Source: a virus
Direction: 5' to 3' (one strand)
IMG/VR virus record: IMGVR_UViG_3300023178_003744
Span: 1-64,000 of that record
Length of the DNA: 64,000 bases
Below, in pieces: positions 1-64,000 of this stretch (positions within the stretch are counted from its first letter, which is position 1; the number at the start of each line of letters is the position of its first letter). The position numbers and the translations under genes are program-made. The notes beneath the pieces are model-generated. The model saw only the letters and a program-made list of their open reading frames with translations, made no database searches and was not told the origin of the DNA.

Positions 1-143
1 ACGGCGTAATTCGCAAAGAACTTGTAATTTATCGCAAAACTGGCGGACACGTAATTCGTGAATCTGCTGTACGTGAATATCATACCAACGGTGATTATCA
101 CGATAGTATTGGCTCTACGCCAATTATTAAAGGAGATTTATAA
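1..143 (+). CDS. 3' end of a phage gene of unknown function (5' truncated)
   Basis: Frame 3 is open from the window edge to a TAA at 141-143 and gives about 46 residues ending in ...STPIIKGDL. Its stop overlaps the ATG of the next gene (TAATG), which is the junction style used throughout this block and supports it being real. The visible part is hydrophilic and has no recognisable motif. The rest of the gene lies upstream, so no function can be given. Confidence 0.55.
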   Translation, partial: GVIRKELVIYRKTGGHVIRESAVREYHTNGDYHDSIGSTPIIKGDL

Positions 144-328
144 TGGCTGAGCCCGTTGATATAAGCAAGAAACATTTTTATATCAGCCTCGTAAAGAGTG
201 CTGTACGTATCGGAGCAGGCGCTGCATTTGTAAGTGTACTGTTTATGCCGGTAGGAATTATGCCTATTGTAGTAGGCGGTGTATTACTAATTGGCGCTGA
301 AGTACTCGGTATTCTTGAGGAGCTTTAA
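143..328 (+). CDS. small membrane protein, 61 aa
   Basis: The ATG at 143 overlaps the previous stop and has a strong Shine-Dalgarno (AAAGGAG) about 8 bases upstream. Residues 1-20 are polar. Residues about 21-58 are almost entirely hydrophobic (Gly/Ala/Val/Ile/Met), enough for one long or two short membrane segments separated near the Met-Pro-Val-Gly turn. No signal-peptidase site is obvious. Its TAA overlaps the ATG of the QueE-like gene, so the two are translationally coupled. A holin, a spanin-like protein or an unrelated membrane peptide would all fit. I do not recognise the family. Confidence 0.6.
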   Translation: MAEPVDISKKHFYISLVKSAVRIGAGAAFVSVLFMPVGIMPIVVGGVLLIGAEVLGILEEL

Positions 329-1221
329 TGAAATTACGTTATTCAGAAGCATTTTACAGTGTACAAGGTGAAGGCAAGTACGTAGGAGTACCTAGTGTGT
401 TCCTACGTACCTTCGGTTGTAACTTTCGATGCATGAACTTTGGTTTGCCAAAAGACAAAGACCGCTGGAAACAACATGCCGAAGGAAATCGATATAATCC
501 CGAAGTGAAAGAATTGCTCGATGCCGGTGTGCACAAAACTACAGAAAAGTTTGAAGATTTACCTATTATTCATACAGGGTGCGATACTTACGCAAGTATC
601 TATCCCGAATTTAAGCATTTTAACAAACTAGCAGAAGTCGACGAAGTAGTTGATCATTTAATTAGTTTATTACCCGAAGGCAAATGGACTATGGATAACG
701 GGCAAGACATCCACCTAATTATGACAGGCGGAGAGCCTCTTCTTGCTTGGCAACGACTTTACGTTGATTTATTTGAACACCCTAAAATGAAGGACTTAAA
801 AAATGTTACGTTTGAAACCAACACTACACAAATGTTACACAAAGATTTACTCGACTATCTCGAGAATAACAGAAGAATTCAAGTCACTTTCAGCTGTTCA
901 CCCAAACTCTCCGTTTCAGGCGAGTCTTGGAATGATGCTATTAAGCCTGAGGTTGCTAGCCAGTATGCCTCTGTTGCTAATAGCAATCTTTATCTTAAAT
1001 TTGTTGTTGCTGACAAAGACGACGTTGACGAAGTTGGTAAAGCCGTGGAAGCGTACCAAGAAGCAGGAGTTGAGTGTCCTGTATACCTCATGCCACTCGG
1101 TGGACGTTCAGAAGAATATAATATGAATGTTAAAGAAGTAGCGGAAATTTGTATGCAGCGTGGTTGGAGATTTACTCCTCGACTGCATATCTCATTATTC
1201 GGTAATGCTTGGGGAACATAA
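328..1221 (+). CDS. queE: QueE-like radical SAM enzyme (7-carboxy-7-deazaguanine synthase family)
   Basis: The opening (EAFYSVQGEG.. near residues 7-16, then VFLRTFGCNFRC) is the QueE/organic radical-activating enzyme signature, and TGGEPLL is the SAM-binding GGEP motif. QueE makes CDG from 6-carboxytetrahydropterin in the queuosine/7-deazaguanine pathway, and phages use that pathway to protect DNA. The three 4Fe-4S cysteines appear to be C31, C35 and C85. The third, in the diagnostic Cys-Asp-Thr, is displaced by an insertion of roughly 47 residues after C35. I recall this layout from marine phage QueE proteins. FolE and QueD are not in the window, so the pathway is not complete here. The stop overlaps the next ATG (TAATG). 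Confidence 0.8.
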   Translation: MKLRYSEAFYSVQGEGKYVGVPSVFLRTFGCNFRCMNFGLPKDKDRWKQHAEGNRYNPEVKELLDAGVHKTTEKFEDLPIIHTGCDTYASIYPEFKHFNKLAEVDEVVDHLISLLPEGKWTMDNGQDIHLIMTGGEPLLAWQRLYVDLFEHPKMKDLKNVTFETNTTQMLHKDLLDYLENNRRIQVTFSCSPKLSVSGESWNDAIKPEVASQYASVANSNLYLKFVVADKDDVDEVGKAVEAYQEAGVECPVYLMPLGGRSEEYNMNVKEVAEICMQRGWRFTPRLHISLFGNAWGT

Positions 1222-1772
1222 TGACTGAAATACTACCTGTAAAAGTACATCAAGTTTCAATCAATCAAACTATATTACACACAATATATCCCGGGCATCT
1301 GCATTGTAACGAAAAATGGATTAAAATCATTAAAGATATAGGCGACAAAATGGACAGGTCTACTAATATAAAAGGTGGAATGACTGATTACAATGATCTA
1401 CGTGATAATTCTGAATTTCAGCCATTAAAAGATTTTGCAATATCGATTTCAGAAGAACATCCTTATCATAGTCCTACTACTTTAGATACCAAAGTGGATA
1501 ATATGTGGGGTGCAATGTATAAAAAAGGTGATCATACAGTTCCACATTGGCATAATCCATATAATTTTTCTTTTGTATATTTTTTGAAATCAGATGAAAA
1601 TTCACAACCATTATGCTTTACAGATTCTAGTGATAAATTTTATATTCCTCCAATAGAAGGTTCATTTGTACTCTTTCCAGCTTATCTTTTTCATCATGTA
1701 CCGCATCAAACAAATGATACTGACCGAATTATAATTGCTGGCAATCTTACAACAAAGGAAAAAGAGAAATGA
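1221..1772 (+). CDS. 2OG-Fe(II) oxygenase-like protein
   Basis: I chose the ATG at 1221, which overlaps the QueE stop, over an in-frame TTG at 1209. The protein is 183 residues. A double-stranded beta-helix core is visible: His109-Trp-His111-Asn-Pro followed by a beta-strand (NFSFVYFL), then the second half FVLFPAYLFHH (residues 149-159) and Arg169 before a final strand. This matches the putative 2OG-Fe(II) oxygenase family often found in marine phages and bacteria (H-x-H-x-n, a distal His, and an Arg that binds 2-oxoglutarate). The substrate is unknown. It sits in a tight operon with queE; the next gene overlaps by four bases (ATGA). Confidence 0.7.
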   Translation: MTEILPVKVHQVSINQTILHTIYPGHLHCNEKWIKIIKDIGDKMDRSTNIKGGMTDYNDLRDNSEFQPLKDFAISISEEHPYHSPTTLDTKVDNMWGAMYKKGDHTVPHWHNPYNFSFVYFLKSDENSQPLCFTDSSDKFYIPPIEGSFVLFPAYLFHHVPHQTNDTDRIIIAGNLTTKEKEK

Positions 1773-2134
1773 AAAAATTTTTAAAACGTATTATGGGCAT
1801 TGATAAACTAGAACAAGAAAAAATCAAACTTCTTGAAGAAACTGATCCAAAAGCGGCTGCATCTGCAAAAGGTGAAGCATATGTAGCAGTGATAGATACA
1901 CAAGTTAATCCTGATAATATTAGAAACGGATTTTTTGAACTCGATTGGAACAACGAATTTATTGAGCAACTATTAGATGCTGGCTATAAAGGCGAAACAC
2001 CCGAAGCTATCGTAGATCAATGGTTTAAAACTGTTGTGTCACAGATGCTACAAGAAGAAGGACAAACTGCTGATCGAGATATGGGCTATATTAATGTTAT
2101 TCCTATCGACAAAGGAAAATCGGAGGTTTCTTAA
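1769..2134 (+). CDS. conserved marine-phage protein, 121 aa, unknown function
   Basis: The ATG overlaps the preceding stop by four bases. The first 25 residues are Lys-rich and helical. From about residue 34 the protein has a strand-rich core (EAYVAVIDTQVNPDNIRNGF, then FELDWN) that I recall from T4-like cyanophage and pelagiphage genomes, always as a protein of unknown role. It has no cysteines and no predicted membrane segment. It is coupled to the next gene through TAATG at 2134. Confidence that it is a gene is high; no function is offered. Confidence 0.7.
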   Translation: MKKFLKRIMGIDKLEQEKIKLLEETDPKAAASAKGEAYVAVIDTQVNPDNIRNGFFELDWNNEFIEQLLDAGYKGETPEAIVDQWFKTVVSQMLQEEGQTADRDMGYINVIPIDKGKSEVS

Positions 2135-2811
2135 TGAATATCGAAGTACAATGGTTTGGTTGTATTGCAAATAATTTAGATTACGAATTAGCTGTAAATC
2201 CACCTACACCTATTCTTCCTTTTTTAATAAAAAAATATGGATCTAAATTAGACTACTGGCATTGTCCGTCTAAAACTGAATATTTAAAAAATGTATATTT
2301 AATTACAAGTCCTGTGAATTTTGTTTTAGATGTTGATCAAAACGAAAAAGTTACTTTTAAACACAACGGAAGTATTTTTACACAAAATGTAATTGAATCA
2401 AACCTAGAAACTCAAACTTGTTTAGATTTTCCGCTAAATTACTATTTTATAAATAAAAATGATAATGTTACTATTGATCTAATAGATCCTCCTCTTATTC
2501 ATTTACCATTTAAGAACTTTTGCGGAAGTTTTAACATTAGTAAAATTTGTAGGCCTACAAATTTTACGTGTATTCCAGCTCATGGACCTTGTACAATTAA
2601 TATAAAACGAGGCGATCCTTTATACGCAGTAAAATTCAACACTGCACAAAAAGTTGTATTGAAACAAATTGTTGATTCTAATTTACAGTCTAACATAATG
2701 AATAAATCGCAAAAAGTAATAAGTTTAAAAAATATTGTGAAAAATACATCACTATCAGACTTATATCAAAATTTTTCAAAATACATGAAACAATTATGGA
2801 AAAACAGTTGA
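2134..2811 (+). CDS. hypothetical phage protein, 225 aa
   Basis: The protein is soluble, about 225 residues, with a Cys- and Pro-containing middle (CGSFN, CRPTNFTCIP, HGPCTINIKRGDPLYAVKF around residues 130-170) that resembles a beta-rich core, and a Lys/Asn-rich C-terminal helix. I recall similar marine-phage proteins but no function. Its stop codon, TGA at 2809-2811, lies inside the -35 hexamer (TTGACA, 2808-2813) of the promoter for the following nuclease gene, so coding and regulatory sequence overlap here. It is coupled to the upstream gene. Confidence 0.6.
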   Translation: MNIEVQWFGCIANNLDYELAVNPPTPILPFLIKKYGSKLDYWHCPSKTEYLKNVYLITSPVNFVLDVDQNEKVTFKHNGSIFTQNVIESNLETQTCLDFPLNYYFINKNDNVTIDLIDPPLIHLPFKNFCGSFNISKICRPTNFTCIPAHGPCTINIKRGDPLYAVKFNTAQKVVLKQIVDSNLQSNIMNKSQKVISLKNIVKNTSLSDLYQNFSKYMKQLWKNS

Positions 2812-2836
2812 CATTTGTGATATTATATACTAATAT
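2808..2836 (+). promoter_or_regulatory. sigma70-like promoter for the RNase H-like gene
   Basis: TTGACA at 2808-2813, a 17-base spacer, and TAATAT at 2831-2836. The predicted start lies about 2842-2844, right at the ATG (2843), and no Shine-Dalgarno is present, so the mRNA is probably leaderless. The spacer contains TATTATATAC, the same string found at the -10 of the promoters near 5242 and 6399. Confidence 0.65.
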
Positions 2837-2842
2837 AATTAT

Positions 2843-3832
2843 ATGAGCACTTATATTCTTGTAGACACTATGAACACTTTCTTTCGAGCTCGACATGTAG
2901 TTCGGGGAAGTCTCGACGACAAAGTCGGTATGGCTTTGCATGTAACTTTTAACAGTATTAAGAAAGCATGGACTGACTTTGATGCAGACCATGTGGTCTT
3001 TTGCTTAGAAGGCCGTAGTTGGCGCAAAGATGCTTACGAGCCTTACAAGCGTAACCGTAAAGAAGCTCGTGATGCTATGACTGCCCGAGAAGCAGAAGAA
3101 GATCGTGTGTTTTTTGAAATCTTTGACGAGTTTAAATCGTTTGTACGTGAAAAAACAAACTGTACTGTACTACACAACCCTGTGCTGGAAGCAGACGATC
3201 TTATTGCTGGTTGGGTGCAGTCTCATCCTAACGACAATCATGTTATTCTTAGTACAGATGGCGACTTTGCACAACTTATTGCACCCAATGTAAAACAATA
3301 CAACGGTGTTAGTAATACTACAATTACACACGAAGGTTATTTTGACGACAAAGGTAAGCCAGTTATTGATAAAAAAACTGGTGATGCAAAGCCTGCACCA
3401 GACCCACAGTGGTTGCTGTTTGAAAAGTGTATGCGTGGCGACACTAGTGACAACATCTTTAGTGCTTACCCCGGTGTACGTAAGAAAGGCACTAAGAATA
3501 AAGTAGGTCTTACTGAAGCTTATGCAGATATGACTACTAAAGGCTATAATTGGAACAACATGATGCTTCAGCGTTGGACTGATCACAACGGTGATGAACA
3601 CAGAGTTATTGACGATTACAATCGCAATGTTTTACTATGTGATTTGTCTGCACAACCCGAAAATATCCGTAACGAAATTACCAATACAATTAATGAACAA
3701 ACACATGCTCCTAAAGATTTATCACAAGTAGGTGTGCGACTTCTTAAATTTTGTAATAAGTGGGATATGCAGCGTATTGCTGATAATATTTCACTATATT
3801 CAACTCCATTCCAAGCGAGATACCCAGTATGA
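2843..3832 (+). CDS. rnh: RNase H / 5'-3' flap exonuclease, T4 Rnh-like
   Basis: This 329-residue protein belongs to the FEN/PIN-like nuclease superfamily (T4 RNase H, T5 exonuclease), which removes RNA primers and flaps during phage DNA replication. Acidic metal-binding motifs are in order: VDTMNTFFRARH (Asp8), the arch region YKRNRK near residue 72, EADDLIAGW near 115, STDGDFAQLI near 135, and GDTSDN near 195, followed by a helix-hairpin-helix-like stretch (GVRKKGTKNKVG). The length is close to T4 Rnh (305 aa). A sigma70-like promoter lies immediately upstream. The next gene overlaps its stop (ATGA). Confidence 0.85.
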   Translation: MSTYILVDTMNTFFRARHVVRGSLDDKVGMALHVTFNSIKKAWTDFDADHVVFCLEGRSWRKDAYEPYKRNRKEARDAMTAREAEEDRVFFEIFDEFKSFVREKTNCTVLHNPVLEADDLIAGWVQSHPNDNHVILSTDGDFAQLIAPNVKQYNGVSNTTITHEGYFDDKGKPVIDKKTGDAKPAPDPQWLLFEKCMRGDTSDNIFSAYPGVRKKGTKNKVGLTEAYADMTTKGYNWNNMMLQRWTDHNGDEHRVIDDYNRNVLLCDLSAQPENIRNEITNTINEQTHAPKDLSQVGVRLLKFCNKWDMQRIADNISLYSTPFQARYPV

Positions 3833-4299
3833 AAAATGCAAAAGAAATCCTAAAAGACAAGTTTTGGCTTGTTATTGACAACGGTAAAAATGTTGGTACA
3901 ATATCATTCGACAACGACCATTACATTGTTAACAGCGACGGCAAATACGAAGTTTATAAGAACAAGTCTAATATTAAGAAAAAATTAGGTGATCTCACTT
4001 GGACTCAACTTAAAATTCAAGAAACTACACAATACGATGTGCACAAATTTGTGTGTAATTCTAAGCCATATAATAGCATGTGGGACCTTAAAAAGAAATT
4101 GCCCTTGTTTACAAAAAGCAAAAAGTCTAAAAGTGTATATTGTGCAGGATATTACATCATTAAATTTAACAAAGGCTGGGTAAAAAGCTTTTGTCCTAAG
4201 TTAATTACTATTGAAAGATATGATTACAAGGGTCCATTTAAAACAGAAATCGAAATGCGCCAACAATTGAGTAAAGAAAATGCAAAATCAACCAATTAA
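3829..4299 (+). CDS. conserved hypothetical protein, 156 aa, basic
   Basis: The start overlaps the rnh stop by four bases. The sequence is rich in Lys and aromatic residues and has a repeated pattern of short strands ending in basic turns: KFWLVIDNGKNVGTISFD near the N-terminus and CAGYYIIKFNKGWVKSF near the C-terminus. This suggests a small two-lobed beta fold. A nucleic-acid-binding role next to rnh would suit the charge, but that is inference. I recall homologues beside rnh in marine T4-like phages, without an assigned function. Confidence 0.65.
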   Translation: MKNAKEILKDKFWLVIDNGKNVGTISFDNDHYIVNSDGKYEVYKNKSNIKKKLGDLTWTQLKIQETTQYDVHKFVCNSKPYNSMWDLKKKLPLFTKSKKSKSVYCAGYYIIKFNKGWVKSFCPKLITIERYDYKGPFKTEIEMRQQLSKENAKSTN

Positions 4300-4522
4300 T
4301 ACAAGTCCACTAAAGGATTTTTTAAGTTTAGTAAAGAGTGCAGAGTCAAGCAGACAAAAAGAAATCAGACTTGACATTGACAAAGCAAAAAAGTTACAAT
4401 TCTGCCTGACTTTAATGCTAGCTAGGCATGTAGAAAACTTAGAAGAACTGTTAATGAAAAAGCAAGATGAAGAAAATAATCCAGTAATCGACATCAAAAT
4501 GGATGGCGGTAGCAGTTGGTAA
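4280..4522 (+). CDS. small helical phage protein, 80 aa
   Basis: The ATG at 4280 lies within the end of the previous gene (20-base overlap). The protein is predominantly helical and highly charged (SRQKEIRLDIDKAKKLQFCLTL near the middle) and ends in an acidic, Gly/Ser tail. It has no membrane segment. The size, charge and position downstream of rnh are like the small conserved unknowns of T4-like marine phages. A late promoter box follows directly, so it closes the transcription unit that begins at the 2808 promoter. Confidence 0.6.
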   Translation: MQNQPINTSPLKDFLSLVKSAESSRQKEIRLDIDKAKKLQFCLTLMLARHVENLEELLMKKQDEENNPVIDIKMDGGSSW

Positions 4523-4524
4523 TA

Positions 4525-4532
4525 GATAAATA
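4525..4532 (+). promoter_or_regulatory. T4-type late promoter box (GATAAATA)
   Basis: GATAAATA lies in a 33-base gap, 23 bases before the ATG at 4556, with a purine-rich Shine-Dalgarno (AAAGGAAGAAG) in the leader. It matches the T4 late consensus TATAAATA at seven of eight positions. Confidence 0.6.
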
Positions 4533-4555
4533 TACGTAGTTAAAGGAAGAAGAAA

Positions 4556-4843
4556 ATGAGCAGGCCGAAACCTGTTATCTTAAAAGAATACACGGATAAA
4601 AAGACATATAGAACAGAACAAGTTCTTCAAGCGGATGCAATTTGGGCAGTTTTTTATCAGAATAAACCTTTTAATCTAAAAAGTTTTAACAGTTTAACTA
4701 ACTACCCAGGTCCTAAGTATAAGAAAACTAGTTTTTCTAATCCCGGACACGCTCATAACCTTGCTCAAAGGTTAAATAGTATGTGGAACACTGAAGATTT
4801 TAAGGTTATTAAGTTTACTTCAGATAACTTACTGAATGAATAG
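4556..4843 (+). CDS. conserved hypothetical phage protein, 95 aa
   Basis: The ATG has a good Shine-Dalgarno (AAAGGAAG) and a late box upstream. The protein is soluble. The middle contains NYPGPKYKKTSFSNPGHAHN, where the Pro-Gly and His-Ala-His turns may be functional, followed by a helix rich in Leu and Asn. The short Lys-rich N-terminus resembles other small marine T4-like phage proteins that I recall as unknowns. It is coupled to the next gene by an 8-base overlap. Confidence 0.6.
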   Translation: MSRPKPVILKEYTDKKTYRTEQVLQADAIWAVFYQNKPFNLKSFNSLTNYPGPKYKKTSFSNPGHAHNLAQRLNSMWNTEDFKVIKFTSDNLLNE

Positions 4844-5222
4844 AGCAACATACACAAAAATTTTTTTAAACACTGCTAAAATTAGTGTTGATGAAGTTAA
4901 TCTAAAAAAATATTCATCCGAATGGTGGTACAACATTCGTGATAAGCAGTCTGGTGGCTTAAGATTGACTGAAGAAGGTAGAGATTTTTTAAAAAATCAA
5001 CTGTCTTTAGCGTTTTATCAAATTAACTTTCCACCAGATCTTAACATTTACAAAACGAACATTCTGATACACTTAGACAACTTTATCACATGTCCGTATT
5101 TTCTCACAAAAAAGTATATAGAAGTTACAGATGATCGCAAAGCAATGGAGCTAAGTTTGCTTTCTGGTGATATAGAAAGATACGGTTTAATTAAAGCAAT
5201 AGAAAAGCAAAAAAACATTTGA
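4836..5222 (+). CDS. conserved phage protein, 128 aa, unknown function
   Basis: A compact domain with conserved-looking segments: SSEWWYNIRDKQSGGLRLTEEG (about residues 28-49), a central stretch NILIHLDNFITCPYFL, and SLLSGDIERYG near the C-terminus. I recall the same order of motifs in cyanophage and pelagiphage genomes, always annotated as hypothetical. The stop codon TGA at 5220-5222 is embedded in the -35 hexamer of the next promoter, the same arrangement as at 2808. Confidence 0.7.
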   Translation: MNRATYTKIFLNTAKISVDEVNLKKYSSEWWYNIRDKQSGGLRLTEEGRDFLKNQLSLAFYQINFPPDLNIYKTNILIHLDNFITCPYFLTKKYIEVTDDRKAMELSLLSGDIERYGLIKAIEKQKNI

Positions 5223-5247
5223 CATATAGTCTGTTTTGTCGTATTAT
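5219..5247 (+). promoter_or_regulatory. sigma70-like promoter for the MoxR ATPase gene
   Basis: TTGACA at 5219-5224, exactly 17 bases, then TATTAT at 5242-5247, continuing as TATTATATAC. The leader to the ATG at 5286 is about 30 bases and contains AGGTAAGA. The -35 overlaps the upstream stop codon. Confidence 0.75.
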
Positions 5248-5285
5248 ATACATAGTTAATAAACAAATACACAGGTAAGAACACA

Positions 5286-6362
5286 ATGGACAATATTCGT
5301 ACTACTTCCCCTAATAATGCAAAGAAAGTTATTTCAGCTGCATTCGATCAGCAACGTCCAATCTTTATTTGGGGTCCTCCAGGTATCGGTAAGTCAGACA
5401 TTGTTCACCAAATTGGTGCTAGTAAGAATGCTCATGTAATTGACATTCGTCTTAGTCTTTGGGAGCCAACTGACATTAAAGGTATTCCGTACTTTGATTC
5501 AACGCAAAGCAAAATGGTTTGGGCACAACCTAGCGAATTGCCTGATGAAGAACTTGCAAGCCAGTACGAACATGTAATTTTGTTCTTGGACGAAATGAAC
5601 TCAGCTGCTCCAGCTGTGCAAGCTGCTGCATATCAGCTTATTCTTAACCGTCGTGTAGGACAATACAAACTGCCAGACAATGTTCTTATTGTTGCTGCCG
5701 GTAACCGTGACAGCGATAAAGGTGTTACTTATCGCATGCCAGCACCGCTGGCTAACCGTTTTGTGCACTTGGAGATGTCAGTATCATTTGATGACTGGTT
5801 TGAATGGGCTGTAAACAACAAAATTCACCCCGACGTAGTTGGTTACCTGCAGTTTAGTAAAGGTGACTTATATGACTTTGATCCTAAGTCGCCGAGTCGT
5901 TCGTTTGCAACACCCCGTTCGTGGTCGTTTGTAAGTGACTTCCTTACTGATAACTATGATTCGGAGACACTTATGGATCTTGTGTCAGGTTCGATCGGTG
6001 AAGGCCTTGCGGTAAAGTTTGTTGCACATCGTAAAGTTGCTGCTGACATGCCTAATCCAAGCGATATTTTGGCTGGTAAGGTAACAGATCTTGATACTAA
6101 CGAAATTAGTGCAATGTACAGCTTGATTGTTGCAATGTGTTACGAACTTAGTCAGTCAGTTAACGACGATAACAGTGACTTTTACGGACAAGTTGAAAAC
6201 TTCTTGAAGTTTTCAATGAAGAACTTTGATACTGAGTTGGTTGTAATGGGTATGAAACTTGCCCTTACTCAGTACCGTTTGCCGATTGATCCTGATAAAG
6301 TTCCTAGCTTTGATGAATTCCACGAAAGATATGGAAAATACATTAAGGCTGCACAAGAGTAA
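5286..6362 (+). CDS. MoxR-family AAA+ ATPase
   Basis: This 358-residue AAA+ protein has Walker A GPPGIGKS at residues 30-37, Walker B VILFLDEMNSA near residue 97, and sensor 1 VLIVAAGNRDS near 135, followed by the arginine-rich RMPAPLANRF box. MoxR ATPases work as chaperone-like remodelers with VWA-domain partners, and the next gene encodes just such a protein. I recall the pair as a standard two-gene unit in marine T4-like phages. What it remodels in the infected cell is not known. It has its own promoter (5219-5247) and ends at a hairpin that overlaps the promoter of its partner. Confidence 0.85.
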   Translation: MDNIRTTSPNNAKKVISAAFDQQRPIFIWGPPGIGKSDIVHQIGASKNAHVIDIRLSLWEPTDIKGIPYFDSTQSKMVWAQPSELPDEELASQYEHVILFLDEMNSAAPAVQAAAYQLILNRRVGQYKLPDNVLIVAAGNRDSDKGVTYRMPAPLANRFVHLEMSVSFDDWFEWAVNNKIHPDVVGYLQFSKGDLYDFDPKSPSRSFATPRSWSFVSDFLTDNYDSETLMDLVSGSIGEGLAVKFVAHRKVAADMPNPSDILAGKVTDLDTNEISAMYSLIVAMCYELSQSVNDDNSDFYGQVENFLKFSMKNFDTELVVMGMKLALTQYRLPIDPDKVPSFDEFHERYGKYIKAAQE

Positions 6363-6365
6363 AAA

Positions 6366-6397
6366 AACAAAGCGCTTGACAAGTCAGGCGCTTTGTT
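6366..6397 (+). terminator. hairpin overlapping a promoter (terminator or operator)
   Basis: AACAAAGCGC at 6366-6375 and its exact complement GCGCTTTGTT at 6388-6397 can form a 10-bp stem with a 12-base loop, starting 4 bases after the MoxR stop. It is preceded by an A-run and followed by GTATT rather than a clean U-run, so it is an imperfect intrinsic terminator at best. The loop contains the -35 of the next promoter. Confidence 0.55.
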
Positions 6398-6404
6398 GTA
6401 TTAT
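6376..6404 (+). promoter_or_regulatory. sigma70-like promoter for the VWA/metallopeptidase gene
   Basis: TTGACA at 6376-6381, 17 bases, TATTAT at 6399-6404, again continuing as TATTATATAC. The -35 sits in the hairpin loop and the spacer forms its right arm. The leader contains AAGGTGA just before the ATG at 6435. Confidence 0.7.
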
Positions 6405-6434
6405 ATACATATATTAAACAACAAAGGTGACATC

Positions 6435-7670
6435 ATGTCTGTAGAAGGTACAAAACACTGGCAACCCGATCCTAATATTACTCCCGAAGAACTTGATCGT
6501 ATGACTACAGAAGTAATGGATCGTATTACTGTTGCACGGGTCGGCTTGCTGTTGAAACATCCGTTCTTTGGCAACATGGCTACTCGTCTTAGAGTAAAAC
6601 CTGCTAACGATTGGCTGCCGACTGCTGCTGTTGATGGTCGTAACTTATACTTCAATGCACAATTTTTTAATGCAATGGAAAACTCTGAGATTGAGTTTGT
6701 GGTTGCACACGAAATTTTGCACTGTGTATTTGATCACCTTGGTCGTCGTGGTGATCGTGACCCTAAAATTCATAACGTAGCTGCTGATTACATTGTAAAC
6801 AATCTTCTTGTTCGCGACAAAATTGGTTCAAAGCCTAAACTTGTTGACTGTTACCAAGATTTCAAATACGAGGGCTGGTCTAGTGAAGAAGTTTACGATG
6901 ATCTAATGGAAAATGTTGTTGAGCATATCGACTTGGATCAACTAGGCGAAATGCTCGACGAGCACTTGGATCTCGACGGTGACGGTAAAGACGGTCAGCC
7001 TAAATACACCGAAGCAGAAATGAAAGAAATTCGCGACAGTATTAAAGAAAGTATGCTGTCGGCTGCACAAGCTGCCGGTGCTGGCAAAGTACCAGGTGAA
7101 ATTGCACGCATTATTAAACAGTTTACTGAACCTAAAATGAACTGGCGTGAAATTTTGCAACAGCAAATTCAAAGTACTGTTAAGAATGATTACAGCTTTG
7201 CTCGTCCGTCACGTAAATCACACTACGGTGCAATCATTCCGGGTACTGTAAATGAAGATACAATTGACATTTGTGTTGCACTTGACACCAGTGGTAGTAT
7301 CGGCGACGATATGCTTAAAGACTTCTTAAGTGAAATCAACGGCATTATGAGTCAATACAATGACTATAATGTTAAGGTTTGGTGTTTTGATACTAAGGTA
7401 TACAACATGGAAGAGTTTTCGGCTCATGATGGCGACATTGCCGAATACGAAGCTGCTGGTGGTGGTGGCACTGACTTTGAAGCTAACTGGGGCTATATGA
7501 AAGAAGAAGGTATTGAGCCTAAAAAACTGATTGTATTCACTGATGGTTATCCGTGGGGTAGCTGGGGTGACGAAACTTATTGCGATACTGTGTTTGTAAT
7601 TCACAGTAATCACGATAAGGATCTACAAGCACCGTTTGGAGTAACTGCCCACTATGAAGAAAAAAATTAA
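6435..7670 (+). CDS. DUF2201-type metallopeptidase/VWA-domain protein
   Basis: I chose the ATG at 6435 (Shine-Dalgarno AAGGTGA) over an in-frame TTG at 6393 that falls inside the promoter. The protein is 411 residues. A putative metallopeptidase domain has the zinc motif HEILH at residues 92-96. Asp/Glu-rich linker sequence follows (LDLDGDGKDG), and a C-terminal VWA-like domain has the MIDAS-type ALDTSGS near residue 281, with GGGTDF and FTDGY further on. This is the partner of the MoxR ATPase upstream. The client protein is unknown. Confidence 0.8.
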   Translation: MSVEGTKHWQPDPNITPEELDRMTTEVMDRITVARVGLLLKHPFFGNMATRLRVKPANDWLPTAAVDGRNLYFNAQFFNAMENSEIEFVVAHEILHCVFDHLGRRGDRDPKIHNVAADYIVNNLLVRDKIGSKPKLVDCYQDFKYEGWSSEEVYDDLMENVVEHIDLDQLGEMLDEHLDLDGDGKDGQPKYTEAEMKEIRDSIKESMLSAAQAAGAGKVPGEIARIIKQFTEPKMNWREILQQQIQSTVKNDYSFARPSRKSHYGAIIPGTVNEDTIDICVALDTSGSIGDDMLKDFLSEINGIMSQYNDYNVKVWCFDTKVYNMEEFSAHDGDIAEYEAAGGGGTDFEANWGYMKEEGIEPKKLIVFTDGYPWGSWGDETYCDTVFVIHSNHDKDLQAPFGVTAHYEEKN

Positions 7671-7917
7671 TCAAGCGCCGAATCCACTAGAACTTTTTGA
7701 TATTCGTAGAGTTTCGATCTGTCCAGAACATTTCGAAACTACTACGATTTCTTTTGACGACAACACTCCATTCAAAATACGCATGGAGTTAGGACTTATT
7801 GAATGGATAGAGGCAAATACCTCAGGACGCTATTACTTTAGAAAATTTAAAGATAGTGTTTGTATTGGCTTTGAACAGCCAAAAGAATTAACCTTTTTTA
7901 TCATGTCAAATAAATAA
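7654..7917 (+). CDS. small hypothetical protein, 87 aa
   Basis: The gene overlaps the end of the VWA gene by 17 bases, so it is presumably translated by coupling. The soluble protein has mixed strand/helix character and ends in FEQPKELTFFIMSNK. There are two cysteines (SICPEHFE, DSVCIGF) and no known motif. Its position suggests co-expression with the MoxR/VWA pair, but nothing in the sequence indicates a third subunit. I do not recognise the family. Confidence 0.55.
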   Translation: MKKKINQAPNPLELFDIRRVSICPEHFETTTISFDDNTPFKIRMELGLIEWIEANTSGRYYFRKFKDSVCIGFEQPKELTFFIMSNK

Positions 7918-7937
7918 ATTACAAAAGGAGTATATAA

Positions 7938-8201
7938 ATGACTGAAGAACAAAAAGAAATGCAAGAAGAAATGGTGTCTGAAGTACCACAAGGTTCACAA
8001 CCGGCACCTGACTCTACAGAACTAACGGTTACTGACCTTGCTCAGTTACGCCAAATTATTGATGTTGCCACAGGCCGTGGCGCTTTTAAAGCTGGTGAAA
8101 TGACTCAAGTTGGCCCAGTATATGATAAATTAGATAAATTTCTAAATCATATTGCAGCACAGCAGCAAGCACAGCAAGAAACACAAGCAAAAAGCGAGTA
8201 A
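7938..8201 (+). CDS. conserved marine-phage protein, 87 aa, Gln-rich ends
   Basis: It has a good Shine-Dalgarno (AAAGGAG) upstream. The N-terminus is acidic (MTEEQKEMQEEM). The core, TVTDLAQLRQIIDVATGRGAFKAGEM then VGPVYDKLDKFL, is a helical hairpin that I recall as conserved in T4-like marine phages. The C-terminus is a Gln/Ala-rich low-complexity tail. The helical core and tail suggest a coiled-coil partner protein. No function is assigned. Confidence 0.65.
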   Translation: MTEEQKEMQEEMVSEVPQGSQPAPDSTELTVTDLAQLRQIIDVATGRGAFKAGEMTQVGPVYDKLDKFLNHIAAQQQAQQETQAKSE

Positions 8202-8204
8202 AAT

Positions 8205-8858
8205 ATGTTAAAACACGTAGGACGAATAAAAAAAACACAAAAGAAGTGTATAGTAGCATATAGAGTTGTGCCTGGTACATCTGACGAATGTGTAATTATT
8301 CCGACTGAAAGTCTAAGTGCCGATGAACATGATAGTCTAATGAAACTAGTTGAAAGTTCAGCTGGTCAAGAAGCATACGAACTAGCCGAAGCAATGGCAC
8401 GGACTTCTTTGCCAGATGGTAGAAACATGTTAGCAGGTTTCCATACCACCAACAGAATGGTTAAAACACAAACTATTCAAATAGAAATGACTCCTGATAC
8501 TAAATCTGTTGTTGGCTTAGACGAATTAAACAATGTAATTGCACAACAAAAAGGTGTAACAGTAGAAGATTTAGCAATCAAAGATCCAAATGCTCCATCT
8601 AAGACTGCTACAGCACCAGTTGCAGAGCCACAAAAAGTAGATCCTGTATCTATTTATACAGACAATACACCTGCACCAACTCCCACAGCAGATGCAGAAA
8701 CAGGTGTTATCACAGACGAAGCACTGGCTGCTAGTTATAGGTCACAAGCTGATAAGTTGTTTAAAGAAGCTAAGTCTTTAAGAGAACAAGCAGAAGCACT
8801 AGTACCTACAAAAAAGAAAACTACAGCAAAAGCTACTAAAGAAACAGCTAGTGCTTAA
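8205..8858 (+). CDS. conserved T4-like marine-phage protein, 217 aa
   Basis: The start follows the previous stop by three bases. The N-terminal 110 residues form a conserved domain (MLKHVGRI, IVAYRVVPGTSDECVI, LDELNNVI) that I recall widely in cyanophage and pelagiphage genomes. A Pro/Thr/Ala-rich linker (about 125-175) leads to a charged coiled coil (SYRSQADKLFKEAKSLREQAEAL), then a Lys/Thr tail. This layout suggests a scaffold or assembly protein, but no homologue of known function comes to mind. It overlaps the next gene by 8 bases. Confidence 0.7.
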   Translation: MLKHVGRIKKTQKKCIVAYRVVPGTSDECVIIPTESLSADEHDSLMKLVESSAGQEAYELAEAMARTSLPDGRNMLAGFHTTNRMVKTQTIQIEMTPDTKSVVGLDELNNVIAQQKGVTVEDLAIKDPNAPSKTATAPVAEPQKVDPVSIYTDNTPAPTPTADAETGVITDEALAASYRSQADKLFKEAKSLREQAEALVPTKKKTTAKATKETASA

Positions 8859-9156
8859 TAAGAAAAAACGATTTGAAGAAGAAACTATCAAGTCGTGGCC
8901 GGATATTCTTAAGGACATTCGAATAGAATCAATCCCTACTGACTATATTAAACATATAAAAATAAATTTTATAGACGGTAGGGAGTGGTTAATTGATGTG
9001 GAAGAGAATCCAAAAGCTGATTTTAATAAAGCAATAGACGAATTATATCAAGAATACAGTGATAGTATAGCTAGTATTAACTTCAACATTGATATACAAA
9101 AAATTAAAAAAGATATAGAAAAGCGGACAACAGTTTTTTTAAAAAAACGGCAGTAA
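8851..9156 (+). CDS. conserved small phage protein, 101 aa
   Basis: The best start is the GTG at 8851, inside the end of the previous gene. The sequence reads as a short domain with IPTDYIKHIKINFIDGREWLID (about residues 28-49), which looks like a beta-hairpin with a conserved Asp-Gly turn, then a long helix. The C-terminus is Lys-rich. I recall it next to the preceding gene in other marine T4-like phages. Function unknown. It is the last gene before the late box that serves the fibre gene. Confidence 0.6.
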   Translation: MLNKKKRFEEETIKSWPDILKDIRIESIPTDYIKHIKINFIDGREWLIDVEENPKADFNKAIDELYQEYSDSIASINFNIDIQKIKKDIEKRTTVFLKKRQ

Positions 9157-9160
9157 AGTT

Positions 9161-9168
9161 GATAAATA
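9161..9168 (+). promoter_or_regulatory. T4-type late promoter box (GATAAATA)
   Basis: GATAAATA lies 31 bases upstream of the ATG at 9200, with a Shine-Dalgarno (CCAGGAG) in the leader. Location in a 43-base gap before a structural gene supports a late promoter. Confidence 0.65.
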
Positions 9169-9199
9169 TATATAACTTATATGATTCCAGGAGTTATAA

Positions 9200-10567
9200 A
9201 TGGCTTTACAACTAAGACGCGGTACTGACGCTGAGCGTTTAACAATTACACCTGCAGAAGGTGAATTAATATATACTACTGATACGAAGTTAATATATGT
9301 AGGCGACGGCAGTACACTAGGGGGCACAAAAGCCGATAGTGGTATTACTGATTTACTTTCAGATAGCTCTCCGCAGCTAGGTGGTAACTTAGATCTAAAC
9401 TCACAAACTATTACTGGCACCGGCGCTATTAATATTACTGGCAATATTAATGGTAACACAGTAGCAGGCAGTAGTGGTAACTTTACAAGCTCAGTAATTG
9501 GTAGTTTACAAGCAGCAAGCATTCAAGGTGATCTAACTGGATCTGTATTTGCCGATGACTCTACAATGCTTGTAGATGGTACTGATGGCAAAATTGTTCT
9601 TGTAAACAATGTAATTCAAGATTTAAGTAATGTTTATGTGCCCGTTACACCAACCGGCGGCGATGCTCTTATATGGAATGCAGTAGACAGCCGTTGGGAA
9701 GCTGGTAATCCTGCTGCAAGCGGCGGTACATTTGTAGGCGACGTCAAAGGCAGTATATTTGCAGACGATAGTACTTTAGTTTTTGATGCTATCAATAACT
9801 TAATAACTGTTCCTAGTATAGGTACAACTAATATATTTCCTCGAGATGCTAATGGTATTTCAATTGTAGGATTTCCGTCGGTTACTAATAAATTTTATTT
9901 GCAAGGTCAAGAAATACGTAGTCAGCAGATATTTGCTAGAACTACAACCGAAGATATAGAAGGTGAATATGTTGCATCGGGATCAACACATGAATTTGTA
10001 AACGGTACTCCGAGATCAATAGGTTCAATAACATTCCAAAAATTTGACGGGGTTGAGTTCTTCACACACGGAGTAATCGAAGGATTGAGTCACCGCATGG
10101 TACTAGCACATACAGCTAGTGCAACTGAACAACCTCCAATTTCTAAGCAATTCAGATTGATAGATGGATTTTTTGTTTTTGGTGATGCAGATTTTAGAGA
10201 AAAATTAAACGTTGGCGGCTCGGTATATTTAACCGGTGAAGTTACCGCTGACCAAGGTGTTCGTGCAAACATTATAGGTGATGATTCTGCTGTGATTTTA
10301 AATTATACAACAGGAGCTATAAACGCTAGCACAGTTACTGGTGACTTAAAGGGTAGTGTTTTTGCCGACGATAGTACTGCAATTGTAGACAGCATTAACC
10401 AAACTATAACTGCTGGAGGATTTGTGCAGTTTGGCTCATATAACACTACAGAACGAAATGCTCTTACTGCGGCAAATGGAATGGTAATATACAACTCACA
10501 AGTCAATAGATTTCAAGGTTATCAAAATGGTGCGTGGATAAACATCGACGACGGAACTGCGGCTTAA
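9200..10567 (+). CDS. Mtd-like tail fibre / receptor-binding structural protein
   Basis: The 455-residue protein starts with a domain resembling the N-terminus of the major tropism determinant family (LQLRRGTDAERLTITPAEGE, IYTTDTKLIYVGDG), then a Gly/Thr/Asn-rich beta-repeat region with SPQLGGNLDLN, typical of phage fibres. A motif G-D-x-x-G-S-(V/I)-F-A-D-D-S-T recurs three times (near residues 113, 185 and 388), with a degenerate copy near 361. The C-terminus (YNTTERNALTAANGMVIYNSQ) is a common fibre head-binding end. It is transcribed from a late box. Its end overlaps the convergent gene by four bases. Confidence 0.75.
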   Translation: MALQLRRGTDAERLTITPAEGELIYTTDTKLIYVGDGSTLGGTKADSGITDLLSDSSPQLGGNLDLNSQTITGTGAINITGNINGNTVAGSSGNFTSSVIGSLQAASIQGDLTGSVFADDSTMLVDGTDGKIVLVNNVIQDLSNVYVPVTPTGGDALIWNAVDSRWEAGNPAASGGTFVGDVKGSIFADDSTLVFDAINNLITVPSIGTTNIFPRDANGISIVGFPSVTNKFYLQGQEIRSQQIFARTTTEDIEGEYVASGSTHEFVNGTPRSIGSITFQKFDGVEFFTHGVIEGLSHRMVLAHTASATEQPPISKQFRLIDGFFVFGDADFREKLNVGGSVYLTGEVTADQGVRANIIGDDSAVILNYTTGAINASTVTGDLKGSVFADDSTAIVDSINQTITAGGFVQFGSYNTTERNALTAANGMVIYNSQVNRFQGYQNGAWINIDDGTAA

Positions 10568-11442
10568 CAGTACCCTACATTCTTAGGTGGCTTAATCGGC
10601 GGCAATGCAGGTGGCCAGCCTGGCCAAGCTGGCCCTACTTGTAAAAAAAGTTCTGCTTCGTTGGTTTCTAATACATCAAAATACAATGTGTATTCCTGTC
10701 CTTCAAAAGAAAATTTTATATCAAATTTTTCTTCAGTTTTTCCGTAAATAAATCCATCTTCGTAAAAAACACCTGTCGGTAGAGGACTAATGTCTATTTC
10801 ATGAACATTGCCATCGAATAATTGAAATGCAAATAGTTCGTTTGGTTGGATATTTAAAATATCATTATTATTATGAATTAGTCCTGACATATTGTGTAAT
10901 CCTTGTTTATTATATTTATGCTTATACAAATGATACTTGGCTAATAGTAGACTGTTAGATGATTTACTCCTAAAATATACTATATTTTGATTCATAGTGT
11001 TTAACATTTTAATAATTTTTTTATCTGATTTTTTTGCTACTATCGTTACATTAGAATGCATTGCAAGTGCAAGATAGTTTAACTGTTTTTTATTAGGAAA
11101 GCTTACATGTAGCTGTTCTTGATCAAATTTATTTAATAGTTTTGCTAGCTTTTTATCTAAATAAGATAATCCAAAAGGCATGTAAATAGGATATTTTATT
11201 TCATGATTTATAAATTGGCTTAATAAATTAAATAAACTTTCATTGTTAATATTGATGTTATAGATAATAATTGGATAATTTAGTGTAGTAAAAGATTCAG
11301 CAACTTTAATAGTGTGAGAATTTAAATAATTTGTATAAGAATTCCTTACTGATATTTGGCCTACTCTGTGTATTTTATTTAAATTTTTAGTGTCACGTAA
11401 AACACTTATATTATCAATTATAATTGCTAGTTTTTTATCCAT
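10564..11442 (-). CDS. unknown protein with a Trp/Pro-rich C-terminal tail
   Basis: I prefer the ATG at 11442, which overlaps the upstream stop as ATGGATAA, to the ATG at 11460. The protein is about 292 residues. The N-terminal half alternates hydrophobic strands and Lys/Asn helices, like a Rossmann-type or sugar-enzyme fold, but no motif is secure. The last 24 residues are unlike the rest: a Gly/Ala/Trp/Pro repeat (VGPAWPGWPPALPPIKPP) ending in GYC. The corresponding DNA (10590-10640) is strikingly GC-rich. It is the downstream partner of the PP-loop gene. The tail could be a structural extension or a modification target. Confidence 0.6.
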   Translation of the reverse strand: MDKKLAIIIDNISVLRDTKNLNKIHRVGQISVRNSYTNYLNSHTIKVAESFTTLNYPIIIYNININNESLFNLLSQFINHEIKYPIYMPFGLSYLDKKLAKLLNKFDQEQLHVSFPNKKQLNYLALAMHSNVTIVAKKSDKKIIKMLNTMNQNIVYFRSKSSNSLLLAKYHLYKHKYNKQGLHNMSGLIHNNNDILNIQPNELFAFQLFDGNVHEIDISPLPTGVFYEDGFIYGKTEEKFDIKFSFEGQEYTLYFDVLETNEAELFLQVGPAWPGWPPALPPIKPPKNVGYC

Positions 11443-12250
11443 AAACGTTCGAGTTTCCATATGCCCAATGCTTCACTGCCATTTTCTTTTTTGATGATTT
11501 ATGATTATTTCGTAGTATCGTATCGTATGGTTTTCCGTATTTTTCTTTAAAATGAATTTTATATTCCTTAAATCCTGTCCAAGAGTTATCTTGTTGTATA
11601 ACGGGTAGTCCGAGATCATTATAAAGCAAAAATTTCTTTGTATACATATTTGCATTCTTCATGTTGTGTACGTTTGATTTGATTATTTGCTTTTCAACTT
11701 CAAATTCTAAAAAAAAGAAAGGAAACAAATTAACCATATTGTTACTTTCTTTATATCTATATAGAACAAGTTCATCGTACGAAATCCAATTATATAATTT
11801 ATAACCGTATGTATCCTGCCATAATATAGGTGCAGATGGCAGTAGAATATTATAGTCAGGAAAATGTTTTACAGCATAATCAATAATATGTAAATGTACT
11901 GCAAATTGAGGACTTGTGCATCTATATAGGTTAAAATATTCTTCTGTAATATTTTTTTCCATGTATAATTTATCTAAATCTAAATATAATTTATGATCTA
12001 TTTGTAGTTGTTCTGCTGTTAAATTATCATATTTATTAAAAAAATTTTTCTTACTACCGTCTATGCAGTATTTGGCAAATAAAGTTTCTACGTGTATATT
12101 ATTATTTTTTAAAAATAATGTTAACGCCTGTGAATCAATTCCACCGCTAAATAATACTAAATTTTTTCTATTTGCAATTTTTGTAAGATCGTACTTTTTT
12201 TCCTGAATAATACATATCTCAATATCTGATTTCGATAAAACTTTTAACAT
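11435..12250 (-). CDS. PP-loop ATP pyrophosphatase (QueC/asparagine-synthase-like)
   Basis: SGGIDS at residues 35-40 is the PP-loop that binds ATP and adenylates a carboxylate or carbonyl before amide or thio transfer. The 271-residue protein is longer than a bare QueC domain and lacks the C-terminal Cys cluster found in the other two PP-loop proteins of this window, so it is closer to asparagine-synthase-like amidotransferases. A conserved-looking Lys/Gly C-terminus (FKEKYGKPYD) follows. Substrate unknown. The start ATG lies 4 bases from a perfect late promoter box on the minus strand, so its mRNA should be leaderless. Confidence 0.7.
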   Translation of the reverse strand: MLKVLSKSDIEICIIQEKKYDLTKIANRKNLVLFSGGIDSQALTLFLKNNNIHVETLFAKYCIDGSKKNFFNKYDNLTAEQLQIDHKLYLDLDKLYMEKNITEEYFNLYRCTSPQFAVHLHIIDYAVKHFPDYNILLPSAPILWQDTYGYKLYNWISYDELVLYRYKESNNMVNLFPFFFLEFEVEKQIIKSNVHNMKNANMYTKKFLLYNDLGLPVIQQDNSWTGFKEYKIHFKEKYGKPYDTILRNNHKSSKKKMAVKHWAYGNSNVYG

Positions 12251-12254
12251 GTTT

Positions 12255-12262
12255 TATTTATA
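12255..12262 (-). promoter_or_regulatory. T4-type late promoter box (TATAAATA), minus strand
   Basis: A perfect TATAAATA reads on the minus strand, four bases before the ATG at 12250. A start at the usual distance (5-6 bases after the box) would coincide with the start codon. Confidence 0.75.
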
Positions 12263-12263
12263 G

Positions 12264-12271
12264 TATAAATA
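12264..12271 (+). promoter_or_regulatory. T4-type late promoter box (TATAAATA), plus strand
   Basis: A perfect TATAAATA, one base from the minus-strand box at 12255-12262, forms a back-to-back divergent pair. The GTG start of the acetyltransferase follows after four bases. Confidence 0.75.
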
Positions 12272-12275
12272 TCTT

Positions 12276-12716
12276 GTGATTATAAAAAAAATTACATTTA
12301 ATACTGCATTACCTTTCTTAAAAAATCTATGGCCTACTACAAATAACATTTTACCAGCAAGTAGCATGCAGTATCTAGGTGGAAATGATATAACTATTTA
12401 CGAAAAATTTGAACCTAGTTTTTTTGGGATGTATAATAATACAGAGATTATAGGTGTAGTATCTGGTCATAAATCTTCCCAAGAATACTATAGAATGCGA
12501 GGATTATGGATCAATGAATTTTATAGAAAAAAGGGATTAAGTAAAAATTTGTTTATTACTATCGAAAACCAAGCTTTAAATGAAAATTGTAATTTTTTAT
12601 GGAGCTTTCCTAGACACGAAGCAATAAAAGCATATGCATCAAATGGCTTTGTACAAACTAGTAAATTTTTATCAACATCATATGGATTAAATTGCTATGC
12701 ACTTAAAAAACTTTAA
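12276..12716 (+). CDS. GNAT-family N-acetyltransferase
   Basis: The GTG start is four bases after the late box, so the transcript is likely leaderless. The protein is 146 residues, the usual GNAT size. The core is visible: beta-strand 4 (IIGVVSGH, about residues 59-66), the acetyl-CoA pyrophosphate-binding motif A (GLWINEFYRKKGLSKNL, an R/K-x-x-G-L turn near 77-93), and the C-terminal SNGF-Q segment typical of motif B. It probably acetylates a small amine or amino sugar. The gene is part of a plus-strand cassette in an otherwise minus-strand region, overlapping the following oxygenase by 20 bases. Confidence 0.7.
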   Translation: MIIKKITFNTALPFLKNLWPTTNNILPASSMQYLGGNDITIYEKFEPSFFGMYNNTEIIGVVSGHKSSQEYYRMRGLWINEFYRKKGLSKNLFITIENQALNENCNFLWSFPRHEAIKAYASNGFVQTSKFLSTSYGLNCYALKKL

Positions 12717-13278
12717 CTTTACTCCGCCATTTTATACAGTACTAGATGTCTTAACTGATAGAGAGTGCTTGTTTTTAGAAAAATATCTAGCATTATCTGA
12801 CGATCAATTACAAACAGCTACTATTAATAGTAATAAAAAACCATCCGACGAGCGTAAAAGTTTAATAAATTTTCATAAATTTAATAATTCAAAAAATAAA
12901 TGGATATTTGAAAAAATTAATAATAGTGTTTTACATGCAAATCATAATTTTTGGAACTATGACTTGCACGGATATGACTTTTTTCAATATACTGTATATA
13001 CTACAGAGAATTCTCACTATAATTGGCATAATGATATCGGAGATTACAATAGCTTTTTTGGTGAAAGAAAAATAAGTATTAGTATTTTAGTAAATGATGA
13101 GTTTACTGGTGGCGTATTCAAAATTAATAACTTAAATCGTAATCAAGAAATAGATGTTACGTTAAAAAAAGGTCAAGCTATAATTTTTCCTAGTTTTGTA
13201 CCGCATTGCGTAACACCAGTTACTGCCGGCACACGAAAAAGCGTGGTAGCTTGGATTTGCGGTCCGCAATTTAAATAA
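12697..13278 (+). CDS. 2OG-Fe(II) oxygenase, prolyl/PKHD-hydroxylase-like
   Basis: The 193-residue protein has a textbook iron facial triad: His111-x-Asp113 (NWHND), His170 (FVPHCVTPV), and the 2-oxoglutarate-binding Arg180 in GTRKSVVAWICGP, which is the PKHD/Fe2OG signature ending. GGVFKI near residues 138-143 is the conserved turn before the second half of the barrel. Family members hydroxylate proline or other carbons. The substrate cannot be deduced. It pairs with the GNAT gene in one plus-strand unit and faces the minus-strand oxygenases across an 84-base gap that holds a tiny reading frame. Confidence 0.8.
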   Translation: MHLKNFNFTPPFYTVLDVLTDRECLFLEKYLALSDDQLQTATINSNKKPSDERKSLINFHKFNNSKNKWIFEKINNSVLHANHNFWNYDLHGYDFFQYTVYTTENSHYNWHNDIGDYNSFFGERKISISILVNDEFTGGVFKINNLNRNQEIDVTLKKGQAIIFPSFVPHCVTPVTAGTRKSVVAWICGPQFK

Positions 13279-13290
13279 ACTAACCTACAG

Positions 13291-13353
13291 TTATAGCATA
13301 TCTACGGGATGAATGGGCAATTCGAATGACAATAATAAATCATCAGTAAACAT
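13291..13353 (-). CDS. possible 20-residue peptide gene
   Basis: ATG at 13353, stop TAA at 13291-13293. The start is nine bases after the stop of the upstream oxygenase gene, and a Shine-Dalgarno (AAAGAGG) fills the gap, so translation by coupling is likely. The peptide begins MFTDDLLL and ends HPVDML, with a central SFELPI. It has no membrane character. Candidates are a modification substrate for the neighbouring enzymes, a leader peptide, or chance. The spacing and Shine-Dalgarno argue against chance, but one frame this short cannot prove itself. Confidence 0.4.
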   Translation of the reverse strand: MFTDDLLLSFELPIHPVDML

Positions 13354-13362
13354 ATGACCTCT

Positions 13363-14046
13363 TTATATTAATACATTTTTTAAATCGTTTATACCATCCG
13401 AATGCATTGCTATGAAAAACTGATAGGTTTCTTTGTCAACACAAGATCTTGCTCCGTGAATTATATTTGTGTCTATAACATATAACCTACCTGCTTCAAT
13501 TTCAAAATCTTCAAAGTCTTCTACTTGCGGATTCATGCTTTTAACATCTCGAGGATTAGATCGTCTACGTTGCTTATCAAATTGTATCTTAACTTTATCA
13601 GGTTCAGTTGTTCCCCATAGACGTAGTATAGGAGAAGGCATCCATGTGTCTGTATGTGGCCAGAAAAATGATTCTGCATCCCAGCGTAATATTGCACTCC
13701 TTACCATGTGCTTCTTAATAGGTTTAAGTACAGCAAATGCACTTTCGTCTAATACTTCTGTTGAGACTGTAGCATCGGCGTCTAGGAAAAATTTTTCTGG
13801 GCGAGCACGAATCCATTCATCTAATGGATAACATATTGGCTCTGGATTGTTAAGCATACTGCCGTTTTGATTTACCAATGGTAAGCCATATCTTGGCAAG
13901 TGAGCCTTTTCTTCTCCCCACTTTCTAAAAGCATACTTATACTTTTTCATACATTCATAAAAACTGTCTACATCAAAAACCATGCTAGTTTTTTGTAGTA
14001 CTGTAGGATGAAAGTCTATATATTCTTTTTCTTCGAGCATGTTCAT
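13363..14046 (-). CDS. 2OG-Fe(II) oxygenase, beta-hydroxylase-like
   Basis: This 227-residue protein carries His131-x-Asp133 (FFWPHTD) and His197 (DTNIIHGARSC) as iron ligands within a jelly-roll pattern; EIEAGRLYVIDT is the strand before the distal His. The WPHTD sequence and the long N-terminal segment suggest the aspartyl/asparaginyl or phytanoyl-type branch. A clear 2OG-binding Arg is not obvious after the distal His; Lys205 is possible. The gene overlaps the oxygenase upstream by four bases, so two hydroxylases are translated together. Substrate unknown. Confidence 0.65.
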   Translation of the reverse strand: MNMLEEKEYIDFHPTVLQKTSMVFDVDSFYECMKKYKYAFRKWGEEKAHLPRYGLPLVNQNGSMLNNPEPICYPLDEWIRARPEKFFLDADATVSTEVLDESAFAVLKPIKKHMVRSAILRWDAESFFWPHTDTWMPSPILRLWGTTEPDKVKIQFDKQRRRSNPRDVKSMNPQVEDFEDFEIEAGRLYVIDTNIIHGARSCVDKETYQFFIAMHSDGINDLKNVLI

Positions 14047-14627
14047 ATAATTGATGTTACTAAATGTATTCTTGATTCTGTGCTTGCATTAAAAGCAGTA
14101 TGATACTGAGCTGTATTAGTAAGCCACCAAGTATTAGCAGGCATGTGTACAACTTCGTTTTTTATAACCATTTTGCACCCTATATTAGTTTCTATAGGAT
14201 AGTGCAATCTTGTATCAGCATCGTTATGCCAAGTTAAACAGGTTTTAGGCCTCATTAACATCAGTCTCATTCGACCTATTGTAAATTTATCAGATACCGC
14301 ACGATAAATTTTTTCAAAAACTGTACCTTTAAATTGACTGCATAGATCAGTAAAATCTTTTTCATTTTTTGGCACTTTATAAGGTTTTGGTACAAATTTA
14401 ACTGTTTTACCGTTTTCGTCAAACACCTCGTGTCCATTTTGCCAATCCCAGATTAAACTGCCGGATCCGTAATGTATATCATCGGGACGATCTTTTGTAG
14501 TGTTAAGACAAATTTGACTGTCTCTTTTTTCCCATGATATTATTTCATTATCTATTAAATTGTCTAATTCTTCTGTAACATCTAGTACAGGTAAATCAGT
14601 TAGGTTTTTAAAAAATTTATATTTCAT
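14043..14627 (-). CDS. aspartyl/asparaginyl beta-hydroxylase-like 2OG oxygenase
   Basis: The 194-residue protein matches the aspartyl/asparaginyl hydroxylase pattern: RLMLMRP-K-T (strand), WHNDAD with His134 and Asp136, LHYPIETNIGCKM (the conserved His-x-Pro-x-x-x-Asn), PANTWWLTNT, His176 (YHTAFN) and Arg186 (SRIHLV). Known relatives hydroxylate Asp/Asn side chains or free amino acids. The AATAAATA box 8 bases upstream of the ATG may give it its own late start. It is followed directly by another 2OG oxygenase. Confidence 0.75.
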   Translation of the reverse strand: MKYKFFKNLTDLPVLDVTEELDNLIDNEIISWEKRDSQICLNTTKDRPDDIHYGSGSLIWDWQNGHEVFDENGKTVKFVPKPYKVPKNEKDFTDLCSQFKGTVFEKIYRAVSDKFTIGRMRLMLMRPKTCLTWHNDADTRLHYPIETNIGCKMVIKNEVVHMPANTWWLTNTAQYHTAFNASTESRIHLVTSII

Positions 14628-14635
14628 ACTAAAAT

Positions 14636-14643
14636 TATTTATT
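14636..14643 (-). promoter_or_regulatory. possible late promoter box (AATAAATA)
   Basis: AATAAATA on the minus strand, overlapping the end of the upstream radical SAM gene and ending 8 bases before the ATG at 14627. It is weaker than the other boxes because it overlaps coding sequence. Confidence 0.4.
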
Positions 14644-15751
14644 TCTTGCGTTTGGGTATCTTGCTATCAGCTGAACTAACACAACTTTCAGTAATACAAG
14701 GTTTTGCACTATCAAAAAGTTTAAATCCAGTTTCTATATTGCCCAGGGGAGCATCATGACAGCTGTAGCTGCGCTTTACACTACCGTCAGGTTCTCTAAT
14801 AATAATACCGCTATAGCCAGCATTGCAGCTCCATCCTTTAAATTTATTGAAATCAAATGCATTAAATCTTTCAGCTTGATCCATATACCATTTTTTACCT
14901 TTGGAATCTGTAAATTCTACTTGCATATGCCACGGTACACTTTTATCATTTTCGCCTATTGCATATGAAGGTAGTTCGAAATTAGGTTTAGGTCTATTAG
15001 CCCACTTGCGCTTTACTTCAGTGTATGCCATTTGCGGCATACCGTTCCAAAGCCGCTTTAAGTCTTCTTCTTTGTAACCTTCGACCACACGTGATGCAGT
15101 AGGATCTGATTGTGGTTTAAGGGTAACATTGATTCCTTGTTCGTGGAAGAACAGTGCGTTTTCCCAGTCCCTTTCAAACCATTCTGGAACCATAACCATG
15201 TTAATAGTAACTTGGACATCGTGTTCTTGACACAGTACAAGCTTATTAGCAAAGTCCTGCATCTTCTCGCGGGTATTTAGATGCTCTGTATGTAAACTAG
15301 CAGTAATACTAGCACGGTGGAACGGCTTTGCGTATTCTACATATGTCTCAAACCACTTCATAGGTCGAGAGCAGTTTGACGTCATATGAATACTTGTGTA
15401 ATTAGTGTTATCAACGTCGTCAGCGAGATATTTAAGTATGTCAAGATAACCGGGATGAAAAGTAGGTTCACCCCCACTAAGGCTGAAATGAAAGCTATTA
15501 AATCCATTGCCCCGAGCTTGTCGTTTAATTTCATCTATTGTCCTCAAGCATAGTTTAGTCGGTCTGTGATCTTTTTTATCACTGCGAGCATAAGGCCAGC
15601 AGTAACTACAACGATAGTTACAGAAGCGTCCTAGTAACCAGCTTACTGTGAACAAGTCTCTGTATAGTAAAGTACGCTGCCCTACTTGTATTATATCATC
15701 AAATGGTATTTTTGTAAAGTCGTAATCTGACCATTTTAAATCTTCGGACAT
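14639..15751 (-). CDS. radical SAM protein with C-terminal cysteines
   Basis: The 4Fe-4S motif C44-x3-C48-x2-C51 (FCNYRCSYCWP) and SLSGGEPTFHP (SAM-binding GGEP) identify a radical SAM enzyme. The C-terminal third carries a second group of cysteines (GWSCNAGY, SYSCHDAP, KPCITESC), consistent with a SPASM/twitch-type auxiliary cluster site. In order and spacing it parallels the radical SAM protein at 18886-20088, and the two are paralogues. SPASM enzymes often act on peptides, but some act on sugars or small molecules. The ATG follows a GATAAGTA late-like box by five bases. Confidence 0.8.
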   Translation of the reverse strand: MSEDLKWSDYDFTKIPFDDIIQVGQRTLLYRDLFTVSWLLGRFCNYRCSYCWPYARSDKKDHRPTKLCLRTIDEIKRQARGNGFNSFHFSLSGGEPTFHPGYLDILKYLADDVDNTNYTSIHMTSNCSRPMKWFETYVEYAKPFHRASITASLHTEHLNTREKMQDFANKLVLCQEHDVQVTINMVMVPEWFERDWENALFFHEQGINVTLKPQSDPTASRVVEGYKEEDLKRLWNGMPQMAYTEVKRKWANRPKPNFELPSYAIGENDKSVPWHMQVEFTDSKGKKWYMDQAERFNAFDFNKFKGWSCNAGYSGIIIREPDGSVKRSYSCHDAPLGNIETGFKLFDSAKPCITESCVSSADSKIPKRKK

Positions 15752-15756
15752 GAAAA

Positions 15757-15764
15757 TACTTATC
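15757..15764 (-). promoter_or_regulatory. late-like promoter box (GATAAGTA)
   Basis: GATAAGTA on the minus strand (one mismatch to NATAAATA), five bases before the ATG at 15751. This is the same box-to-start distance as the perfect boxes at 12255 and 25063. It overlaps the end of the upstream gene. Confidence 0.4.
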
Positions 15765-16410
15765 CAGTAATTAAATTCCTAATATATTTTGCTTGCCATT
15801 TTAATCCTTCTTCACCAAAATGGGCACCTTTGTCAACTATATATTCGTGAAATAAATCATCACCTAATACCTCTTCAATACACAGTACATTATGATCATA
15901 GTATTTTTTATATGTACTATATCCCCCAAATGTTTGGAAAAATGTTAAATTAAAATTATTTCTTATTGCTTCGAAAGTATTACTGAATTCTAATTCACTT
16001 TCTATTGTAGGAATTATTTTTAACCTGCTTTTGTAAAAATTCCTAATTTTCAACGGTCCTTTACTTGTAAGTTTTGGTTGATAAGTTATTGCATGAGATT
16101 CACGATCAAGCCAAAGCCCCCAATAATTTGACAATTCCTTTTTTAAATATTGCATTGGATCTATTATTTCGGGCATGTAGGTCCATCTCCATGCAGTCGT
16201 TCCCTGAAAAATGTGATATGTAGGTTCGTTAATTTTTTTTGATAAATGCATTATCAAAGCTGAAGAAAAATGTATGCTAGAGCCAGCATAAGAAAAATTA
16301 TAAATTTTCCAAGATGGTTCTAATAAAGCTAACTGTTTTGGCCAATTATCAAAATTATTAATGTGCGGTTGGCCCCAACTCCAACTACAACCATAAACAT
16401 GTATTCTCAT
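15760..16410 (-). CDS. SGNH/GDSL-like hydrolase
   Basis: The N-terminus MRIHVYGCSWSWGQP fits SGNH block I (here G-C-S instead of G-D-S, as in many phage members). The C-terminus has block V as VDKGAHFGEEGLKWQAKYI, supplying Asp and His of the triad. The protein is 216 residues, normal for the fold. SGNH enzymes are esterases or deacetylases, often acting on acetylated sugars, which fits a glycan role but does not prove it. The start ATG directly abuts the stop of the FkbM-type methyltransferase. Confidence 0.65.
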   Translation of the reverse strand: MRIHVYGCSWSWGQPHINNFDNWPKQLALLEPSWKIYNFSYAGSSIHFSSALIMHLSKKINEPTYHIFQGTTAWRWTYMPEIIDPMQYLKKELSNYWGLWLDRESHAITYQPKLTSKGPLKIRNFYKSRLKIIPTIESELEFSNTFEAIRNNFNLTFFQTFGGYSTYKKYYDHNVLCIEEVLGDDLFHEYIVDKGAHFGEEGLKWQAKYIRNLITG

Positions 16411-17174
16411 TACTTTCCTTTTTTAGGTATCAGTATGAAAGATGATATTTCTACGTTTTTTACAAATTGATACTTGTGCTGAGCACAAAATTGTCTTATA
16501 TACGGAGTATCAATTTCTCTAATAGGATTATCATTCAAGTGTTCAAATTGTATCAACGGTCTCCACTTTTCAATAAGTTTGTTTGCTCCTTTAATGATAG
16601 CAATATCACTACTTTCAGCATCAATTTTTATAAAGGACAAATCTTCAATTTTTTCTAAAAATACATTGTCGAGTGTAGAAGATTGCATTTCAATAGTAAA
16701 CCAATTTGGTAATATTTGTTTCTTAACATTGTTATTCACATCGTGTGGAAGAAGTGGTGAGAGCAACGGCGTGTGCAAAACCGTATTGTGTTTTGCATCA
16801 TCTTCTACCATATCAAAATACCGTGTAGAATAACCTATATCTTGATTACTGCAATGAAATTGTACAGTTTCTTGCTTATCTGATAAAAAATAATGATAAG
16901 CTTCTAAATTATTTAATTTTTTATTTTTGATGTCTTGCATGATTAGTTCATAACTACTCTCATGCGCATCTATAGCGTATACTGTTTTAAATAATTTTGT
17001 ATATTCTAAAGTATTATGGGTACACTTGCCAATTCCAACTTCAATAGCTGTGCTATTTTCATGCAAAAGTCTTTTTGAAATTAATGTACCTATACCTGTA
17101 TAATGAAATAATGTATTACGATCCACTTGATATCCACTTATAAAGTTCGGGATTAAGTGCACGCCAATGTTCAT
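16410..17174 (-). CDS. FkbM-family SAM-dependent methyltransferase
   Basis: This Rossmann methyltransferase has the motif I region AIEVGIGKCTHNTL (near residues 43-56), motif II VYAIDAHESSYE, and the FkbM hallmark DLSFIKIDAESSDIAIIKGA (IKIDxExxxxxxxKG) in the last third. FkbM enzymes O-methylate sugars or polyketides and are frequent in glycan clusters. The start is uncertain: the ATG at 17174 implies a 59-base overlap with the upstream radical SAM gene, while a GTG at 17123 gives the 8-base overlap usual here and still includes the whole fold. Confidence 0.75.
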   Translation of the reverse strand: MNIGVHLIPNFISGYQVDRNTLFHYTGIGTLISKRLLHENSTAIEVGIGKCTHNTLEYTKLFKTVYAIDAHESSYELIMQDIKNKKLNNLEAYHYFLSDKQETVQFHCSNQDIGYSTRYFDMVEDDAKHNTVLHTPLLSPLLPHDVNNNVKKQILPNWFTIEMQSSTLDNVFLEKIEDLSFIKIDAESSDIAIIKGANKLIEKWRPLIQFEHLNDNPIREIDTPYIRQFCAQHKYQFVKNVEISSFILIPKKGK

Positions 17175-18264
17175 TTCTTATTTTATTCATTATTGAATCC
17201 ATATAATGAAATTTTCGTATATCACCCGTTTGATTTATCTCATTTTGTAAAAGTTTAAAAAATACTTTATATGGTTTATATTTATTTTTCAACAACCAAT
17301 TGTTTATTTTTTTCTTAAGGCTATTTTTTGCTTGATCAGGCAGATTACGTATTTGCATGTAATTTGGTCCGCTTATTAACGAATAACGATGATCAAACTT
17401 ATTAGTAATACAATAGTCCATTAATCTATCAACTATATTAACGTTATATATACTTGCAACACTTTGTATACTTAATTGATCAAAATTTTTGTTAAACCAT
17501 TCTATAGTTGCTGTTGTGTTCTTCCATGTTGACCCTTTACGTAAAAAATCGTTCATCTTGCCATAAGAGTCTACGCTTAATGCAATAGATACAGATTTAC
17601 ATTGCTTAAGTATACCTATTAATTTATTGTTAGGTATGGTTGTTGCATTGGTGACTAAATGAATAGTTAAATTTTTAGTGTCGCATTTTTCTATAAGACT
17701 TATCATTTTATCTTGCTCTAATAGAGGTTCACCGCCTAAAAACTTAATATGCTGTACTCGAGAAAAATCACCTTTATCTAAAAAATTATTATTTACTACA
17801 CCTTTATATGTATCAAAAGGAAAACTCTTGTCTTTTTTGCTTGCCATTTGTTCTAATTTTTTTGCATCAGTGTACCAATTGGTGCTTAACGACGGGCCGC
17901 ACATTCTGCATTTATTGTTACATAAATTACTAAACGCAATGTCTAAAAAACTTATATACGGATCTGTATGTTCTCTCAAGCTAATTGTACCAAGATAATC
18001 TTGTACACTCGGTTCTAGTACATCAGTTCTATAACTTTTATTTGCAATTTTTTCTTCTTGATAACATCGTGTGCAACCTGGATGAGCTTCGTCTTTTTTG
18101 CATTTATCTCGTAAGTTCTCTAAATACTTATCATTAAAAACATTAGGGTTTGATATGTTTATTGACTTCGGTTTATCAACATCATAAAATACACAACATG
18201 GTGAAATTTCTCCATCGGGACGTATAAATAGAGCGTTTAAGGGCAAAGGGCATCCAAATTTCAT
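17116..18264 (-). CDS. radical SAM protein with N-terminal twitch domain
   Basis: Two cysteine groups are visible. The N-terminal one has C5 (FGCPLPLN), C23-C24 (SPCC), C64 and C67 (PGCTRC), the pattern of the twitch/SPASM auxiliary-cluster half placed ahead of the catalytic domain. The catalytic one is C115-x3-C119-x2-C122 (LCNNKCRMC), followed by LGGEP. This arrangement fits the N-terminal-twitch radical SAM family (N_Twi_rSAM), known in marine phages and bacteria but of unknown reaction. The protein is 382 residues. A minus-strand AATAAATA box ends five bases before the ATG. Confidence 0.8.
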   Translation of the reverse strand: MKFGCPLPLNALFIRPDGEISPCCVFYDVDKPKSINISNPNVFNDKYLENLRDKCKKDEAHPGCTRCYQEEKIANKSYRTDVLEPSVQDYLGTISLREHTDPYISFLDIAFSNLCNNKCRMCGPSLSTNWYTDAKKLEQMASKKDKSFPFDTYKGVVNNNFLDKGDFSRVQHIKFLGGEPLLEQDKMISLIEKCDTKNLTIHLVTNATTIPNNKLIGILKQCKSVSIALSVDSYGKMNDFLRKGSTWKNTTATIEWFNKNFDQLSIQSVASIYNVNIVDRLMDYCITNKFDHRYSLISGPNYMQIRNLPDQAKNSLKKKINNWLLKNKYKPYKVFFKLLQNEINQTGDIRKFHYMDSIMNKIRNEHWRALNPELYKWISSGS

Positions 18265-18277
18265 AAATATATTTATT
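18262..18277. promoter_or_regulatory. divergent late promoter boxes
   Basis: CATAAATA at 18262-18269 (plus strand) and AATAAATA at 18270-18277 (minus strand) abut back to back. The minus box is five bases from the ATG at 18264. The plus box is 20 bases from the ATG at 18290, with AGGA in the leader as a Shine-Dalgarno. Confidence 0.55.
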
Positions 18278-18289
18278 ATAGGAAAATAT

Positions 18290-18889
18290 ATGTTGTTGAA
18301 AAAATATGCAGAAACTGCTGAACGTTGTCAGCGCAATTATGATATAACGCAGCTATTACCTAAAGAGCATGTAGATTATATTTTATCAGTTTGCACAACT
18401 ATGCCATCAAAAAATAATAAAAATTTGTATAGACTTTTGGCTATACAAAATACAAGCATTTCTAAAAAAATATATATAAAAGGGGCATGGGCAGCTGGCG
18501 ATCTCAAATTAAAAGAAGTTCCTAATCAATATAGAAATGGCCAAGTATACGCACCATTATTACTAATTTGGGACGGGTCTATTTGTCCTGAAGGCAGGAA
18601 TAGTAGAGAAGATCATCTTATGGCTGTAGGTATTTCTAGTGGTGCTGCTGCATTAGCAGCAGCAGAGCTTGGGTATAAGACCGGTTTCTGTGTATGTTTC
18701 GAAGAGAAAAAAGTTGAAGGTGTTTTGAATAAACATATAGGTCAAACTTTAAATTTAAAAATTACACTTATGTTAGGTATAGGTTTACCAGACAGCCGAT
18801 TTGATCGTACAGAATGTGTTTTAAACGATAAAGTTGTCTATACATGTGGTTCTTTTAACAAGACCACACCTATTTTAGAAATACATTAA
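18290..18889 (+). CDS. nitroreductase-like flavoprotein
   Basis: The 199-residue protein matches the nitroreductase fold pattern: an N-terminal helix with the Arg that would contact FMN (RCQRNYD, residues 12-18), MPSKNNKNLYRLL (the P-S-x-x-N FMN phosphate loop, residues 39-51), a short linker NGQVYAPLLLIWD, and the dimer helix VGISSGAAALAAAELGYKTGF with the Gly-Tyr/Leu-Lys-Thr-Gly-Phe FMN loop. Known members reduce nitro groups, quinones, flavins or dehydrogenate peptides. It is the only plus-strand gene between two radical SAM operons and could supply reduced flavin to them; that is inference. Its 3' end overlaps the convergent gene by four bases. Confidence 0.6.
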   Translation: MLLKKYAETAERCQRNYDITQLLPKEHVDYILSVCTTMPSKNNKNLYRLLAIQNTSISKKIYIKGAWAAGDLKLKEVPNQYRNGQVYAPLLLIWDGSICPEGRNSREDHLMAVGISSGAAALAAAELGYKTGFCVCFEEKKVEGVLNKHIGQTLNLKITLMLGIGLPDSRFDRTECVLNDKVVYTCGSFNKTTPILEIH

Positions 18890-20088
18890 CCAAATACCTT
18901 CATGTCAGTTAAATGACTAGGTAGTATGTCAAACAACTGCTGTTTTTCAGTAGCTTTAGGCACGCATAGACCACAACCACAGTGCTTTCCAGGACCTAAC
19001 GGGCATTGAATTACTGGCATTGTATTATTTTCTATATTACTTCGTAAATTTTCTAGAATTTTTCTATTTTCAGTAATTGATCCGATTGGGCCTCGAGTAC
19101 CGTCAAATCTTGCTTGGCAAGTTTGATGATGCCAAATAGTATCTGTTTGTTGTTCTATATGCAAAAAGAACCAATTTACACTGCAATGCCAATTTCTAAA
19201 TTTAGCAAACTCTAAAAATTGACTCTTTTTCCATTCGCCGTCATTGCTACAAACTTCCATTGTTCTACTACCACAGCAAGGCCTTCCTAATTCTCTTGCA
19301 AGTTTTTTCTCTTGTGATTTTTCAGTTTGAACTGCACTAGCTTCATGAGATACTTTTGCTTCTTTTGCTACTTTAGACTCATTCAATTTAGCATTTTTAT
19401 TGGCCCAATACTCTTTAAACCAAGAAAGTTGTTCGTCGGTATATCTATGAGCAAAGCTGTTATGACTGTCTTCATGTTCACCGATTAATCTGGGAACAAA
19501 TCCTATGCCGTCTCGATCTAATTGTAAACATAAATCTTTGCATTCTTCAAAATACTCTGCATGGAACATAACATTGGTTTTCAATGGAAATTTCTTTTCA
19601 GTAAGATAATAAATGTTATCTACTACTTGTTTTTTAAGCTTTTGATGAGCTTCGGCGTGATAGCTTATTGTAATAAAACCATAGTTTTCGATTATGCTGT
19701 CAGCCATTTTCCTACTAAAAGCTCCGTTACTTGTAATAGTAAGGTTAAGCATAAATTTTTTCTTATACTTTTCTTTGTAAGTTTCTTTTAGCCATTCTCC
19801 AAACTTTAAAAAGTTTGGATTTACTGTAGGTTCACCTCCAGTAAAATTTAAATTTAAGCGTTTATTAGTTTTGTATCGTGTTAGGAGTTCGCCGTATTCA
19901 AATACAAAATTAGCAGTATCTTGCAGTGTTTCTAAACTTGCATGAGGTGAAAAATTATCATGTCTATGTGCCGGACAATAAGTGCAGTCATAATTACAAC
20001 GACGGCCTACATCCCAAGTCACAGTTAAATTGTGTCCATCTAACAAATTTACTGCTTTAAAATCAGTTTTTTCAATTGTTTCGGTCAT
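18886..20088 (-). CDS. radical SAM protein with C-terminal cysteine-rich half
   Basis: C31-x3-C35-x2-C38 (RRCNYDCTYCPAHRHD) plus LNFTGGEPTVNP define the radical SAM core. From about residue 270 there are many cysteines (RPCCGSR, WHCSVN, HHQTC, IQCPLGPGKHCGCGLC), enough for two more Fe-S clusters. A charged Lys/Glu stretch (about 225-260) separates the halves. It resembles the radical SAM protein at 14639-15751 in motif order. The start overlaps the upstream gene by four bases; the end converges on the nitroreductase-like gene. Confidence 0.8.
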   Translation of the reverse strand: MTETIEKTDFKAVNLLDGHNLTVTWDVGRRCNYDCTYCPAHRHDNFSPHASLETLQDTANFVFEYGELLTRYKTNKRLNLNFTGGEPTVNPNFLKFGEWLKETYKEKYKKKFMLNLTITSNGAFSRKMADSIIENYGFITISYHAEAHQKLKKQVVDNIYYLTEKKFPLKTNVMFHAEYFEECKDLCLQLDRDGIGFVPRLIGEHEDSHNSFAHRYTDEQLSWFKEYWANKNAKLNESKVAKEAKVSHEASAVQTEKSQEKKLARELGRPCCGSRTMEVCSNDGEWKKSQFLEFAKFRNWHCSVNWFFLHIEQQTDTIWHHQTCQARFDGTRGPIGSITENRKILENLRSNIENNTMPVIQCPLGPGKHCGCGLCVPKATEKQQLFDILPSHLTDMKVFG

Positions 20089-21398
20089 ATCATATACTTT
20101 TCTAAGTTAGGGCATACTTCTGCTATGCTTTCATTGCGCATAGTGTCTAATTTTTTAGTGTAGCTGCAAAATTCTTGCCAGTGATCATTATAGTAACTTT
20201 CACTATTCATATATTTACATACTCCGTTTACAATTCTATGAGCATGTTCTACAACGTGTTTTTCAAAATTATTTTCTTCAATCCACGTAAGAAAATCATT
20301 AAAACGTTCTGTAAGTCTTGCTTTTTCTTCGTTCGGTAACACTCTTATATTTAAATGCTTTGGGTGATGTGCTACATGATGAGTAATTATAGGTTTACCT
20401 CTAGTACTGTTTATTTTTTTAAAACCACTTTCTGTAAGTTTCCATTTCATAAAATCAATCATATGATCCACAGTATAAGCTGTTACAGTAAACGCTAGCC
20501 AACTTCTAACATTTCCTGCCATATTGTCTAATGTTTGTAAATTTTTTAAAGTTTTGAGCCATTTTGCTGGATGCCGTTGGTATTCAAAAACTTTATCCAT
20601 TCCATCTATACTTGCACCTATCTTAACTGATTTAAACCATTCCCATAACTTTTTAACTCGTGATGGTAATGTACTCATATTTGTGTTGTACTCTACAGAA
20701 ATATTTTTAGCGTAATCATTTTGTACACAGTATTCTAAGAAATCATAATGGCGCTCAATTAGCATAGGTTCGCCGCCTGCAAAATATACATGCTCTATAG
20801 TATTTGCATTTTTTTCTAATTGTTGCCAAAAAGGTTCATAATTAGGCCAGTCAAATTCTTTCGCATGCAACCCTTTACTGGTATTTTCAATTGTAATATT
20901 TCCGCTACTATCTTTAAAAGTATTTGATCCAGTTAATTTTATCCAATCTTCATACCAAGCACTACTATCAGTAGGTCCACACATTCTACATTTTAAATTA
21001 CAAAAATTACCAAATCGTATATCATAATGGCGTACTGGCACTAACTCTGTGTTTATATTACCGTCTTGATCAGTATCAGCTTTAGCCTGCTCTAGTGTAT
21101 AGTCCCATTGTTTTAGTTCTTCTGTACGCCTGCTATGTAAGCCGTTGGATTCTTCTGTTAAACACCGGCCGCACTCTTGACTCCATTGATTATTAAGCAT
21201 ATTAATGCGCATAGCACGCATTAACTTAGAATTTCTACTATCGTCTAAGCTATCAAATCCAGCATTGTAAGCTGACCCATCTTGTTTACGCAAAACACCT
21301 TTATTAGGTGTTACGTTAGCTTGACAGCAAACTCTTACATCGCCATTAGCTCGTACTGCTTGAAAAATCCAAGGTATAGGGCAAAAAGTGTTTGACAT
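20085..21398 (-). CDS. radical SAM protein with N-terminal twitch domain
   Basis: N-terminal cluster half: C6 (TFCPIPW), C24-C25 (VRVCC), C76 and C79 (QECGRC). Core: C133-x3-C137-x2-C140 (FCNLKCRMC), followed by YFAGGEPMLIE. The protein is 437 residues. The C-terminal region contains paired acidic/aromatic helices and no further cysteine cluster. The QueC-like PP-loop gene lies directly upstream with a one-base overlap, so the two enzymes are made together. Substrate unknown. Confidence 0.8.
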   Translation of the reverse strand: MSNTFCPIPWIFQAVRANGDVRVCCQANVTPNKGVLRKQDGSAYNAGFDSLDDSRNSKLMRAMRINMLNNQWSQECGRCLTEESNGLHSRRTEELKQWDYTLEQAKADTDQDGNINTELVPVRHYDIRFGNFCNLKCRMCGPTDSSAWYEDWIKLTGSNTFKDSSGNITIENTSKGLHAKEFDWPNYEPFWQQLEKNANTIEHVYFAGGEPMLIERHYDFLEYCVQNDYAKNISVEYNTNMSTLPSRVKKLWEWFKSVKIGASIDGMDKVFEYQRHPAKWLKTLKNLQTLDNMAGNVRSWLAFTVTAYTVDHMIDFMKWKLTESGFKKINSTRGKPIITHHVAHHPKHLNIRVLPNEEKARLTERFNDFLTWIEENNFEKHVVEHAHRIVNGVCKYMNSESYYNDHWQEFCSYTKKLDTMRNESIAEVCPNLEKYMI

Positions 21399-22258
21399 TA
21401 TTTTATCTTTAACTTCTTCTTTGCAGAGTCAATTGCCCATTTGCGTTCTGCACACCAATAACAACAGCCTTTTTCTAAATCATCTGTCAAATCTAAACAT
21501 TCTATTAAAGGACTTTTACCGTGTTTATACGTAGTATAATCTTCAAACTGAGATAGTAATAATTTATCACCTTCGCAGCTTCTTGTAGTAGCAAGTAAAT
21601 CTTCCCATCCATTTTTATAATACTGTCCTATTACAAAATCTTTAGAAAGTAATCTCCACGGCAAAACCGTACGCTTGTCATTGTTAAGATGCCATTGCGG
21701 ACAGTCAAGTTCCCTCATAACTTTTTTCCAAGTCCACTTTCTGTCCCAAGGTTCACCCCTATGCTTAAACTTTTCATCTATAGGATTATTTGTTATAAAT
21801 CCATAAACTGCATCTATATCATACCTGTGCTGCACGTAGCTATTAAAACTGTTTGTGCAAATTCTATCACCAGATTTGTCTAGCTGCGCTATTTTTCCTA
21901 TTGCACCGTCTTCGAGTTCAGGCGGAATAAAGTTTTCTAATCTTGTCATTTTAATATTAGGAAACATCGACTGTAATTTTTCAAAAACTTCTACACTAAT
22001 AGGTGCTGCCCAGGGCCTATTATTCCATACTCTTACATTAGAAATAACAATTAATTCTGCATTAGACTTGGTTTTTTCAATAAAAGAACATAAAGTAGCT
22101 GTACCACAAGCACTATCCGCACCTCCGCTCACATTTACTGCTATTTTTTTCCATGTAGGATCAAATGGAAACACCGTATTATCTAAGGGCTGTAAAATGT
22201 TTTTAGGTACTTTCCAGTAATTATAACTTTTATTATTCAATTCTACATTAAATTTCAT
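21398..22258 (-). CDS. QueC-like PP-loop ATPase with zinc-type cysteine cluster
   Basis: PP-loop SGGADS is at residues 44-49. The C-terminus carries C228 (TTRSCE), C254 (IECLDL), C265-C266 and C269 (GCCYWCAERKWA), resembling the zinc-binding cysteines of QueC (7-cyano-7-deazaguanine synthase), which adenylates a carboxylate and adds ammonia to form a nitrile. The protein is 286 residues, longer than standard QueC (about 230), and the middle differs. It lies between two N-terminal-twitch radical SAM genes, overlapping each. Either a 7-deazaguanine step or an amidation of another carboxylate would fit. Confidence 0.7.
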   Translation of the reverse strand: MKFNVELNNKSYNYWKVPKNILQPLDNTVFPFDPTWKKIAVNVSGGADSACGTATLCSFIEKTKSNAELIVISNVRVWNNRPWAAPISVEVFEKLQSMFPNIKMTRLENFIPPELEDGAIGKIAQLDKSGDRICTNSFNSYVQHRYDIDAVYGFITNNPIDEKFKHRGEPWDRKWTWKKVMRELDCPQWHLNNDKRTVLPWRLLSKDFVIGQYYKNGWEDLLATTRSCEGDKLLLSQFEDYTTYKHGKSPLIECLDLTDDLEKGCCYWCAERKWAIDSAKKKLKIK

Positions 22259-23645
22259 TAAATATATCTTTCATATCAGGAAATACATCTTGCCAACTGG
22301 TGCTTCTTTGTTTATCGCAAAGTTCTAGAAATTCTTTCATTTCAGGCAATCGAATACTCCAATCTTCTGATTCCATAAATTGTAACATACCTTCTAAACG
22401 TTGTATACCATAATTTGCTGTTCGCCAATCTTCGTACGTTACTTTTCCTTTATGCCAACTTGGAATGCCTTTTTCCCAATTAGCTTCCCACCAAGGATAA
22501 AACTCTTCGTATTTTTTTCTGCATTTTTCCTTAAACTCGTTAGGCAAAATTTTAACATTTAAATGCGGCGGATGGTATACAAAATGATAATTTACACCAC
22601 CTGCTCCAAACGGCCACATATTTATTTTGTTAAAGTTTTGCTCTAGTTTCCACTTTATTAAGTCAGGAATATAATATATGTTTAACGCTTGAACTGCACA
22701 AGCTACAGTAATTTCTACATTGTTTGATGTTTCTTTGTCAAGAATATGAAATACTTCTTTTTGCCTTTTCCACTTACTTGGATAGCGTATGTAATCATTC
22801 ATTTCTTCTATACTATCTATACTGTAATGGAAACGCACTAATTTAAAATGTTTCCATAAATCAAATAAGTCATCTCGCCATTCTACACCATTTGAATTAT
22901 ATCTTATTTCTAGGTCTTTAGCATAACCCATTTCAATACATTTTTCTAATATTTCGTAGTGCTCTTCGATAATAAGGCTTTCGCCGCCTGCAAAATAAAT
23001 TTGTTGCATGTTAGGAATTTGTTCATAAAATTGCTCCCAAAATACAGGATTTTGCTTATGCCAATTGTAACTACTACCGTTGTAACTGCCTTTGTCTTTC
23101 CATTGCATTGTTGTTTTTAAACTGGCATTTTCTACTGCTGGAAAAATAGCTTTGTAATCTTTTATCCAACCCGAACTATCGTGCGGAGAGCACATTACGC
23201 ATGCTAGTTGGCATTTAGTGCCAAACCGCAAATCAATATAAGCTAATTGCGGAGGTACACTTCCGTCATCGTTTGTGTTTTCTATTAATTTACCAACACT
23301 TACTCTTTTGCTCCAGTACTCTGTTTCCCATTGGCGTTTACTACGATGACCGGCTGCTTCTTCTTTATAACATTTTAAACAACTAGGAGGCTTTTCACCA
23401 TTCATCATTTGTCTTCTGACATTTTTCATATAAGTGCTATTCCAACTACTTAAAAAATCACTTACATTTAAATTATTAGGCTTACCGTCATCTGTTTTTA
23501 AAATTCCTACCATACCACCGTGTTCACGATCGTTGGTAGCTCCTACACTAGATGCATTTGCTGTACAACATACTCGCATACTTCCGTCTGGCCTAGTGCT
23601 CAAATGAACCCAGGGTAAAATACAAAATGTATCACTTACTGTCAT
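22248..23645 (-). CDS. radical SAM protein with N-terminal twitch domain
   Basis: N-terminal cysteines C8, C26-C27, C89 and C92 (TFCILPW, MRVCC, PSCLKC) precede the radical SAM motif C145-x3-C149-x2-C152 (KCQLACVMC) and AGGESLI, in which Ser replaces the Pro of the usual GGEP. The protein is 465 residues. It overlaps the QueC-like gene by 11 bases downstream and the next twitch-type gene by four bases upstream. Reaction unknown. Confidence 0.8.
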   Translation of the reverse strand: MTVSDTFCILPWVHLSTRPDGSMRVCCTANASSVGATNDREHGGMVGILKTDDGKPNNLNVSDFLSSWNSTYMKNVRRQMMNGEKPPSCLKCYKEEAAGHRSKRQWETEYWSKRVSVGKLIENTNDDGSVPPQLAYIDLRFGTKCQLACVMCSPHDSSGWIKDYKAIFPAVENASLKTTMQWKDKGSYNGSSYNWHKQNPVFWEQFYEQIPNMQQIYFAGGESLIIEEHYEILEKCIEMGYAKDLEIRYNSNGVEWRDDLFDLWKHFKLVRFHYSIDSIEEMNDYIRYPSKWKRQKEVFHILDKETSNNVEITVACAVQALNIYYIPDLIKWKLEQNFNKINMWPFGAGGVNYHFVYHPPHLNVKILPNEFKEKCRKKYEEFYPWWEANWEKGIPSWHKGKVTYEDWRTANYGIQRLEGMLQFMESEDWSIRLPEMKEFLELCDKQRSTSWQDVFPDMKDIFNEI

Positions 23646-25057
23646 TTATTATCATCCGTAAAAATATATTCGTAAAACTTTGGGAATATGTCTAAAATTG
23701 ATTGCCCGCGATGCGCATCGAGTTGTTCTGTGTATTTTTCACATTCTATTCTTTGCTCTGCTTTATGTCCATGCTGATCTTCTGTAAGATTGCTAGGCAG
23801 CGCATTAAAAACCATTTCAGTTTTTTCTTCATTTGGGATAAGCACATCAGCATGCTTTCCGATTTTTACAATATCTTTGTTAATTCTATCAATCTTATAC
23901 CAAGTTACTTTAACGTTTTCGGGTTCATTATCTATATTATCCATTAGATTTTTATAATATTGTTTCCATTTAGTATACTCTTCAAACCAAGCTTTTTTGC
24001 CTTGATTATTTAAAATTTTAATACTTAACCTACTAGGATCATATAAAAAATCAAACGATAAATTAAAATTATAACGTATTCGTTGATTGACTCTAAATTG
24101 TTCGATATACCATTTTGCCATATCAAACACATCAAAAACATTATATATTTGTACAACATAAGAAATATTTATTGTAACTTGTTTTCCGTCTTGCTCTAGT
24201 AACTTTGCTAAATTAGTAGATAACACTTCCCATTTACTAGGGTATCTTATATATTCATTTACTTTTTCTGTGCCGTCGATGCTTAAATTAAAAATAACTC
24301 TTTCGAATTTGTTTATTACTGCTAACAATCTAGGCTGTAAATTTGTTAAATTAGTAGTCATCTTTAATGTTATTTGTTTAGCATAATCTTTTTCTACTAG
24401 ATTGTCAAGTAAGTCATACATCTCATCGTGTAATGTAGGTTCACCGCCGACAAAAGTTATTTCTTTTACTTCAAATATATTATCTTCTAAACTTTTCCAA
24501 AAAACAGATATGTCATCTATTTTATCAAAAGTTAGATCTTTATACCAAGTGGGTTGATTGGTATCTTGAAATTGTTGCTGTTCTTTAACAATTTGACTGC
24601 TAAACTGGGGCCAGCACATTCTGCATTTTAAGTTGCATAAATTATTTAATCTAATATCAAAATATGAAATCTGAGGATTTGTAACTATTTCGTCAAACGA
24701 CCTAGTTAAAGCATCTTGCCATTTTACATTCTCTTTCATTCGTTTACTAGGTAAAAATTGTTTTGGTCCTACTTCAGTCCAATCTTTATCAAAATCAACT
24801 TCCTCTTTCCAACAAATTTCACACTCTGGCAATCTTTCATCATTTAAGATTTTCTGCCTAGCTTCGTTCATGTAATCGCTATTCCAAATTTCAGTAACTG
24901 AATCCTTTGCAATATTAAATTTTTCATTATTATTTTTCACTGCTACTTTTTTTCGATTAACTTTGCAGCATAATCTTACGTTACCTTCAGTAGTCGTTGC
25001 TAAATGGATGAAAGGTAGTATACAAAAATTTTTTAAGTCAGAAACTTTGTTACTCAT
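23642..25057 (-). CDS. radical SAM protein with N-terminal twitch domain
   Basis: First gene of this minus-strand run. N-terminal cysteines: C12 (NFCILPF), C30-C31 (VRLCC), C79 and C82 (PECEIC). Core: C141-x3-C145-x2-C148 (LCNLKCRMC) and FVGGEPTLHDE. The protein is 471 residues and ends in an acidic tail. The perfect late box TATAAATA ends five bases before the ATG and no Shine-Dalgarno is present, so this is a clean case of a leaderless late start. It is divergent from the related gene at 25097. Confidence 0.8.
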   Translation of the reverse strand: MSNKVSDLKNFCILPFIHLATTTEGNVRLCCKVNRKKVAVKNNNEKFNIAKDSVTEIWNSDYMNEARQKILNDERLPECEICWKEEVDFDKDWTEVGPKQFLPSKRMKENVKWQDALTRSFDEIVTNPQISYFDIRLNNLCNLKCRMCWPQFSSQIVKEQQQFQDTNQPTWYKDLTFDKIDDISVFWKSLEDNIFEVKEITFVGGEPTLHDEMYDLLDNLVEKDYAKQITLKMTTNLTNLQPRLLAVINKFERVIFNLSIDGTEKVNEYIRYPSKWEVLSTNLAKLLEQDGKQVTINISYVVQIYNVFDVFDMAKWYIEQFRVNQRIRYNFNLSFDFLYDPSRLSIKILNNQGKKAWFEEYTKWKQYYKNLMDNIDNEPENVKVTWYKIDRINKDIVKIGKHADVLIPNEEKTEMVFNALPSNLTEDQHGHKAEQRIECEKYTEQLDAHRGQSILDIFPKFYEYIFTDDNK

Positions 25058-25062
25058 AAAGA

Positions 25063-25070
25063 TATTTATA
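25063..25070 (-). promoter_or_regulatory. T4-type late promoter box (TATAAATA), minus strand
   Basis: A perfect consensus on the minus strand, five bases before the ATG at 25057. Transcription at the usual T4 late distance would begin on the A of the ATG. Confidence 0.75.
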
Positions 25071-25084
25071 ACTGCATTAAATAA

Positions 25085-25092
25085 GGTAAATA
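25085..25092 (+). promoter_or_regulatory. late-like promoter box (GGTAAATA), plus strand
   Basis: GGTAAATA (two mismatches to TATAAATA) ends four bases before the ATG at 25097. It is weak alone; the spacing, identical to the stronger boxes, is what supports it. Confidence 0.35.
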
Positions 25093-25096
25093 TTTC

Positions 25097-26356
25097 ATGA
25101 ACGATTCTACATTTTGTCCTTTTCCTTTTGAATCATTAGCTCTTAAAAGTTGGCTAAACGGCCAAATTCATAAAGTTTATCCGTGTTGTAATATGAAACA
25201 CGATCGTCCCATAACTGAAGTAAATAAAGAAACAGATCTGCAAAAAGTTTTTGACAGTCAGACCTTTCAAAATCTACGTAAAGACTTAATGAACGGAAAG
25301 AAAAATTCTCTATGTAATTATTGCTGGAACTTAGAGAAGCAAACTGGCCAAAGTCCAAGAACAATAGCATGTGAATCAAATAATACAACTTACAAAAAGA
25401 CAAAAAAACTAAAAATTAAAAAATTAGATATTCTTACTGATGAAGCATGCAATTTACGATGTCGAATGTGTACTCCGTCGTCGTCAAACAGTTTAAGAAT
25501 AGATGTAAATAATCTCATAAGCAATGACAAACCATTAGTTAGCAATTGGCCAAAGCATTCTGTAAGTTATGCAAAATTAGATCCAAAAGGCACCAGTGCT
25601 TTTTTTAATATGGGCCAAAAATATATAGATGAAATAGTACAAATTTCTGATACTTTAGAAGAAATAAAATTTACAGGCGGCGAGCCGACAATAAGTTCTA
25701 CTTTTTGGCAAATAATAGATAATATTCAAAATCCTAATATCAAAATTCATCTTACAACAAATGGTACAAAATTTAATCAGAGATTATTGAAAACTTTAGA
25801 TAAATTTACTAATAAACATTTTACAATAAGTGTAGATGGCACAGATTCAACCTATGAGTACATACGTCATCCGTTTTTGTGGAGTAAACTCACTGAAAAT
25901 ATAAATCGTTTAATATCTCATAACCAAAATCACAATACTGAAATACATTTTTGCAGTGTACTAACTTCTTACAACATATTAAACATACACTATCTTGTAA
26001 CCTACATAGAAAAACTATCAACTACTTGCTCGAATAACATAAAATGGAAATGCATTCCTAATCCTCATCCTAAAGATAGCGTGTTTGATGTTAAATATCT
26101 TCCTACTCATATTTTAAAAAAAGCATTAAACTATTTTGAGATTTTAGAACAAGACTGTACTAAAACATCAATACATGCTGTGAGAAAAATTAAAAATTAT
26201 TTGCAGTTTAACATAGAAAATCCAATTGACATTGATACAAAAACAAAAAAATTAACAATGTTAAAACAAGATATAGATTTATTAGATTTCTCTCGAAAAC
26301 AGTCGTATAAAGACTTTCTTCATGACGACTTAATAGACATTATAGAAGATATTTAA
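25097..26356 (+). CDS. radical SAM protein with N-terminal twitch domain
   Basis: Cysteines C7, C30-C31, C73 and C76 (TFCPFPF, YPCC, LCNYC) come before the catalytic C118-x3-C122-x2-C125 (ACNLRCRMC) and FTGGEPTISS. The protein is 419 residues. It is on the plus strand, facing away from its closest neighbour at 23642 and converging with the paralogue at 26340, with a 17-base overlap of coding ends. That layout is typical of a gene inserted as a unit with its own promoter. Confidence 0.8.
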   Translation: MNDSTFCPFPFESLALKSWLNGQIHKVYPCCNMKHDRPITEVNKETDLQKVFDSQTFQNLRKDLMNGKKNSLCNYCWNLEKQTGQSPRTIACESNNTTYKKTKKLKIKKLDILTDEACNLRCRMCTPSSSNSLRIDVNNLISNDKPLVSNWPKHSVSYAKLDPKGTSAFFNMGQKYIDEIVQISDTLEEIKFTGGEPTISSTFWQIIDNIQNPNIKIHLTTNGTKFNQRLLKTLDKFTNKHFTISVDGTDSTYEYIRHPFLWSKLTENINRLISHNQNHNTEIHFCSVLTSYNILNIHYLVTYIEKLSTTCSNNIKWKCIPNPHPKDSVFDVKYLPTHILKKALNYFEILEQDCTKTSIHAVRKIKNYLQFNIENPIDIDTKTKKLTMLKQDIDLLDFSRKQSYKDFLHDDLIDIIEDI

Positions 26357-27446
26357 ATTCAGGTATAGTTTTTATATAATCTATGTTTCTTATTTTAGAT
26401 ATGTCATGTAGATGATCTACTAGTACTGCATGGTAATCTTGTTTATAAGAAGAATTTGTAACAATAGTTTGTAATTCACTAATTTTTTTCCGTATATTAG
26501 GAAAATTTTTCTCTGATGTTTTCAACATATCAGTAACAAACTGCTTTGCCGAGTCTGGCATTGCGTCGATACTAAAATGCTTAGGATTAATGCAATTTAA
26601 AAAATCTATTTTTGTTTTTGGCCTGTCTTTTACAAACTTAGAAATAAAATGCAACCATTGGTCTGCTACTAAAATGTTATAAGGTTGTATGACAAAATTT
26701 AGATTTATATTAATCTCTTTCATTGTACAAAGTTGATCAACGTTATGTTTTACTGTATTCCAATTTGCTGGAAATCTTATGAGGTTGTACACCTCATCAA
26801 CAGCATCAATACTTAATATAACTGTTAAACTTTTAAACTTACTTTTGTATTTGTCAAAAAAGTTTTTTATTCTAGTTGCATTTGTAGTAATTATTAACTC
26901 AACTTTTGATGCATCATATTTTTTTATAAATTTATCTAAGAATGCAATACAATACGGATCAATGGTTGGTTCTCCGCCAGCAAGTTTTAAAAATTTCAAA
27001 TTACTAAAATCAATATCAATGTTAATATCCAAATTATTACCAGCAGCTACTTGCCTAAAATATTTAGACATGTGTGTATTTTTTTTTACAAAACTTTGTA
27101 TTTGAGAACTGTCTGCTTGTGAACACATGTTGCATTGTAAATTACAATAATTGCTTGTTCTTATATCTGCCCAAATTGGTTTATGCTTTTTGTAATCAAT
27201 GGACGATTGATGCTCTTTGTCTAGTTGAGAAAACCAATTCCGTAAAGACATTTCACTTGTATAAGTTTCTTTATTCCAACAAACTCTGCACTCTTTTTGT
27301 TTTTTTCTGTTAACGTAATTAGCAACCTTTTTATAATTATAATCATCTAGATTATAATCATCATCATAATTGCAACAAGGAGCAATTGTATTTTTGTCAG
27401 TTTTATAAAAAAGACCTATATAAGGTGCTGCACACTTATTTGTCAT
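26340..27446 (-). CDS. radical SAM protein with N-terminal twitch domain (shortest)
   Basis: The 368-residue protein has C5 (NKCAAPY), C24-C25 (APCC), C53 and C56 (KECRVC), then the core C101-x3-C105-x2-C108 (YCNLQCNMC) and LAGGEPTID. The usual F-C-P-W opening of the family is altered to K-C-A-A-P, and the first domain is compact. It is translated with the SPASM-type radical SAM gene upstream (11-base overlap). Function unknown. Confidence 0.8.
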   Translation of the reverse strand: MTNKCAAPYIGLFYKTDKNTIAPCCNYDDDYNLDDYNYKKVANYVNRKKQKECRVCWNKETYTSEMSLRNWFSQLDKEHQSSIDYKKHKPIWADIRTSNYCNLQCNMCSQADSSQIQSFVKKNTHMSKYFRQVAAGNNLDINIDIDFSNLKFLKLAGGEPTIDPYCIAFLDKFIKKYDASKVELIITTNATRIKNFFDKYKSKFKSLTVILSIDAVDEVYNLIRFPANWNTVKHNVDQLCTMKEININLNFVIQPYNILVADQWLHFISKFVKDRPKTKIDFLNCINPKHFSIDAMPDSAKQFVTDMLKTSEKNFPNIRKKISELQTIVTNSSYKQDYHAVLVDHLHDISKIRNIDYIKTIPEFKYLL

Positions 27447-28455
27447 GGAATTTTATTTCATTTTGGTACGCACCCTTTTTAGCACATGTTCTAATGCATC
27501 TACTTATATGAAGATTATGTTTAGGGTCCCAACTGTCTTGCAAAACTTTTTGATAGTATTCTGTACTTAGAATTTCATCTAGGGAATGAAACTGTAAATT
27601 GTTCCAATCCGTAGGAAAGGTTTTATATTTGTCTAATATTTGTTCTTTATTTTTGAATGCACTATCCCATAGAAAACAACACGGCCAAACAGTACTATTA
27701 GCTGCGATGAAAATTTCTTTTCCATGATAAAATTTGCAATCAATACTTGATAATATTTCTTTTGTTTGCTGTTCTGATTTATTTTCATTTGTAATAAATT
27801 TATCAAGCTCGGCTACTACTGCTTTTTTGCTGTGCTCTTTTGCTCCACTAGTTGTTATTACTACATCGGTTTTATCGTTTTTCTTACCGATTTTTGATAC
27901 CCAATCATGATAACTATTCCTCATACCAGTACGGGTTGCAAAATCAAATCCGTATTCTCTTGCTAATTTTTTAGCTTCATCAACTTCGTGTTCATTATGA
28001 TCAAAAACAATGTATATCCACGTTCCTTGGCCGCCTGCGTCACTATACGCTTTCATGTTCCGTTTGATTATATCAAAATTTGTATTAACTCTATATATAT
28101 AATTACTATGCGTACCGTCTACACAAAAATTTACCTTAATATTTAACTTACCTAGTTCGTTCCACCACGAAGCACTGTTACGTCCTCCGTTAGTACTATA
28201 TTGTATAAATGCACCTTTTTCTACTAGATATTGTGTTATTTCTAAACATTCAGGATTTACAATAGGATCTCCTAGAACTCCACAAAACTTGAATTTTATT
28301 CCTTTTGGGTCTGGGAACCAATTTTTAATTTGTTGTAGTGTTAAGTTCTGTGGTTTTAAAATATCTAAATTTTGAGTCCGAGCACATCCCGGACATGCTG
28401 CGTTACAGTCACTGGAAATTTCTAATTCTACTCGTTGTATATTTTTTATTTGCAT
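27436..28455 (-). CDS. radical SAM protein with C-terminal SPASM-like domain
   Basis: C17-x3-C21-x2-C24 (DCNAACPGC) opens the core almost at the N-terminus. The GGEP position reads GVLGDPIV, a GxxGDP variant also seen in the paralogue at 31278. The C-terminal SPASM-like half has DCKFYHG, WPCCFLW, SRCIRTCAKKG. Its domain order, radical SAM then cluster, is the reverse of the twitch family in this island. The upstream CATAAATA box leaves a 19-base leader with a GGAAG Shine-Dalgarno. Confidence 0.8.
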   Translation of the reverse strand: MQIKNIQRVELEISSDCNAACPGCARTQNLDILKPQNLTLQQIKNWFPDPKGIKFKFCGVLGDPIVNPECLEITQYLVEKGAFIQYSTNGGRNSASWWNELGKLNIKVNFCVDGTHSNYIYRVNTNFDIIKRNMKAYSDAGGQGTWIYIVFDHNEHEVDEAKKLAREYGFDFATRTGMRNSYHDWVSKIGKKNDKTDVVITTSGAKEHSKKAVVAELDKFITNENKSEQQTKEILSSIDCKFYHGKEIFIAANSTVWPCCFLWDSAFKNKEQILDKYKTFPTDWNNLQFHSLDEILSTEYYQKVLQDSWDPKHNLHISRCIRTCAKKGAYQNEIKFHDK

Positions 28456-28466
28456 TAATCGCTTCC

Positions 28467-28482
28467 AATAAATATATTTATG
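28467..28482. promoter_or_regulatory. divergent late promoter boxes
   Basis: AATAAATA at 28467-28474 (plus) ends five bases before the ATG at 28480. CATAAATA at 28475-28482 (minus) serves the gene starting at 28455, with a 19-base leader. The minus box overlaps the start codon of the plus gene. Confidence 0.55.
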
Positions 28483-29805
28483 AATAAAAATAGCGGCAAG
28501 AATTTAATGCATGCCAAACTAACAAATGCTTACGGTGAAAGTTTTTGTGCAAGTCCATGGAATAGTTTACATGAAGGCCCAAACGGAATAGTTAACACAT
28601 GTTGTAAGACAAGATGGCCAATTGGAAAAAATACAGAAAGTTCCTTTGAGCAAATGTATAACAGTGATCATGCTAAGAGTGTTAGAAAAGAATTTTTAGA
28701 AGGCAAAAAGCCAGAACAGTGTAAAGAATGCTGGGTACAAGAAGAAGCAGGAAATCATTCTATTAACAGAATTGCTGCTAACAAAATGAGTACTGAAGCA
28801 GTTATTGCCGACCTAGTAAAAAACACAGACTCAGACGGTACTTTACATAAACATAAACCGGAATGGTTAGATTTGCTTTGGTCAAATAAATGTAACTTTG
28901 CATGCATAGGTTGTGTTCCTGATCTAAGTTCAACTATTAACAAAAATTTCAAAAAAGAATTTGCTATACTCAACGGCAAAAATCCATCATCATATCACAT
29001 TGATACTAAAGATTGGACAAATTCTAATAACAATAAAATAGATTACATATTGCGTCATAAAGATACTATAAGGCGTATTCATTTTAATGGCGGAGAGCCA
29101 TTTTTGAACGAAGATATATACGAACTGCTTGAAGTATTATTAAAGAAAAAACTACACAAAAAAATAAACATTTGGACTCACACAAACGGTAGTGTTACTA
29201 AAAGTTACAAAGGAACAGATATAATAGAAGACTATCTAGTACACTGGGGCGACAATGCAGATGTTGTTATGAGCAATGACGGTTTCGGAAAAATAGGAGA
29301 ATATATAAGGTGGGGATATACTGATAAAAAATGGTTAGCGACCTATGAAAAGATCTCAAATACTAATATAAATTTAAAAATCCAAACTTGCTATAATATG
29401 TTTAATGCTTGTAATATTCATGAATTAGGTGAATGGTTTATTCAAAACTGTAAAAATAAAACGGTATACGGTAAACTAACTGTGTGGACAAACGAAACTA
29501 CCAATCCGAGTATGTTAAACTATAATTCAGATGTCAAACAAACAGCAATTGATTCTTTAACAAAATCAATACAATCAAGAAATCATCCAGTAGGCTGGGA
29601 AGATAATTTACATAAATGGTTAGACTGGTTAACTGGAGACGGAAAAGCAGCACAGCATGAAAAAAGCTATAGTTTGAACAATTATAGAAATTTAAAAGCA
29701 TGGTACAACGGCGTAAATGCACTAGACATTAAAAGAGGTACTGATCTTTGCCAAGATATTCCACTGTTAGCTCCGCTGTATAACTTAGGGAAAGCTATTA
29801 GTTAA
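28480..29805 (+). CDS. radical SAM protein with N-terminal twitch domain
   Basis: The first 20 residues are an extra polar extension. Then C23 (SFCASPW), C41-C42 (NTCC), C81 and C84 (EQCKEC) form the twitch half, and C138-x3-C142-x2-C145 (KCNFACIGC) the core, with FNGGEPFLNED. A second in-frame ATG at residue 10 could shorten it. The plus-strand gene converges on the 2OG oxygenase at 29798 with an 8-base overlap. Late box AATAAATA is five bases upstream. Confidence 0.8.
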   Translation: MNKNSGKNLMHAKLTNAYGESFCASPWNSLHEGPNGIVNTCCKTRWPIGKNTESSFEQMYNSDHAKSVRKEFLEGKKPEQCKECWVQEEAGNHSINRIAANKMSTEAVIADLVKNTDSDGTLHKHKPEWLDLLWSNKCNFACIGCVPDLSSTINKNFKKEFAILNGKNPSSYHIDTKDWTNSNNNKIDYILRHKDTIRRIHFNGGEPFLNEDIYELLEVLLKKKLHKKINIWTHTNGSVTKSYKGTDIIEDYLVHWGDNADVVMSNDGFGKIGEYIRWGYTDKKWLATYEKISNTNINLKIQTCYNMFNACNIHELGEWFIQNCKNKTVYGKLTVWTNETTNPSMLNYNSDVKQTAIDSLTKSIQSRNHPVGWEDNLHKWLDWLTGDGKAAQHEKSYSLNNYRNLKAWYNGVNALDIKRGTDLCQDIPLLAPLYNLGKAIS

Positions 29806-30355
29806 CTAAAACTGATTGATTTCTCCATTGATCATTTACGTAGTTTACAATAATACTACTTCTATCATTACTTAACGGTTTTAGACTATGATATTCGGTT
29901 CCTGTGTTTTTAAAAAACCAACCAGAATTTTCTTTTGCTGCAACTTGACTATTGTTTAATATCGTACTGTCTTGCAATGATGTTAAATAAACTTGCAAAG
30001 TAAACAACTTTGCTTTATCATCAACATGACTGTGTAGATAGCTTCCTTTAGCATCGTTACAAAGTTCAATTCTTGTCTTACATTTAATAAAGTTTTGATT
30101 ACACACATTTCCAAAAAATTCTTTACATTTAGCAGTATCGAATTCTTTACCTAACTCGTATAATAATTTAGACTGAATAGAATTACAAAATATTCTATTT
30201 TTGACGTCAGTTCGTTGGCCAGAAAAAGTATCAAATGGAAATTTTTGGTATTCATCTACTAGTGCGTCAAAGACTGATTTTTCCAGTAAATCATCAAATT
30301 TAAAAAATGTATAACTACTAGATATCTTTTTGTATATAAAATTGTAATTTATCAA
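29798..30355 (-). CDS. 2OG-Fe(II) oxygenase-like protein
   Basis: The 185-residue protein has His110-x-Asp112 (LHSHVDD), His156 (EYHSLKP) and Arg165 (NDRSSIIVNYV), a complete triad with the 2OG-binding Arg, in a jelly-roll arrangement. The only usable start is a TTG at 30355, whose last bases overlap the upstream stop (TTGA), so translation by re-initiation is likely. No other starts are present in the first 60 residues. Fourth oxygenase of the island; substrate unknown. Confidence 0.65.
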   Translation of the reverse strand: MINYNFIYKKISSSYTFFKFDDLLEKSVFDALVDEYQKFPFDTFSGQRTDVKNRIFCNSIQSKLLYELGKEFDTAKCKEFFGNVCNQNFIKCKTRIELCNDAKGSYLHSHVDDKAKLFTLQVYLTSLQDSTILNNSQVAAKENSGWFFKNTGTEYHSLKPLSNDRSSIIVNYVNDQWRNQSVLVN

Positions 30356-31278
30356 AATTTTATCTTCTTACGTACTAGTGTATTATATAATTTACAATTA
30401 AATAATTCTTTATCACTATTTGCAGTTAGATTAACAATACGTATTTTTTTTGTTTCGCATTCTTTAATTCTTATATCGGGATCTATATGAAAAAATAATT
30501 CCCAAAAATCAAAATTTTGATACATAATATCTTTATCAAGAACTTCGATATAAACTTCATTCTTAGGAGACTTTGTTTTCATATCAGTTACAAAATTATT
30601 ATTTACTAAAACTTTTTTGCTTACAGGATTTATAACTTCTAGCCCATATTCTAATAGATACTCTCTGTAATTACATGAACTAGGTCTGCTTTCACTTTTT
30701 CTAAACCAATCATCATATCCGTTATCATCCCTAAAACTAGACAAACCGTGCCAGCTTATTTCTAAGCGTTCTTTATTACGTATTTGCACACTAATATCAT
30801 TACCAAAATTAGATATAATTTCATCTTGATTTTTAATTTGTGTGTAACTAGTTTTTTTGATAGGTTTTGTACTTTTTGTTTGCTCAAGAATTGGCACTGT
30901 GTCTAAATTTAAATATCTAGCTATTAATAATCGTTTATTACCGGGGTGCACTGCTTCATAAAACTTTTGAATAGGCATAAAAATTCCGTTTTGATCAATG
31001 TCAGTTATAATAAAATTACATAAATCAATTGTTCCCTGTAGCCATAATTCAAGTTTATGATACATAGATAGCATTCTATAATCTAGGTTGCTATATAAGT
31101 TTCTAAGTCTTCGACTCGGCATATAGTCTGCAAACGCACTAGGAATATTATTTAATTTTTCTAATTTATATTCCGGATATATAAAAAAATTATAATTTTG
31201 AAAAATGTAATTCAAAGCAGCATTGTCTGGCCATCTAGGTTTTTCTGACAAATTATCTTGCAAAGTTTTTAATTTCAT
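30352..31278 (-). CDS. ParB/sulfiredoxin-like nuclease-fold protein (tentative)
   Basis: The 308-residue protein contains FYEAVHPGNKRLLIARYLNL (about residues 106-125), which looks like the HPGxxR/K motif of the ParB-like/sulfiredoxin fold used to bind nucleotides. A long charged C-terminal region follows, with no second motif. ParB-fold proteins act as nucleases, CTPases or regulators; phage members are mostly uncharacterised. The assignment rests on that one motif and is tentative. It overlaps the flanking genes at both ends. Confidence 0.45.
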   Translation of the reverse strand: MKLKTLQDNLSEKPRWPDNAALNYIFQNYNFFIYPEYKLEKLNNIPSAFADYMPSRRLRNLYSNLDYRMLSMYHKLELWLQGTIDLCNFIITDIDQNGIFMPIQKFYEAVHPGNKRLLIARYLNLDTVPILEQTKSTKPIKKTSYTQIKNQDEIISNFGNDISVQIRNKERLEISWHGLSSFRDDNGYDDWFRKSESRPSSCNYREYLLEYGLEVINPVSKKVLVNNNFVTDMKTKSPKNEVYIEVLDKDIMYQNFDFWELFFHIDPDIRIKECETKKIRIVNLTANSDKELFNCKLYNTLVRKKIKF

Positions 31279-32357
31279 TATTTAAATTGCTCCGAAAAAG
31301 GATCAAATTCCTTACCACACTTCATAGCACAGACTTTCAACTTTCCAGCTTTGCAACTAGGTTTATTCCAACTTTCTTCTATGTTGTTAAATATACCTGT
31401 ATCAAATACCGCCTTTAATCCGTGTTTTTTTGCACTGATAGCATCTTTTCCACCAACACTTTTTATAAAATCCCATACTTGTTCAACTTTTGGATCTTTA
31501 TGCCACCATTTATACATACGACCTGCGGTCCAACAACACGGCATAGCAAGACCTTCTGCTGTAATAAACAAGCTGCCTTCGTCTTTTACCTTACAAAATA
31601 TTTCAGCTTGATCATAATATGCATCCATCGTACCGTGTTTTTGTTTGATATCGTCATATTGCTTAATAGCTGCATTTTGATACTGTGCGTTAGGTTTTTT
31701 TAATTCAGCAGTTTTATTTCCTTTACGATCCACTGCTTGGTGTGTTTCCTTTTTTTCGCTTTTTGCACTTATAAATCTACCAGTTTTCTTTGCAACAAAT
31801 CTTTCAAAACCTATTTTTTCACTTAATAATTTGGCTTGTTCTACTTGATGTTGATTATGCTCAAATATTAAAAAATCCCATCGGCTACGGCCGCCTGCAT
31901 TTGTAAATGCTCGCATACTGCGTTCTACGTTATCCCATACTACACCTTGACGATAGATATGATTAGTATCGGACATTCCATCTACACTAAAAATAACAGC
32001 GCCCATACGACCAAAAGTTTTTGCAAGTTCCTGCCACCATGCTTCGTCTCTTGCACCTGCATTTGTATTCATTGATAACCACATTTTAGAATTGTGTTTT
32101 CTAAAATATTGAAATATCTCAAGTGTATCCCGTGCAACAATAGGGTCGCCTAGGTTGCCACACATGTACATAGTGTTTAATTGTTGGATAAATTCTGGTT
32201 TAAAAATACGCTTGCAATCATCAAGTGTTAATTCGCTAAGATCGATATGTGGATTTATTGCGCCACCGTTTTGGTTACGATCACACATTGGACAACTTGC
32301 CTGACAATTTTGTGTATTTTCTAAGTGTATGGTTCGTATATTTTCATACTTGTACAT
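31278..32357 (-). CDS. radical SAM protein with C-terminal SPASM-like domain
   Basis: I chose the ATG at 32357, which overlaps the stop of the PP-loop gene (TAATG), over a TTG at 32402 inside that gene. C18-x3-C22-x2-C25 (NCQASCPMC), GNLGDPIV, and a SPASM-like C-terminus (FCKVKDEG, MPCCWTAG, SCKAGKLKVCAMKCGKE) make it a close paralogue of the gene at 27436. The two share extended segments such as the Asn-x-x-Gly-x-Arg and Trp-Trp-x-Glu-Leu motifs. It is paired with the QueC-like gene upstream. Confidence 0.8.
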   Translation of the reverse strand: MYKYENIRTIHLENTQNCQASCPMCDRNQNGGAINPHIDLSELTLDDCKRIFKPEFIQQLNTMYMCGNLGDPIVARDTLEIFQYFRKHNSKMWLSMNTNAGARDEAWWQELAKTFGRMGAVIFSVDGMSDTNHIYRQGVVWDNVERSMRAFTNAGGRSRWDFLIFEHNQHQVEQAKLLSEKIGFERFVAKKTGRFISAKSEKKETHQAVDRKGNKTAELKKPNAQYQNAAIKQYDDIKQKHGTMDAYYDQAEIFCKVKDEGSLFITAEGLAMPCCWTAGRMYKWWHKDPKVEQVWDFIKSVGGKDAISAKKHGLKAVFDTGIFNNIEESWNKPSCKAGKLKVCAMKCGKEFDPFSEQFK

Positions 32358-33022
32358 TAGTAGTGACCAAATCCCCAGTGTTTCTCTCTGCATGACCAAC
32401 AATCTTTACAAATTACTGACCAATTTTCTGTAAAAACTTCACAACTACGAGTTTCAGGTAATAAGCTGTCTAACACACCTAAAGATTTATACAGCTCTTG
32501 TACACCGCGTTTATCAATATTGATTAAAGGTCGAAATGATCTAACCCCATAACGTTGTGGTTTTTTATGATGTTTTTTCTTTTTACGACCTTTATCGTAA
32601 ATATGTTTGCCGTCATATAGTTCGGGTGCTTTCTTTTTACTAGGATTTGCAGTCAAACCTACAAAATGTGCTTGTATTTTTTTTTGTTTATACAAATCCA
32701 TTACTATATCGCTCATATCTCCAATGTAATTGTTCGCAGCGTCTGTTCTTATTGTGCCTATAAAATGCTCACCAAAATTAACACCTGTAAGTTCTGTAAT
32801 TTTATTCATTACTCTTTTTGCATAAACTTCTTGAAATGGTTTATTTTCTGCTATACAACTTATAGGGTGAATAACAGTATCGGAACGTTCTTCTTTTACA
32901 TACAATGCAAGCATATAACAAACTATAGCACTATCAATACCGCCGCTAAGTTTAATACCTACTTTTTTAACAAATTTTGAAAATTCTATATTAATGATAT
33001 CTTGTTTATTATAAAATTCCAT
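32357..33022 (-). CDS. QueC-like PP-loop ATPase
   Basis: SGGIDS is at residues 26-31 and the zinc-type cysteines C194, C205, C208 and C211 (TRSCE, ICKDCWSCREKHWGF) reproduce the QueC C-terminal cluster. The protein is 221 residues, very close to QueC. The substrate loop contains an unusual Lys/His-rich patch (KGRKKKKHHKKPQR, about residues 144-157). It is directly coupled to the SPASM-type radical SAM gene downstream. Making preQ0 together with the distant QueE-like enzyme is one option; amidating the product of its neighbour is another. Confidence 0.75.
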   Translation of the reverse strand: MEFYNKQDIINIEFSKFVKKVGIKLSGGIDSAIVCYMLALYVKEERSDTVIHPISCIAENKPFQEVYAKRVMNKITELTGVNFGEHFIGTIRTDAANNYIGDMSDIVMDLYKQKKIQAHFVGLTANPSKKKAPELYDGKHIYDKGRKKKKHHKKPQRYGVRSFRPLINIDKRGVQELYKSLGVLDSLLPETRSCEVFTENWSVICKDCWSCREKHWGFGHY

Positions 33023-33024
33023 TT

Positions 33025-33246
33025 TTATTCCAAAATCAACTTAATGTCTTTTCCTGGCCCAATTTTACTAGGAAGGTCGCCATATGTATCCACATACCAT
33101 TCAATAACTGCAATATACCAGTTATGACTATTGTGATGTGCTTTTTTATTAAACTTATGTATGTTATTATTAGTAGCTTGCATAGTGCTCAAAGCACGAG
33201 CACTTTCTTTTTGCAAATCTCTAACGCTTAGATTACTTATATCCAA
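33025..33246 (-). CDS. small hypothetical protein, 73 aa
   Basis: The start overlaps the large glycosyltransferase fusion by 14 bases and it ends three bases before the PP-loop gene. It has a helical N-terminus (SVRDLQKESARALSTM), then a His/Asn-rich turn (KAHHNSHNWY) and a short helix IAVIEWYVDTYGDLP. It has no known motif or membrane segment. Tight operon packing makes it likely to be expressed; the function is unknown. Confidence 0.55.
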   Translation of the reverse strand: MDISNLSVRDLQKESARALSTMQATNNNIHKFNKKAHHNSHNWYIAVIEWYVDTYGDLPSKIGPGKDIKLILE

Positions 33247-35836
33247 TTCTCATAAACCTTGTATAACCTTCTAAATTTAATTCATCTGAAAACAGTACAT
33301 CCGACATTGGCGTTTGTGATTCAAACTGTTGTAAATTACTCGATCTATTAATATGCTCATCTATTTTCAAATCATTACTTTGTAATATTAACAACTTTCC
33401 TTGTGGCAATCTATCATACCATAAAGTAAAGTTTTCTATATGTTCACAGCTTGTATTAATAATTGTGTCCGGTCTTGCTTCTAAAGTTACTTCTCTATCT
33501 TCTTGTGCTGTTAAAGTTTTAAATTCAAAAAAGGAATAATCAATGTTATGTATATCCATTGTCTGTGCTTTAAACTTCCAATCGCCTGCTACTATATCTT
33601 TATTAAACAGTTCTGCAATTTTCCAGCAAGTAGGATCACTATCAAAGCTGTACATTTTAGTAAAATCTACACCATGCTCTCGTAATAGCGGCACAACTGT
33701 TGCATACCATCCAGCACATAAAAATACTATACCTAAATTTTCTATTGCGTCTAATGACGACACTGTATTTGCTAACCATTTTTTACTTAATATTTGTCCT
33801 CGAGAGAAGCAATCAAAATTAAAATTTTCATTATCTTTTAATTTTTTCAAAGGCTCTACAAATAAGCTACTTGTGTATTTTTCTAATATACGCCATAACG
33901 CATGATAGTTGTTAGACAATAAACTAAATTCATCTTTTAAATCAGGCAATAACCTAGATAAACTGTATAAGTTATTCTCTAGTACAGCTTTCCGTAAGTC
34001 ATCATTTTCTGTCAATTTAAAAATACTGGACAAATCATGATCGTTGTACATACGCCTTACATTTGAAATTTGTCCTTGATACAATATTTCAAATCTATCT
34101 AGTGTATCAATAATGTTCATAGACTTAGGTATAATTACACTGCTTTTAATTTGACTTTCTATACCTTCATCTAACGATACCACTGCTTCTTGCTCTGGGT
34201 ATTCTATATTATCAAATGTATTGCTAGGCACAAACGCAACAGATTGAAACTTTGCGTGTAACCATTCAAAATCATTTATTTTCTTTAACTTTTCGGGATC
34301 TGTTTTATTACTTTTTCCGTAATTTCTACCTTCATTAGCACCTTTTAAAATCCAATCTTTCAAAGGTCCTTCGGCATGCGTACACCAAGTTTTAAGTCTT
34401 TCTTCGGTTTCATTATCTTTTTGACGGTCGATTACTTTGCTTGCTAACTTAACACATTCTCTAAAAGCACTACGCCAAGCACTAAATTCATCTACTGCAA
34501 AATTTGTTAAATTACTTACAGTTGGCATAGGCTTAAATTTAGAACTTATGCTTGTAGTCATATCAGTTTTTGATATATCCATATGTTCTGTAAGTGCACG
34601 TGGCAACAGCTTTACACCACCGTAGCCATACTCTAGACCGTTAATTGGGTTTTTACTTCTCCATACCTTTACATAGTCTTTTTCGTTTTCAGGAGTAATA
34701 TAATCAAAGTTAAAATCATCAACAATAGTTGCGTCGCCGTCTACTACCCAAAACATATCAGAATTAACTTGTTTTGCAGCTTCTATGTGTGCTTGATGAA
34801 TACCTTCTATACCGTGTACTCTTTTTGCTCTAGGAAAACGTTTTAACAATTCGTCATAATTTTTATCTGCTTCGGGTTCATCGTAGGTTATCATTACTAT
34901 ATCATAATGGCTTTTTTCTGTTTTCAAATACTTATGGCCGATACGAGGCGGGTTAACGTACATGCTCTTAAACATTTTGCTTTGATCTTCGTTATATACA
35001 TCTAACGGTACATCCATGCTGAGCTCATTTACTAAGTGTTCTCCAAGGATTTCCATTTCGTATAAAAGATCTTCTTCGCCCATTTTAGAATATGTGTCAG
35101 TCCACATCTTATTAACATATTCAAAATCACGGACATTAACATAATCCCAATCAGTGCAATTTGTAAGATAAGTGCCAAGGCGGGCACCATACATTGCCCA
35201 TATACCATTATCTACATCTAATCCTACAGTTTGCCAAATACGTAATCTGTCCATGTTTTTCTTGTGTATTTTATGAAAATTAGCAAGATCTACTTTTTCA
35301 CCTTCTCTTAGAGTCATTTTTACGCCTTCTCTAAATCCAGCACGCCATGCTTGATGCGGAGTTGCATTGTTGTATACTGTACTACATACTCTATCTATCT
35401 GGCAATATTCTACATCCCAGCAAAAGTCTACTTGAGCTTGGATATTATTTGGATCAGCTGACTCGTGTGTTTTCATATTTTCGATTATATGTTTTGGCCA
35501 TGACTTGATGCCGCCGTTACCGTACACTAATCCATTAATTATATTCCGACCGCTCCAACTTACAACACTGTTTTCTAAGTCAACATGATCTTGAAAAACA
35601 AGTTCTTGATTTATAAAGTCGCCGTTGATTACATTATCAGCATCTACAATAATTAATCTTTCTGTATCAGATAATTTTGCACATGCTTTATGTGCAGCAT
35701 CAGAACCTTCAACACCGTGCACCCGTTTTGCCCATGGTATTTTTTTAATTAAATCATTGTAATTTTTTTCTGCATTAGGCTCATCATAACTTAAAAAAAT
35801 CACGTCATAATCAGCAGGTTTCAATATATTAGTCAT
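33233..35836 (-). CDS. fusion: two glycosyltransferase-like domains plus methyltransferase-like domain
   Basis: I chose the ATG at 35836 over a TTG at 35842. The protein is 867 residues. Two repeats start with a D-V/I-(I/V)-F/M-x-(S/T)-Y-D-E-P motif (near residues 10 and 312), each with KRVHG and then a DxD (VDADNV at 64-69; VDGDAT near 365), suggesting two GT-A-like domains that bind a nucleotide sugar through a metal. Both repeats carry a shared INGL-x-YG-x-GG segment. The last 230 residues contain GIVFLCAGWYATVVPLL and YSFDSDPTCWK, which read as motif I and II of a SAM methyltransferase. Co-action on one glycan is plausible but inferred. Confidence 0.7.
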   Translation of the reverse strand: MTNILKPADYDVIFLSYDEPNAEKNYNDLIKKIPWAKRVHGVEGSDAAHKACAKLSDTERLIIVDADNVINGDFINQELVFQDHVDLENSVVSWSGRNIINGLVYGNGGIKSWPKHIIENMKTHESADPNNIQAQVDFCWDVEYCQIDRVCSTVYNNATPHQAWRAGFREGVKMTLREGEKVDLANFHKIHKKNMDRLRIWQTVGLDVDNGIWAMYGARLGTYLTNCTDWDYVNVRDFEYVNKMWTDTYSKMGEEDLLYEMEILGEHLVNELSMDVPLDVYNEDQSKMFKSMYVNPPRIGHKYLKTEKSHYDIVMITYDEPEADKNYDELLKRFPRAKRVHGIEGIHQAHIEAAKQVNSDMFWVVDGDATIVDDFNFDYITPENEKDYVKVWRSKNPINGLEYGYGGVKLLPRALTEHMDISKTDMTTSISSKFKPMPTVSNLTNFAVDEFSAWRSAFRECVKLASKVIDRQKDNETEERLKTWCTHAEGPLKDWILKGANEGRNYGKSNKTDPEKLKKINDFEWLHAKFQSVAFVPSNTFDNIEYPEQEAVVSLDEGIESQIKSSVIIPKSMNIIDTLDRFEILYQGQISNVRRMYNDHDLSSIFKLTENDDLRKAVLENNLYSLSRLLPDLKDEFSLLSNNYHALWRILEKYTSSLFVEPLKKLKDNENFNFDCFSRGQILSKKWLANTVSSLDAIENLGIVFLCAGWYATVVPLLREHGVDFTKMYSFDSDPTCWKIAELFNKDIVAGDWKFKAQTMDIHNIDYSFFEFKTLTAQEDREVTLEARPDTIINTSCEHIENFTLWYDRLPQGKLLILQSNDLKIDEHINRSSNLQQFESQTPMSDVLFSDELNLEGYTRFMRIGYK

Positions 35837-36338
35837 TCTCAAAACTCATAGGTAAATTTTTCTTTGTAAAGATACTTATTGGTACATTAATTTTATCTGA
35901 AATTTTTATTTCAATACAGCGCTTTTCAAATAGCTCGTTTACGGACAAAGTTATAGTATCAAGTAAATTATGTGGTGAATTTTTTTCAGTTACATAAAAA
36001 ACTATCCAACTGCTAGTAACAGATTCAATATCTGCTTGGTCCGTTAAAGTAATTTTTAAAATATTATCTACTTTTGTGATTATTATTGTACTATCTGCAT
36101 TATTTTTTACATTCACAAAACTTTTATAGCTAACAGTAAAATTATTGATTGCTTTTTTTTCTACTAGGCAATATACATCATGTATTTTTTGAACTTGAAA
36201 ACTGTGAAGATTAACTTTTCCTTCTACAAAATCTACATATTGCTGCTTGCTTACTTCCAGTAAATCTAAAGTGTTGTCATGAAAATTGATACATCCTAAA
36301 ATAGTTCCTGTATTTTTGTCAAATTTTAGATAAAACAT
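35829..36338 (-). CDS. hypothetical beta-rich protein, 169 aa
   Basis: Alternating hydrophobic strands (NFTVSYKSFVNVKN, TIIITKVDNILKITL, SSWIVFYVTEK) suggest a beta-sandwich domain. There is one Cys near each end and no enzyme motif. Start and stop overlap both neighbours (8 bases with the fusion gene), so it belongs to the glycosyltransferase operon. A carbohydrate-binding or structural adapter would fit the fold pattern, but this is a guess and I do not recognise the family. Confidence 0.55.
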   Translation of the reverse strand: MFYLKFDKNTGTILGCINFHDNTLDLLEVSKQQYVDFVEGKVNLHSFQVQKIHDVYCLVEKKAINNFTVSYKSFVNVKNNADSTIIITKVDNILKITLTDQADIESVTSSWIVFYVTEKNSPHNLLDTITLSVNELFEKRCIEIKISDKINVPISIFTKKNLPMSFEND

Positions 36339-37144
36339 CAGTCATCTAGCCAATCTTTAATATCATCATTAATAAAATTATCTTCTACATAGTGTAAAAA
36401 TTGGTGTTGTTTATAATTATTAATAAAAATTCCATCAGCACTTGCATAGTACATCAAACTTTCAGTCCAACTTTGAATGTTTCGAACTCCTTGCAAAGGT
36501 GTTTTCATGTGAACTAGATTAAATTTATTTTTATCTAATTTAATATTGCATAATTTAACACACATTGCTGCGGCGACATCTATACTGCAAAATTCTTGTT
36601 TTTGCTTAGGAGTGAATATGTTAGCAAAATCATCAAAATTATCTACTATTAATTCTAAATTATCAAAAAAGTTATCATTTGTTTCATTTTTTTCAAAGTA
36701 AAAAAATGCACTGTAAATGTTAGGTAAATTATTTGCTAAAAATACTTTCCTATGCTTATAATCTTGGATGATCTTACGCCCTCTATGATTTACAATTTCT
36801 GTACTAAAATATAATTTAGTATCTTGTAACTCATCCCATATATTAGATAAATTACACAATACCAACACATCTGTGTCAAAAACTATAGTACGATTGTACG
36901 GTGTTAATTTGTAAATAAGCTTCCTATTATTAATTCTCCACTCATTAATTTCAGTTAAATCATTTTCAATTGGAATAATTTTATCAAACAAATGTATTTT
37001 TTCATCAGGCACTTTATCGTTAGTAATAATACTTATTTTTTCGTCTTTACTAAATTTTTTTATACTTTGGGCTAGATAGCAAGCTTGCAATACATAGTTA
37101 AATTTAGTATTATTTTGTGCTACTACACACACTCCTTTATTCAT
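36338..37144 (-). CDS. glycosyltransferase, GT8-like
   Basis: I start the gene at the ATG at 37144 (AAGGA Shine-Dalgarno, 8-base overlap with the upstream stop) instead of 37162. The paralogue next door begins at exactly the same alignment position. MNKGVCVVAQNN is followed by YLAQSIK and IVFDTDVLVL, where Asp-Thr-Asp serves as the DxD of a GT-A fold, and a C-terminal His (NLVHMKT) may be the distal metal ligand. The protein is 268 residues, typical for GT8. It would transfer a sugar from a nucleotide donor; acceptor unknown. Confidence 0.65.
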   Translation of the reverse strand: MNKGVCVVAQNNTKFNYVLQACYLAQSIKKFSKDEKISIITNDKVPDEKIHLFDKIIPIENDLTEINEWRINNRKLIYKLTPYNRTIVFDTDVLVLCNLSNIWDELQDTKLYFSTEIVNHRGRKIIQDYKHRKVFLANNLPNIYSAFFYFEKNETNDNFFDNLELIVDNFDDFANIFTPKQKQEFCSIDVAAAMCVKLCNIKLDKNKFNLVHMKTPLQGVRNIQSWTESLMYYASADGIFINNYKQHQFLHYVEDNFINDDIKDWLDD

Positions 37145-37979
37145 TTGCAAAGTCCTTGTCAATAATTTTATCTAACTCAAACTTATTCATTAAATGCACA
37201 TTGGTATTTTTCATTACATGTAAATTATAATCACCTCTATTATTAGACAATACTTTAATAGTACTGTTGTCTATTGATAACGGTATGTCTACATCAAATG
37301 AATTATACAGTGTATAAGGCAGGTCGACTACAGTTTTACTTTCAGTAAAACCATTTATAATATGTGCTGCAATACTAAATGCATAATCATTTCTAAATTT
37401 TGTACTTGTAACATTAAACAACGACCGATAGTAACTCCAATTATCTCTTACAAAGCCTACTAAATCAAAAATATTTTTTGCTAAGTTGCTTTTTTTGAAG
37501 TATACTACCGTTGCCCAGTATAAAGGAATACTAGCCTTAGATACTCTACCTTGTTTAACTTGAGGTACTGTGTCTGCAAAGTCTTTATATGCTTTACCAA
37601 TACATATATCATTGTTACTTTGAAAAAGATTTAATAAATTAGAATTAGCAATAATAAAATCTGTGTCAATTAACAATGTTTTATCGTAAGGGGTCAGTGT
37701 ATAAGCATCTACTCTATTAGAATTATGCCATAGATCTCTAATCTTAAGTGATCCTTGCGTAAATGTACGATAATTCTCAAAATCGGGAGTATTTGTAACT
37801 ACAATATTATCTACATACTTAGAATAAAACGGATATTTTTGAAAATTATCTGTATCGTTTGTAACAACAGTTACAGGTAATTTTAAATATCGTTTTACAC
37901 GCTTGGCACAGTATATTGCTTGTTTTACATAGTCAACTGTTTCATTATTAATTGCAAACAATAATACTCCGCTAGACAC
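37137..37979 (-). CDS. glycosyltransferase, GT8-like (paralogue of the next gene)
   Basis: GTG start at 37979 with an AGGAAC Shine-Dalgarno, overlapping the previous gene by 8 bases. MSSGVLLFAINN aligns with MNKGVCVVAQNN of the adjacent paralogue, and YDKTLLIDTDFII supplies the Asp-Thr-Asp. The C-terminal NLHVMKNTNVHLM segment probably contributes the second metal ligand (His). The protein is 280 residues. Tandem duplication followed by divergence is evident: the start, the DTD motif and the YVxQAxYxA helix are shared. Confidence 0.65.
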   Translation of the reverse strand: MSSGVLLFAINNETVDYVKQAIYCAKRVKRYLKLPVTVVTNDTDNFQKYPFYSKYVDNIVVTNTPDFENYRTFTQGSLKIRDLWHNSNRVDAYTLTPYDKTLLIDTDFIIANSNLLNLFQSNNDICIGKAYKDFADTVPQVKQGRVSKASIPLYWATVVYFKKSNLAKNIFDLVGFVRDNWSYYRSLFNVTSTKFRNDYAFSIAAHIINGFTESKTVVDLPYTLYNSFDVDIPLSIDNSTIKVLSNNRGDYNLHVMKNTNVHLMNKFELDKIIDKDFANE

Positions 37980-38310
37980 TTTTGTTCCTAATTAAATCGG
38001 CAATATTATCATAATCAGCTTTGTACTGTTTTAAAGCAACATTATAGGTATTCCAAACTATATGATAAAAGTCATACAAGTTAGTAACACAGATTGGTAT
38101 ATTATCGTTGTCAAGAAAGACTGCGTCTTCTTCATCTTTAGACAAAAACAAGCCGATTTGTCGCACTAATTCAGCATCAGCTGTGAAGGCGCCGCCGTTA
38201 TAATACACTTGTAATTTTTCTAAAAACTTATCGTATATGTAAGCTCTTTGTCTATTGATTGATTCTAAATTTTTACTAGCTTCTAAAGCTTTAACTAATC
38301 TTTGATCCAT
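37972..38310 (-). CDS. conserved marine-phage protein, 112 aa
   Basis: First gene of the glycosyltransferase operon. It is helical at both ends with a central strand (VFLDNDNIPICVTNLYDFYHI) and contains FYHIVWNTY. I recall homologues in T4-like marine phages next to tail genes, without a function. It has an excellent sigma70-like promoter whose -10 is six bases from the ATG, so the transcript is probably leaderless. The downstream genes follow with short overlaps. Confidence 0.65.
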   Translation of the reverse strand: MDQRLVKALEASKNLESINRQRAYIYDKFLEKLQVYYNGGAFTADAELVRQIGLFLSKDEEDAVFLDNDNIPICVTNLYDFYHIVWNTYNVALKQYKADYDNIADLIRNKSV

Positions 38311-38316
38311 GTTACT

Positions 38317-38344
38317 ATTATATAGTAAAAAATAACAAAGTCAA
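38317..38344 (-). promoter_or_regulatory. sigma70-like promoter, minus strand
   Basis: Read on the minus strand: TTGACT (38339-38344), 16 bases, TATAAT (38317-38322), then only six bases to the ATG at 38310. The -10 is a perfect consensus. Predicted initiation falls at or very near the start codon. Confidence 0.65.
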
Positions 38345-38348
38345 GAAA

Positions 38349-39326
38349 TTAATAAGTTGCCGTAAATCCTACTGTGCTACCATTTGCACTAAATGTAGGC
38401 GTAGTTGCAGCAAAAGTACCCGTAGGTGTAATAACATCTACAGTAGTTGTAACTACTGTCTGTACATCTTCATCATTAAGAGTATCGCCTACATCCGCAT
38501 CATAAAAATCTAAAAATATTTGATATGTAGTATCGTTAGCTCGTCTAAACCTATATCTTACATAATTTTCATTATATACAGCATCTCCGCCGTCTATATC
38601 GCTGGTAAACTTATATATTTCTGTATCAGGAGTACCGTTAGGTTTACCATCTAAAAAATACCATCCTTCGTACGATGCTAATTTAGTTGATCCTGCATAC
38701 GCACTATTTGTATAGGTTATACTATCTGCAAATATATCAACCTGCTCTAAATTATTAACCATATTACGCCAGTCAATACTTTTTGCTTCTGAACCGGTAT
38801 ATGTCGCACTTGCAGTAATGCGCAAACTGCCACCTGTGTTAAAAAAAACAAATTTATCATTTTCAGACGCAAAAACAATGTTAAAAACATGCTGATTATT
38901 ACCATTCCAGCCAGCAGCTAGTGTACCGGTAGTAGCTGTTGTTAAACTTGTATTTGTACTATCAACAGTAAATCTATCACCATAATTTGTATTATGAGCC
39001 GCGGCTATTGCATTGTATTTTGCTGCGGTTATTTTTTCAGTTGATGTTAAAGTTGGAAGGCTACCGCTAGTGCCGGTTCTATGCCCTGTAACCAAGTTAA
39101 CAATATTGGAAACTGTGTTCCAATCATCAGCAGTAATTTTATCGACATCAGTTACAGTGCTACCTTGTGTTATAGATGAGCCATAACCTTGGATAGTTCC
39201 TTCTGTGCCATCATTTACATATGATCCACTAGGTGTATCTATTATTGCATTTACTTCATTAATTAGATCGTTATACTTTGTTGCTGTAATACTATTTGTA
39301 GTTGCTACTGATGTTACTGTGCCCAT
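38349..39326 (-). CDS. tail structural protein, tandem paralogue A
   Basis: The 325-residue, Thr/Asn-rich protein has three helical repeats in its N-terminal 115 residues with the signature I-T-A-x-x-(Y/W)-N (ITATKYN, ITADDWN, ITAAKYN), each followed by a loop such as DTPSGSY. The remainder is a beta-rich domain with NGNNQHVFNIVFASENDKFVFFN. It aligns over its full length with the gene at 39330. It is probably a baseplate-associated or fibre-associated protein; the exact place in the virion is unknown. Confidence 0.65.
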   Translation of the reverse strand: MGTVTSVATTNSITATKYNDLINEVNAIIDTPSGSYVNDGTEGTIQGYGSSITQGSTVTDVDKITADDWNTVSNIVNLVTGHRTGTSGSLPTLTSTEKITAAKYNAIAAAHNTNYGDRFTVDSTNTSLTTATTGTLAAGWNGNNQHVFNIVFASENDKFVFFNTGGSLRITASATYTGSEAKSIDWRNMVNNLEQVDIFADSITYTNSAYAGSTKLASYEGWYFLDGKPNGTPDTEIYKFTSDIDGGDAVYNENYVRYRFRRANDTTYQIFLDFYDADVGDTLNDEDVQTVVTTTVDVITPTGTFAATTPTFSANGSTVGFTATY

Positions 39327-39329
39327 TTT

Positions 39330-40310
39330 TTATGCCAATACTAAACTATTACCAGGTCCTTCAGAAAATACAGGGACAGGCAAGCTTATATAATCTCCGC
39401 TAGGGGTTTCCACAAACACATTACTATTAATATTTGTTCTCACGTCTTCATCTACACTCGGGTCGCCAGTATCAGCATCATTAAAGGTCACTGTAAATCT
39501 ATAACGTGTCTCAGAAATTTTTTCTACTTCAATTTCGTAATAGTTTTCGTCATAATTAGGAAAACCAGATACATCTCCAGCATTCAAAGTGTAGAGTTTT
39601 GTAAGTGTATTCAAAGGTAATGCATCTATTGCCCACCATCCAGCATAAGTAACACCGCTGCCATTAGTTTGTGCTATTTTAATAGTGCCTAATCCGCTAC
39701 TTGTAATACTAAGATTTTTAATTTCAACTGTGCCTATACTTGCCACAATATTAGCCCAATCTGTATCTTTATCTTCAGGACTATTAGGAAGAGATGCACT
39801 CCCGCCTAATCTAAGCACGCCGCCTGCATTAAAAAATCCTTTTTTATGATTTTCACTTTCCCAAACCATATCAAACACATGTGTTTGAATTCCGTTCCAC
39901 GGTGTTGATATACTTCCAATACTAGCATTACTTAGACTTTTCTGACTAGGATGACAGGTATTTCTATTGTTTGTATTTTGTAATTGAACTGCTTCCCAAG
40001 TGTTGTATATGTCAGCATCAACTGTGTCATTATTAGACAGTTCAGGCATAGCTATATCACCAGTTGGTTCATTACCATTGATATGCACATATGCTCTTAT
40101 AATGTCCTGTCTTAATAGATTCCAGTCTGCTGCTGTTATTAATTCTTCAGCAACTACCGGTACTGCATTTAGCGGGTTAAAGTAACCCGCTGTAGTACCT
40201 ATAGTATTAATACTCCAGGATCCTGTAGGAGTTCCGATAATTCTTACAACTTTTGCTCTAAGATCTTCAAACTCAGCTGCTCCAATAATATCACCGACTT
40301 CAACTGCCAC
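39330..40310 (-). CDS. tail structural protein, tandem paralogue B
   Basis: GTG start at 40310, with the Shine-Dalgarno (AAGGA) overlapping the previous stop. The 326-residue protein shares the helical-repeat N-terminus (FEDLRAKVVRIIGTPTGSW, then ITAADWNLLRQDI) and the beta-rich C-terminal domain (NGIQTHVFDMVWESENHKKGFFN) with its tandem neighbour. The strongest matches are the N-terminal Gly-Thr-Pro-Ser/Thr-Gly-Ser loop and the Asn-Gly-x-x-x-His-Val-Phe segment. A recent duplication is likely. Confidence 0.65.
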   Translation of the reverse strand: MAVEVGDIIGAAEFEDLRAKVVRIIGTPTGSWSINTIGTTAGYFNPLNAVPVVAEELITAADWNLLRQDIIRAYVHINGNEPTGDIAMPELSNNDTVDADIYNTWEAVQLQNTNNRNTCHPSQKSLSNASIGSISTPWNGIQTHVFDMVWESENHKKGFFNAGGVLRLGGSASLPNSPEDKDTDWANIVASIGTVEIKNLSITSSGLGTIKIAQTNGSGVTYAGWWAIDALPLNTLTKLYTLNAGDVSGFPNYDENYYEIEVEKISETRYRFTVTFNDADTGDPSVDEDVRTNINSNVFVETPSGDYISLPVPVFSEGPGNSLVLA

Positions 40311-40319
40311 AATAATTCC

Positions 40320-41834
40320 TTACACCATTAAAAAACATTCAACAAGCTTTTCGTCAGTATTTATATTTGTTTCTAACGCTATGCCTACAAGATGAAACTT
40401 TTGTTCTACACTTGCACAGCCATTATTGCAAGCCCAAACTCTATCACCTTTATTTACAGGACCTGTAACTCTTACAGGCACACGGCCTTTAAGTGCAATT
40501 GCTTGTCCTTCAGCTTCGGCATTCATCAACAGTGCTGGTTTCTTAGAAATAACTCCTATAGCTGCAAAAGAATTTTCAGTATATTCTTTAGTTTCTGTAT
40601 CTTCATATGTGCTCACCGTCATTACGGTGCCTACTGCATAATCTTTGTCTGTTGTATAAACTTCAGCTAAGTCAGCATATTTTGCTTTAGTAGCTGTACC
40701 TTGGAATAGTACTGCATTTAAATTGCCGCCTGCATCACGTATAGCAACTGTATTTCCAGTACCAGTTGCTGCTGTATCAACGCTACCTGGATATACTGTA
40801 CCACCAACTCTTAATCCTAGTGCATCGCTAGCAGTACCGATAAAGTTACTTGCATACATGTCAATATACGGACTTGCTGCACTACCTACATTAACACTTT
40901 GGCCTGGCCCCGGTAATAGTTCTCCAGCTTTTGCTTGTACAACATCAACATCTGCGCCGCCGCCGCTTTTCACACGCAACTTTGTTACTAAGCCTTGTTG
41001 ATTTTGTATAACTGCTTCATTACCATTTTCTATGAAAAGTTGTAAATCTTTACTAGCACCTATTGCTACACCACCGTCGTTGTTAACATCTACTGCTTCT
41101 TGTAATTGAGTTGTAATACCTGGGATTTCTTTAATGTGATATTGTGCTAGTACGCCTCCTAGCATTTCTGCATTACGCACAGTGCCCCAGAATATATGAT
41201 CACTTGAAGTTACACCCGGACCGTAAGCATCGCCAGCTGGATCAGTAGTTGTAGTGTTAAGTTGCGTCATACCGGGAAATACATTATCAAATCCCGGATA
41301 AGCATTTACTGCTTGGTCAATGGTGTACTCGTTGTCATTACTTACAATATAAACTGTTACATCATTAATTACCGCAATAATTGCCTGGTGATTAATTCCT
41401 AGTGTATCACGTATTAATACACTTTTCCAAAGTGTTTCACCATCGCCTGCGTCTTGAGGACCAATTAAAATAAATTCATTACCAGTGTACGCATACAACT
41501 GCAAATCATCATTATCCCACCAAAGGTCACCTTCTAATAGTCCTACTGGCGGTTCTGGTGCAACTTCTGTACCACCGGTGTTTCTCCAGCGAACACCGTT
41601 CCAATATTTTAAGCGTCCGGAACCAGCATCGTACCAAACTTGTCCAGTTAGTTTTCTCGGTGGTTGGTTTGCTCCTGCAAAATTTTCAAGTAGAAATACA
41701 AAGTTTTCATTTTGTATTTCGCCGTAACCTGCATAGTTACGCCCAACTAGTTTAAGATCAGTGGACTGATCAATAGTGCCGTCTTCGACAACTGTTAATA
41801 CATCATTATCATAGGTATTAATTGTATATGCCAT
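40320..41834 (-). CDS. tail fibre protein with shared N-terminal attachment domain
   Basis: The 504-residue protein begins with a domain (DLKLVGRNYAGYGEIQNENF, LLENFAG, GQVWYDAGSGRLKYWNG) shared with the fibres at 41883 and 43034. A beta-repeat shaft follows, with a short stretch NVGSAASPYIDMYASNFIGTA seen in many marine phage fibres. The C-terminal domain (AEVYTTDKDYAVGTVM..GVISKKPALL..PVNKGDRVWA) resembles a common fibre tip or self-assembly domain. It probably attaches to the baseplate through the first 100 residues. Confidence 0.7.
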   Translation of the reverse strand: MAYTINTYDNDVLTVVEDGTIDQSTDLKLVGRNYAGYGEIQNENFVFLLENFAGANQPPRKLTGQVWYDAGSGRLKYWNGVRWRNTGGTEVAPEPPVGLLEGDLWWDNDDLQLYAYTGNEFILIGPQDAGDGETLWKSVLIRDTLGINHQAIIAVINDVTVYIVSNDNEYTIDQAVNAYPGFDNVFPGMTQLNTTTTDPAGDAYGPGVTSSDHIFWGTVRNAEMLGGVLAQYHIKEIPGITTQLQEAVDVNNDGGVAIGASKDLQLFIENGNEAVIQNQQGLVTKLRVKSGGGADVDVVQAKAGELLPGPGQSVNVGSAASPYIDMYASNFIGTASDALGLRVGGTVYPGSVDTAATGTGNTVAIRDAGGNLNAVLFQGTATKAKYADLAEVYTTDKDYAVGTVMTVSTYEDTETKEYTENSFAAIGVISKKPALLMNAEAEGQAIALKGRVPVRVTGPVNKGDRVWACNNGCASVEQKFHLVGIALETNINTDEKLVECFLMV

Positions 41835-41859
41835 GCTTGCTTAACCTCTCAGTTACAAG

Positions 41860-41867
41860 TATTTAGC
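41860..41867 (-). promoter_or_regulatory. weak late-like box (GCTAAATA)
   Basis: GCTAAATA on the minus strand, 25 bases before the ATG at 41834, with AGAGG as a Shine-Dalgarno in the leader. It has two mismatches to TATAAATA; it is the only candidate in this 48-base gap. Confidence 0.35.
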
Positions 41868-41882
41868 CTAATTTATTAGATT

Positions 41883-43034
41883 TTACAATGCAGCAATTCT
41901 AGCTTGGAAGTCTGCAAAGTTAGTGCTTGCTGCTACTTCAGTTTGCAGTACAGATAAACTAATATATCCTGGTATTGTTCCATTTACAGCATCTACTAGA
42001 AGAGTTGAATCGTCTGCAAATACGCTACCTTTAAAATCACTTACTACTTCTGTAGCGGTCACAGTGCCGGTCACGTCTAATTCTGAAGCTGGTGCACTAT
42101 TGAAAATGCCAATCCTACTTTCACTGCTATCTATATATAAAGCATCAACTCGTGTTGTATCGTCTAGAATTCTTATTGCAAAATCGTTATTTTGTCTTTC
42201 TATATCTAAGACAGTATTTGTTGTTGAAGTATCAACTTTTAATGTTCCATATTTTGAGTCTTGATATCCTATAGATAGACCACTTGTGCCTTTTACAAAT
42301 AATCCTGATTCTATGTTTTGATCAACTAATACGTTTTCGCTATCTCTTTGATTATTTCTAACAAAATTACTTGGAGAATAATTGTTACCGTCTGCGCCAA
42401 CAAGTGTGTCTGTTGAAAGGGCTGTTCCTCTAAATTTATAATTGTCAACATCTACAGGATTAAAACCAATTTTGATAGGTGTATTTGCTGGATATAATGA
42501 TATACCAAAAGTATTAATTGGCGTAAATTCTTCTCTACTAGATATACCTACTAAAAAACCATTTACATAATGAGTTTGTACTGTTTTAGGCACACCTACT
42601 GTATCAGTTAACGTTATTGCTTCTGTGCCTGTTTTTCCTTGTGCCTTTGTATACGCAGGGCCCACGGTAATATATTCGCTACCGTTATAAAATTTCAATT
42701 GGTCTACACCAGTATCAATAAAAATGTCACCGATATCAGCGTTGCTTGCTACAGTTCCTACTATATTGCCGTTTGCAGTAACAAAATTTTCACCATTATA
42801 TACAAGTAATCTACCTTGTGCAATATCAAACCAAATTTGACCTAGTAATGCATTCTCAGGTGCAGTAGTTGAAGCAAAATTTTCTAATAATTTAACAAAA
42901 TTTTCGTTTAATGCTTCGCCAAAGTTTGAATAATTTTGCCCTATTAATGCAAGATCAGTTGATGTAGTATCTAGCACACCGTCTATTAGATCTGTTAATA
43001 TATCACCGTTGGTTTTATTAATCCTATAACTCAT
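41883..43034 (-). CDS. tail fibre protein with shared N-terminal domain and ADDST motif
   Basis: The ATG at 43034 overlaps the upstream stop (TGATG); a TTG three bases earlier is less likely. The protein is 383 residues. N-terminal attachment domain (DLALIGQNYSNFGEALNENF, LLENFAS, GQIWFDIAQGRLLVYNG) is as in the neighbours. The shaft is Asn/Thr/Ser-rich. Near the C-terminus it carries DFKGSVFADDSTLLVDAVNG, the same motif that repeats in the plus-strand fibre at 9200. There is no tip domain beyond a short coiled segment, so it may be a short fibre or an adapter. Confidence 0.7.
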   Translation of the reverse strand: MSYRINKTNGDILTDLIDGVLDTTSTDLALIGQNYSNFGEALNENFVKLLENFASTTAPENALLGQIWFDIAQGRLLVYNGENFVTANGNIVGTVASNADIGDIFIDTGVDQLKFYNGSEYITVGPAYTKAQGKTGTEAITLTDTVGVPKTVQTHYVNGFLVGISSREEFTPINTFGISLYPANTPIKIGFNPVDVDNYKFRGTALSTDTLVGADGNNYSPSNFVRNNQRDSENVLVDQNIESGLFVKGTSGLSIGYQDSKYGTLKVDTSTTNTVLDIERQNNDFAIRILDDTTRVDALYIDSSESRIGIFNSAPASELDVTGTVTATEVVSDFKGSVFADDSTLLVDAVNGTIPGYISLSVLQTEVAASTNFADFQARIAAL

Positions 43035-45142
43035 CAATTAACTCCTGTATAGATGATGTAGCTCATTGTTAAATGTGGATTTGTAACATCTAATGGTAGA
43101 CCTGTTGTAGGATTAAGTACGCCGCCACTGGATGCGATTCTCTCACTAGTATTACTTAATGCAACTTCAAATGATCCACTTGACACTCCACTAGGTGTTG
43201 GTGTTTCTTGTATTTCCCTATAGGCATAGAACTGCTGTCCTGTACTAGATTTTAAATCATGTTCGTGTTCGGGTAAATTTTGTACATCAATACTAACTTC
43301 TTCATTACCACCTACTGCTGCTATTGTTTGCGCACTAGCCCCTGTTACTCTATTGGTATCTGCAGATGGTGTTGTACTGCCCATATTATACGCACCTAAA
43401 GGCAATCTGCCTCGTAAATCTGGTAATACAAAAGTTCCTTCAGTTGATGTTGGATTTCCCAAACCATCAACTGGTGTATAAGTATATCCTATAACATTGA
43501 ACAACAGAGAATATATGTTAATATCTAGCTCTGCTCCATTACACCAAGCCCACCCCGAAGGCACTGTACTTGTAGGCCATATCATCATTCCGCCTACTGG
43601 CATGACTCCAGGTATGTTACTTAAAAAAGTTTGTCTTGTAATTCTTTTAAGACCAGTGTTCAAGCCATCTAGTCTTTCTACAAGTATTTGATCAGAATTA
43701 AATGTTTCTGTTGTTAAGTCTTTGGTATTAATAACTGTAGGTGCAATGGTCAAATTAAATGTTTTTGTAGTACCTGTGCTACCATCAAAATCATTAGAAA
43801 CTGTCTCTACGTCTCCAGTAAACTGAAATACTGTGCTGTTTGTTAATCTAGATGCGGTGCCTGCATTACCACTTACTGATCCAAAAACATTTCCTTGCAC
43901 GTTGCCTACAAAACTAGAAGCATAAATGTTTTTAAATTTAAGATCGGCTCTACCTATATTGCGAGCACTGTCTAAGTCAGGTATAATTAAGTCATTCCTT
44001 GGATCATTTTCTGGAATGTCTAAATTACCAATTACTAAACCTTCTTTAAATGTTGCACCGCCTCCAACATTTAAATTGCCTGATATCCCTGCGCCGCCTG
44101 TAATTACAAGTGATCCAGTTTGAAAATCTGTAGATTCAACACCGCCTGCACCTTTGATATTACCAGTAGCAGCAATGTTTCCATCTACATCTAAAGCTTC
44201 TTCAGGTGCTTGATTATTGATACCTACTTTTTGATCACTTGCTAAACTTAATATAGTTTTTGTTTGCCCAGCTTGTCTAAGTCTAAAGTCAATATTACCG
44301 TTTTGAACACTATTACTAATAACTCCATTTATATTATCAATTGAGAACGATATTTCGTTATTTACGCCTAATTTTAACGCATCTGCATTACGTATACGCA
44401 AAGGATATTGTGTTGTACTTTCGACATCACTTCTTAAAAAATTGCCTGCGCTTACTACTTTATCGCCTATGATTAAATTTTCTGCTTTTTCTGCTACGCC
44501 ATGATATTTTACTAAGTTTTCATATTGATCGGGATTTACTAGTGCATCTGGTTGCGTTACTGCAAGATTTATACCTGGTTTTATTTCTTTTCCTATAAAG
44601 CCAGGTATAGTTTGTTTTGGTGTAAATGTTTGATTAGATACAATAGCAATAGCATTTTGCTCTACTTCTAATACAACTACATTATATTCATTATTATCTG
44701 TTGCTACAATCTGCTTAACAGTAGCACCGGTAGTTAATCCATCACTGAATTCAGGGCCTACTAAAATCCAATTGTTACCATTGAACAAATACAACTGTTG
44801 AGAGCCTTGGTCAACCCACAAGTCACCATCTACACTATCAGCAACTTCAGGTCTTGTTAAGCTTTTTTGCAATCCGCCTGCACTTGAAAATTTCGTTCCG
44901 TCGTAAACTTTAAGTTGCTCTGCATTGTTATCGTACCATACTTGACCTTCTATTGGATTTATAGGTTCTACAGGACTAGCAAAATTTTCAAGTAACCTAA
45001 TTAAATTTTCTGCAATAACTTGTCCGTATCCAAGAGAATTTTTACCAGGTAGTTTTAAACTGGTTTCTGTATTGATAGTATTATCTTCTATCTCTATTGG
45101 ATTTTTAGTTGTATTGTCTGAGAACTCTATAGTGTAGGCCAT
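43034..45142 (-). CDS. tail fibre protein with tail-collar domain
   Basis: The 702-residue fibre has the shared N-terminal domain (SLKLPGKNSLGYGQVIAEN, LLENFAS, GQVWYDNNAEQLKVYDG) and a long beta-repeat shaft with Asn-Val-Gly-Gly-Gly and Thr-Gly-Ala-Gly turns. Near residue 525 a phage tail-collar domain begins: MPVGGMMIWPTSTVPSGWAWCNGAELD, then FVLPDLRGRLPLG. The C-terminus (LTMSYIIYTGVN) is the usual end of a collar-type fibre. It has a clear GAGGAA Shine-Dalgarno. Confidence 0.8.
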   Translation of the reverse strand: MAYTIEFSDNTTKNPIEIEDNTINTETSLKLPGKNSLGYGQVIAENLIRLLENFASPVEPINPIEGQVWYDNNAEQLKVYDGTKFSSAGGLQKSLTRPEVADSVDGDLWVDQGSQQLYLFNGNNWILVGPEFSDGLTTGATVKQIVATDNNEYNVVVLEVEQNAIAIVSNQTFTPKQTIPGFIGKEIKPGINLAVTQPDALVNPDQYENLVKYHGVAEKAENLIIGDKVVSAGNFLRSDVESTTQYPLRIRNADALKLGVNNEISFSIDNINGVISNSVQNGNIDFRLRQAGQTKTILSLASDQKVGINNQAPEEALDVDGNIAATGNIKGAGGVESTDFQTGSLVITGGAGISGNLNVGGGATFKEGLVIGNLDIPENDPRNDLIIPDLDSARNIGRADLKFKNIYASSFVGNVQGNVFGSVSGNAGTASRLTNSTVFQFTGDVETVSNDFDGSTGTTKTFNLTIAPTVINTKDLTTETFNSDQILVERLDGLNTGLKRITRQTFLSNIPGVMPVGGMMIWPTSTVPSGWAWCNGAELDINIYSLLFNVIGYTYTPVDGLGNPTSTEGTFVLPDLRGRLPLGAYNMGSTTPSADTNRVTGASAQTIAAVGGNEEVSIDVQNLPEHEHDLKSSTGQQFYAYREIQETPTPSGVSSGSFEVALSNTSERIASSGGVLNPTTGLPLDVTNPHLTMSYIIYTGVN

Positions 45143-45144
45143 TT

Positions 45145-45759
45145 TTATTCCTCATTAAACCCAGTTAGACTTTGAATTCTAACTGTGTAATCTATTTGAA
45201 TTAATCTATTAAGACTCTTTTGCACTGGATGAAAAATTACATGAGTAAGCAATCTACCTTCACCGTTTGGATCATACGATACTAATCCAAGCTCGTCAAA
45301 TATAAATATTCCGTCTGTAGTTTGTGAATTATCAAAGGCATCTTGACCTTCTGGTTCACTGTAATCTAAAAGACATGACACAAAAACATCAGTATAGTTA
45401 GTACCGCTTACGTGTCTAGTTTCAATTTTATTTCTAAACGGATCTACGTTTTCAACACTGTTATCGTCGACAATTTTGCTGTAAGTTTGATTATACAAAC
45501 TTGCATTAGTGCCAGTGCTGTTAGGAGTCAAGTAAGTAATAATGCCTGTTGGGTCAACACTTGTTCCACCATTACCAAATGCCATTTGATATATAAAACC
45601 GCTGCTTGAATTACCTATACTTTCTGCTAAACTTATACTCATGTTTTCATAATGTATAGCATTGCGTTTATTAATTAATACTTCGCCAGAGTCAGGATCA
45701 TGTATTTTTATATGACCCTCAATATGCACTCCGTTATAATCTTTCATTGCGTCGTTCAT
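45145..45759 (-). CDS. structural protein of the tail module, 204 aa
   Basis: A beta-rich, Asn/Ser-rich protein of 204 residues with MAFGNGGTSVDPTGIITYL and DYTVRIQSLTGFNEE, similar to proteins I recall in the tail-fibre neighbourhood of T4-like cyanophages. It starts after a GATAAATA late box with an AGGATA Shine-Dalgarno. There is no membrane segment. Its position between the giant protein and the fibre genes suggests a connector, but this is not shown by the sequence. Confidence 0.65.
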   Translation of the reverse strand: MNDAMKDYNGVHIEGHIKIHDPDSGEVLINKRNAIHYENMSISLAESIGNSSSGFIYQMAFGNGGTSVDPTGIITYLTPNSTGTNASLYNQTYSKIVDDNSVENVDPFRNKIETRHVSGTNYTDVFVSCLLDYSEPEGQDAFDNSQTTDGIFIFDELGLVSYDPNGEGRLLTHVIFHPVQKSLNRLIQIDYTVRIQSLTGFNEE

Positions 45760-45778
45760 TTTTATATCCTAATAATTG

Positions 45779-45786
45779 TATTTATC
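45779..45786 (-). promoter_or_regulatory. T4-type late promoter box (GATAAATA), minus strand
   Basis: GATAAATA lies in the 34-base gap, 19 bases before the ATG at 45759, with an AGGATA Shine-Dalgarno. It probably drives the fibre operon down to 38349. Confidence 0.65.
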
Positions 45787-45793
45787 TGACCTT

Positions 45794-48700
45794 TTAGTTA
45801 GATACATTTTGTAAAAACACTGCTGCTGGCGTAGCACTATCTTTTAAACTTTTACCTGATTCATACCAAGACATTCCCTTCTTGCGAATTACTAGTATTT
45901 TAACATTTTCAGGTGGTGTATTTTTTAACACTAATTTACTATCATCTACGATAGTAAAATCAGGCTCTAAAGTTATGTCGCCTTCTGGTGAATCTTGATC
46001 AATAGGTTGTATTACATTTCCTTGGTCATCTTTATATTCGAATCTATAACTAGCAATAGAATTTTTACGTAATCTAGACCCTGCTACAAAAACTTCAAAC
46101 TCTGACTCACTTGTTGGCGTAAAGTCTAATTCATACTCGCTAGATGTTCCGTCTGCGGTAAAGATTGTACTAAACGTTTCGTCTTTGTAAGGAATTCTAT
46201 GTTCATCATTAATGTATAAAACCTCTGTAGATTTTTCATGCAGTACCGGAACACCAGTTCCTAATGTTCCTCTTCTTATCTGAGATATCACATTACCATC
46301 TCTTACATAATATTCAATTCTTTCTCCGTTTATCCATATTATTCCCGGCTTATCATTTACGCCCGGTGATGGAAGATTATCTGCATTTTTTAGAGTAAGC
46401 TTTTTATCATACCAATATAAATCGTCAGCTAAAGTATATTCTTGATTATTAGTAATTGCGTAGAATCGTGTCCTATTTAAAATATCTTTAAACTGTATCC
46501 ACGAAAGTTCACTTTGTACAGGGCCAGCCGCAAAGTGTATAACTAAAAATTCATCGCCTAAATCTACATCTGTAATAATTTCTATTACTTTTTTGCTAGA
46601 GTCTATTACATAATCAACATTTGGCGTCAGTAATTGCTTATTTCTCGATAGCCAAACATACTGTGCGTCAACAGTTTCTGTTGTAAGATTAATTTTTTTG
46701 TTTATTATGTTGGAAATTTTTCTCCATTCTTTTGTATTTTCTTGTAACCCAGACAATGATTTAACTGTGATTCTATCTCTAATCAAACCTTGATGCGTAG
46801 CATTGTTAAATCTATAAATTTTAATTTTTGCATTCTCAGCATATATTGTGTCAAATGTAATAGTATTATTATCTACTATAAATTCTTCATTTACAAAATT
46901 ACCAAACTGATATTCTGCATTATGTCTTACATATACCTTTAAATCCTGCCCTGCATCAAAACTTACAACATTGTTGTCTAAAATTACAGCAGCTCTGTCT
47001 GAATCCCAATTATAGTCTTGCAAGTATTGTAATTTTGTGTCATCTATATATACCTCAACTGTATAACCAGGTATATTGCCTAAATCAACTTGCTCTTTAT
47101 TTAAAGAATATTCAAAAACATTTGCTGTCAAATTAAAGGTTTCGTAATATCCTGGATCTAAGACTTGATCGTTTACAGTGACTACTACTTGCCATTCGTT
47201 TAGAGATCTAGTTTGACCTTCTTGAACTTCATACTGTGTAGAACTACCATCTGCTGTTAAGTTTTCTATAGACAACTGACTGTAGTTTATATGATCACTA
47301 GTATTGTATATGTTATACTGTATTTCAGCATTTTCTTGTATGGAATCTGCAAATTCAACAACCGTGTTACCTGCGTCGTCGTTTACAAGCTGATGTTCTT
47401 TTTCTATGCCATCTACTGATACAATACTTTGTAAATTTTCTTTGTAAGGCACACTTGTTATTATGCTTAGTGTACTACCGTCACTTATTAATGATTCCGA
47501 AGCTAAAATATCGTTGCCGCCTACAGAGAAATTACTTATAGATATAATATCTCCATTTGCAGGTGCAGTGTTAAATTCTATGCTTGAATTATTAAAATCT
47601 ACAGTAAACTCTGCTGTGTCAACTATATCTCCGTTTAATCTTGCAATAATCTGATTATTTAAAAATACATCTGCATTTACTTTGTAAATTTTTGTACTTC
47701 CGTCGCCGTAATAAGTGTCTGACGATATTACGCTAGAACCGCCTTGAGCTTTTTGTGTTACCTTGATGTTTAAGGTGTCTAGTACTTGTCCAGGTACATG
47801 TTCTTCTACGCTTCCGCTTGTATTAGGAGTTACAAAATTATCTCCGTCTATTGTAATATCATTTGCTAATAAACCCTGAGCATTACCATATGTTAAATTA
47901 CCGCCAGATAAGTTTGTATCAATACTGTCAGGCATAGGAGCAAATGTACCGTCACTCGAAGTTTTTCTAATTACAAGCACATCGCCTTGTACTACTTTTA
48001 TTTCTGCATAATTAGCAGATCCTGGCATTCTAAATTCATCTAGATATAATGTTTGTGTTACGCCATCGCCAATTAACGATTCCATAATAGCATTAGGGTT
48101 ATCTACAATAGTAGACCCGTCGTATGCTGAATCATCTAATCTTGTGTTGTTCAAGTATACGTTATAGGTTGTATTTGCTTCTAATGGTGAACTTAATGTA
48201 ATCTGTGTAGTAGAACCATCAAAAGTAAATATTTCATCTTCGTTTGTATCTACATAAGAATCCCAAGTACTGTTAAACCATACATCATTGTCCCAGCCCT
48301 TAATGTTATCAAACTCTAAACCTTTAACTTCAACACCGCCGTAGTCTACACCAGACATAAGTTGTGATAGTTCTTTTCCTAATCCTTCTGTTTGAGGTAG
48401 ATACAATTTTCCTATTCGGTCGGCAGCATTTAATAGTTCTATAGATTTAGAGTACTCAATTCTTACTTCTGAACCTTCACTTAGAGGATTGTTTGTAGTT
48501 ATTCTTCCTAAATATCTCAAATAGCTTTTTGTTTTATCTTCAATATTTTCGTAAGTATAATCACCAAGTAATAATTCTATATCATTTACATACACTTTAA
48601 TTTTGTCAGTACGTATGTCTAATGGCCATTTTAAAGTGTATTGAGTTGAAGTTCCGCTAGCAACAAAAGATTCGGTAGACTCTAAAACACTTACAACAAA

Positions 48701-51700
48701 ATTATTTGTTATTCTATCAAATTTCATTTTACTTGTAAGAGATCTTGTCTTACTGTTTCCTATTTCTACACTTATTCTTGCAGGTGTGCCAGAGTCTGTT
48801 ATATTAGAAATAATTTCAACTTCGGGTACTGAAAAATATCCTTTACCAGGGTTTATGATTTCACATCTTTTTAATTTGCCATTTGTTCCAATGTATGTTT
48901 TAATTTCTGCACCAGTGCCTGACTTGCTTGTTAAATTTATGATAGGCGGCGTTCTATAACCACTACCCGGATCTATAATATTAACTGCCGTTATTTCAAA
49001 ACTTGCGTTGTCTAACCAAATTTTATTAGGATAATCTTCGACAAATCTAGACTCTACTTCTATTTGATCGTTGATGAATTTTGTCTTAGGAACAACAATT
49101 CGATTCAACTCATCATCATAGACTACTCTTAAATCAAAGTCTGTAGTAAGAGCTCTTGCTGGTTCTAATCTATCATAGATACTTAAATATTCTCTTATTT
49201 TAGTCTTATAAGGCTTTATTTCTTCTATATAATTTTCATAGCTAGGCAAATTATCATTATTAAAAGTAAGATCTTTTCTTAATTTTCCGACATTATGCTT
49301 TGCTTTTATAAAACTTGTTTTAAATAACCAGTCTGCATTATTTTGCTCTGATAGTAAATATCTTATACTAGCAAAAAATAGTTTATTATATTCATCTAAC
49401 AAGTCATTTACAAACAAGTTATTCTTAATTGCATAAAGAATTATTCTAAGTTCAAAAATTGGTAGGAAATCATATAGCTTTATATCAAAACTATTACTAT
49501 CATAACCAAACGGTAAAGGTTTGTAAAGTCTTTCTGAAAATTCTATAGTTCCATTTTGTCTACCAATGGTGTCGTAATCTATTGTATAATCTAAACTATT
49601 AGTTGTGTTAACTCTACGTAGGAGCAACCAGCCACCCGTGCCTACATTTTTAATTTTTACAGTTTGATTAAAATTAATATTAGCTGTATAAATGTCATGT
49701 GTTGTTTCAACAATATGATTTATTTCTGTATTTTGATTATACCCTTTTGCGTACCAGTCTATATAATTCCAGTACAATGTAGTATCAAACTTTTGAGTAA
49801 TTGCTCTAGTCCATACCTGGAATACAGTATCTCTTTCGTATATAGCCCATTTGGTATTGATGTTAGAGTCAGAATTTACTAATACTCTATAACTACGAAC
49901 AGTAGCAATGGTATCTTTATCATAATTTTGCCCTGCGTTTTCTATCACAACAGAACTTAATTTGCCTACACTATCAATAGTAGTAGAAATTACAGCGCCC
50001 GAACCTTGCCCTATTATTTCTACTGTAGGTGCTACTTTGTATCCGCGACCTTTTGATACAATGTCTACTCTAGAAACTCTACCGTTTTCGATAACCAAAG
50101 AAATTTTTGCCTGTGTAAACTTTTCTGTTTTAATATCTGTTAAATCATCATAAGTATCTACAATTTGGTCATAAGCTTGTTGTTCGCTTGTAGGTGGAGG
50201 ATCTGCATCAAATAAAGGTGTTAAATCTTTATTATCTACGATGAGATTTTGTTTTAGCACATAATTTGTACGCTCGACAACCTGTTTCAAAGCTTCAATT
50301 CTGTTTTCAAACCAAGTTTGTCTAGGTGTAAATAGGTTTCCGTATCTATATTTAATAGGAACTCTTGGATCTGGAACTGGTCTTTGAAAATCGTCGTATC
50401 CAATTAAGCTGTCGTACCATTTCAAGATAATATCATCATTAGGCTGACTCGAACCTAAATTTTCTGTTGTGATTTGATATTGTAAGTGCGAATTGTTGTC
50501 TTCATTGCCGACCTTAAAAGTTTGCACACTTAATACTATATCATCATCTGTTAAATATTTCTTTACATTGTTTAGTAAGAATGAATTACCATTTAAGAAA
50601 GAAACAAATTCTATGCCTGCGTTTACAGGGTTGCTAATAATAGAAGCTATCTGAGAAATACTAATATTTCTACCTTCTACATTTGGTATAGTGCTTTTGT
50701 TTTTTACCCAAAAATAGTACCTTGGCACAAATTGTTCTGATACAACATCATATTTTTGTTTAACAGTATATGCTCTATTACCATACACACTAAATCCACC
50801 CGATATTAATCCTTCTTGAACTACAGAATCATATTCAGACGGAGTTAATCGACTTTCTACCCATTCGTACACATCAATACTGCTATTATCAATCAATGTA
50901 TTTTGAGTTTGGGAGTTATATATTACGTCATTTTGATATGTATTTAAGAATGAAGCATTACTAATATCCCACCATACTTTGCCTACATACTCTTCCGCCC
51001 AAGGCGAACCACTATCAAAAATTACATCTTCACCTTCGTCAGAGCTACTACTAGTTGATACTATATTGTAACTAGCTGGATCATCTGGTGTTTTAAATGA
51101 TATTTCTTGCTCTGCAACTCCGGCTATTTTTCCTTGAATAATATCTATGTAGTCTAAATTCCTAATTACTTTGTCTGTTTTTCTGTTATACAAAAAGACT
51201 TTTTTAATCTTACTAAGGTCAACTGTTTCTTCAAGGCTTCTTATTTTTAACCACATTGTATTAGTTGTGGTATCTGTAAGTTTAAAATTATAAATTTGTC
51301 CTATACTATCATCTCTAAATGTCGAAGTTGCATATATGTTATTGTTTTTTAGAACAATTTGAGAACCAAAATTTTCAATGTCATTATCTGGAGCACTTAA
51401 GATTTGCGCTAATAGGAATTCATCATCGATATTATCATAAATGTAAACTTTTCCTTGATTTGCATTTGTATATGCAAACCGTGTAAAGCTGTAATCAAAC
51501 GTTGTGTTATTATTGTCATATGTTGTATCAATAATTGATTCGCTATTTTTTGCGCTAATTAGTAATTTTTCACCGTCGAAATCAATTTCTGTGCCAAATT
51601 GTTCATTTTTGTCATAGTTTTGATTTTCAAGAACAGACAGTAATTCAAACGAGCCGTTAATTTGCTTATAAATTAAAACTCGACCTTCATTTTTTCTAAT

Positions 51701-54700
51701 TGTATCTTTTAAGGGTTCGTTAATAGCAATGTATAATCCAGAACCACTAATTGCTACCCGTGTGCCTAAACCGGAAGTTGTGCTATCTAGCTGATTAGTA
51801 CTATCGTCACCAGTTATTATAGTTTGACTTAATTGATATAGCCCGTTGATATTTCTGTAGACTACAATTTTAGACGGTTTATCTAAATATGTTGCTCTTG
51901 CTACAAGTACATCTCCATTTTTCGATACGTCAAATGTAGAGCCAAATGTCTCTAGTAGTTCTTGATCTAATATAGTAGAGTAATCTACTGAATCATTTAT
52001 AACTACAGTTCCTGTATTGTTAGGTATATGTCCTACATAGTCTATGTATTCAGATTTCTCTGTCCAATTAGCAATATTAAATACACTAGGCACTAGATTT
52101 GTTTTTGCTTCATACAAAGTGCCATCAGGGTCATCAAGATAAATTATATCACCTGTTCTATAATTAAGTGTTTCGTCAAAAGCACCTTTGTATTTCTTAA
52201 ATTTAGCTAGGTCCCAAGAATAATCAACTCCGTCTATAGTACCATTATTAACAAAATATATTTTACCAGGTAATACAATGCTTTCGTCACCTTTCGCTGC
52301 AACAAATGCTTTTTGATTACTACCATCTATTCGTAAAGTTACCTGAGATCCTAAATGTCTATTACTTTGTCTATCTGGTGTTGTAAAGTTACCTATTAGT
52401 TCATGACCCTGCCCTAAACTCTTATATATAGAATACATTCCTTCATTTGTAAAATTACTTGCTTCTCCGTTTATATCAGCTGGAATGTTGAAAATCTCTT
52501 TCCAATTGCTGTTAATAATACTAGGTGATTCATTTGTAATAGGTGCACCTAAAATTTGTCTATTTGTATACAACCAATATTCTGCATCTATTAATTCGTT
52601 TTGACCTGTATACTGTATCTCTAAACTATTGTCAAGTTCTATGCTTACTGTATTTTCAAAAACTAATAAGTCGCCTATTCCTTGAGCTGAATTTCCTAAA
52701 CTTACAGCATTTACATTTCCTATTTCTCTATCTATTTGATAAATCGAGCTAGGGTCGCTAGGTATTGCTAAAAATTCTATAGCTGCTAAGTCACCATAAT
52801 CAAATCCTTTGCTCCAAGTGCCTGTTGTATTTTTTACAAATATTTTTACATTTGTGCCATTACGTTCTATGAATGCAACTTCTGCTGTTGCTCCAGTACT
52901 TTTATCTCTTACTGTTTGGCCAATTTTAGGTTGATAAGGTTCGCCGTTAGTCTGGAATTTTGTAAATTCAAAACTAATGTACCCATTCCAAATGTCAACA
53001 ATATTGTGTTCTCTATTAATTTGCCCCGGTGACAAACCAATATTAGTAATAGGATTTTGTACGCCCAACGTGTAATTAGGAATTTGATTTACATATATGT
53101 AAACGTCATCGCCTATAGATAAAGTGTCTAAAAATGCAGACGGTGCTCTAACAGCAAATTTTGTATTTAAAATTTCTCCATTTACATTATCAGCATTAGG
53201 AAAACCTTCATAGCTAAAAGTTTTAATGTAAGAATTTACATTATTTTCACTGTCTATTATTGTAGTATTAGTATCATATATGTTGTGATAATCATTAATG
53301 TAAGTAGAATCTTCACTTATGTCAAGGTATATTAATCCTCGACCTTCGTCTGTCAATGTAGAACCATTTGTAACTGTATATGTTGGTGTTTCGATAAACC
53401 AAAAACCGCCGTATACAATTCTATCTGCGTCTAGTTGTTTTACAAAATCTCCTACAAATTCACCAGTATTAAGTAAAAACAAAGATGCAGTAGTATTAAA
53501 TGTACCAACAGTATCTTTTAGATATACTATATATTTGTCTTCGTCGTTCTTGTGAACATACGCAACTGTACCTGCGCCAGTTGAAGACTGCACTGCATCG
53601 CCTACTTGTGGAATAGTGTTAATACTTGCAAAATATAATGTTGTATCAATAGCTTCCCTAATTATATGTTGAGATTCAAAAAATGCTTCGTCTATTCCAT
53701 TATATTCTAAATTAAATGGATTTGTTGGCACTAGCGTTTCTTGATCTTGATAGGTTTTTGTAAGTGTGTTCCATGCAAATTTTGCTTGATATGAATCAGC
53801 ATTACGAGTATTATCGTATAAAGTTTTAGGCACTCTTACAAGTATATGATTTACATCTCCTGTAAATGCAGGTATACTAGTACCAGTACGTAGTGCATAA
53901 TTTCCTACATTCAGTATAGAATAAGTTTCTGTTCTGTTTTCTTGATTTGAATCAATAATACCTTGAGTAACACTGCTAAAAGTATTAAACAAGTTTCCGT
54001 CGAGCGCTGGAATTAGATCAAATTTTGATTCCCATAATCTATCTTTATATTTTACAATATCGCCCTCGGAGTATGATACCGACGTTGAAAACGCATCTTT
54101 GTATTTGGTTTTTACATTAGATGCTGTAGGCGAACCTACAATTATATGAGGTCCTTTTATATCTACACTAGAACCAAATTTTAAATTATTACCAATGCTA
54201 GTATCTGGCTCTAATACATCATTTAAAGTCCAAGACGAAGAAGCAGATTTTCTACTGTAAACCCAAACTTTTCCTTGTTCATTTTCAGGATCACCTATTA
54301 CTAAAATATTATTATTATCGTTTACTGCAATACTATCACCAAATGTTCCACTAAATGTTGTTTCGGTATCACTAGGTCCGTTTACTTTTTCTAATAAATC
54401 AAATTGATTACTATTTTTGAGTACTTGCCAATTATTAGATTCGGCAAAATTATCAATCCAAATACGCATATTGTCATCAAAAGATTTCTGTAATGTTTGA
54501 TTAGCTTCGCCGACGTCTGTAAATCTTACCTTCTCTAATTTTGTAATATTTGCTGTTAGATTAGATCCCGAAGGAAGTTGTTTTGTAAATTTTACATATA
54601 ATGTGTCATTTTCTTTTCTTGTAACCTGTCCGAAATAATTAACTGATGAATTATATACTGACTCATTTAAAGTAACTGAACTGTCCGCAAGGTTTCCGCC

Positions 54701-57700
54701 TTGATCAGTATTAGGTGCATAAAAATTGTTTATACCTATAATATCATTTACTTGTATATCGCCAACTGGTTGTTTAAATTGTATTTCTGCAACATAAAAA
54801 GTAAGTGCTTTAGATTCTGTAAAAGCGCCTAAATCGCCAAATAATGATTCAGCTATTGCTTGATCCGATAATCTATTTGCTTGTTGTATTTTTGCTTGAG
54901 TGTCTAGATATTGTTGATAAAGAAAATCAGACTGTTCTCGATCAATAATGTTAACTATTTCTTCTAATGTTAAAGTTTCAGTAGACACATTTATAATTTC
55001 ATAGTCGTCGATAGCTTTGACTTGTAAATCTGTTTTTACATGTTTGTATACATTCCAATCTTCAGTTTTATCACCAAATATCCAAAGATATTCATTATTT
55101 CCTAAAACATTTGTTCCTACTCCTATTATGTCAGCTAGATTTGATAAACCTGCTTTTACATCTTCTTTGTGAACATAACCAGCTGTGTTCACATAGCTAG
55201 TAAATTGTTTTTTAGTGGGGAACGGATTATTAATGTTTTCTGAAGGAACATATACATCATAAGTTGGAATGTTATACGTTGTGTCACCGTTCGTATTTTC
55301 ATCAGCAATTTGTATTAATTGCGGATTAACAATAAACTTTGCTTCGTCTAGTTTAACTTCAAATTCATCAAAAGTTGCCGAAGCACCGTATACACCATCT
55401 CTAATTGCCCATTCTTCATAAAATTCCAAACTGTCTTTATCTTCACTTGCTAACGCATCAAACAATTTAGAAAAAGCATTTTGAGTTCCTTTTTCGAGAA
55501 TCATGCCCTGATAAAATTTATATTGACTTACATCGTCAGCTATAATATTTTCAAGGTAATCTCTTTTTTGATATCCTATTAGGTGTTGAGCAAATTTTTG
55601 CTGCTCGGTATCAAAATTATCACTATCTAGATCATAAAAATCACCAAATTGATTAACTTTATATTCAAAATTAGGTAACAATCCTTGTTTTGGTTTTTCG
55701 TTTAATGCAATCCAATTAGAAGCATTAAAAAATTCTGTACCAAGAATTTTTTTATCCGCAACATAAAATTTTTGTTCATATTGAATAAGGTCGCCTACAT
55801 CATATGATTTATTTGATTCCCACTGTTCGTAATCTGCATCTTGAAAAACAAAACCCGGGATGTTAGCACTACCATTCCACTCATCAGTGCTATAGCCTAA
55901 TATTTTTATTCTTTCTTGCCTATAACCAGGTATAAGATCAAAAATTACGTCACTAAATATAGTTTGATTATTCAATAAAATTACATGCTCTTTTTGAATT
56001 AAGGGCAATTCTACGTGATAAATTCCTTCGCCTGTGTCTTCGTCGTTTACATATAATGTATAGTTAGAATCACTTCTACCTACTGAAGATAAATTAATTT
56101 CTAGTATATTTCCATTAGCATTATACAATGTATTTCCATTAGGACCATTATAAATGTCACCAACTACAGCATAAGGATTTTGGAATTCTAAATAATTAGA
56201 TCCTGGGCTTAAAGAAATTAAGCTACCTTCATCTAAGTCAAATAAAGTCCAAAACAAAAATTCTTTCGACGTGTGTAACCAATTATATACAACATTTTCG
56301 TTGCTTTTATAGTATTCAAAAACAAAACCTTTTTGTTGTAGATATTCGCCATAGCTGATTAAAAAGTCAACTACTTCTTGTTCTGTAGTTAACAAAGTGC
56401 CATATGGGATTTCTTTTATTTTTGCTTGAAATTGTGTACGTATTTCAACTGTTTTACCGCCTATAATAGGCAAGCTATCTAGTTTTGCAAAAAAATCTAG
56501 ATTAAATTCTGTTTCTCTATTTGTTGCGGTACATCTATAAAATGTATTATTATTACGCACAATCGTACCAGTGGTATATAAGTTGCCGCTTTGCCATTCA
56601 ACATATGATTCACTTATACCACCTACGTTTATAGGGTAATCTGTACTACTAGCAATATGAGGGAAAATAGAAAAATATCCTTTTGCTTTGTTATATCCTT
56701 TTAATAAAAATCCTTCTTCAGTTCGTTCAATAATTACACCGCTATAGGAACATATATCAACAGGAGTGCTCTCATTGTAAACAATTTCGTAATCTTCTTC
56801 AGGTACAAAAACATTTCCTTTGTTTAGTGGTGTTCTGCTGTCAAGGATTAACTTTAATTTGTTTTTTTCCGTGTAACCTGCAAATTTAAATCCCATTTGA
56901 TTAGTAATATTTTGCAAGTCATTTTTATAAAGATCGAAATTTTTCTTAATCATTTTTGAATAATTTGCAATATAATTTATTATACCACTAGTTGCAACAT
57001 AATCATCGTCAATATTATTAGGAGGATACACTATGTCTTCTAACTGTAGTCTATTATTAGACGGTTTGTAAATTATATTTCCGCTTATATCTCTTATTTG
57101 ATTATATCTATCAAATGCAGTTGCAAAAAATTCATTAGGTTTATTTAAACCATATGCCATAAGCAATGCAAACGGGTACTCGCTAGATCTACGCCAAGCT
57201 GCTTCAACAGGAGCGCCATCTCCAAATACAAAAGGCTTTTCTATATTATTAAAATTATAAGCACCGATCAAACCAATTTCTAATGGTTTAATTAAATCAC
57301 CATGCTCGTCTACTGGAAGTATTTCAAATAAATTAGGCCTACTATATTTAGGATTGTAAATAGGTCTTTGATTAGGAACACGTATGATACCTTTTTGGAT
57401 GTCTTCCCATAGTAAAAAATTATCTTTTGTGTAAGGCGCTGAACCGTAGGTATCTTTCCACCAAGTAGGCTCAATAGAAAATCCTAGCATTTCCCACGGA
57501 GTAATATTAGGACGATCAGTATCGTAGTAGTATTTGAAAATTTCACGCCAAAAACCTGGCAATTTATTATACTCTATATCTGTACTATCACTGTAGTTAT
57601 AAGTAAAACTATTATCTCGTTCAAAAAAATCATGACTATGATAGTCTGTGTTTATTAAATTTGTCCAAGCAATAAATTCAGGAGTAAGTGCTTTATTAAC

Positions 57701-60700
57701 TAATTCAGTACTCAAAGAATCATTTCTATAAAAGCTAGATTTCACTCTAGATATATCAAATAATTCAGTATTGTAAGTTACTTTAATATTATTAAAAATT
57801 CTTTTTTCTAATTCTACTAAAAGGTCATCTCTATAATCATCATAAGCTTTAGTTATAGATCCGTCATGACCTTGTATAACATTTACTGGTGTTTGTAATG
57901 TTGTATCTAAATAGATTTTTGGTTCAAAAAGAGGATACAAACCTAGTTTAGTTGGAGTAGGCGGAATGTAATTACCATTTGTACTTTCATATTCGTAAAT
58001 TGAAATTACGTCTTGCGGCTGTTTATTAGCCGTTACTACTGCGTAGCCTTCGTTATTAAATGTATAATCAATTCCGTGCAATAATTGTACATCATTCAAA
58101 TAAACTTGAACAGCTCTTGTTGAAGCATCTGCTAGTGTAAAGTTTTCAGCTAAAGGAAAATAAATTTCATCGCTATCTTCAATTTCGTGATCGGTTTTTA
58201 TATTGCCACTGTATGGTACCATATCACTAAAATAGAAGTTGTCATTTGTATTTTTATTACGAGAAAATTCTTCTAAAATTTTATCAACATGAGTTTTTGC
58301 ATCACCGCTAATTCCTAAATTTTCGCTCAAGCTTAAAAATTCACGTTTGAATTTACTATACTCATTTTTAGCATAGCGTATAGCATCAACAAAATTAGCA
58401 TTTTCATTTACTATATGATACAATGATAAATTTAAAGGTGCGCTATGTTGTAAAAAACGTCTACCATTTTTATCAATATCTGATATATCTCTTAAATTAC
58501 TCGAACCAGGATATTGGCCTATAAATTCTGCTGTATTTTCTACAATACTAGATACATGATCATTTACTTCTCCTAAAGTAAAAGTATCTAGATTTTGATT
58601 TTTAGGGTTTCGTTCTAAAGAATACGGAAATTCATATTTTCCATTTTGATTTTTCTGTAAATCTGAGGTAGTTTTTATGACTATGTTGTCGCCATACTCT
58701 AAAGCAGCAATAAAATCAATTCTTGCATATTCAGTTACATCGGGCTCTACAGTATAGTCTGTACCTTTAATTAAAAGTTCATTATTTTTGAATACATTGA
58801 TCTGTATATTTTCAATATTGTTTGAACTATCGTCATATACGTCTATATAAACATTATTAAAAGATTCGTCATATACATATTGTCTGATCACAGGTTGTTT
58901 ATATTCAGTAATTTTTTGCCATTGAGACACATTTTCAAAATCTGTTCTATTTTGATATTTTCGTAAATAGCCTTTGTTTACCTCTACAATCTTCTCGTTT
59001 TCGTTTTCTATGTACGTAAAAGTACTTTGACCGTAATCAGACTCAAATACAATATCTCCTACATTATTAATATTTTGATATGATAAAGGAAAGCCTAATT
59101 CAGAGTCTGAAACACCAGTTCCAACTTTGTATCCTACAATTCTATTACCATTAAATGTGCTAGATTCATAATAATTAATATCTCCGTAGCTGTAGTTATT
59201 GCTATCAAACATATCAAACAACGGAGCTTGATTTCTTTGAATTTTTCTTTGACTTACAGTCCAGGTATTATTTGCAAAAGATAAAACTTTCCCTTTATAT
59301 TCATTACCTCTTAAAACTGCAACTGTTTCGTTTTCTAAAGATTCTGCATCGTCGGCTTCTACTAAAGTAATTTGCCTTCTACCTGACACAATAGCATCAT
59401 CTTCAATTGTACCATCATATGTAATAAATTTTACTGTATAAATTTTATTTGTTACGAACGGATCTAGATCTGCAAGGAACAATACTCTCATACCGTCTGC
59501 TAAATCTACACCATCTACATTATATCCTATGCTTCCTTCAATAACAGAAAATACATCAACAGTAAAATCATCAACCAAATCAATATTCTGTTTTGCTTTT
59601 GTGCCATAGTTATATAATTTAATATTAGGATTAAATTCAATAATAGGTCTGCTGGCTCTAAAATTTTGATCTAATTCAACAACAGAATTATTTAGGTCTG
59701 CTGACTGTTGAATAATATCTTTATGGAACCATCTATTGTGTCGTGACCATAGATTTCCATCTATAGATGATCTGTTAATTGTTAAATAATCTTTTTGCGA
59801 CGGATATCCAATCGCTGTATCAAACGGTTTAGAATCAAATTGTATACTATCAAAGTCTACTTCTATATCTGGTGTGTATTCAGAAGGTATATTAAGAGAA
59901 TTTTCTTCTATGAGAGTAATACTATCTCCAACTCCTTCGACGTAGAATGTTTTATCTTTATAATATGCTGGCTCAACTTCACCGATAAATTTAATTTTCA
60001 TTCCGTTAGAAAATTCAACGCCGTTGCCTGATTTATAGTATTTCTTTTGTAGAATTTCTGCTTCTACGTCAACAAAAGCAGCTTCCTCTAAATCTTTGAT
60101 TTCAATGCGTCCATTAATATTAATATCCTCTGTTGATACATACCATAGAGTGTCCGGCGCATACTGGCTTAACTGTAAAGTTGCTGTGCCTTTTTCTAAA
60201 CCTTGTATATCTAAGCCTTCATATATTATAATAGATGAACTATCTAAATCAAAATTCGGCTGATCGGTTAATTTACTTCTAAATACAATAGGAAAATTTG
60301 GTATATCAACATCAAATTTATATGTTATGCCTCTATACAATGTTAAAGTAGGATTGTTCGTTAATCCATCTGGTGTAAAGATATACGAGTACGAATCTAA
60401 ATTATCACCAAGTCTTACTTTTATAGTACTATCAACTTCTACCGAGTTTCCAGCAATACTAATTGCTTGAGGCCCGCTAGGTAGCCAATAGTATTCTCTA
60501 AAATTAGCAAATTTATCCCAATTGATATTAGGGTTCCATGCATAAAATTCTTGCTGGGTTAATAAACTATAATCTTTGTTAGCAGAATTATAATTTGCAA
60601 ATGCATTAGTATAATCATTAAAATCTTTATAGAATCTTGTATTGCCTAAATTATCTTTTATAATCGACGCAGGCTCAAACTTATAATCATTTCTCTTTTT

Positions 60701-60934
60701 AGAAACATCATCGAAGTATGTGTCATCTATATTATATGCTTTAGAATCTTTTCTCCCTACAAATCCATTAACTCTGTTAATTAAACCAGGAGATATAAAC
60801 CTATCTAATGTTGCATTTAAAAATTTACTATTCTGTGGAGTTCTAAAAATTTTAGGTAAATGATCTCTACTACGTCTTTTAGAAGATCCGTTAACTGGCA
60901 AGTTAGGTTCATTTTGAAAATTATCGTAAGCCAT
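45794..60934 (-). CDS. giant virion structural protein, 5046 aa (tail/baseplate)
   Basis: A single frame of 15.1 kb with no interruption, starting with an AGGAGG Shine-Dalgarno inside the end of the gp6-like gene. The N-terminal about 1000 residues mix helices and strands and include (V/F)-x-x-N-(D/N)-x-x-L-x-x-G-x-D-Y modules near residues 715 and 945. Four chitin-binding-like segments (Y-x-x-G-D-x-V/I-x-Y with following Tyr/Trp) lie near 1450, 1700, 2280 and 2915. FG-GAP-like beta-propeller blades (F-G-x-x-(V/I)-x-I) lie near 2190-2265 and 2855-3200. Two GxGY-x-x-x-P-x-(I/V) modules follow near 3625 and 3990, and five or more VYxNDxxL modules occupy 4110-4950. It most likely wraps or extends from the baseplate and presents adhesive domains. 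Confidence 0.8.
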   Translation of the reverse strand: MAYDNFQNEPNLPVNGSSKRRSRDHLPKIFRTPQNSKFLNATLDRFISPGLINRVNGFVGRKDSKAYNIDDTYFDDVSKKRNDYKFEPASIIKDNLGNTRFYKDFNDYTNAFANYNSANKDYSLLTQQEFYAWNPNINWDKFANFREYYWLPSGPQAISIAGNSVEVDSTIKVRLGDNLDSYSYIFTPDGLTNNPTLTLYRGITYKFDVDIPNFPIVFRSKLTDQPNFDLDSSSIIIYEGLDIQGLEKGTATLQLSQYAPDTLWYVSTEDININGRIEIKDLEEAAFVDVEAEILQKKYYKSGNGVEFSNGMKIKFIGEVEPAYYKDKTFYVEGVGDSITLIEENSLNIPSEYTPDIEVDFDSIQFDSKPFDTAIGYPSQKDYLTINRSSIDGNLWSRHNRWFHKDIIQQSADLNNSVVELDQNFRASRPIIEFNPNIKLYNYGTKAKQNIDLVDDFTVDVFSVIEGSIGYNVDGVDLADGMRVLFLADLDPFVTNKIYTVKFITYDGTIEDDAIVSGRRQITLVEADDAESLENETVAVLRGNEYKGKVLSFANNTWTVSQRKIQRNQAPLFDMFDSNNYSYGDINYYESSTFNGNRIVGYKVGTGVSDSELGFPLSYQNINNVGDIVFESDYGQSTFTYIENENEKIVEVNKGYLRKYQNRTDFENVSQWQKITEYKQPVIRQYVYDESFNNVYIDVYDDSSNNIENIQINVFKNNELLIKGTDYTVEPDVTEYARIDFIAALEYGDNIVIKTTSDLQKNQNGKYEFPYSLERNPKNQNLDTFTLGEVNDHVSSIVENTAEFIGQYPGSSNLRDISDIDKNGRRFLQHSAPLNLSLYHIVNENANFVDAIRYAKNEYSKFKREFLSLSENLGISGDAKTHVDKILEEFSRNKNTNDNFYFSDMVPYSGNIKTDHEIEDSDEIYFPLAENFTLADASTRAVQVYLNDVQLLHGIDYTFNNEGYAVVTANKQPQDVISIYEYESTNGNYIPPTPTKLGLYPLFEPKIYLDTTLQTPVNVIQGHDGSITKAYDDYRDDLLVELEKRIFNNIKVTYNTELFDISRVKSSFYRNDSLSTELVNKALTPEFIAWTNLINTDYHSHDFFERDNSFTYNYSDSTDIEYNKLPGFWREIFKYYYDTDRPNITPWEMLGFSIEPTWWKDTYGSAPYTKDNFLLWEDIQKGIIRVPNQRPIYNPKYSRPNLFEILPVDEHGDLIKPLEIGLIGAYNFNNIEKPFVFGDGAPVEAAWRRSSEYPFALLMAYGLNKPNEFFATAFDRYNQIRDISGNIIYKPSNNRLQLEDIVYPPNNIDDDYVATSGIINYIANYSKMIKKNFDLYKNDLQNITNQMGFKFAGYTEKNKLKLILDSRTPLNKGNVFVPEEDYEIVYNESTPVDICSYSGVIIERTEEGFLLKGYNKAKGYFSIFPHIASSTDYPINVGGISESYVEWQSGNLYTTGTIVRNNNTFYRCTATNRETEFNLDFFAKLDSLPIIGGKTVEIRTQFQAKIKEIPYGTLLTTEQEVVDFLISYGEYLQQKGFVFEYYKSNENVVYNWLHTSKEFLFWTLFDLDEGSLISLSPGSNYLEFQNPYAVVGDIYNGPNGNTLYNANGNILEINLSSVGRSDSNYTLYVNDEDTGEGIYHVELPLIQKEHVILLNNQTIFSDVIFDLIPGYRQERIKILGYSTDEWNGSANIPGFVFQDADYEQWESNKSYDVGDLIQYEQKFYVADKKILGTEFFNASNWIALNEKPKQGLLPNFEYKVNQFGDFYDLDSDNFDTEQQKFAQHLIGYQKRDYLENIIADDVSQYKFYQGMILEKGTQNAFSKLFDALASEDKDSLEFYEEWAIRDGVYGASATFDEFEVKLDEAKFIVNPQLIQIADENTNGDTTYNIPTYDVYVPSENINNPFPTKKQFTSYVNTAGYVHKEDVKAGLSNLADIIGVGTNVLGNNEYLWIFGDKTEDWNVYKHVKTDLQVKAIDDYEIINVSTETLTLEEIVNIIDREQSDFLYQQYLDTQAKIQQANRLSDQAIAESLFGDLGAFTESKALTFYVAEIQFKQPVGDIQVNDIIGINNFYAPNTDQGGNLADSSVTLNESVYNSSVNYFGQVTRKENDTLYVKFTKQLPSGSNLTANITKLEKVRFTDVGEANQTLQKSFDDNMRIWIDNFAESNNWQVLKNSNQFDLLEKVNGPSDTETTFSGTFGDSIAVNDNNNILVIGDPENEQGKVWVYSRKSASSSWTLNDVLEPDTSIGNNLKFGSSVDIKGPHIIVGSPTASNVKTKYKDAFSTSVSYSEGDIVKYKDRLWESKFDLIPALDGNLFNTFSSVTQGIIDSNQENRTETYSILNVGNYALRTGTSIPAFTGDVNHILVRVPKTLYDNTRNADSYQAKFAWNTLTKTYQDQETLVPTNPFNLEYNGIDEAFFESQHIIREAIDTTLYFASINTIPQVGDAVQSSTGAGTVAYVHKNDEDKYIVYLKDTVGTFNTTASLFLLNTGEFVGDFVKQLDADRIVYGGFWFIETPTYTVTNGSTLTDEGRGLIYLDISEDSTYINDYHNIYDTNTTIIDSENNVNSYIKTFSYEGFPNADNVNGEILNTKFAVRAPSAFLDTLSIGDDVYIYVNQIPNYTLGVQNPITNIGLSPGQINREHNIVDIWNGYISFEFTKFQTNGEPYQPKIGQTVRDKSTGATAEVAFIERNGTNVKIFVKNTTGTWSKGFDYGDLAAIEFLAIPSDPSSIYQIDREIGNVNAVSLGNSAQGIGDLLVFENTVSIELDNSLEIQYTGQNELIDAEYWLYTNRQILGAPITNESPSIINSNWKEIFNIPADINGEASNFTNEGMYSIYKSLGQGHELIGNFTTPDRQSNRHLGSQVTLRIDGSNQKAFVAAKGDESIVLPGKIYFVNNGTIDGVDYSWDLAKFKKYKGAFDETLNYRTGDIIYLDDPDGTLYEAKTNLVPSVFNIANWTEKSEYIDYVGHIPNNTGTVVINDSVDYSTILDQELLETFGSTFDVSKNGDVLVARATYLDKPSKIVVYRNINGLYQLSQTIITGDDSTNQLDSTTSGLGTRVAISGSGLYIAINEPLKDTIRKNEGRVLIYKQINGSFELLSVLENQNYDKNEQFGTEIDFDGEKLLISAKNSESIIDTTYDNNNTTFDYSFTRFAYTNANQGKVYIYDNIDDEFLLAQILSAPDNDIENFGSQIVLKNNNIYATSTFRDDSIGQIYNFKLTDTTTNTMWLKIRSLEETVDLSKIKKVFLYNRKTDKVIRNLDYIDIIQGKIAGVAEQEISFKTPDDPASYNIVSTSSSSDEGEDVIFDSGSPWAEEYVGKVWWDISNASFLNTYQNDVIYNSQTQNTLIDNSSIDVYEWVESRLTPSEYDSVVQEGLISGGFSVYGNRAYTVKQKYDVVSEQFVPRYYFWVKNKSTIPNVEGRNISISQIASIISNPVNAGIEFVSFLNGNSFLLNNVKKYLTDDDIVLSVQTFKVGNEDNNSHLQYQITTENLGSSQPNDDIILKWYDSLIGYDDFQRPVPDPRVPIKYRYGNLFTPRQTWFENRIEALKQVVERTNYVLKQNLIVDNKDLTPLFDADPPPTSEQQAYDQIVDTYDDLTDIKTEKFTQAKISLVIENGRVSRVDIVSKGRGYKVAPTVEIIGQGSGAVISTTIDSVGKLSSVVIENAGQNYDKDTIATVRSYRVLVNSDSNINTKWAIYERDTVFQVWTRAITQKFDTTLYWNYIDWYAKGYNQNTEINHIVETTHDIYTANINFNQTVKIKNVGTGGWLLLRRVNTTNSLDYTIDYDTIGRQNGTIEFSERLYKPLPFGYDSNSFDIKLYDFLPIFELRIILYAIKNNLFVNDLLDEYNKLFFASIRYLLSEQNNADWLFKTSFIKAKHNVGKLRKDLTFNNDNLPSYENYIEEIKPYKTKIREYLSIYDRLEPARALTTDFDLRVVYDDELNRIVVPKTKFINDQIEVESRFVEDYPNKIWLDNASFEITAVNIIDPGSGYRTPPIINLTSKSGTGAEIKTYIGTNGKLKRCEIINPGKGYFSVPEVEIISNITDSGTPARISVEIGNSKTRSLTSKMKFDRITNNFVVSVLESTESFVASGTSTQYTLKWPLDIRTDKIKVYVNDIELLLGDYTYENIEDKTKSYLRYLGRITTNNPLSEGSEVRIEYSKSIELLNAADRIGKLYLPQTEGLGKELSQLMSGVDYGGVEVKGLEFDNIKGWDNDVWFNSTWDSYVDTNEDEIFTFDGSTTQITLSSPLEANTTYNVYLNNTRLDDSAYDGSTIVDNPNAIMESLIGDGVTQTLYLDEFRMPGSANYAEIKVVQGDVLVIRKTSSDGTFAPMPDSIDTNLSGGNLTYGNAQGLLANDITIDGDNFVTPNTSGSVEEHVPGQVLDTLNIKVTQKAQGGSSVISSDTYYGDGSTKIYKVNADVFLNNQIIARLNGDIVDTAEFTVDFNNSSIEFNTAPANGDIISISNFSVGGNDILASESLISDGSTLSIITSVPYKENLQSIVSVDGIEKEHQLVNDDAGNTVVEFADSIQENAEIQYNIYNTSDHINYSQLSIENLTADGSSTQYEVQEGQTRSLNEWQVVVTVNDQVLDPGYYETFNLTANVFEYSLNKEQVDLGNIPGYTVEVYIDDTKLQYLQDYNWDSDRAAVILDNNVVSFDAGQDLKVYVRHNAEYQFGNFVNEEFIVDNNTITFDTIYAENAKIKIYRFNNATHQGLIRDRITVKSLSGLQENTKEWRKISNIINKKINLTTETVDAQYVWLSRNKQLLTPNVDYVIDSSKKVIEIITDVDLGDEFLVIHFAAGPVQSELSWIQFKDILNRTRFYAITNNQEYTLADDLYWYDKKLTLKNADNLPSPGVNDKPGIIWINGERIEYYVRDGNVISQIRRGTLGTGVPVLHEKSTEVLYINDEHRIPYKDETFSTIFTADGTSSEYELDFTPTSESEFEVFVAGSRLRKNSIASYRFEYKDDQGNVIQPIDQDSPEGDITLEPDFTIVDDSKLVLKNTPPENVKILVIRKKGMSWYESGKSLKDSATPAAVFLQNVSN

Positions 60935-60936
60935 TA

Positions 60937-63900
60937 TTAGTATGAGCCTCCTGAATTATTGTTACTTGAACTAGATGAAGTATAATTTGTTGTTGAAGTT
61001 ACATTTAAGGCAGTGCTTTGTACACCTGCATTTACATCAGTAGTTGACGTAGTAATTAATCCGCTAGCTTGGATTTTAGTTGCTGTGATTTCATCTATAA
61101 CTTCTAAATCTGTAATCTTTGCACCACTTACAAATATTTCATCTGATTCTGATTTTACTTCAAATAAGCTACCAAAAACTCTATTTGCATCGCTAGGAAC
61201 GACAATAAATGTAACTATGTCAGGACTAAGTTGTTTCATTACATACGCACTCAATTCACTAAAATAGAATGTATCACCAAAATTCCAATTTTCTAATGCA
61301 AAAAATTCTTCAATTGCACTTAAACACTGTGATTTTATATCATTATCGTTGATTACAGATTCTGGATTTTTAACAATTTTAAATGTTGCTTGCAAGTCAC
61401 TATCTGCTTTTGCACCAAAAATTATTTTGTACTTTACAGGATTATAAATTATTTCATCACTTACTGATTTGATAGAAGCAAGATTTGCATTGTAAGAAAG
61501 ATATAGCTGATCAGTACTAGGAGGCAGGGGTTTTTCTGCTTCGTCTCTTAGATATCTTCTAAAACTTGTGTCATAAGATTGAGTAAGCACATATACATCT
61601 ATTATGTTGCTTACACTCGGGTCTAATCTTTTATCTTTATCTGCAGAATGCACATAATGGAATTTTAAATTATCTCTGCCAGAAACAGCTCGGTAGTCTG
61701 CTGTAACCTTTAGTGAATTTGATTCTTTGTTTAGAACTTCAAAATAATCCTCGTCTAGATAATAGAATATTTGTCCATCATCATACAAGCTAGTCGTTTG
61801 CACTGATGCCTTAGTTGCAAACGAAATAATTTCGTTGTTTGAATTAGGAAAATACAAATATTGTTCGCTTCCGTCAGCGTTCTGCTGTCTTTGTCTATAT
61901 ACAATTTTATTTTCACTGTTTACCTCGTCAGCAACAATTACTTCAAAAAGATCAGGATCATCAACTATTCCATCTTCGTCGCTATCAAAAAAAGTAATTT
62001 CCATTTTGCTACTATCAACATAACCATCTGTATCTCTATAACTTGCTAATACAGACCAATCATAATCAACAGTAAAAGCATCTGTAGAATCAGGTTTTGG
62101 ATTTATACTCAAAACAGAAATTTTATCTTTTAATGTTTTGCCACTTGTTTTATTAAAAACTTTATCTGATGAATCAAAATAAAATCTAATTTCGTTAGGA
62201 CTTTCGAACAAGTACCTACATGCTCTATATGTTACTGTATAAGTATTGCCTTCTGGCTCAAACAATAACAGCCAACTACTATCTAATTGTCTGCTCGAAT
62301 TATTCCCTGCTTGCTTCAAACTGAAGTCATTAAAAATATCCAAATTTTCAAGGGTAATTACTTCCCATTTTAAATTATTTGTATCATATCTTAAGCCAAA
62401 AGTTTGTCTTGCAAATGCTTGATTAACTATCTGTGTCTGTGTAGTAGTAAATAATTCATTAGACATTTTTGGAATGATTTGATCTAATATTGCACCTGTA
62501 GGAATTATATCAGATAATTTTACTGGTCCGTCTCCGTTGTCTGTTAATTCTGTACCATTACCTTGGATACTGTATACTTTTGTCCAAAGATAAGTAACTG
62601 AATCTTTATGATCCGCTTCGCCGTCCATTAAAGCATTATTATTGCTTTTCATAAAATGCTTGCCTTCTGGTGCAACAAATTTTAACAAAGTATTAGGCTT
62701 AATAAGCTTTAATGTACTTGTAGTAAAATCTCCTAGCAATTGTAATTGGCCGCCAAGGTCATTAAAATAACCTGTATTTTGATTCGTACTACTAGATACA
62801 CTTGTCCAAAAATTGTTAAAGTCATTTACTTTTATTTTTGTATATTCGCTGTAGTAAAAGTTTTGTAAATTTTTATTTGCTAGCACAGGCTGCACAACAT
62901 TTATTATCGCACCGGCAATATCAGTTCTTGTTTGCCAAGAGAATTTTTCTTTAAATTGTAGTAATTCTTTTGTTAGAATACCATCATTACCGTATAAATT
63001 TGTTTTACTGTATTTTCCTGTACTGTCTAATAGATCAAAATATCTACTAATACCACTACTTATTCTGTTTACACTTTTAACTTTTACAATGTCCGGGTTC
63101 CTTGTAATAGGTGCTAACTGATAATCTTCAGCTGTAATCATTCTATTTTGTGTATAGTAATTTGCCGGAGCGTTAGTTTTTATACTTTCATTAGACTCAG
63201 AACTAGAACCATTGTTTATAGTATTAGGCAATTGGCATTGAATGTTAAGTGTCTCTTCTTTACCAAACTTACTTATGTACGGAATATTTAAACTAATAGC
63301 TGAAAGTTCTTCTGGATCTAAAGAGCCTACATCTGGACTAGATACTCTAAAATACGCTCTAAATTTTCCTAATGGAATATTACCAAAAGTTCCGTCTCCG
63401 AAAACCAAACTAATTCTGTCTTCTAATCTAGTTAACACACTGAAAACATTTTTATCATTTTTATTTAAGTTATTATATATTACATTATTTCCTTCAGTAG
63501 AAACAACTTTTGTCCATTCTTCGTCTTCATTGTTTTGTGCATCTAACGAGTACAGCCAAACGTCTGATTCATTAACATTTGTATCGTCAATAGCTACTAC
63601 TTGATTACTGTTACCTTCATTAAGTGTAAAATCTCCATTTATGAGTGTTCCTTGCCTAAAGTGCATAAAGTAACCTGTATTTTCACTTTGATTTCCTCTA
63701 CCATCTGATCGATATAGAATTGCAAATTTGTTTCCGTTAAACGGAGCTTCTTCTACTATAGAACCATTTTCTATTCCAGTACTTACAATTTCGAAGGGTC
63801 TGTTTATGCCATTTATCGGACGGGTAAAAGGAAAAATAGGTAAACCTACATTTGCACTATTAAATCTATATTGTTGGGTTAAGATACCATTAATTGTTTC

Positions 63901-64000
63901 TTCTTGTAATGGATTACCTATACTGGCTTCATACGGAAGTGCTGCATTTAATATTCTTGTAAATTTACTTTTCCAGCCGACATCTTGGGAATCATTAAAT
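60937..64000 (-). CDS. baseplate wedge protein, gp6-like (5' end outside the window)
   Basis: The frame is open from the window edge, through the internal ATG at 63666, to the stop at 60937. The extra N-terminal part reads DVGWKSKFTRILNAALPYEA, then NVGLPIFPFTRPINGINRP, so the ATG at 63666 is not the start. At least 1020 residues are present, longer than T4 gp6 (660). Motifs such as GYFMHFRQG and LVFGDGTFGNIPLG are shared with gp6-like baseplate proteins of marine T4-like phages as I recall them. The Ser/Asn-rich C-terminus (TSSSSSNNNSGGSY) is low complexity. It is two bases upstream of the giant gene. Confidence 0.65.
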   Translation of the reverse strand, partial: FNDSQDVGWKSKFTRILNAALPYEASIGNPLQEETINGILTQQYRFNSANVGLPIFPFTRPINGINRPFEIVSTGIENGSIVEEAPFNGNKFAILYRSDGRGNQSENTGYFMHFRQGTLINGDFTLNEGNSNQVVAIDDTNVNESDVWLYSLDAQNNEDEEWTKVVSTEGNNVIYNNLNKNDKNVFSVLTRLEDRISLVFGDGTFGNIPLGKFRAYFRVSSPDVGSLDPEELSAISLNIPYISKFGKEETLNIQCQLPNTINNGSSSESNESIKTNAPANYYTQNRMITAEDYQLAPITRNPDIVKVKSVNRISSGISRYFDLLDSTGKYSKTNLYGNDGILTKELLQFKEKFSWQTRTDIAGAIINVVQPVLANKNLQNFYYSEYTKIKVNDFNNFWTSVSSSTNQNTGYFNDLGGQLQLLGDFTTSTLKLIKPNTLLKFVAPEGKHFMKSNNNALMDGEADHKDSVTYLWTKVYSIQGNGTELTDNGDGPVKLSDIIPTGAILDQIIPKMSNELFTTTQTQIVNQAFARQTFGLRYDTNNLKWEVITLENLDIFNDFSLKQAGNNSSRQLDSSWLLLFEPEGNTYTVTYRACRYLFESPNEIRFYFDSSDKVFNKTSGKTLKDKISVLSINPKPDSTDAFTVDYDWSVLASYRDTDGYVDSSKMEITFFDSDEDGIVDDPDLFEVIVADEVNSENKIVYRQRQQNADGSEQYLYFPNSNNEIISFATKASVQTTSLYDDGQIFYYLDEDYFEVLNKESNSLKVTADYRAVSGRDNLKFHYVHSADKDKRLDPSVSNIIDVYVLTQSYDTSFRRYLRDEAEKPLPPSTDQLYLSYNANLASIKSVSDEIIYNPVKYKIIFGAKADSDLQATFKIVKNPESVINDNDIKSQCLSAIEEFFALENWNFGDTFYFSELSAYVMKQLSPDIVTFIVVPSDANRVFGSLFEVKSESDEIFVSGAKITDLEVIDEITATKIQASGLITTSTTDVNAGVQSTALNVTSTTNYTSSSSSNNNSGGSY

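Follow-up and report, generated by a model that had tools for sequence, protein, structure and literature searches.

A conserved radical SAM enzyme island beside the fibre genes of an uncultivated marine jumbo-type phage

Gene content of the island

The window, by which we mean the whole 64,000-nt stretch of DNA analysed, comes from an uncultivated marine jumbo-type myovirus of the T4 superfamily. The first view of its setting, that of a common tail region of a marine phage, was refined by the backbone genes gp5, gp46 and CobS-like ATPase, which are nearest to those of PA5oct-type jumbo phages; the nearest cultured relatives of the phage are the PA5oct/Paride group. The island lies between a fibre-like gene (9200..10567, +; genes are named below by their first coordinate), called from sequence and without a PHROG match, and a block of five fibre/structural genes (38349..45142, −). 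In that block 40320, 41883 and 43034 have PHROG tail-fibre/virion matches, 39330 has no PHROG match, and 38349 was included through its similarity to 39330. A 5046-aa neighbour of the island matches phrog_10938. The minus strand carries 25 of the 30 island genes, and adjacent genes overlap end to start, as the sequence-only reading had claimed, in 21 of 29 pairs, with 27 of the 29 lying within 30 nt of each other. A 112-aa protein (37972..38310, −) adjoins the fibre genes. At the other end sits an orphan protein with a Pro-rich C-terminus (10564..11460, −) that is not conserved in related loci; we weighed this C-terminus as a candidate substrate peptide and rejected it because the gene is missing from those loci.

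All eleven radical SAM genes that had been called from the letters proved to be real, each with an intact CxxxCxxC and a PF04055 match (for 28480 the match falls under the curated cut-off, and this protein also matches SPASM and Fer4_12). Seven of them had been called twitch-type, and exactly these seven match NCBIfam N_Twi_rSAM (NF033640) over their full length, at 195–426 bits against a curated cut-off of 170: 17116..18264 (−, 9.7e-73), 20085..21398 (−, 3.6e-110), 22248..23645 (−, 1.2e-127), 23642..25057 (−, 2.3e-95), 25097..26356 (+, 8.7e-67), 26340..27446 (−, 2.7e-57) and 28480..29805 (+, 2.3e-70). The remaining radical SAM proteins are 14639..15751 (−), which is 75–91% identical across phages, 18886..20088 (−), 27436..28455 (−), which has a C-terminal SPASM domain, and 31278..32402 (−); in the last two CGxLGDP replaces GGEP. 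Searched as single sequences against the PDB, 27436 and 23642 gave no match, and profile searches with the island radical SAMs gave weak, mixed radical SAM matches only (for example, 22248 to SkfB and 14639 to anSME), with no solved structure close to any of them, and therefore no reaction can be assigned. None of them is QueE; the QueE that had been claimed does exist, at 328–1221, which is outside the island.

The accessory enzymes are more varied. Three PP-loop ATPases had been claimed and all three have SGGxDS; the QueC-like cysteines are kept in 32357..33022 (−), where they are of the Zn-binding type, and in 21398..22258 (−), while 11435..12250 (−) has a QueC-like N-terminus without Zn cysteines. 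A fusion of a 21398 homologue with an N-twitch radical SAM occurs at L037:12544-15036. The claim of four 2OG oxygenases held for two, 12697..13278 (+; PF13640, 1e-14) and the Asp/Asn hydroxylase-type 14043..14627 (−; PF05118, 3e-11); 13363..14046 (−) and 29798..30355 (−) are possible members with an HxD...H motif seen by eye and no Pfam or NCBIfam match. Pfam agrees with the earlier calls of a GNAT acetyltransferase (12276..12716, +; PF00583, 2.6e-10), an FkbM-type methyltransferase (16410..17174, −; PF05050, 1.4e-10; also TIGR01444) and a nitroreductase-like protein (18290..18889, +; PF00881, 2.7e-5). It gives no match for the claimed SGNH hydrolase (15760..16410, −), a possible one by motif only. 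Protein 30352..31278 (−) is an accessory protein of unknown type. Sister islands draw on a pool that includes Trp halogenase, PLP decarboxylase, AMP-ligase, B12-radical SAM, desaturase and AspH-type enzymes.

None of the three genes read as glycosyltransferases passes a Pfam cut-off. The pair 36338..37162 (−) and 37137..37979 (−) belongs to a family with an invariant DxD and a modest match to the glycogenin (GT8) profile, and we call the pair GT8-like because searching the window's record directly with the Pfam GT8 family gave no match. The third protein, 33233..35842 (−), has two GT-A-like domains and a C-terminal methyltransferase-like domain; the best Foldseek matches of this type of domain are GT-A enzymes (E 5e-4, TM about 0.3), the top ones being the peptide S-glycosyltransferases ThuS and SunS, at low TM scores. 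A small protein (35829..36338, −) is encoded between the GT8-like pair and the GT-A protein. We found no recognisable sugar-nucleotide synthesis gene within the window, while a UDP-sugar dehydrogenase family occurs inside 12 sister loci. No membrane flippase, polymerase or exporter was seen: only 7 of 2057 flank proteins have at least three hydrophobic segments, six of these being of the desaturase family, and this fits a cytosolic acceptor.

Beside these genes lies a 73-aa protein (33025..33246, −) with no known relatives, the hallmark of the island. It is nearly invariant and conserved end to end, with no split into leader and core, and its model is a confident, folded three-helix bundle that is not winged-helix-like. 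A Foldseek search with this model returned no significant match, which leaves no known role, whether as a carrier, an RRE or a toxin-like protein, that could be assigned to it. Three GTDB bacterial matches were rejected as cellular, since their contigs show phage gene order.

A fixed core and its late-promoter motifs

The core of the island consists of the GT8-like pair, the GT-A and methyltransferase-like protein, the 73-aa protein and radical SAMs 31278, 27436, 22248, 18886 and 14639, where 14639 takes the far end of the order and 22248 is the island's most constant member (81% mean column identity). We found this core again in hundreds of aquatic viral contigs. Its order and strand are kept in all testable pairs, whereas the accessory enzymes differ strongly between phages; whole records carry 5–22 radical SAM genes, and each long locus reached with independent baits has at least four. 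Four baits each recover the island block, and because independent baits find the same fixed-order block in hundreds of contigs, the block is more than chance. The homologues thus co-occur in one conserved order and are not scattered singly, in keeping with the earlier suggestion of a single pathway. The 73-aa gene adjoins the core in its loci, while a diverged branch has the radical SAMs without it. Synonymous change in the core genes is saturated and dN is 0.13–0.36; the core is under purifying selection.

A T4-type late-promoter motif marks gene starts on strand switches and stands at the head of the island's transcripts. In this island it is found at 7 of 8 divergent and 1 of 22 tandem starts, and over 145 loci at 101 of 242 divergent and 63 of 1795 tandem starts. 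The consensus TATAAATA occurs 8 times across the window against 16 expected and is not enriched overall; the enrichment is positional only. The 25-nt divergent gap at 12251..12275 holds two opposed ATAAATA motifs, the gap at 25058..25096 holds one late-promoter motif, and motifs are also present in the gaps at 18265..18289 and 28456..28479.

Outside the arrays, N-twitch proteins are rare among sampled Pseudomonadota. Four bacterial contexts appear to be genuine, and three of these place the family among polysaccharide or sugar genes. For example, one (L184) has four N-twitch genes together with a WbsX glycosyltransferase, TylF, RmlD and a Wzm-type permease, one of the four sharing its ORF with ABC_tran and Wzt_C (a fusion to the O-antigen exporter Wzt); L185 has a GT2, L206 a GT2 and an NAD-epimerase, and L207 is without glycan genes. 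In the cultured Vibrio phage K566, N-twitch radical SAMs are interleaved with GT8-, GT4- and GT1-like genes.

Candidate roles of the island

We favour, at a probability of about 55%, a late-expressed island that assembles and tailors a glycan and has the fibre or the envelope as its target. Glycan decoration was among the roles proposed from the letters, and the N-twitch neighbourhoods in bacteria and cultured phages support it independently. It is further supported by the glycosyltransferase matches, the sugar-nucleotide dehydrogenases of sister islands, the fixed order beside fibre genes, the late-promoter motifs, and the gene clusters of phages Mosig and 332-Vera (see below). Against it we count the small number of apparently genuine bacterial contexts (four, of which L207 is without glycan genes), the distance of these radical SAMs from any solved structure, the lack of a recognisable sugar-nucleotide synthesis gene in the window, the low TM scores of the GT-A domain and its best matches being peptide S-glycosyltransferases, the unexplained role of the 73-aa protein, and the Trp halogenase, PLP decarboxylase and AMP-ligase of sister islands, which also suit amino-acid or peptide chemistry. 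We infer that the substrate is a glycan. The two GT8-like proteins and the GT-A protein would attach or lengthen sugars on an acceptor, most likely the neighbouring fibre protein and in second place the host envelope. The five core radical SAMs would then perform a set series of radical reactions on this sugar or on what carries it, and phage-specific changes would come from interchangeable enzymes: further N-twitch radical SAMs, PP-loop enzymes for amidation or activation, 2OG hydroxylases, and nitroreductase, GNAT and FkbM proteins. Through such accessory variety, surface chemistry could come to differ from one phage lineage to the next.

Peptide or protein modification, also proposed earlier, is a less probable reading that we nevertheless take seriously. 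Here the radical SAM/SPASM proteins would modify side chains of the fibre or the 73-aa protein in a RiPP-like manner, by cross-linking, epimerisation, methylation or hydroxylation, and the glycosyltransferases would glycosylate the product. The SPASM and twitch domains, the weak SkfB and anSME profile matches, the ThuS/SunS matches, the nearly invariant 73-aa protein encoded beside the core, and the Trp halogenase, B12-radical SAM and AspH-type enzymes of sister islands all point this way. But the 73-aa protein, the sole conserved small ORF (among ORFs above about 45–60 aa), is a folded bundle and does not look like a RiPP precursor with a conserved leader and variable core, of which none was found; the PqqD family is absent from the Pfam scans, and these together with hydrophobicity scans yielded neither a recognition domain of that type nor an exporter. 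The branch with radical SAMs and no 73-aa protein, and the bacterial N-twitch relatives among polysaccharide genes, also argue against it. The 73-aa protein could nevertheless serve as a scaffold or be itself the substrate.

The natural-product-like pool of AMP-ligase, halogenase, PLP decarboxylase, B12-radical SAM and desaturase would also suit a small-molecule pathway whose product, a metabolite or cofactor either soluble or secreted, would serve against competitors or in host takeover; we consider this improbable given the fibre-gene neighbourhood, the late-promoter motifs, the glycosyltransferases in the core and the lack of an exporter. Deazaguanine-type nucleobase modification of phage DNA or RNA, the remaining role proposed earlier, is very improbable: it has in its favour the QueC-like PP-loop proteins of the island and the QueE outside it, but canonical QueC is absent apart from one marginal match over the cut-off, QueD turns up in one record out of 15, fragments for the most part, the island radical SAMs are not QueE, and the late-promoter motifs also speak against it. 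Least probable of all is a hypervariable region that has gathered unrelated accessory genes belonging to no shared pathway; the strong differences in accessory genes among phages would fit, but this reading is largely refuted by conserved co-occurrence. The constant core order and strand, the dN of 0.13–0.36 at saturated synonymous change, and the recovery of the block with four baits count against it.

A bolder version of the glycan reading, which we offer tentatively and think rather unlikely as a whole, is a new class of phage biosynthetic locus: a late operon whose fixed radical SAM core and invariant 73-aa carrier or scaffold would build a radically modified glycoconjugate on tail fibres, diversified by swappable radical SAM and PP-loop modules, with unrelated lineages having converged on it. 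If the glycan reading is true, phages would use unrecorded radical chemistry to vary their receptor-binding surface or the host surface, drawing on as many as about twenty uncharacterised enzymes in a genome.

Comparison with known systems

It had been stated that no known phage function needs so many radical SAM steps. This holds for function, but comparable arrays are already on record, having been reported in 2010, 2017, 2020 and 2025 without an explained function. Campylobacter phages CP220 and CPt10 have 11 and 12 radical SAM proteins, five of them in an exchangeable module, with a speculative function in host metabolism (Timms 2010, PMC2853527); they carry a glycine amidinotransferase, and only a radical SAM relative at 24% identity was found. 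An uncultivated marine T4-like genome from Tara has 12 radical SAM genes, treated only as a demand for Fe-S clusters (Nishimura 2017, PMC5332604), and its radical SAM number is of the same order as that of the island. Aeromonas phage 332-Vera (2025, PMC12390700), which is phiKZ-like, resembles it in number and in position, its eight radical SAM genes lying inside the tail-fibre cluster. In Pelagibacter phage Mosig EXVC030M (MT647606), radical SAM, 2OG, nitroreductase, GT8, aminotransferase and carbamoyltransferase genes lie between fibre and VrlC genes, with an epimerase gene also beside its fibre genes; Mosig has three radical SAM genes and no 73-aa protein, and its similarity to the island is remote.

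Of a surface polysaccharide cluster the island has the glycosyltransferases (modest matches) without flippase, polymerase or ABC exporter; it has, among ORFs above about 45–60 aa, no precursor with conserved leader and variable core as in a RiPP cluster, and, in the 15 records, mostly fragments, no QueC and QueD together with QueE as in preQ0/deazaguanine DNA modification. The seven twitch-type proteins belong to NF033640, a sequence-defined subfamily without known function, and N-twitch radical SAMs, for which no reaction is known, are the most abundant family in the arrays. Mosig, K566 and 332-Vera offer tractable cultured analogues.

A further parallel is the host recognition cluster of pelagimyophages and cyanomyophages, a hypervariable region that adjoins the tail-fibre genes and the gene of a giant baseplate protein and carries glycosyltransferases and radical SAM cassettes; O-chain modification is proposed there from the glycosyltransferases, and in the part of the source consulted the radical SAMs stand without interpretation (Zaragoza-Solas 2020, PMC7029224). 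The island shares the fibre genes, the glycosyltransferases and the variability. Unlike those pelagimyophages, this phage has a backbone nearest to the PA5oct/Atu_ph07 jumbo phages, and its island differs in having a fixed core with the 73-aa hallmark. What is new here is the conserved core, the 73-aa hallmark, the late promoters and the polysaccharide link, with which arrays called 'highly unusual' since 2010 now become a defined system.

Gene content and phage background

Gene calling, Pfam, NCBIfam and motif checks confirm the eleven radical SAM proteins (14639–32402 of the window; genes are named by start coordinate), the three PP-loop proteins and the GNAT, FkbM methyltransferase and nitroreductase-like genes that the sequence-only reading had placed in the island. 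Two of the four 2OG oxygenases it had claimed are Pfam-supported; the other two are motif-only candidates. The gene overlap it had described was found in 21 of 29 adjacent island genes, and 25 of the 30 island genes lie on the minus strand. NCBIfam NF033640 (N-terminal twitch, here N-twitch) takes in seven of the radical SAMs, while 27436 and 31278 carry CGxLGDP at the position of GGE in the others. An orphan protein (10564–11460) has a Pro/Trp-rich C-terminal tail, GPAWPGWPPALPPIKPPKNVGYC, and a QueE-like radical SAM (328–1221) lies outside the island on the opposite strand, on the non-structural side.

The source of the window is an IMG/VR record of 77,223 bases. Baseplate genes gp6, gp25, gp5, gp53 and gp54, together with gp46/47, were identified by eye in the adjoining sequence, and 60937 is a PHROG-supported baseplate-wedge match. 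Pseudomonas PA5oct/Paride-type jumbo phages are the closest cultured relatives for gp5, gp46 and the CobS-like ATPase (for gp46, Sinorhizobium Phosso and Agrobacterium Atu_ph07 are also among the nearest). Because of these relatives, and because a 275-kb record holds a backbone and island identical in kind and position, the source virus is an uncultivated jumbo-type T4-superfamily myovirus and not a pelagimyophage or cyanophage.

Conserved core and late-promoter motifs

Used as baits, radical SAM 22248 retrieved 242 viral contigs (80–100% identity for the top 80), the 73-aa protein 33025 retrieved 232, radical SAM 14639 at least 586 and radical SAM 18886 170, counts of overlapping loci and hence not independent samples. 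Among cultured phages, 22248 matched three records only, all remote, and the 73-aa protein none; three MAG contigs matched by the latter all have phage gene order. Each locus of at least 18–20 kb holds a minimum of four to six radical SAM genes, and whole records hold 5–22. The architecture runs from fibre genes through a 112-aa protein, a GT8-like pair (36338/37137), a small protein and a GT-A protein with a methyltransferase-like domain (33233–35842) to the 73-aa protein, 31278, 27436, 22248, variable genes, 18886, variable genes and 14639. The order 33025, 31278, 27436, 22248, 18886, 14639 and strand are kept in all testable pairs (e.g. 74/74, 34/34); in a diverged branch, to which a 353-kb contig belongs, the 73-aa protein is missing but much of the architecture is kept. 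Median dN is 0.13–0.36, and dS is for the most part saturated or could not be computed, so the conservation is due to purifying selection and not to recent transfer. In the methyltransferase-like protein encoded upstream of the 73-aa gene, ~20-aa repeats of the type DLRKAVLEENLHSIFRLL occur in varying copy number (C-terminal part of 33233–35842; also L024:6305–7438 and L035:4784–5824, two compared loci).

In the island, 7 of 8 divergent starts but 1 of 22 tandem starts have ATAAATA, the T4 late-promoter core, in the 45 nt before them (Fisher p 3e-5); over 145 loci the counts are 101/242 for divergent and 63/1795 for tandem starts. Opposed motifs occupy the divergent gaps at 12251–12275, 18265–18289, 25058–25096 and 28456–28479 (24–39 nt each). 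In T4 this motif drives expression alongside structural genes, and by analogy the island is likely expressed together with them. At many starts ATAAATA stands 11–12 nt ahead of the start codon, which would mean leaderless or nearly leaderless transcripts.

Proposed function: glycan or peptide modification

N-twitch proteins (E ≤ 1e-40) are rare in cells: they occur in 3 of 398 Pseudomonadota, and for two classes the figures are 2 of 385 and 2 of 369 genomes, counts that include two phage-contaminated MAGs. Four bacterial loci appear genuine. One is a polysaccharide cluster with WbsX, TylF, RmlD, Wzm and a fusion of Wzt to a radical SAM; two others contain GT2 genes, in one case together with an NAD-epimerase, and the fourth lacks glycan genes. 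In that fusion, a bacterial ORF at L184:8579–11143 (minus strand), the N-twitch radical SAM is joined to an O-antigen ABC exporter ATPase that carries Wzt_C. In cultured Vibrio phage K566 (L173, 14600–33242), at least five N-twitch radical SAMs alternate with GT8, GT4 and GT1-like genes; the region lies near PagP. In Pelagibacter phage Mosig, a cultured SAR11 phage, a related set of enzyme genes separates the fibre genes from VrlC (L174, 7271–25089: radical SAM, 2OG, nitroreductase, carbamoyltransferase and aminotransferase genes).

The flanks yielded 2057 distinct proteins, of which 754 are radical SAM-like; membrane proteins are almost absent (7 of the 2057; the scan control, Wzm, gave six segments). 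Other flank families are PP-loop (67 loci), short-chain dehydrogenase-like (38), nitroreductase (36), AMP-ligase (28), PLP decarboxylase-like (18) and UDP-sugar dehydrogenase (12), with fatty-acid desaturase and B12-radical SAM also present, as is Trp halogenase, one member lying in a phage enzyme island (L164:3369–4787; PF04820, 3e-67). An 830-aa protein (L037:12544–15036, one of six members) fuses an N-twitch radical SAM to a QueC-like PP-loop domain, direct evidence that the two are coupled.

Of the three functions proposed earlier, we favour glycan assembly and tailoring, because of the bacterial N-twitch contexts, K566, Mosig, the glycogenin match of the GT8-like pair in profile search, and the GT-A-like domain, whose predicted structure (pLDDT 88) finds its closest PDB matches among glycosyltransferases, although the TM scores are low. 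Peptide modification is still a serious rival, since peptides are the usual substrates of SPASM enzymes, the GT-A-like domain matches peptide S-glycosyltransferases best, and the 73-aa protein lacks an explanation. The deazaguanine route, representing nucleobase modification, is unlikely. If glycans are the product, the lack of membrane export parts and the adjacency to fibre genes lead us to favour a cytosolic acceptor, such as a fibre, over a surface polymer.

Relation to known arrays

Four earlier reports make radical SAM arrays in phages an already known phenomenon: Campylobacter phages with 11 or 12 (PMC2853527), a Tara T4-like genome with 12 (PMC5332604), pelagimyophage host-recognition clusters (PMC7029224) and Aeromonas phage 332-Vera, with eight amid tail-fibre genes (PMC12390700). 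The portions covered of these open-licence papers give no tested function for the arrays. Judged against the open-licence literature, the conserved core, the hallmark 73-aa gene, the late promoters, the lineage and the polysaccharide link appear to be new.
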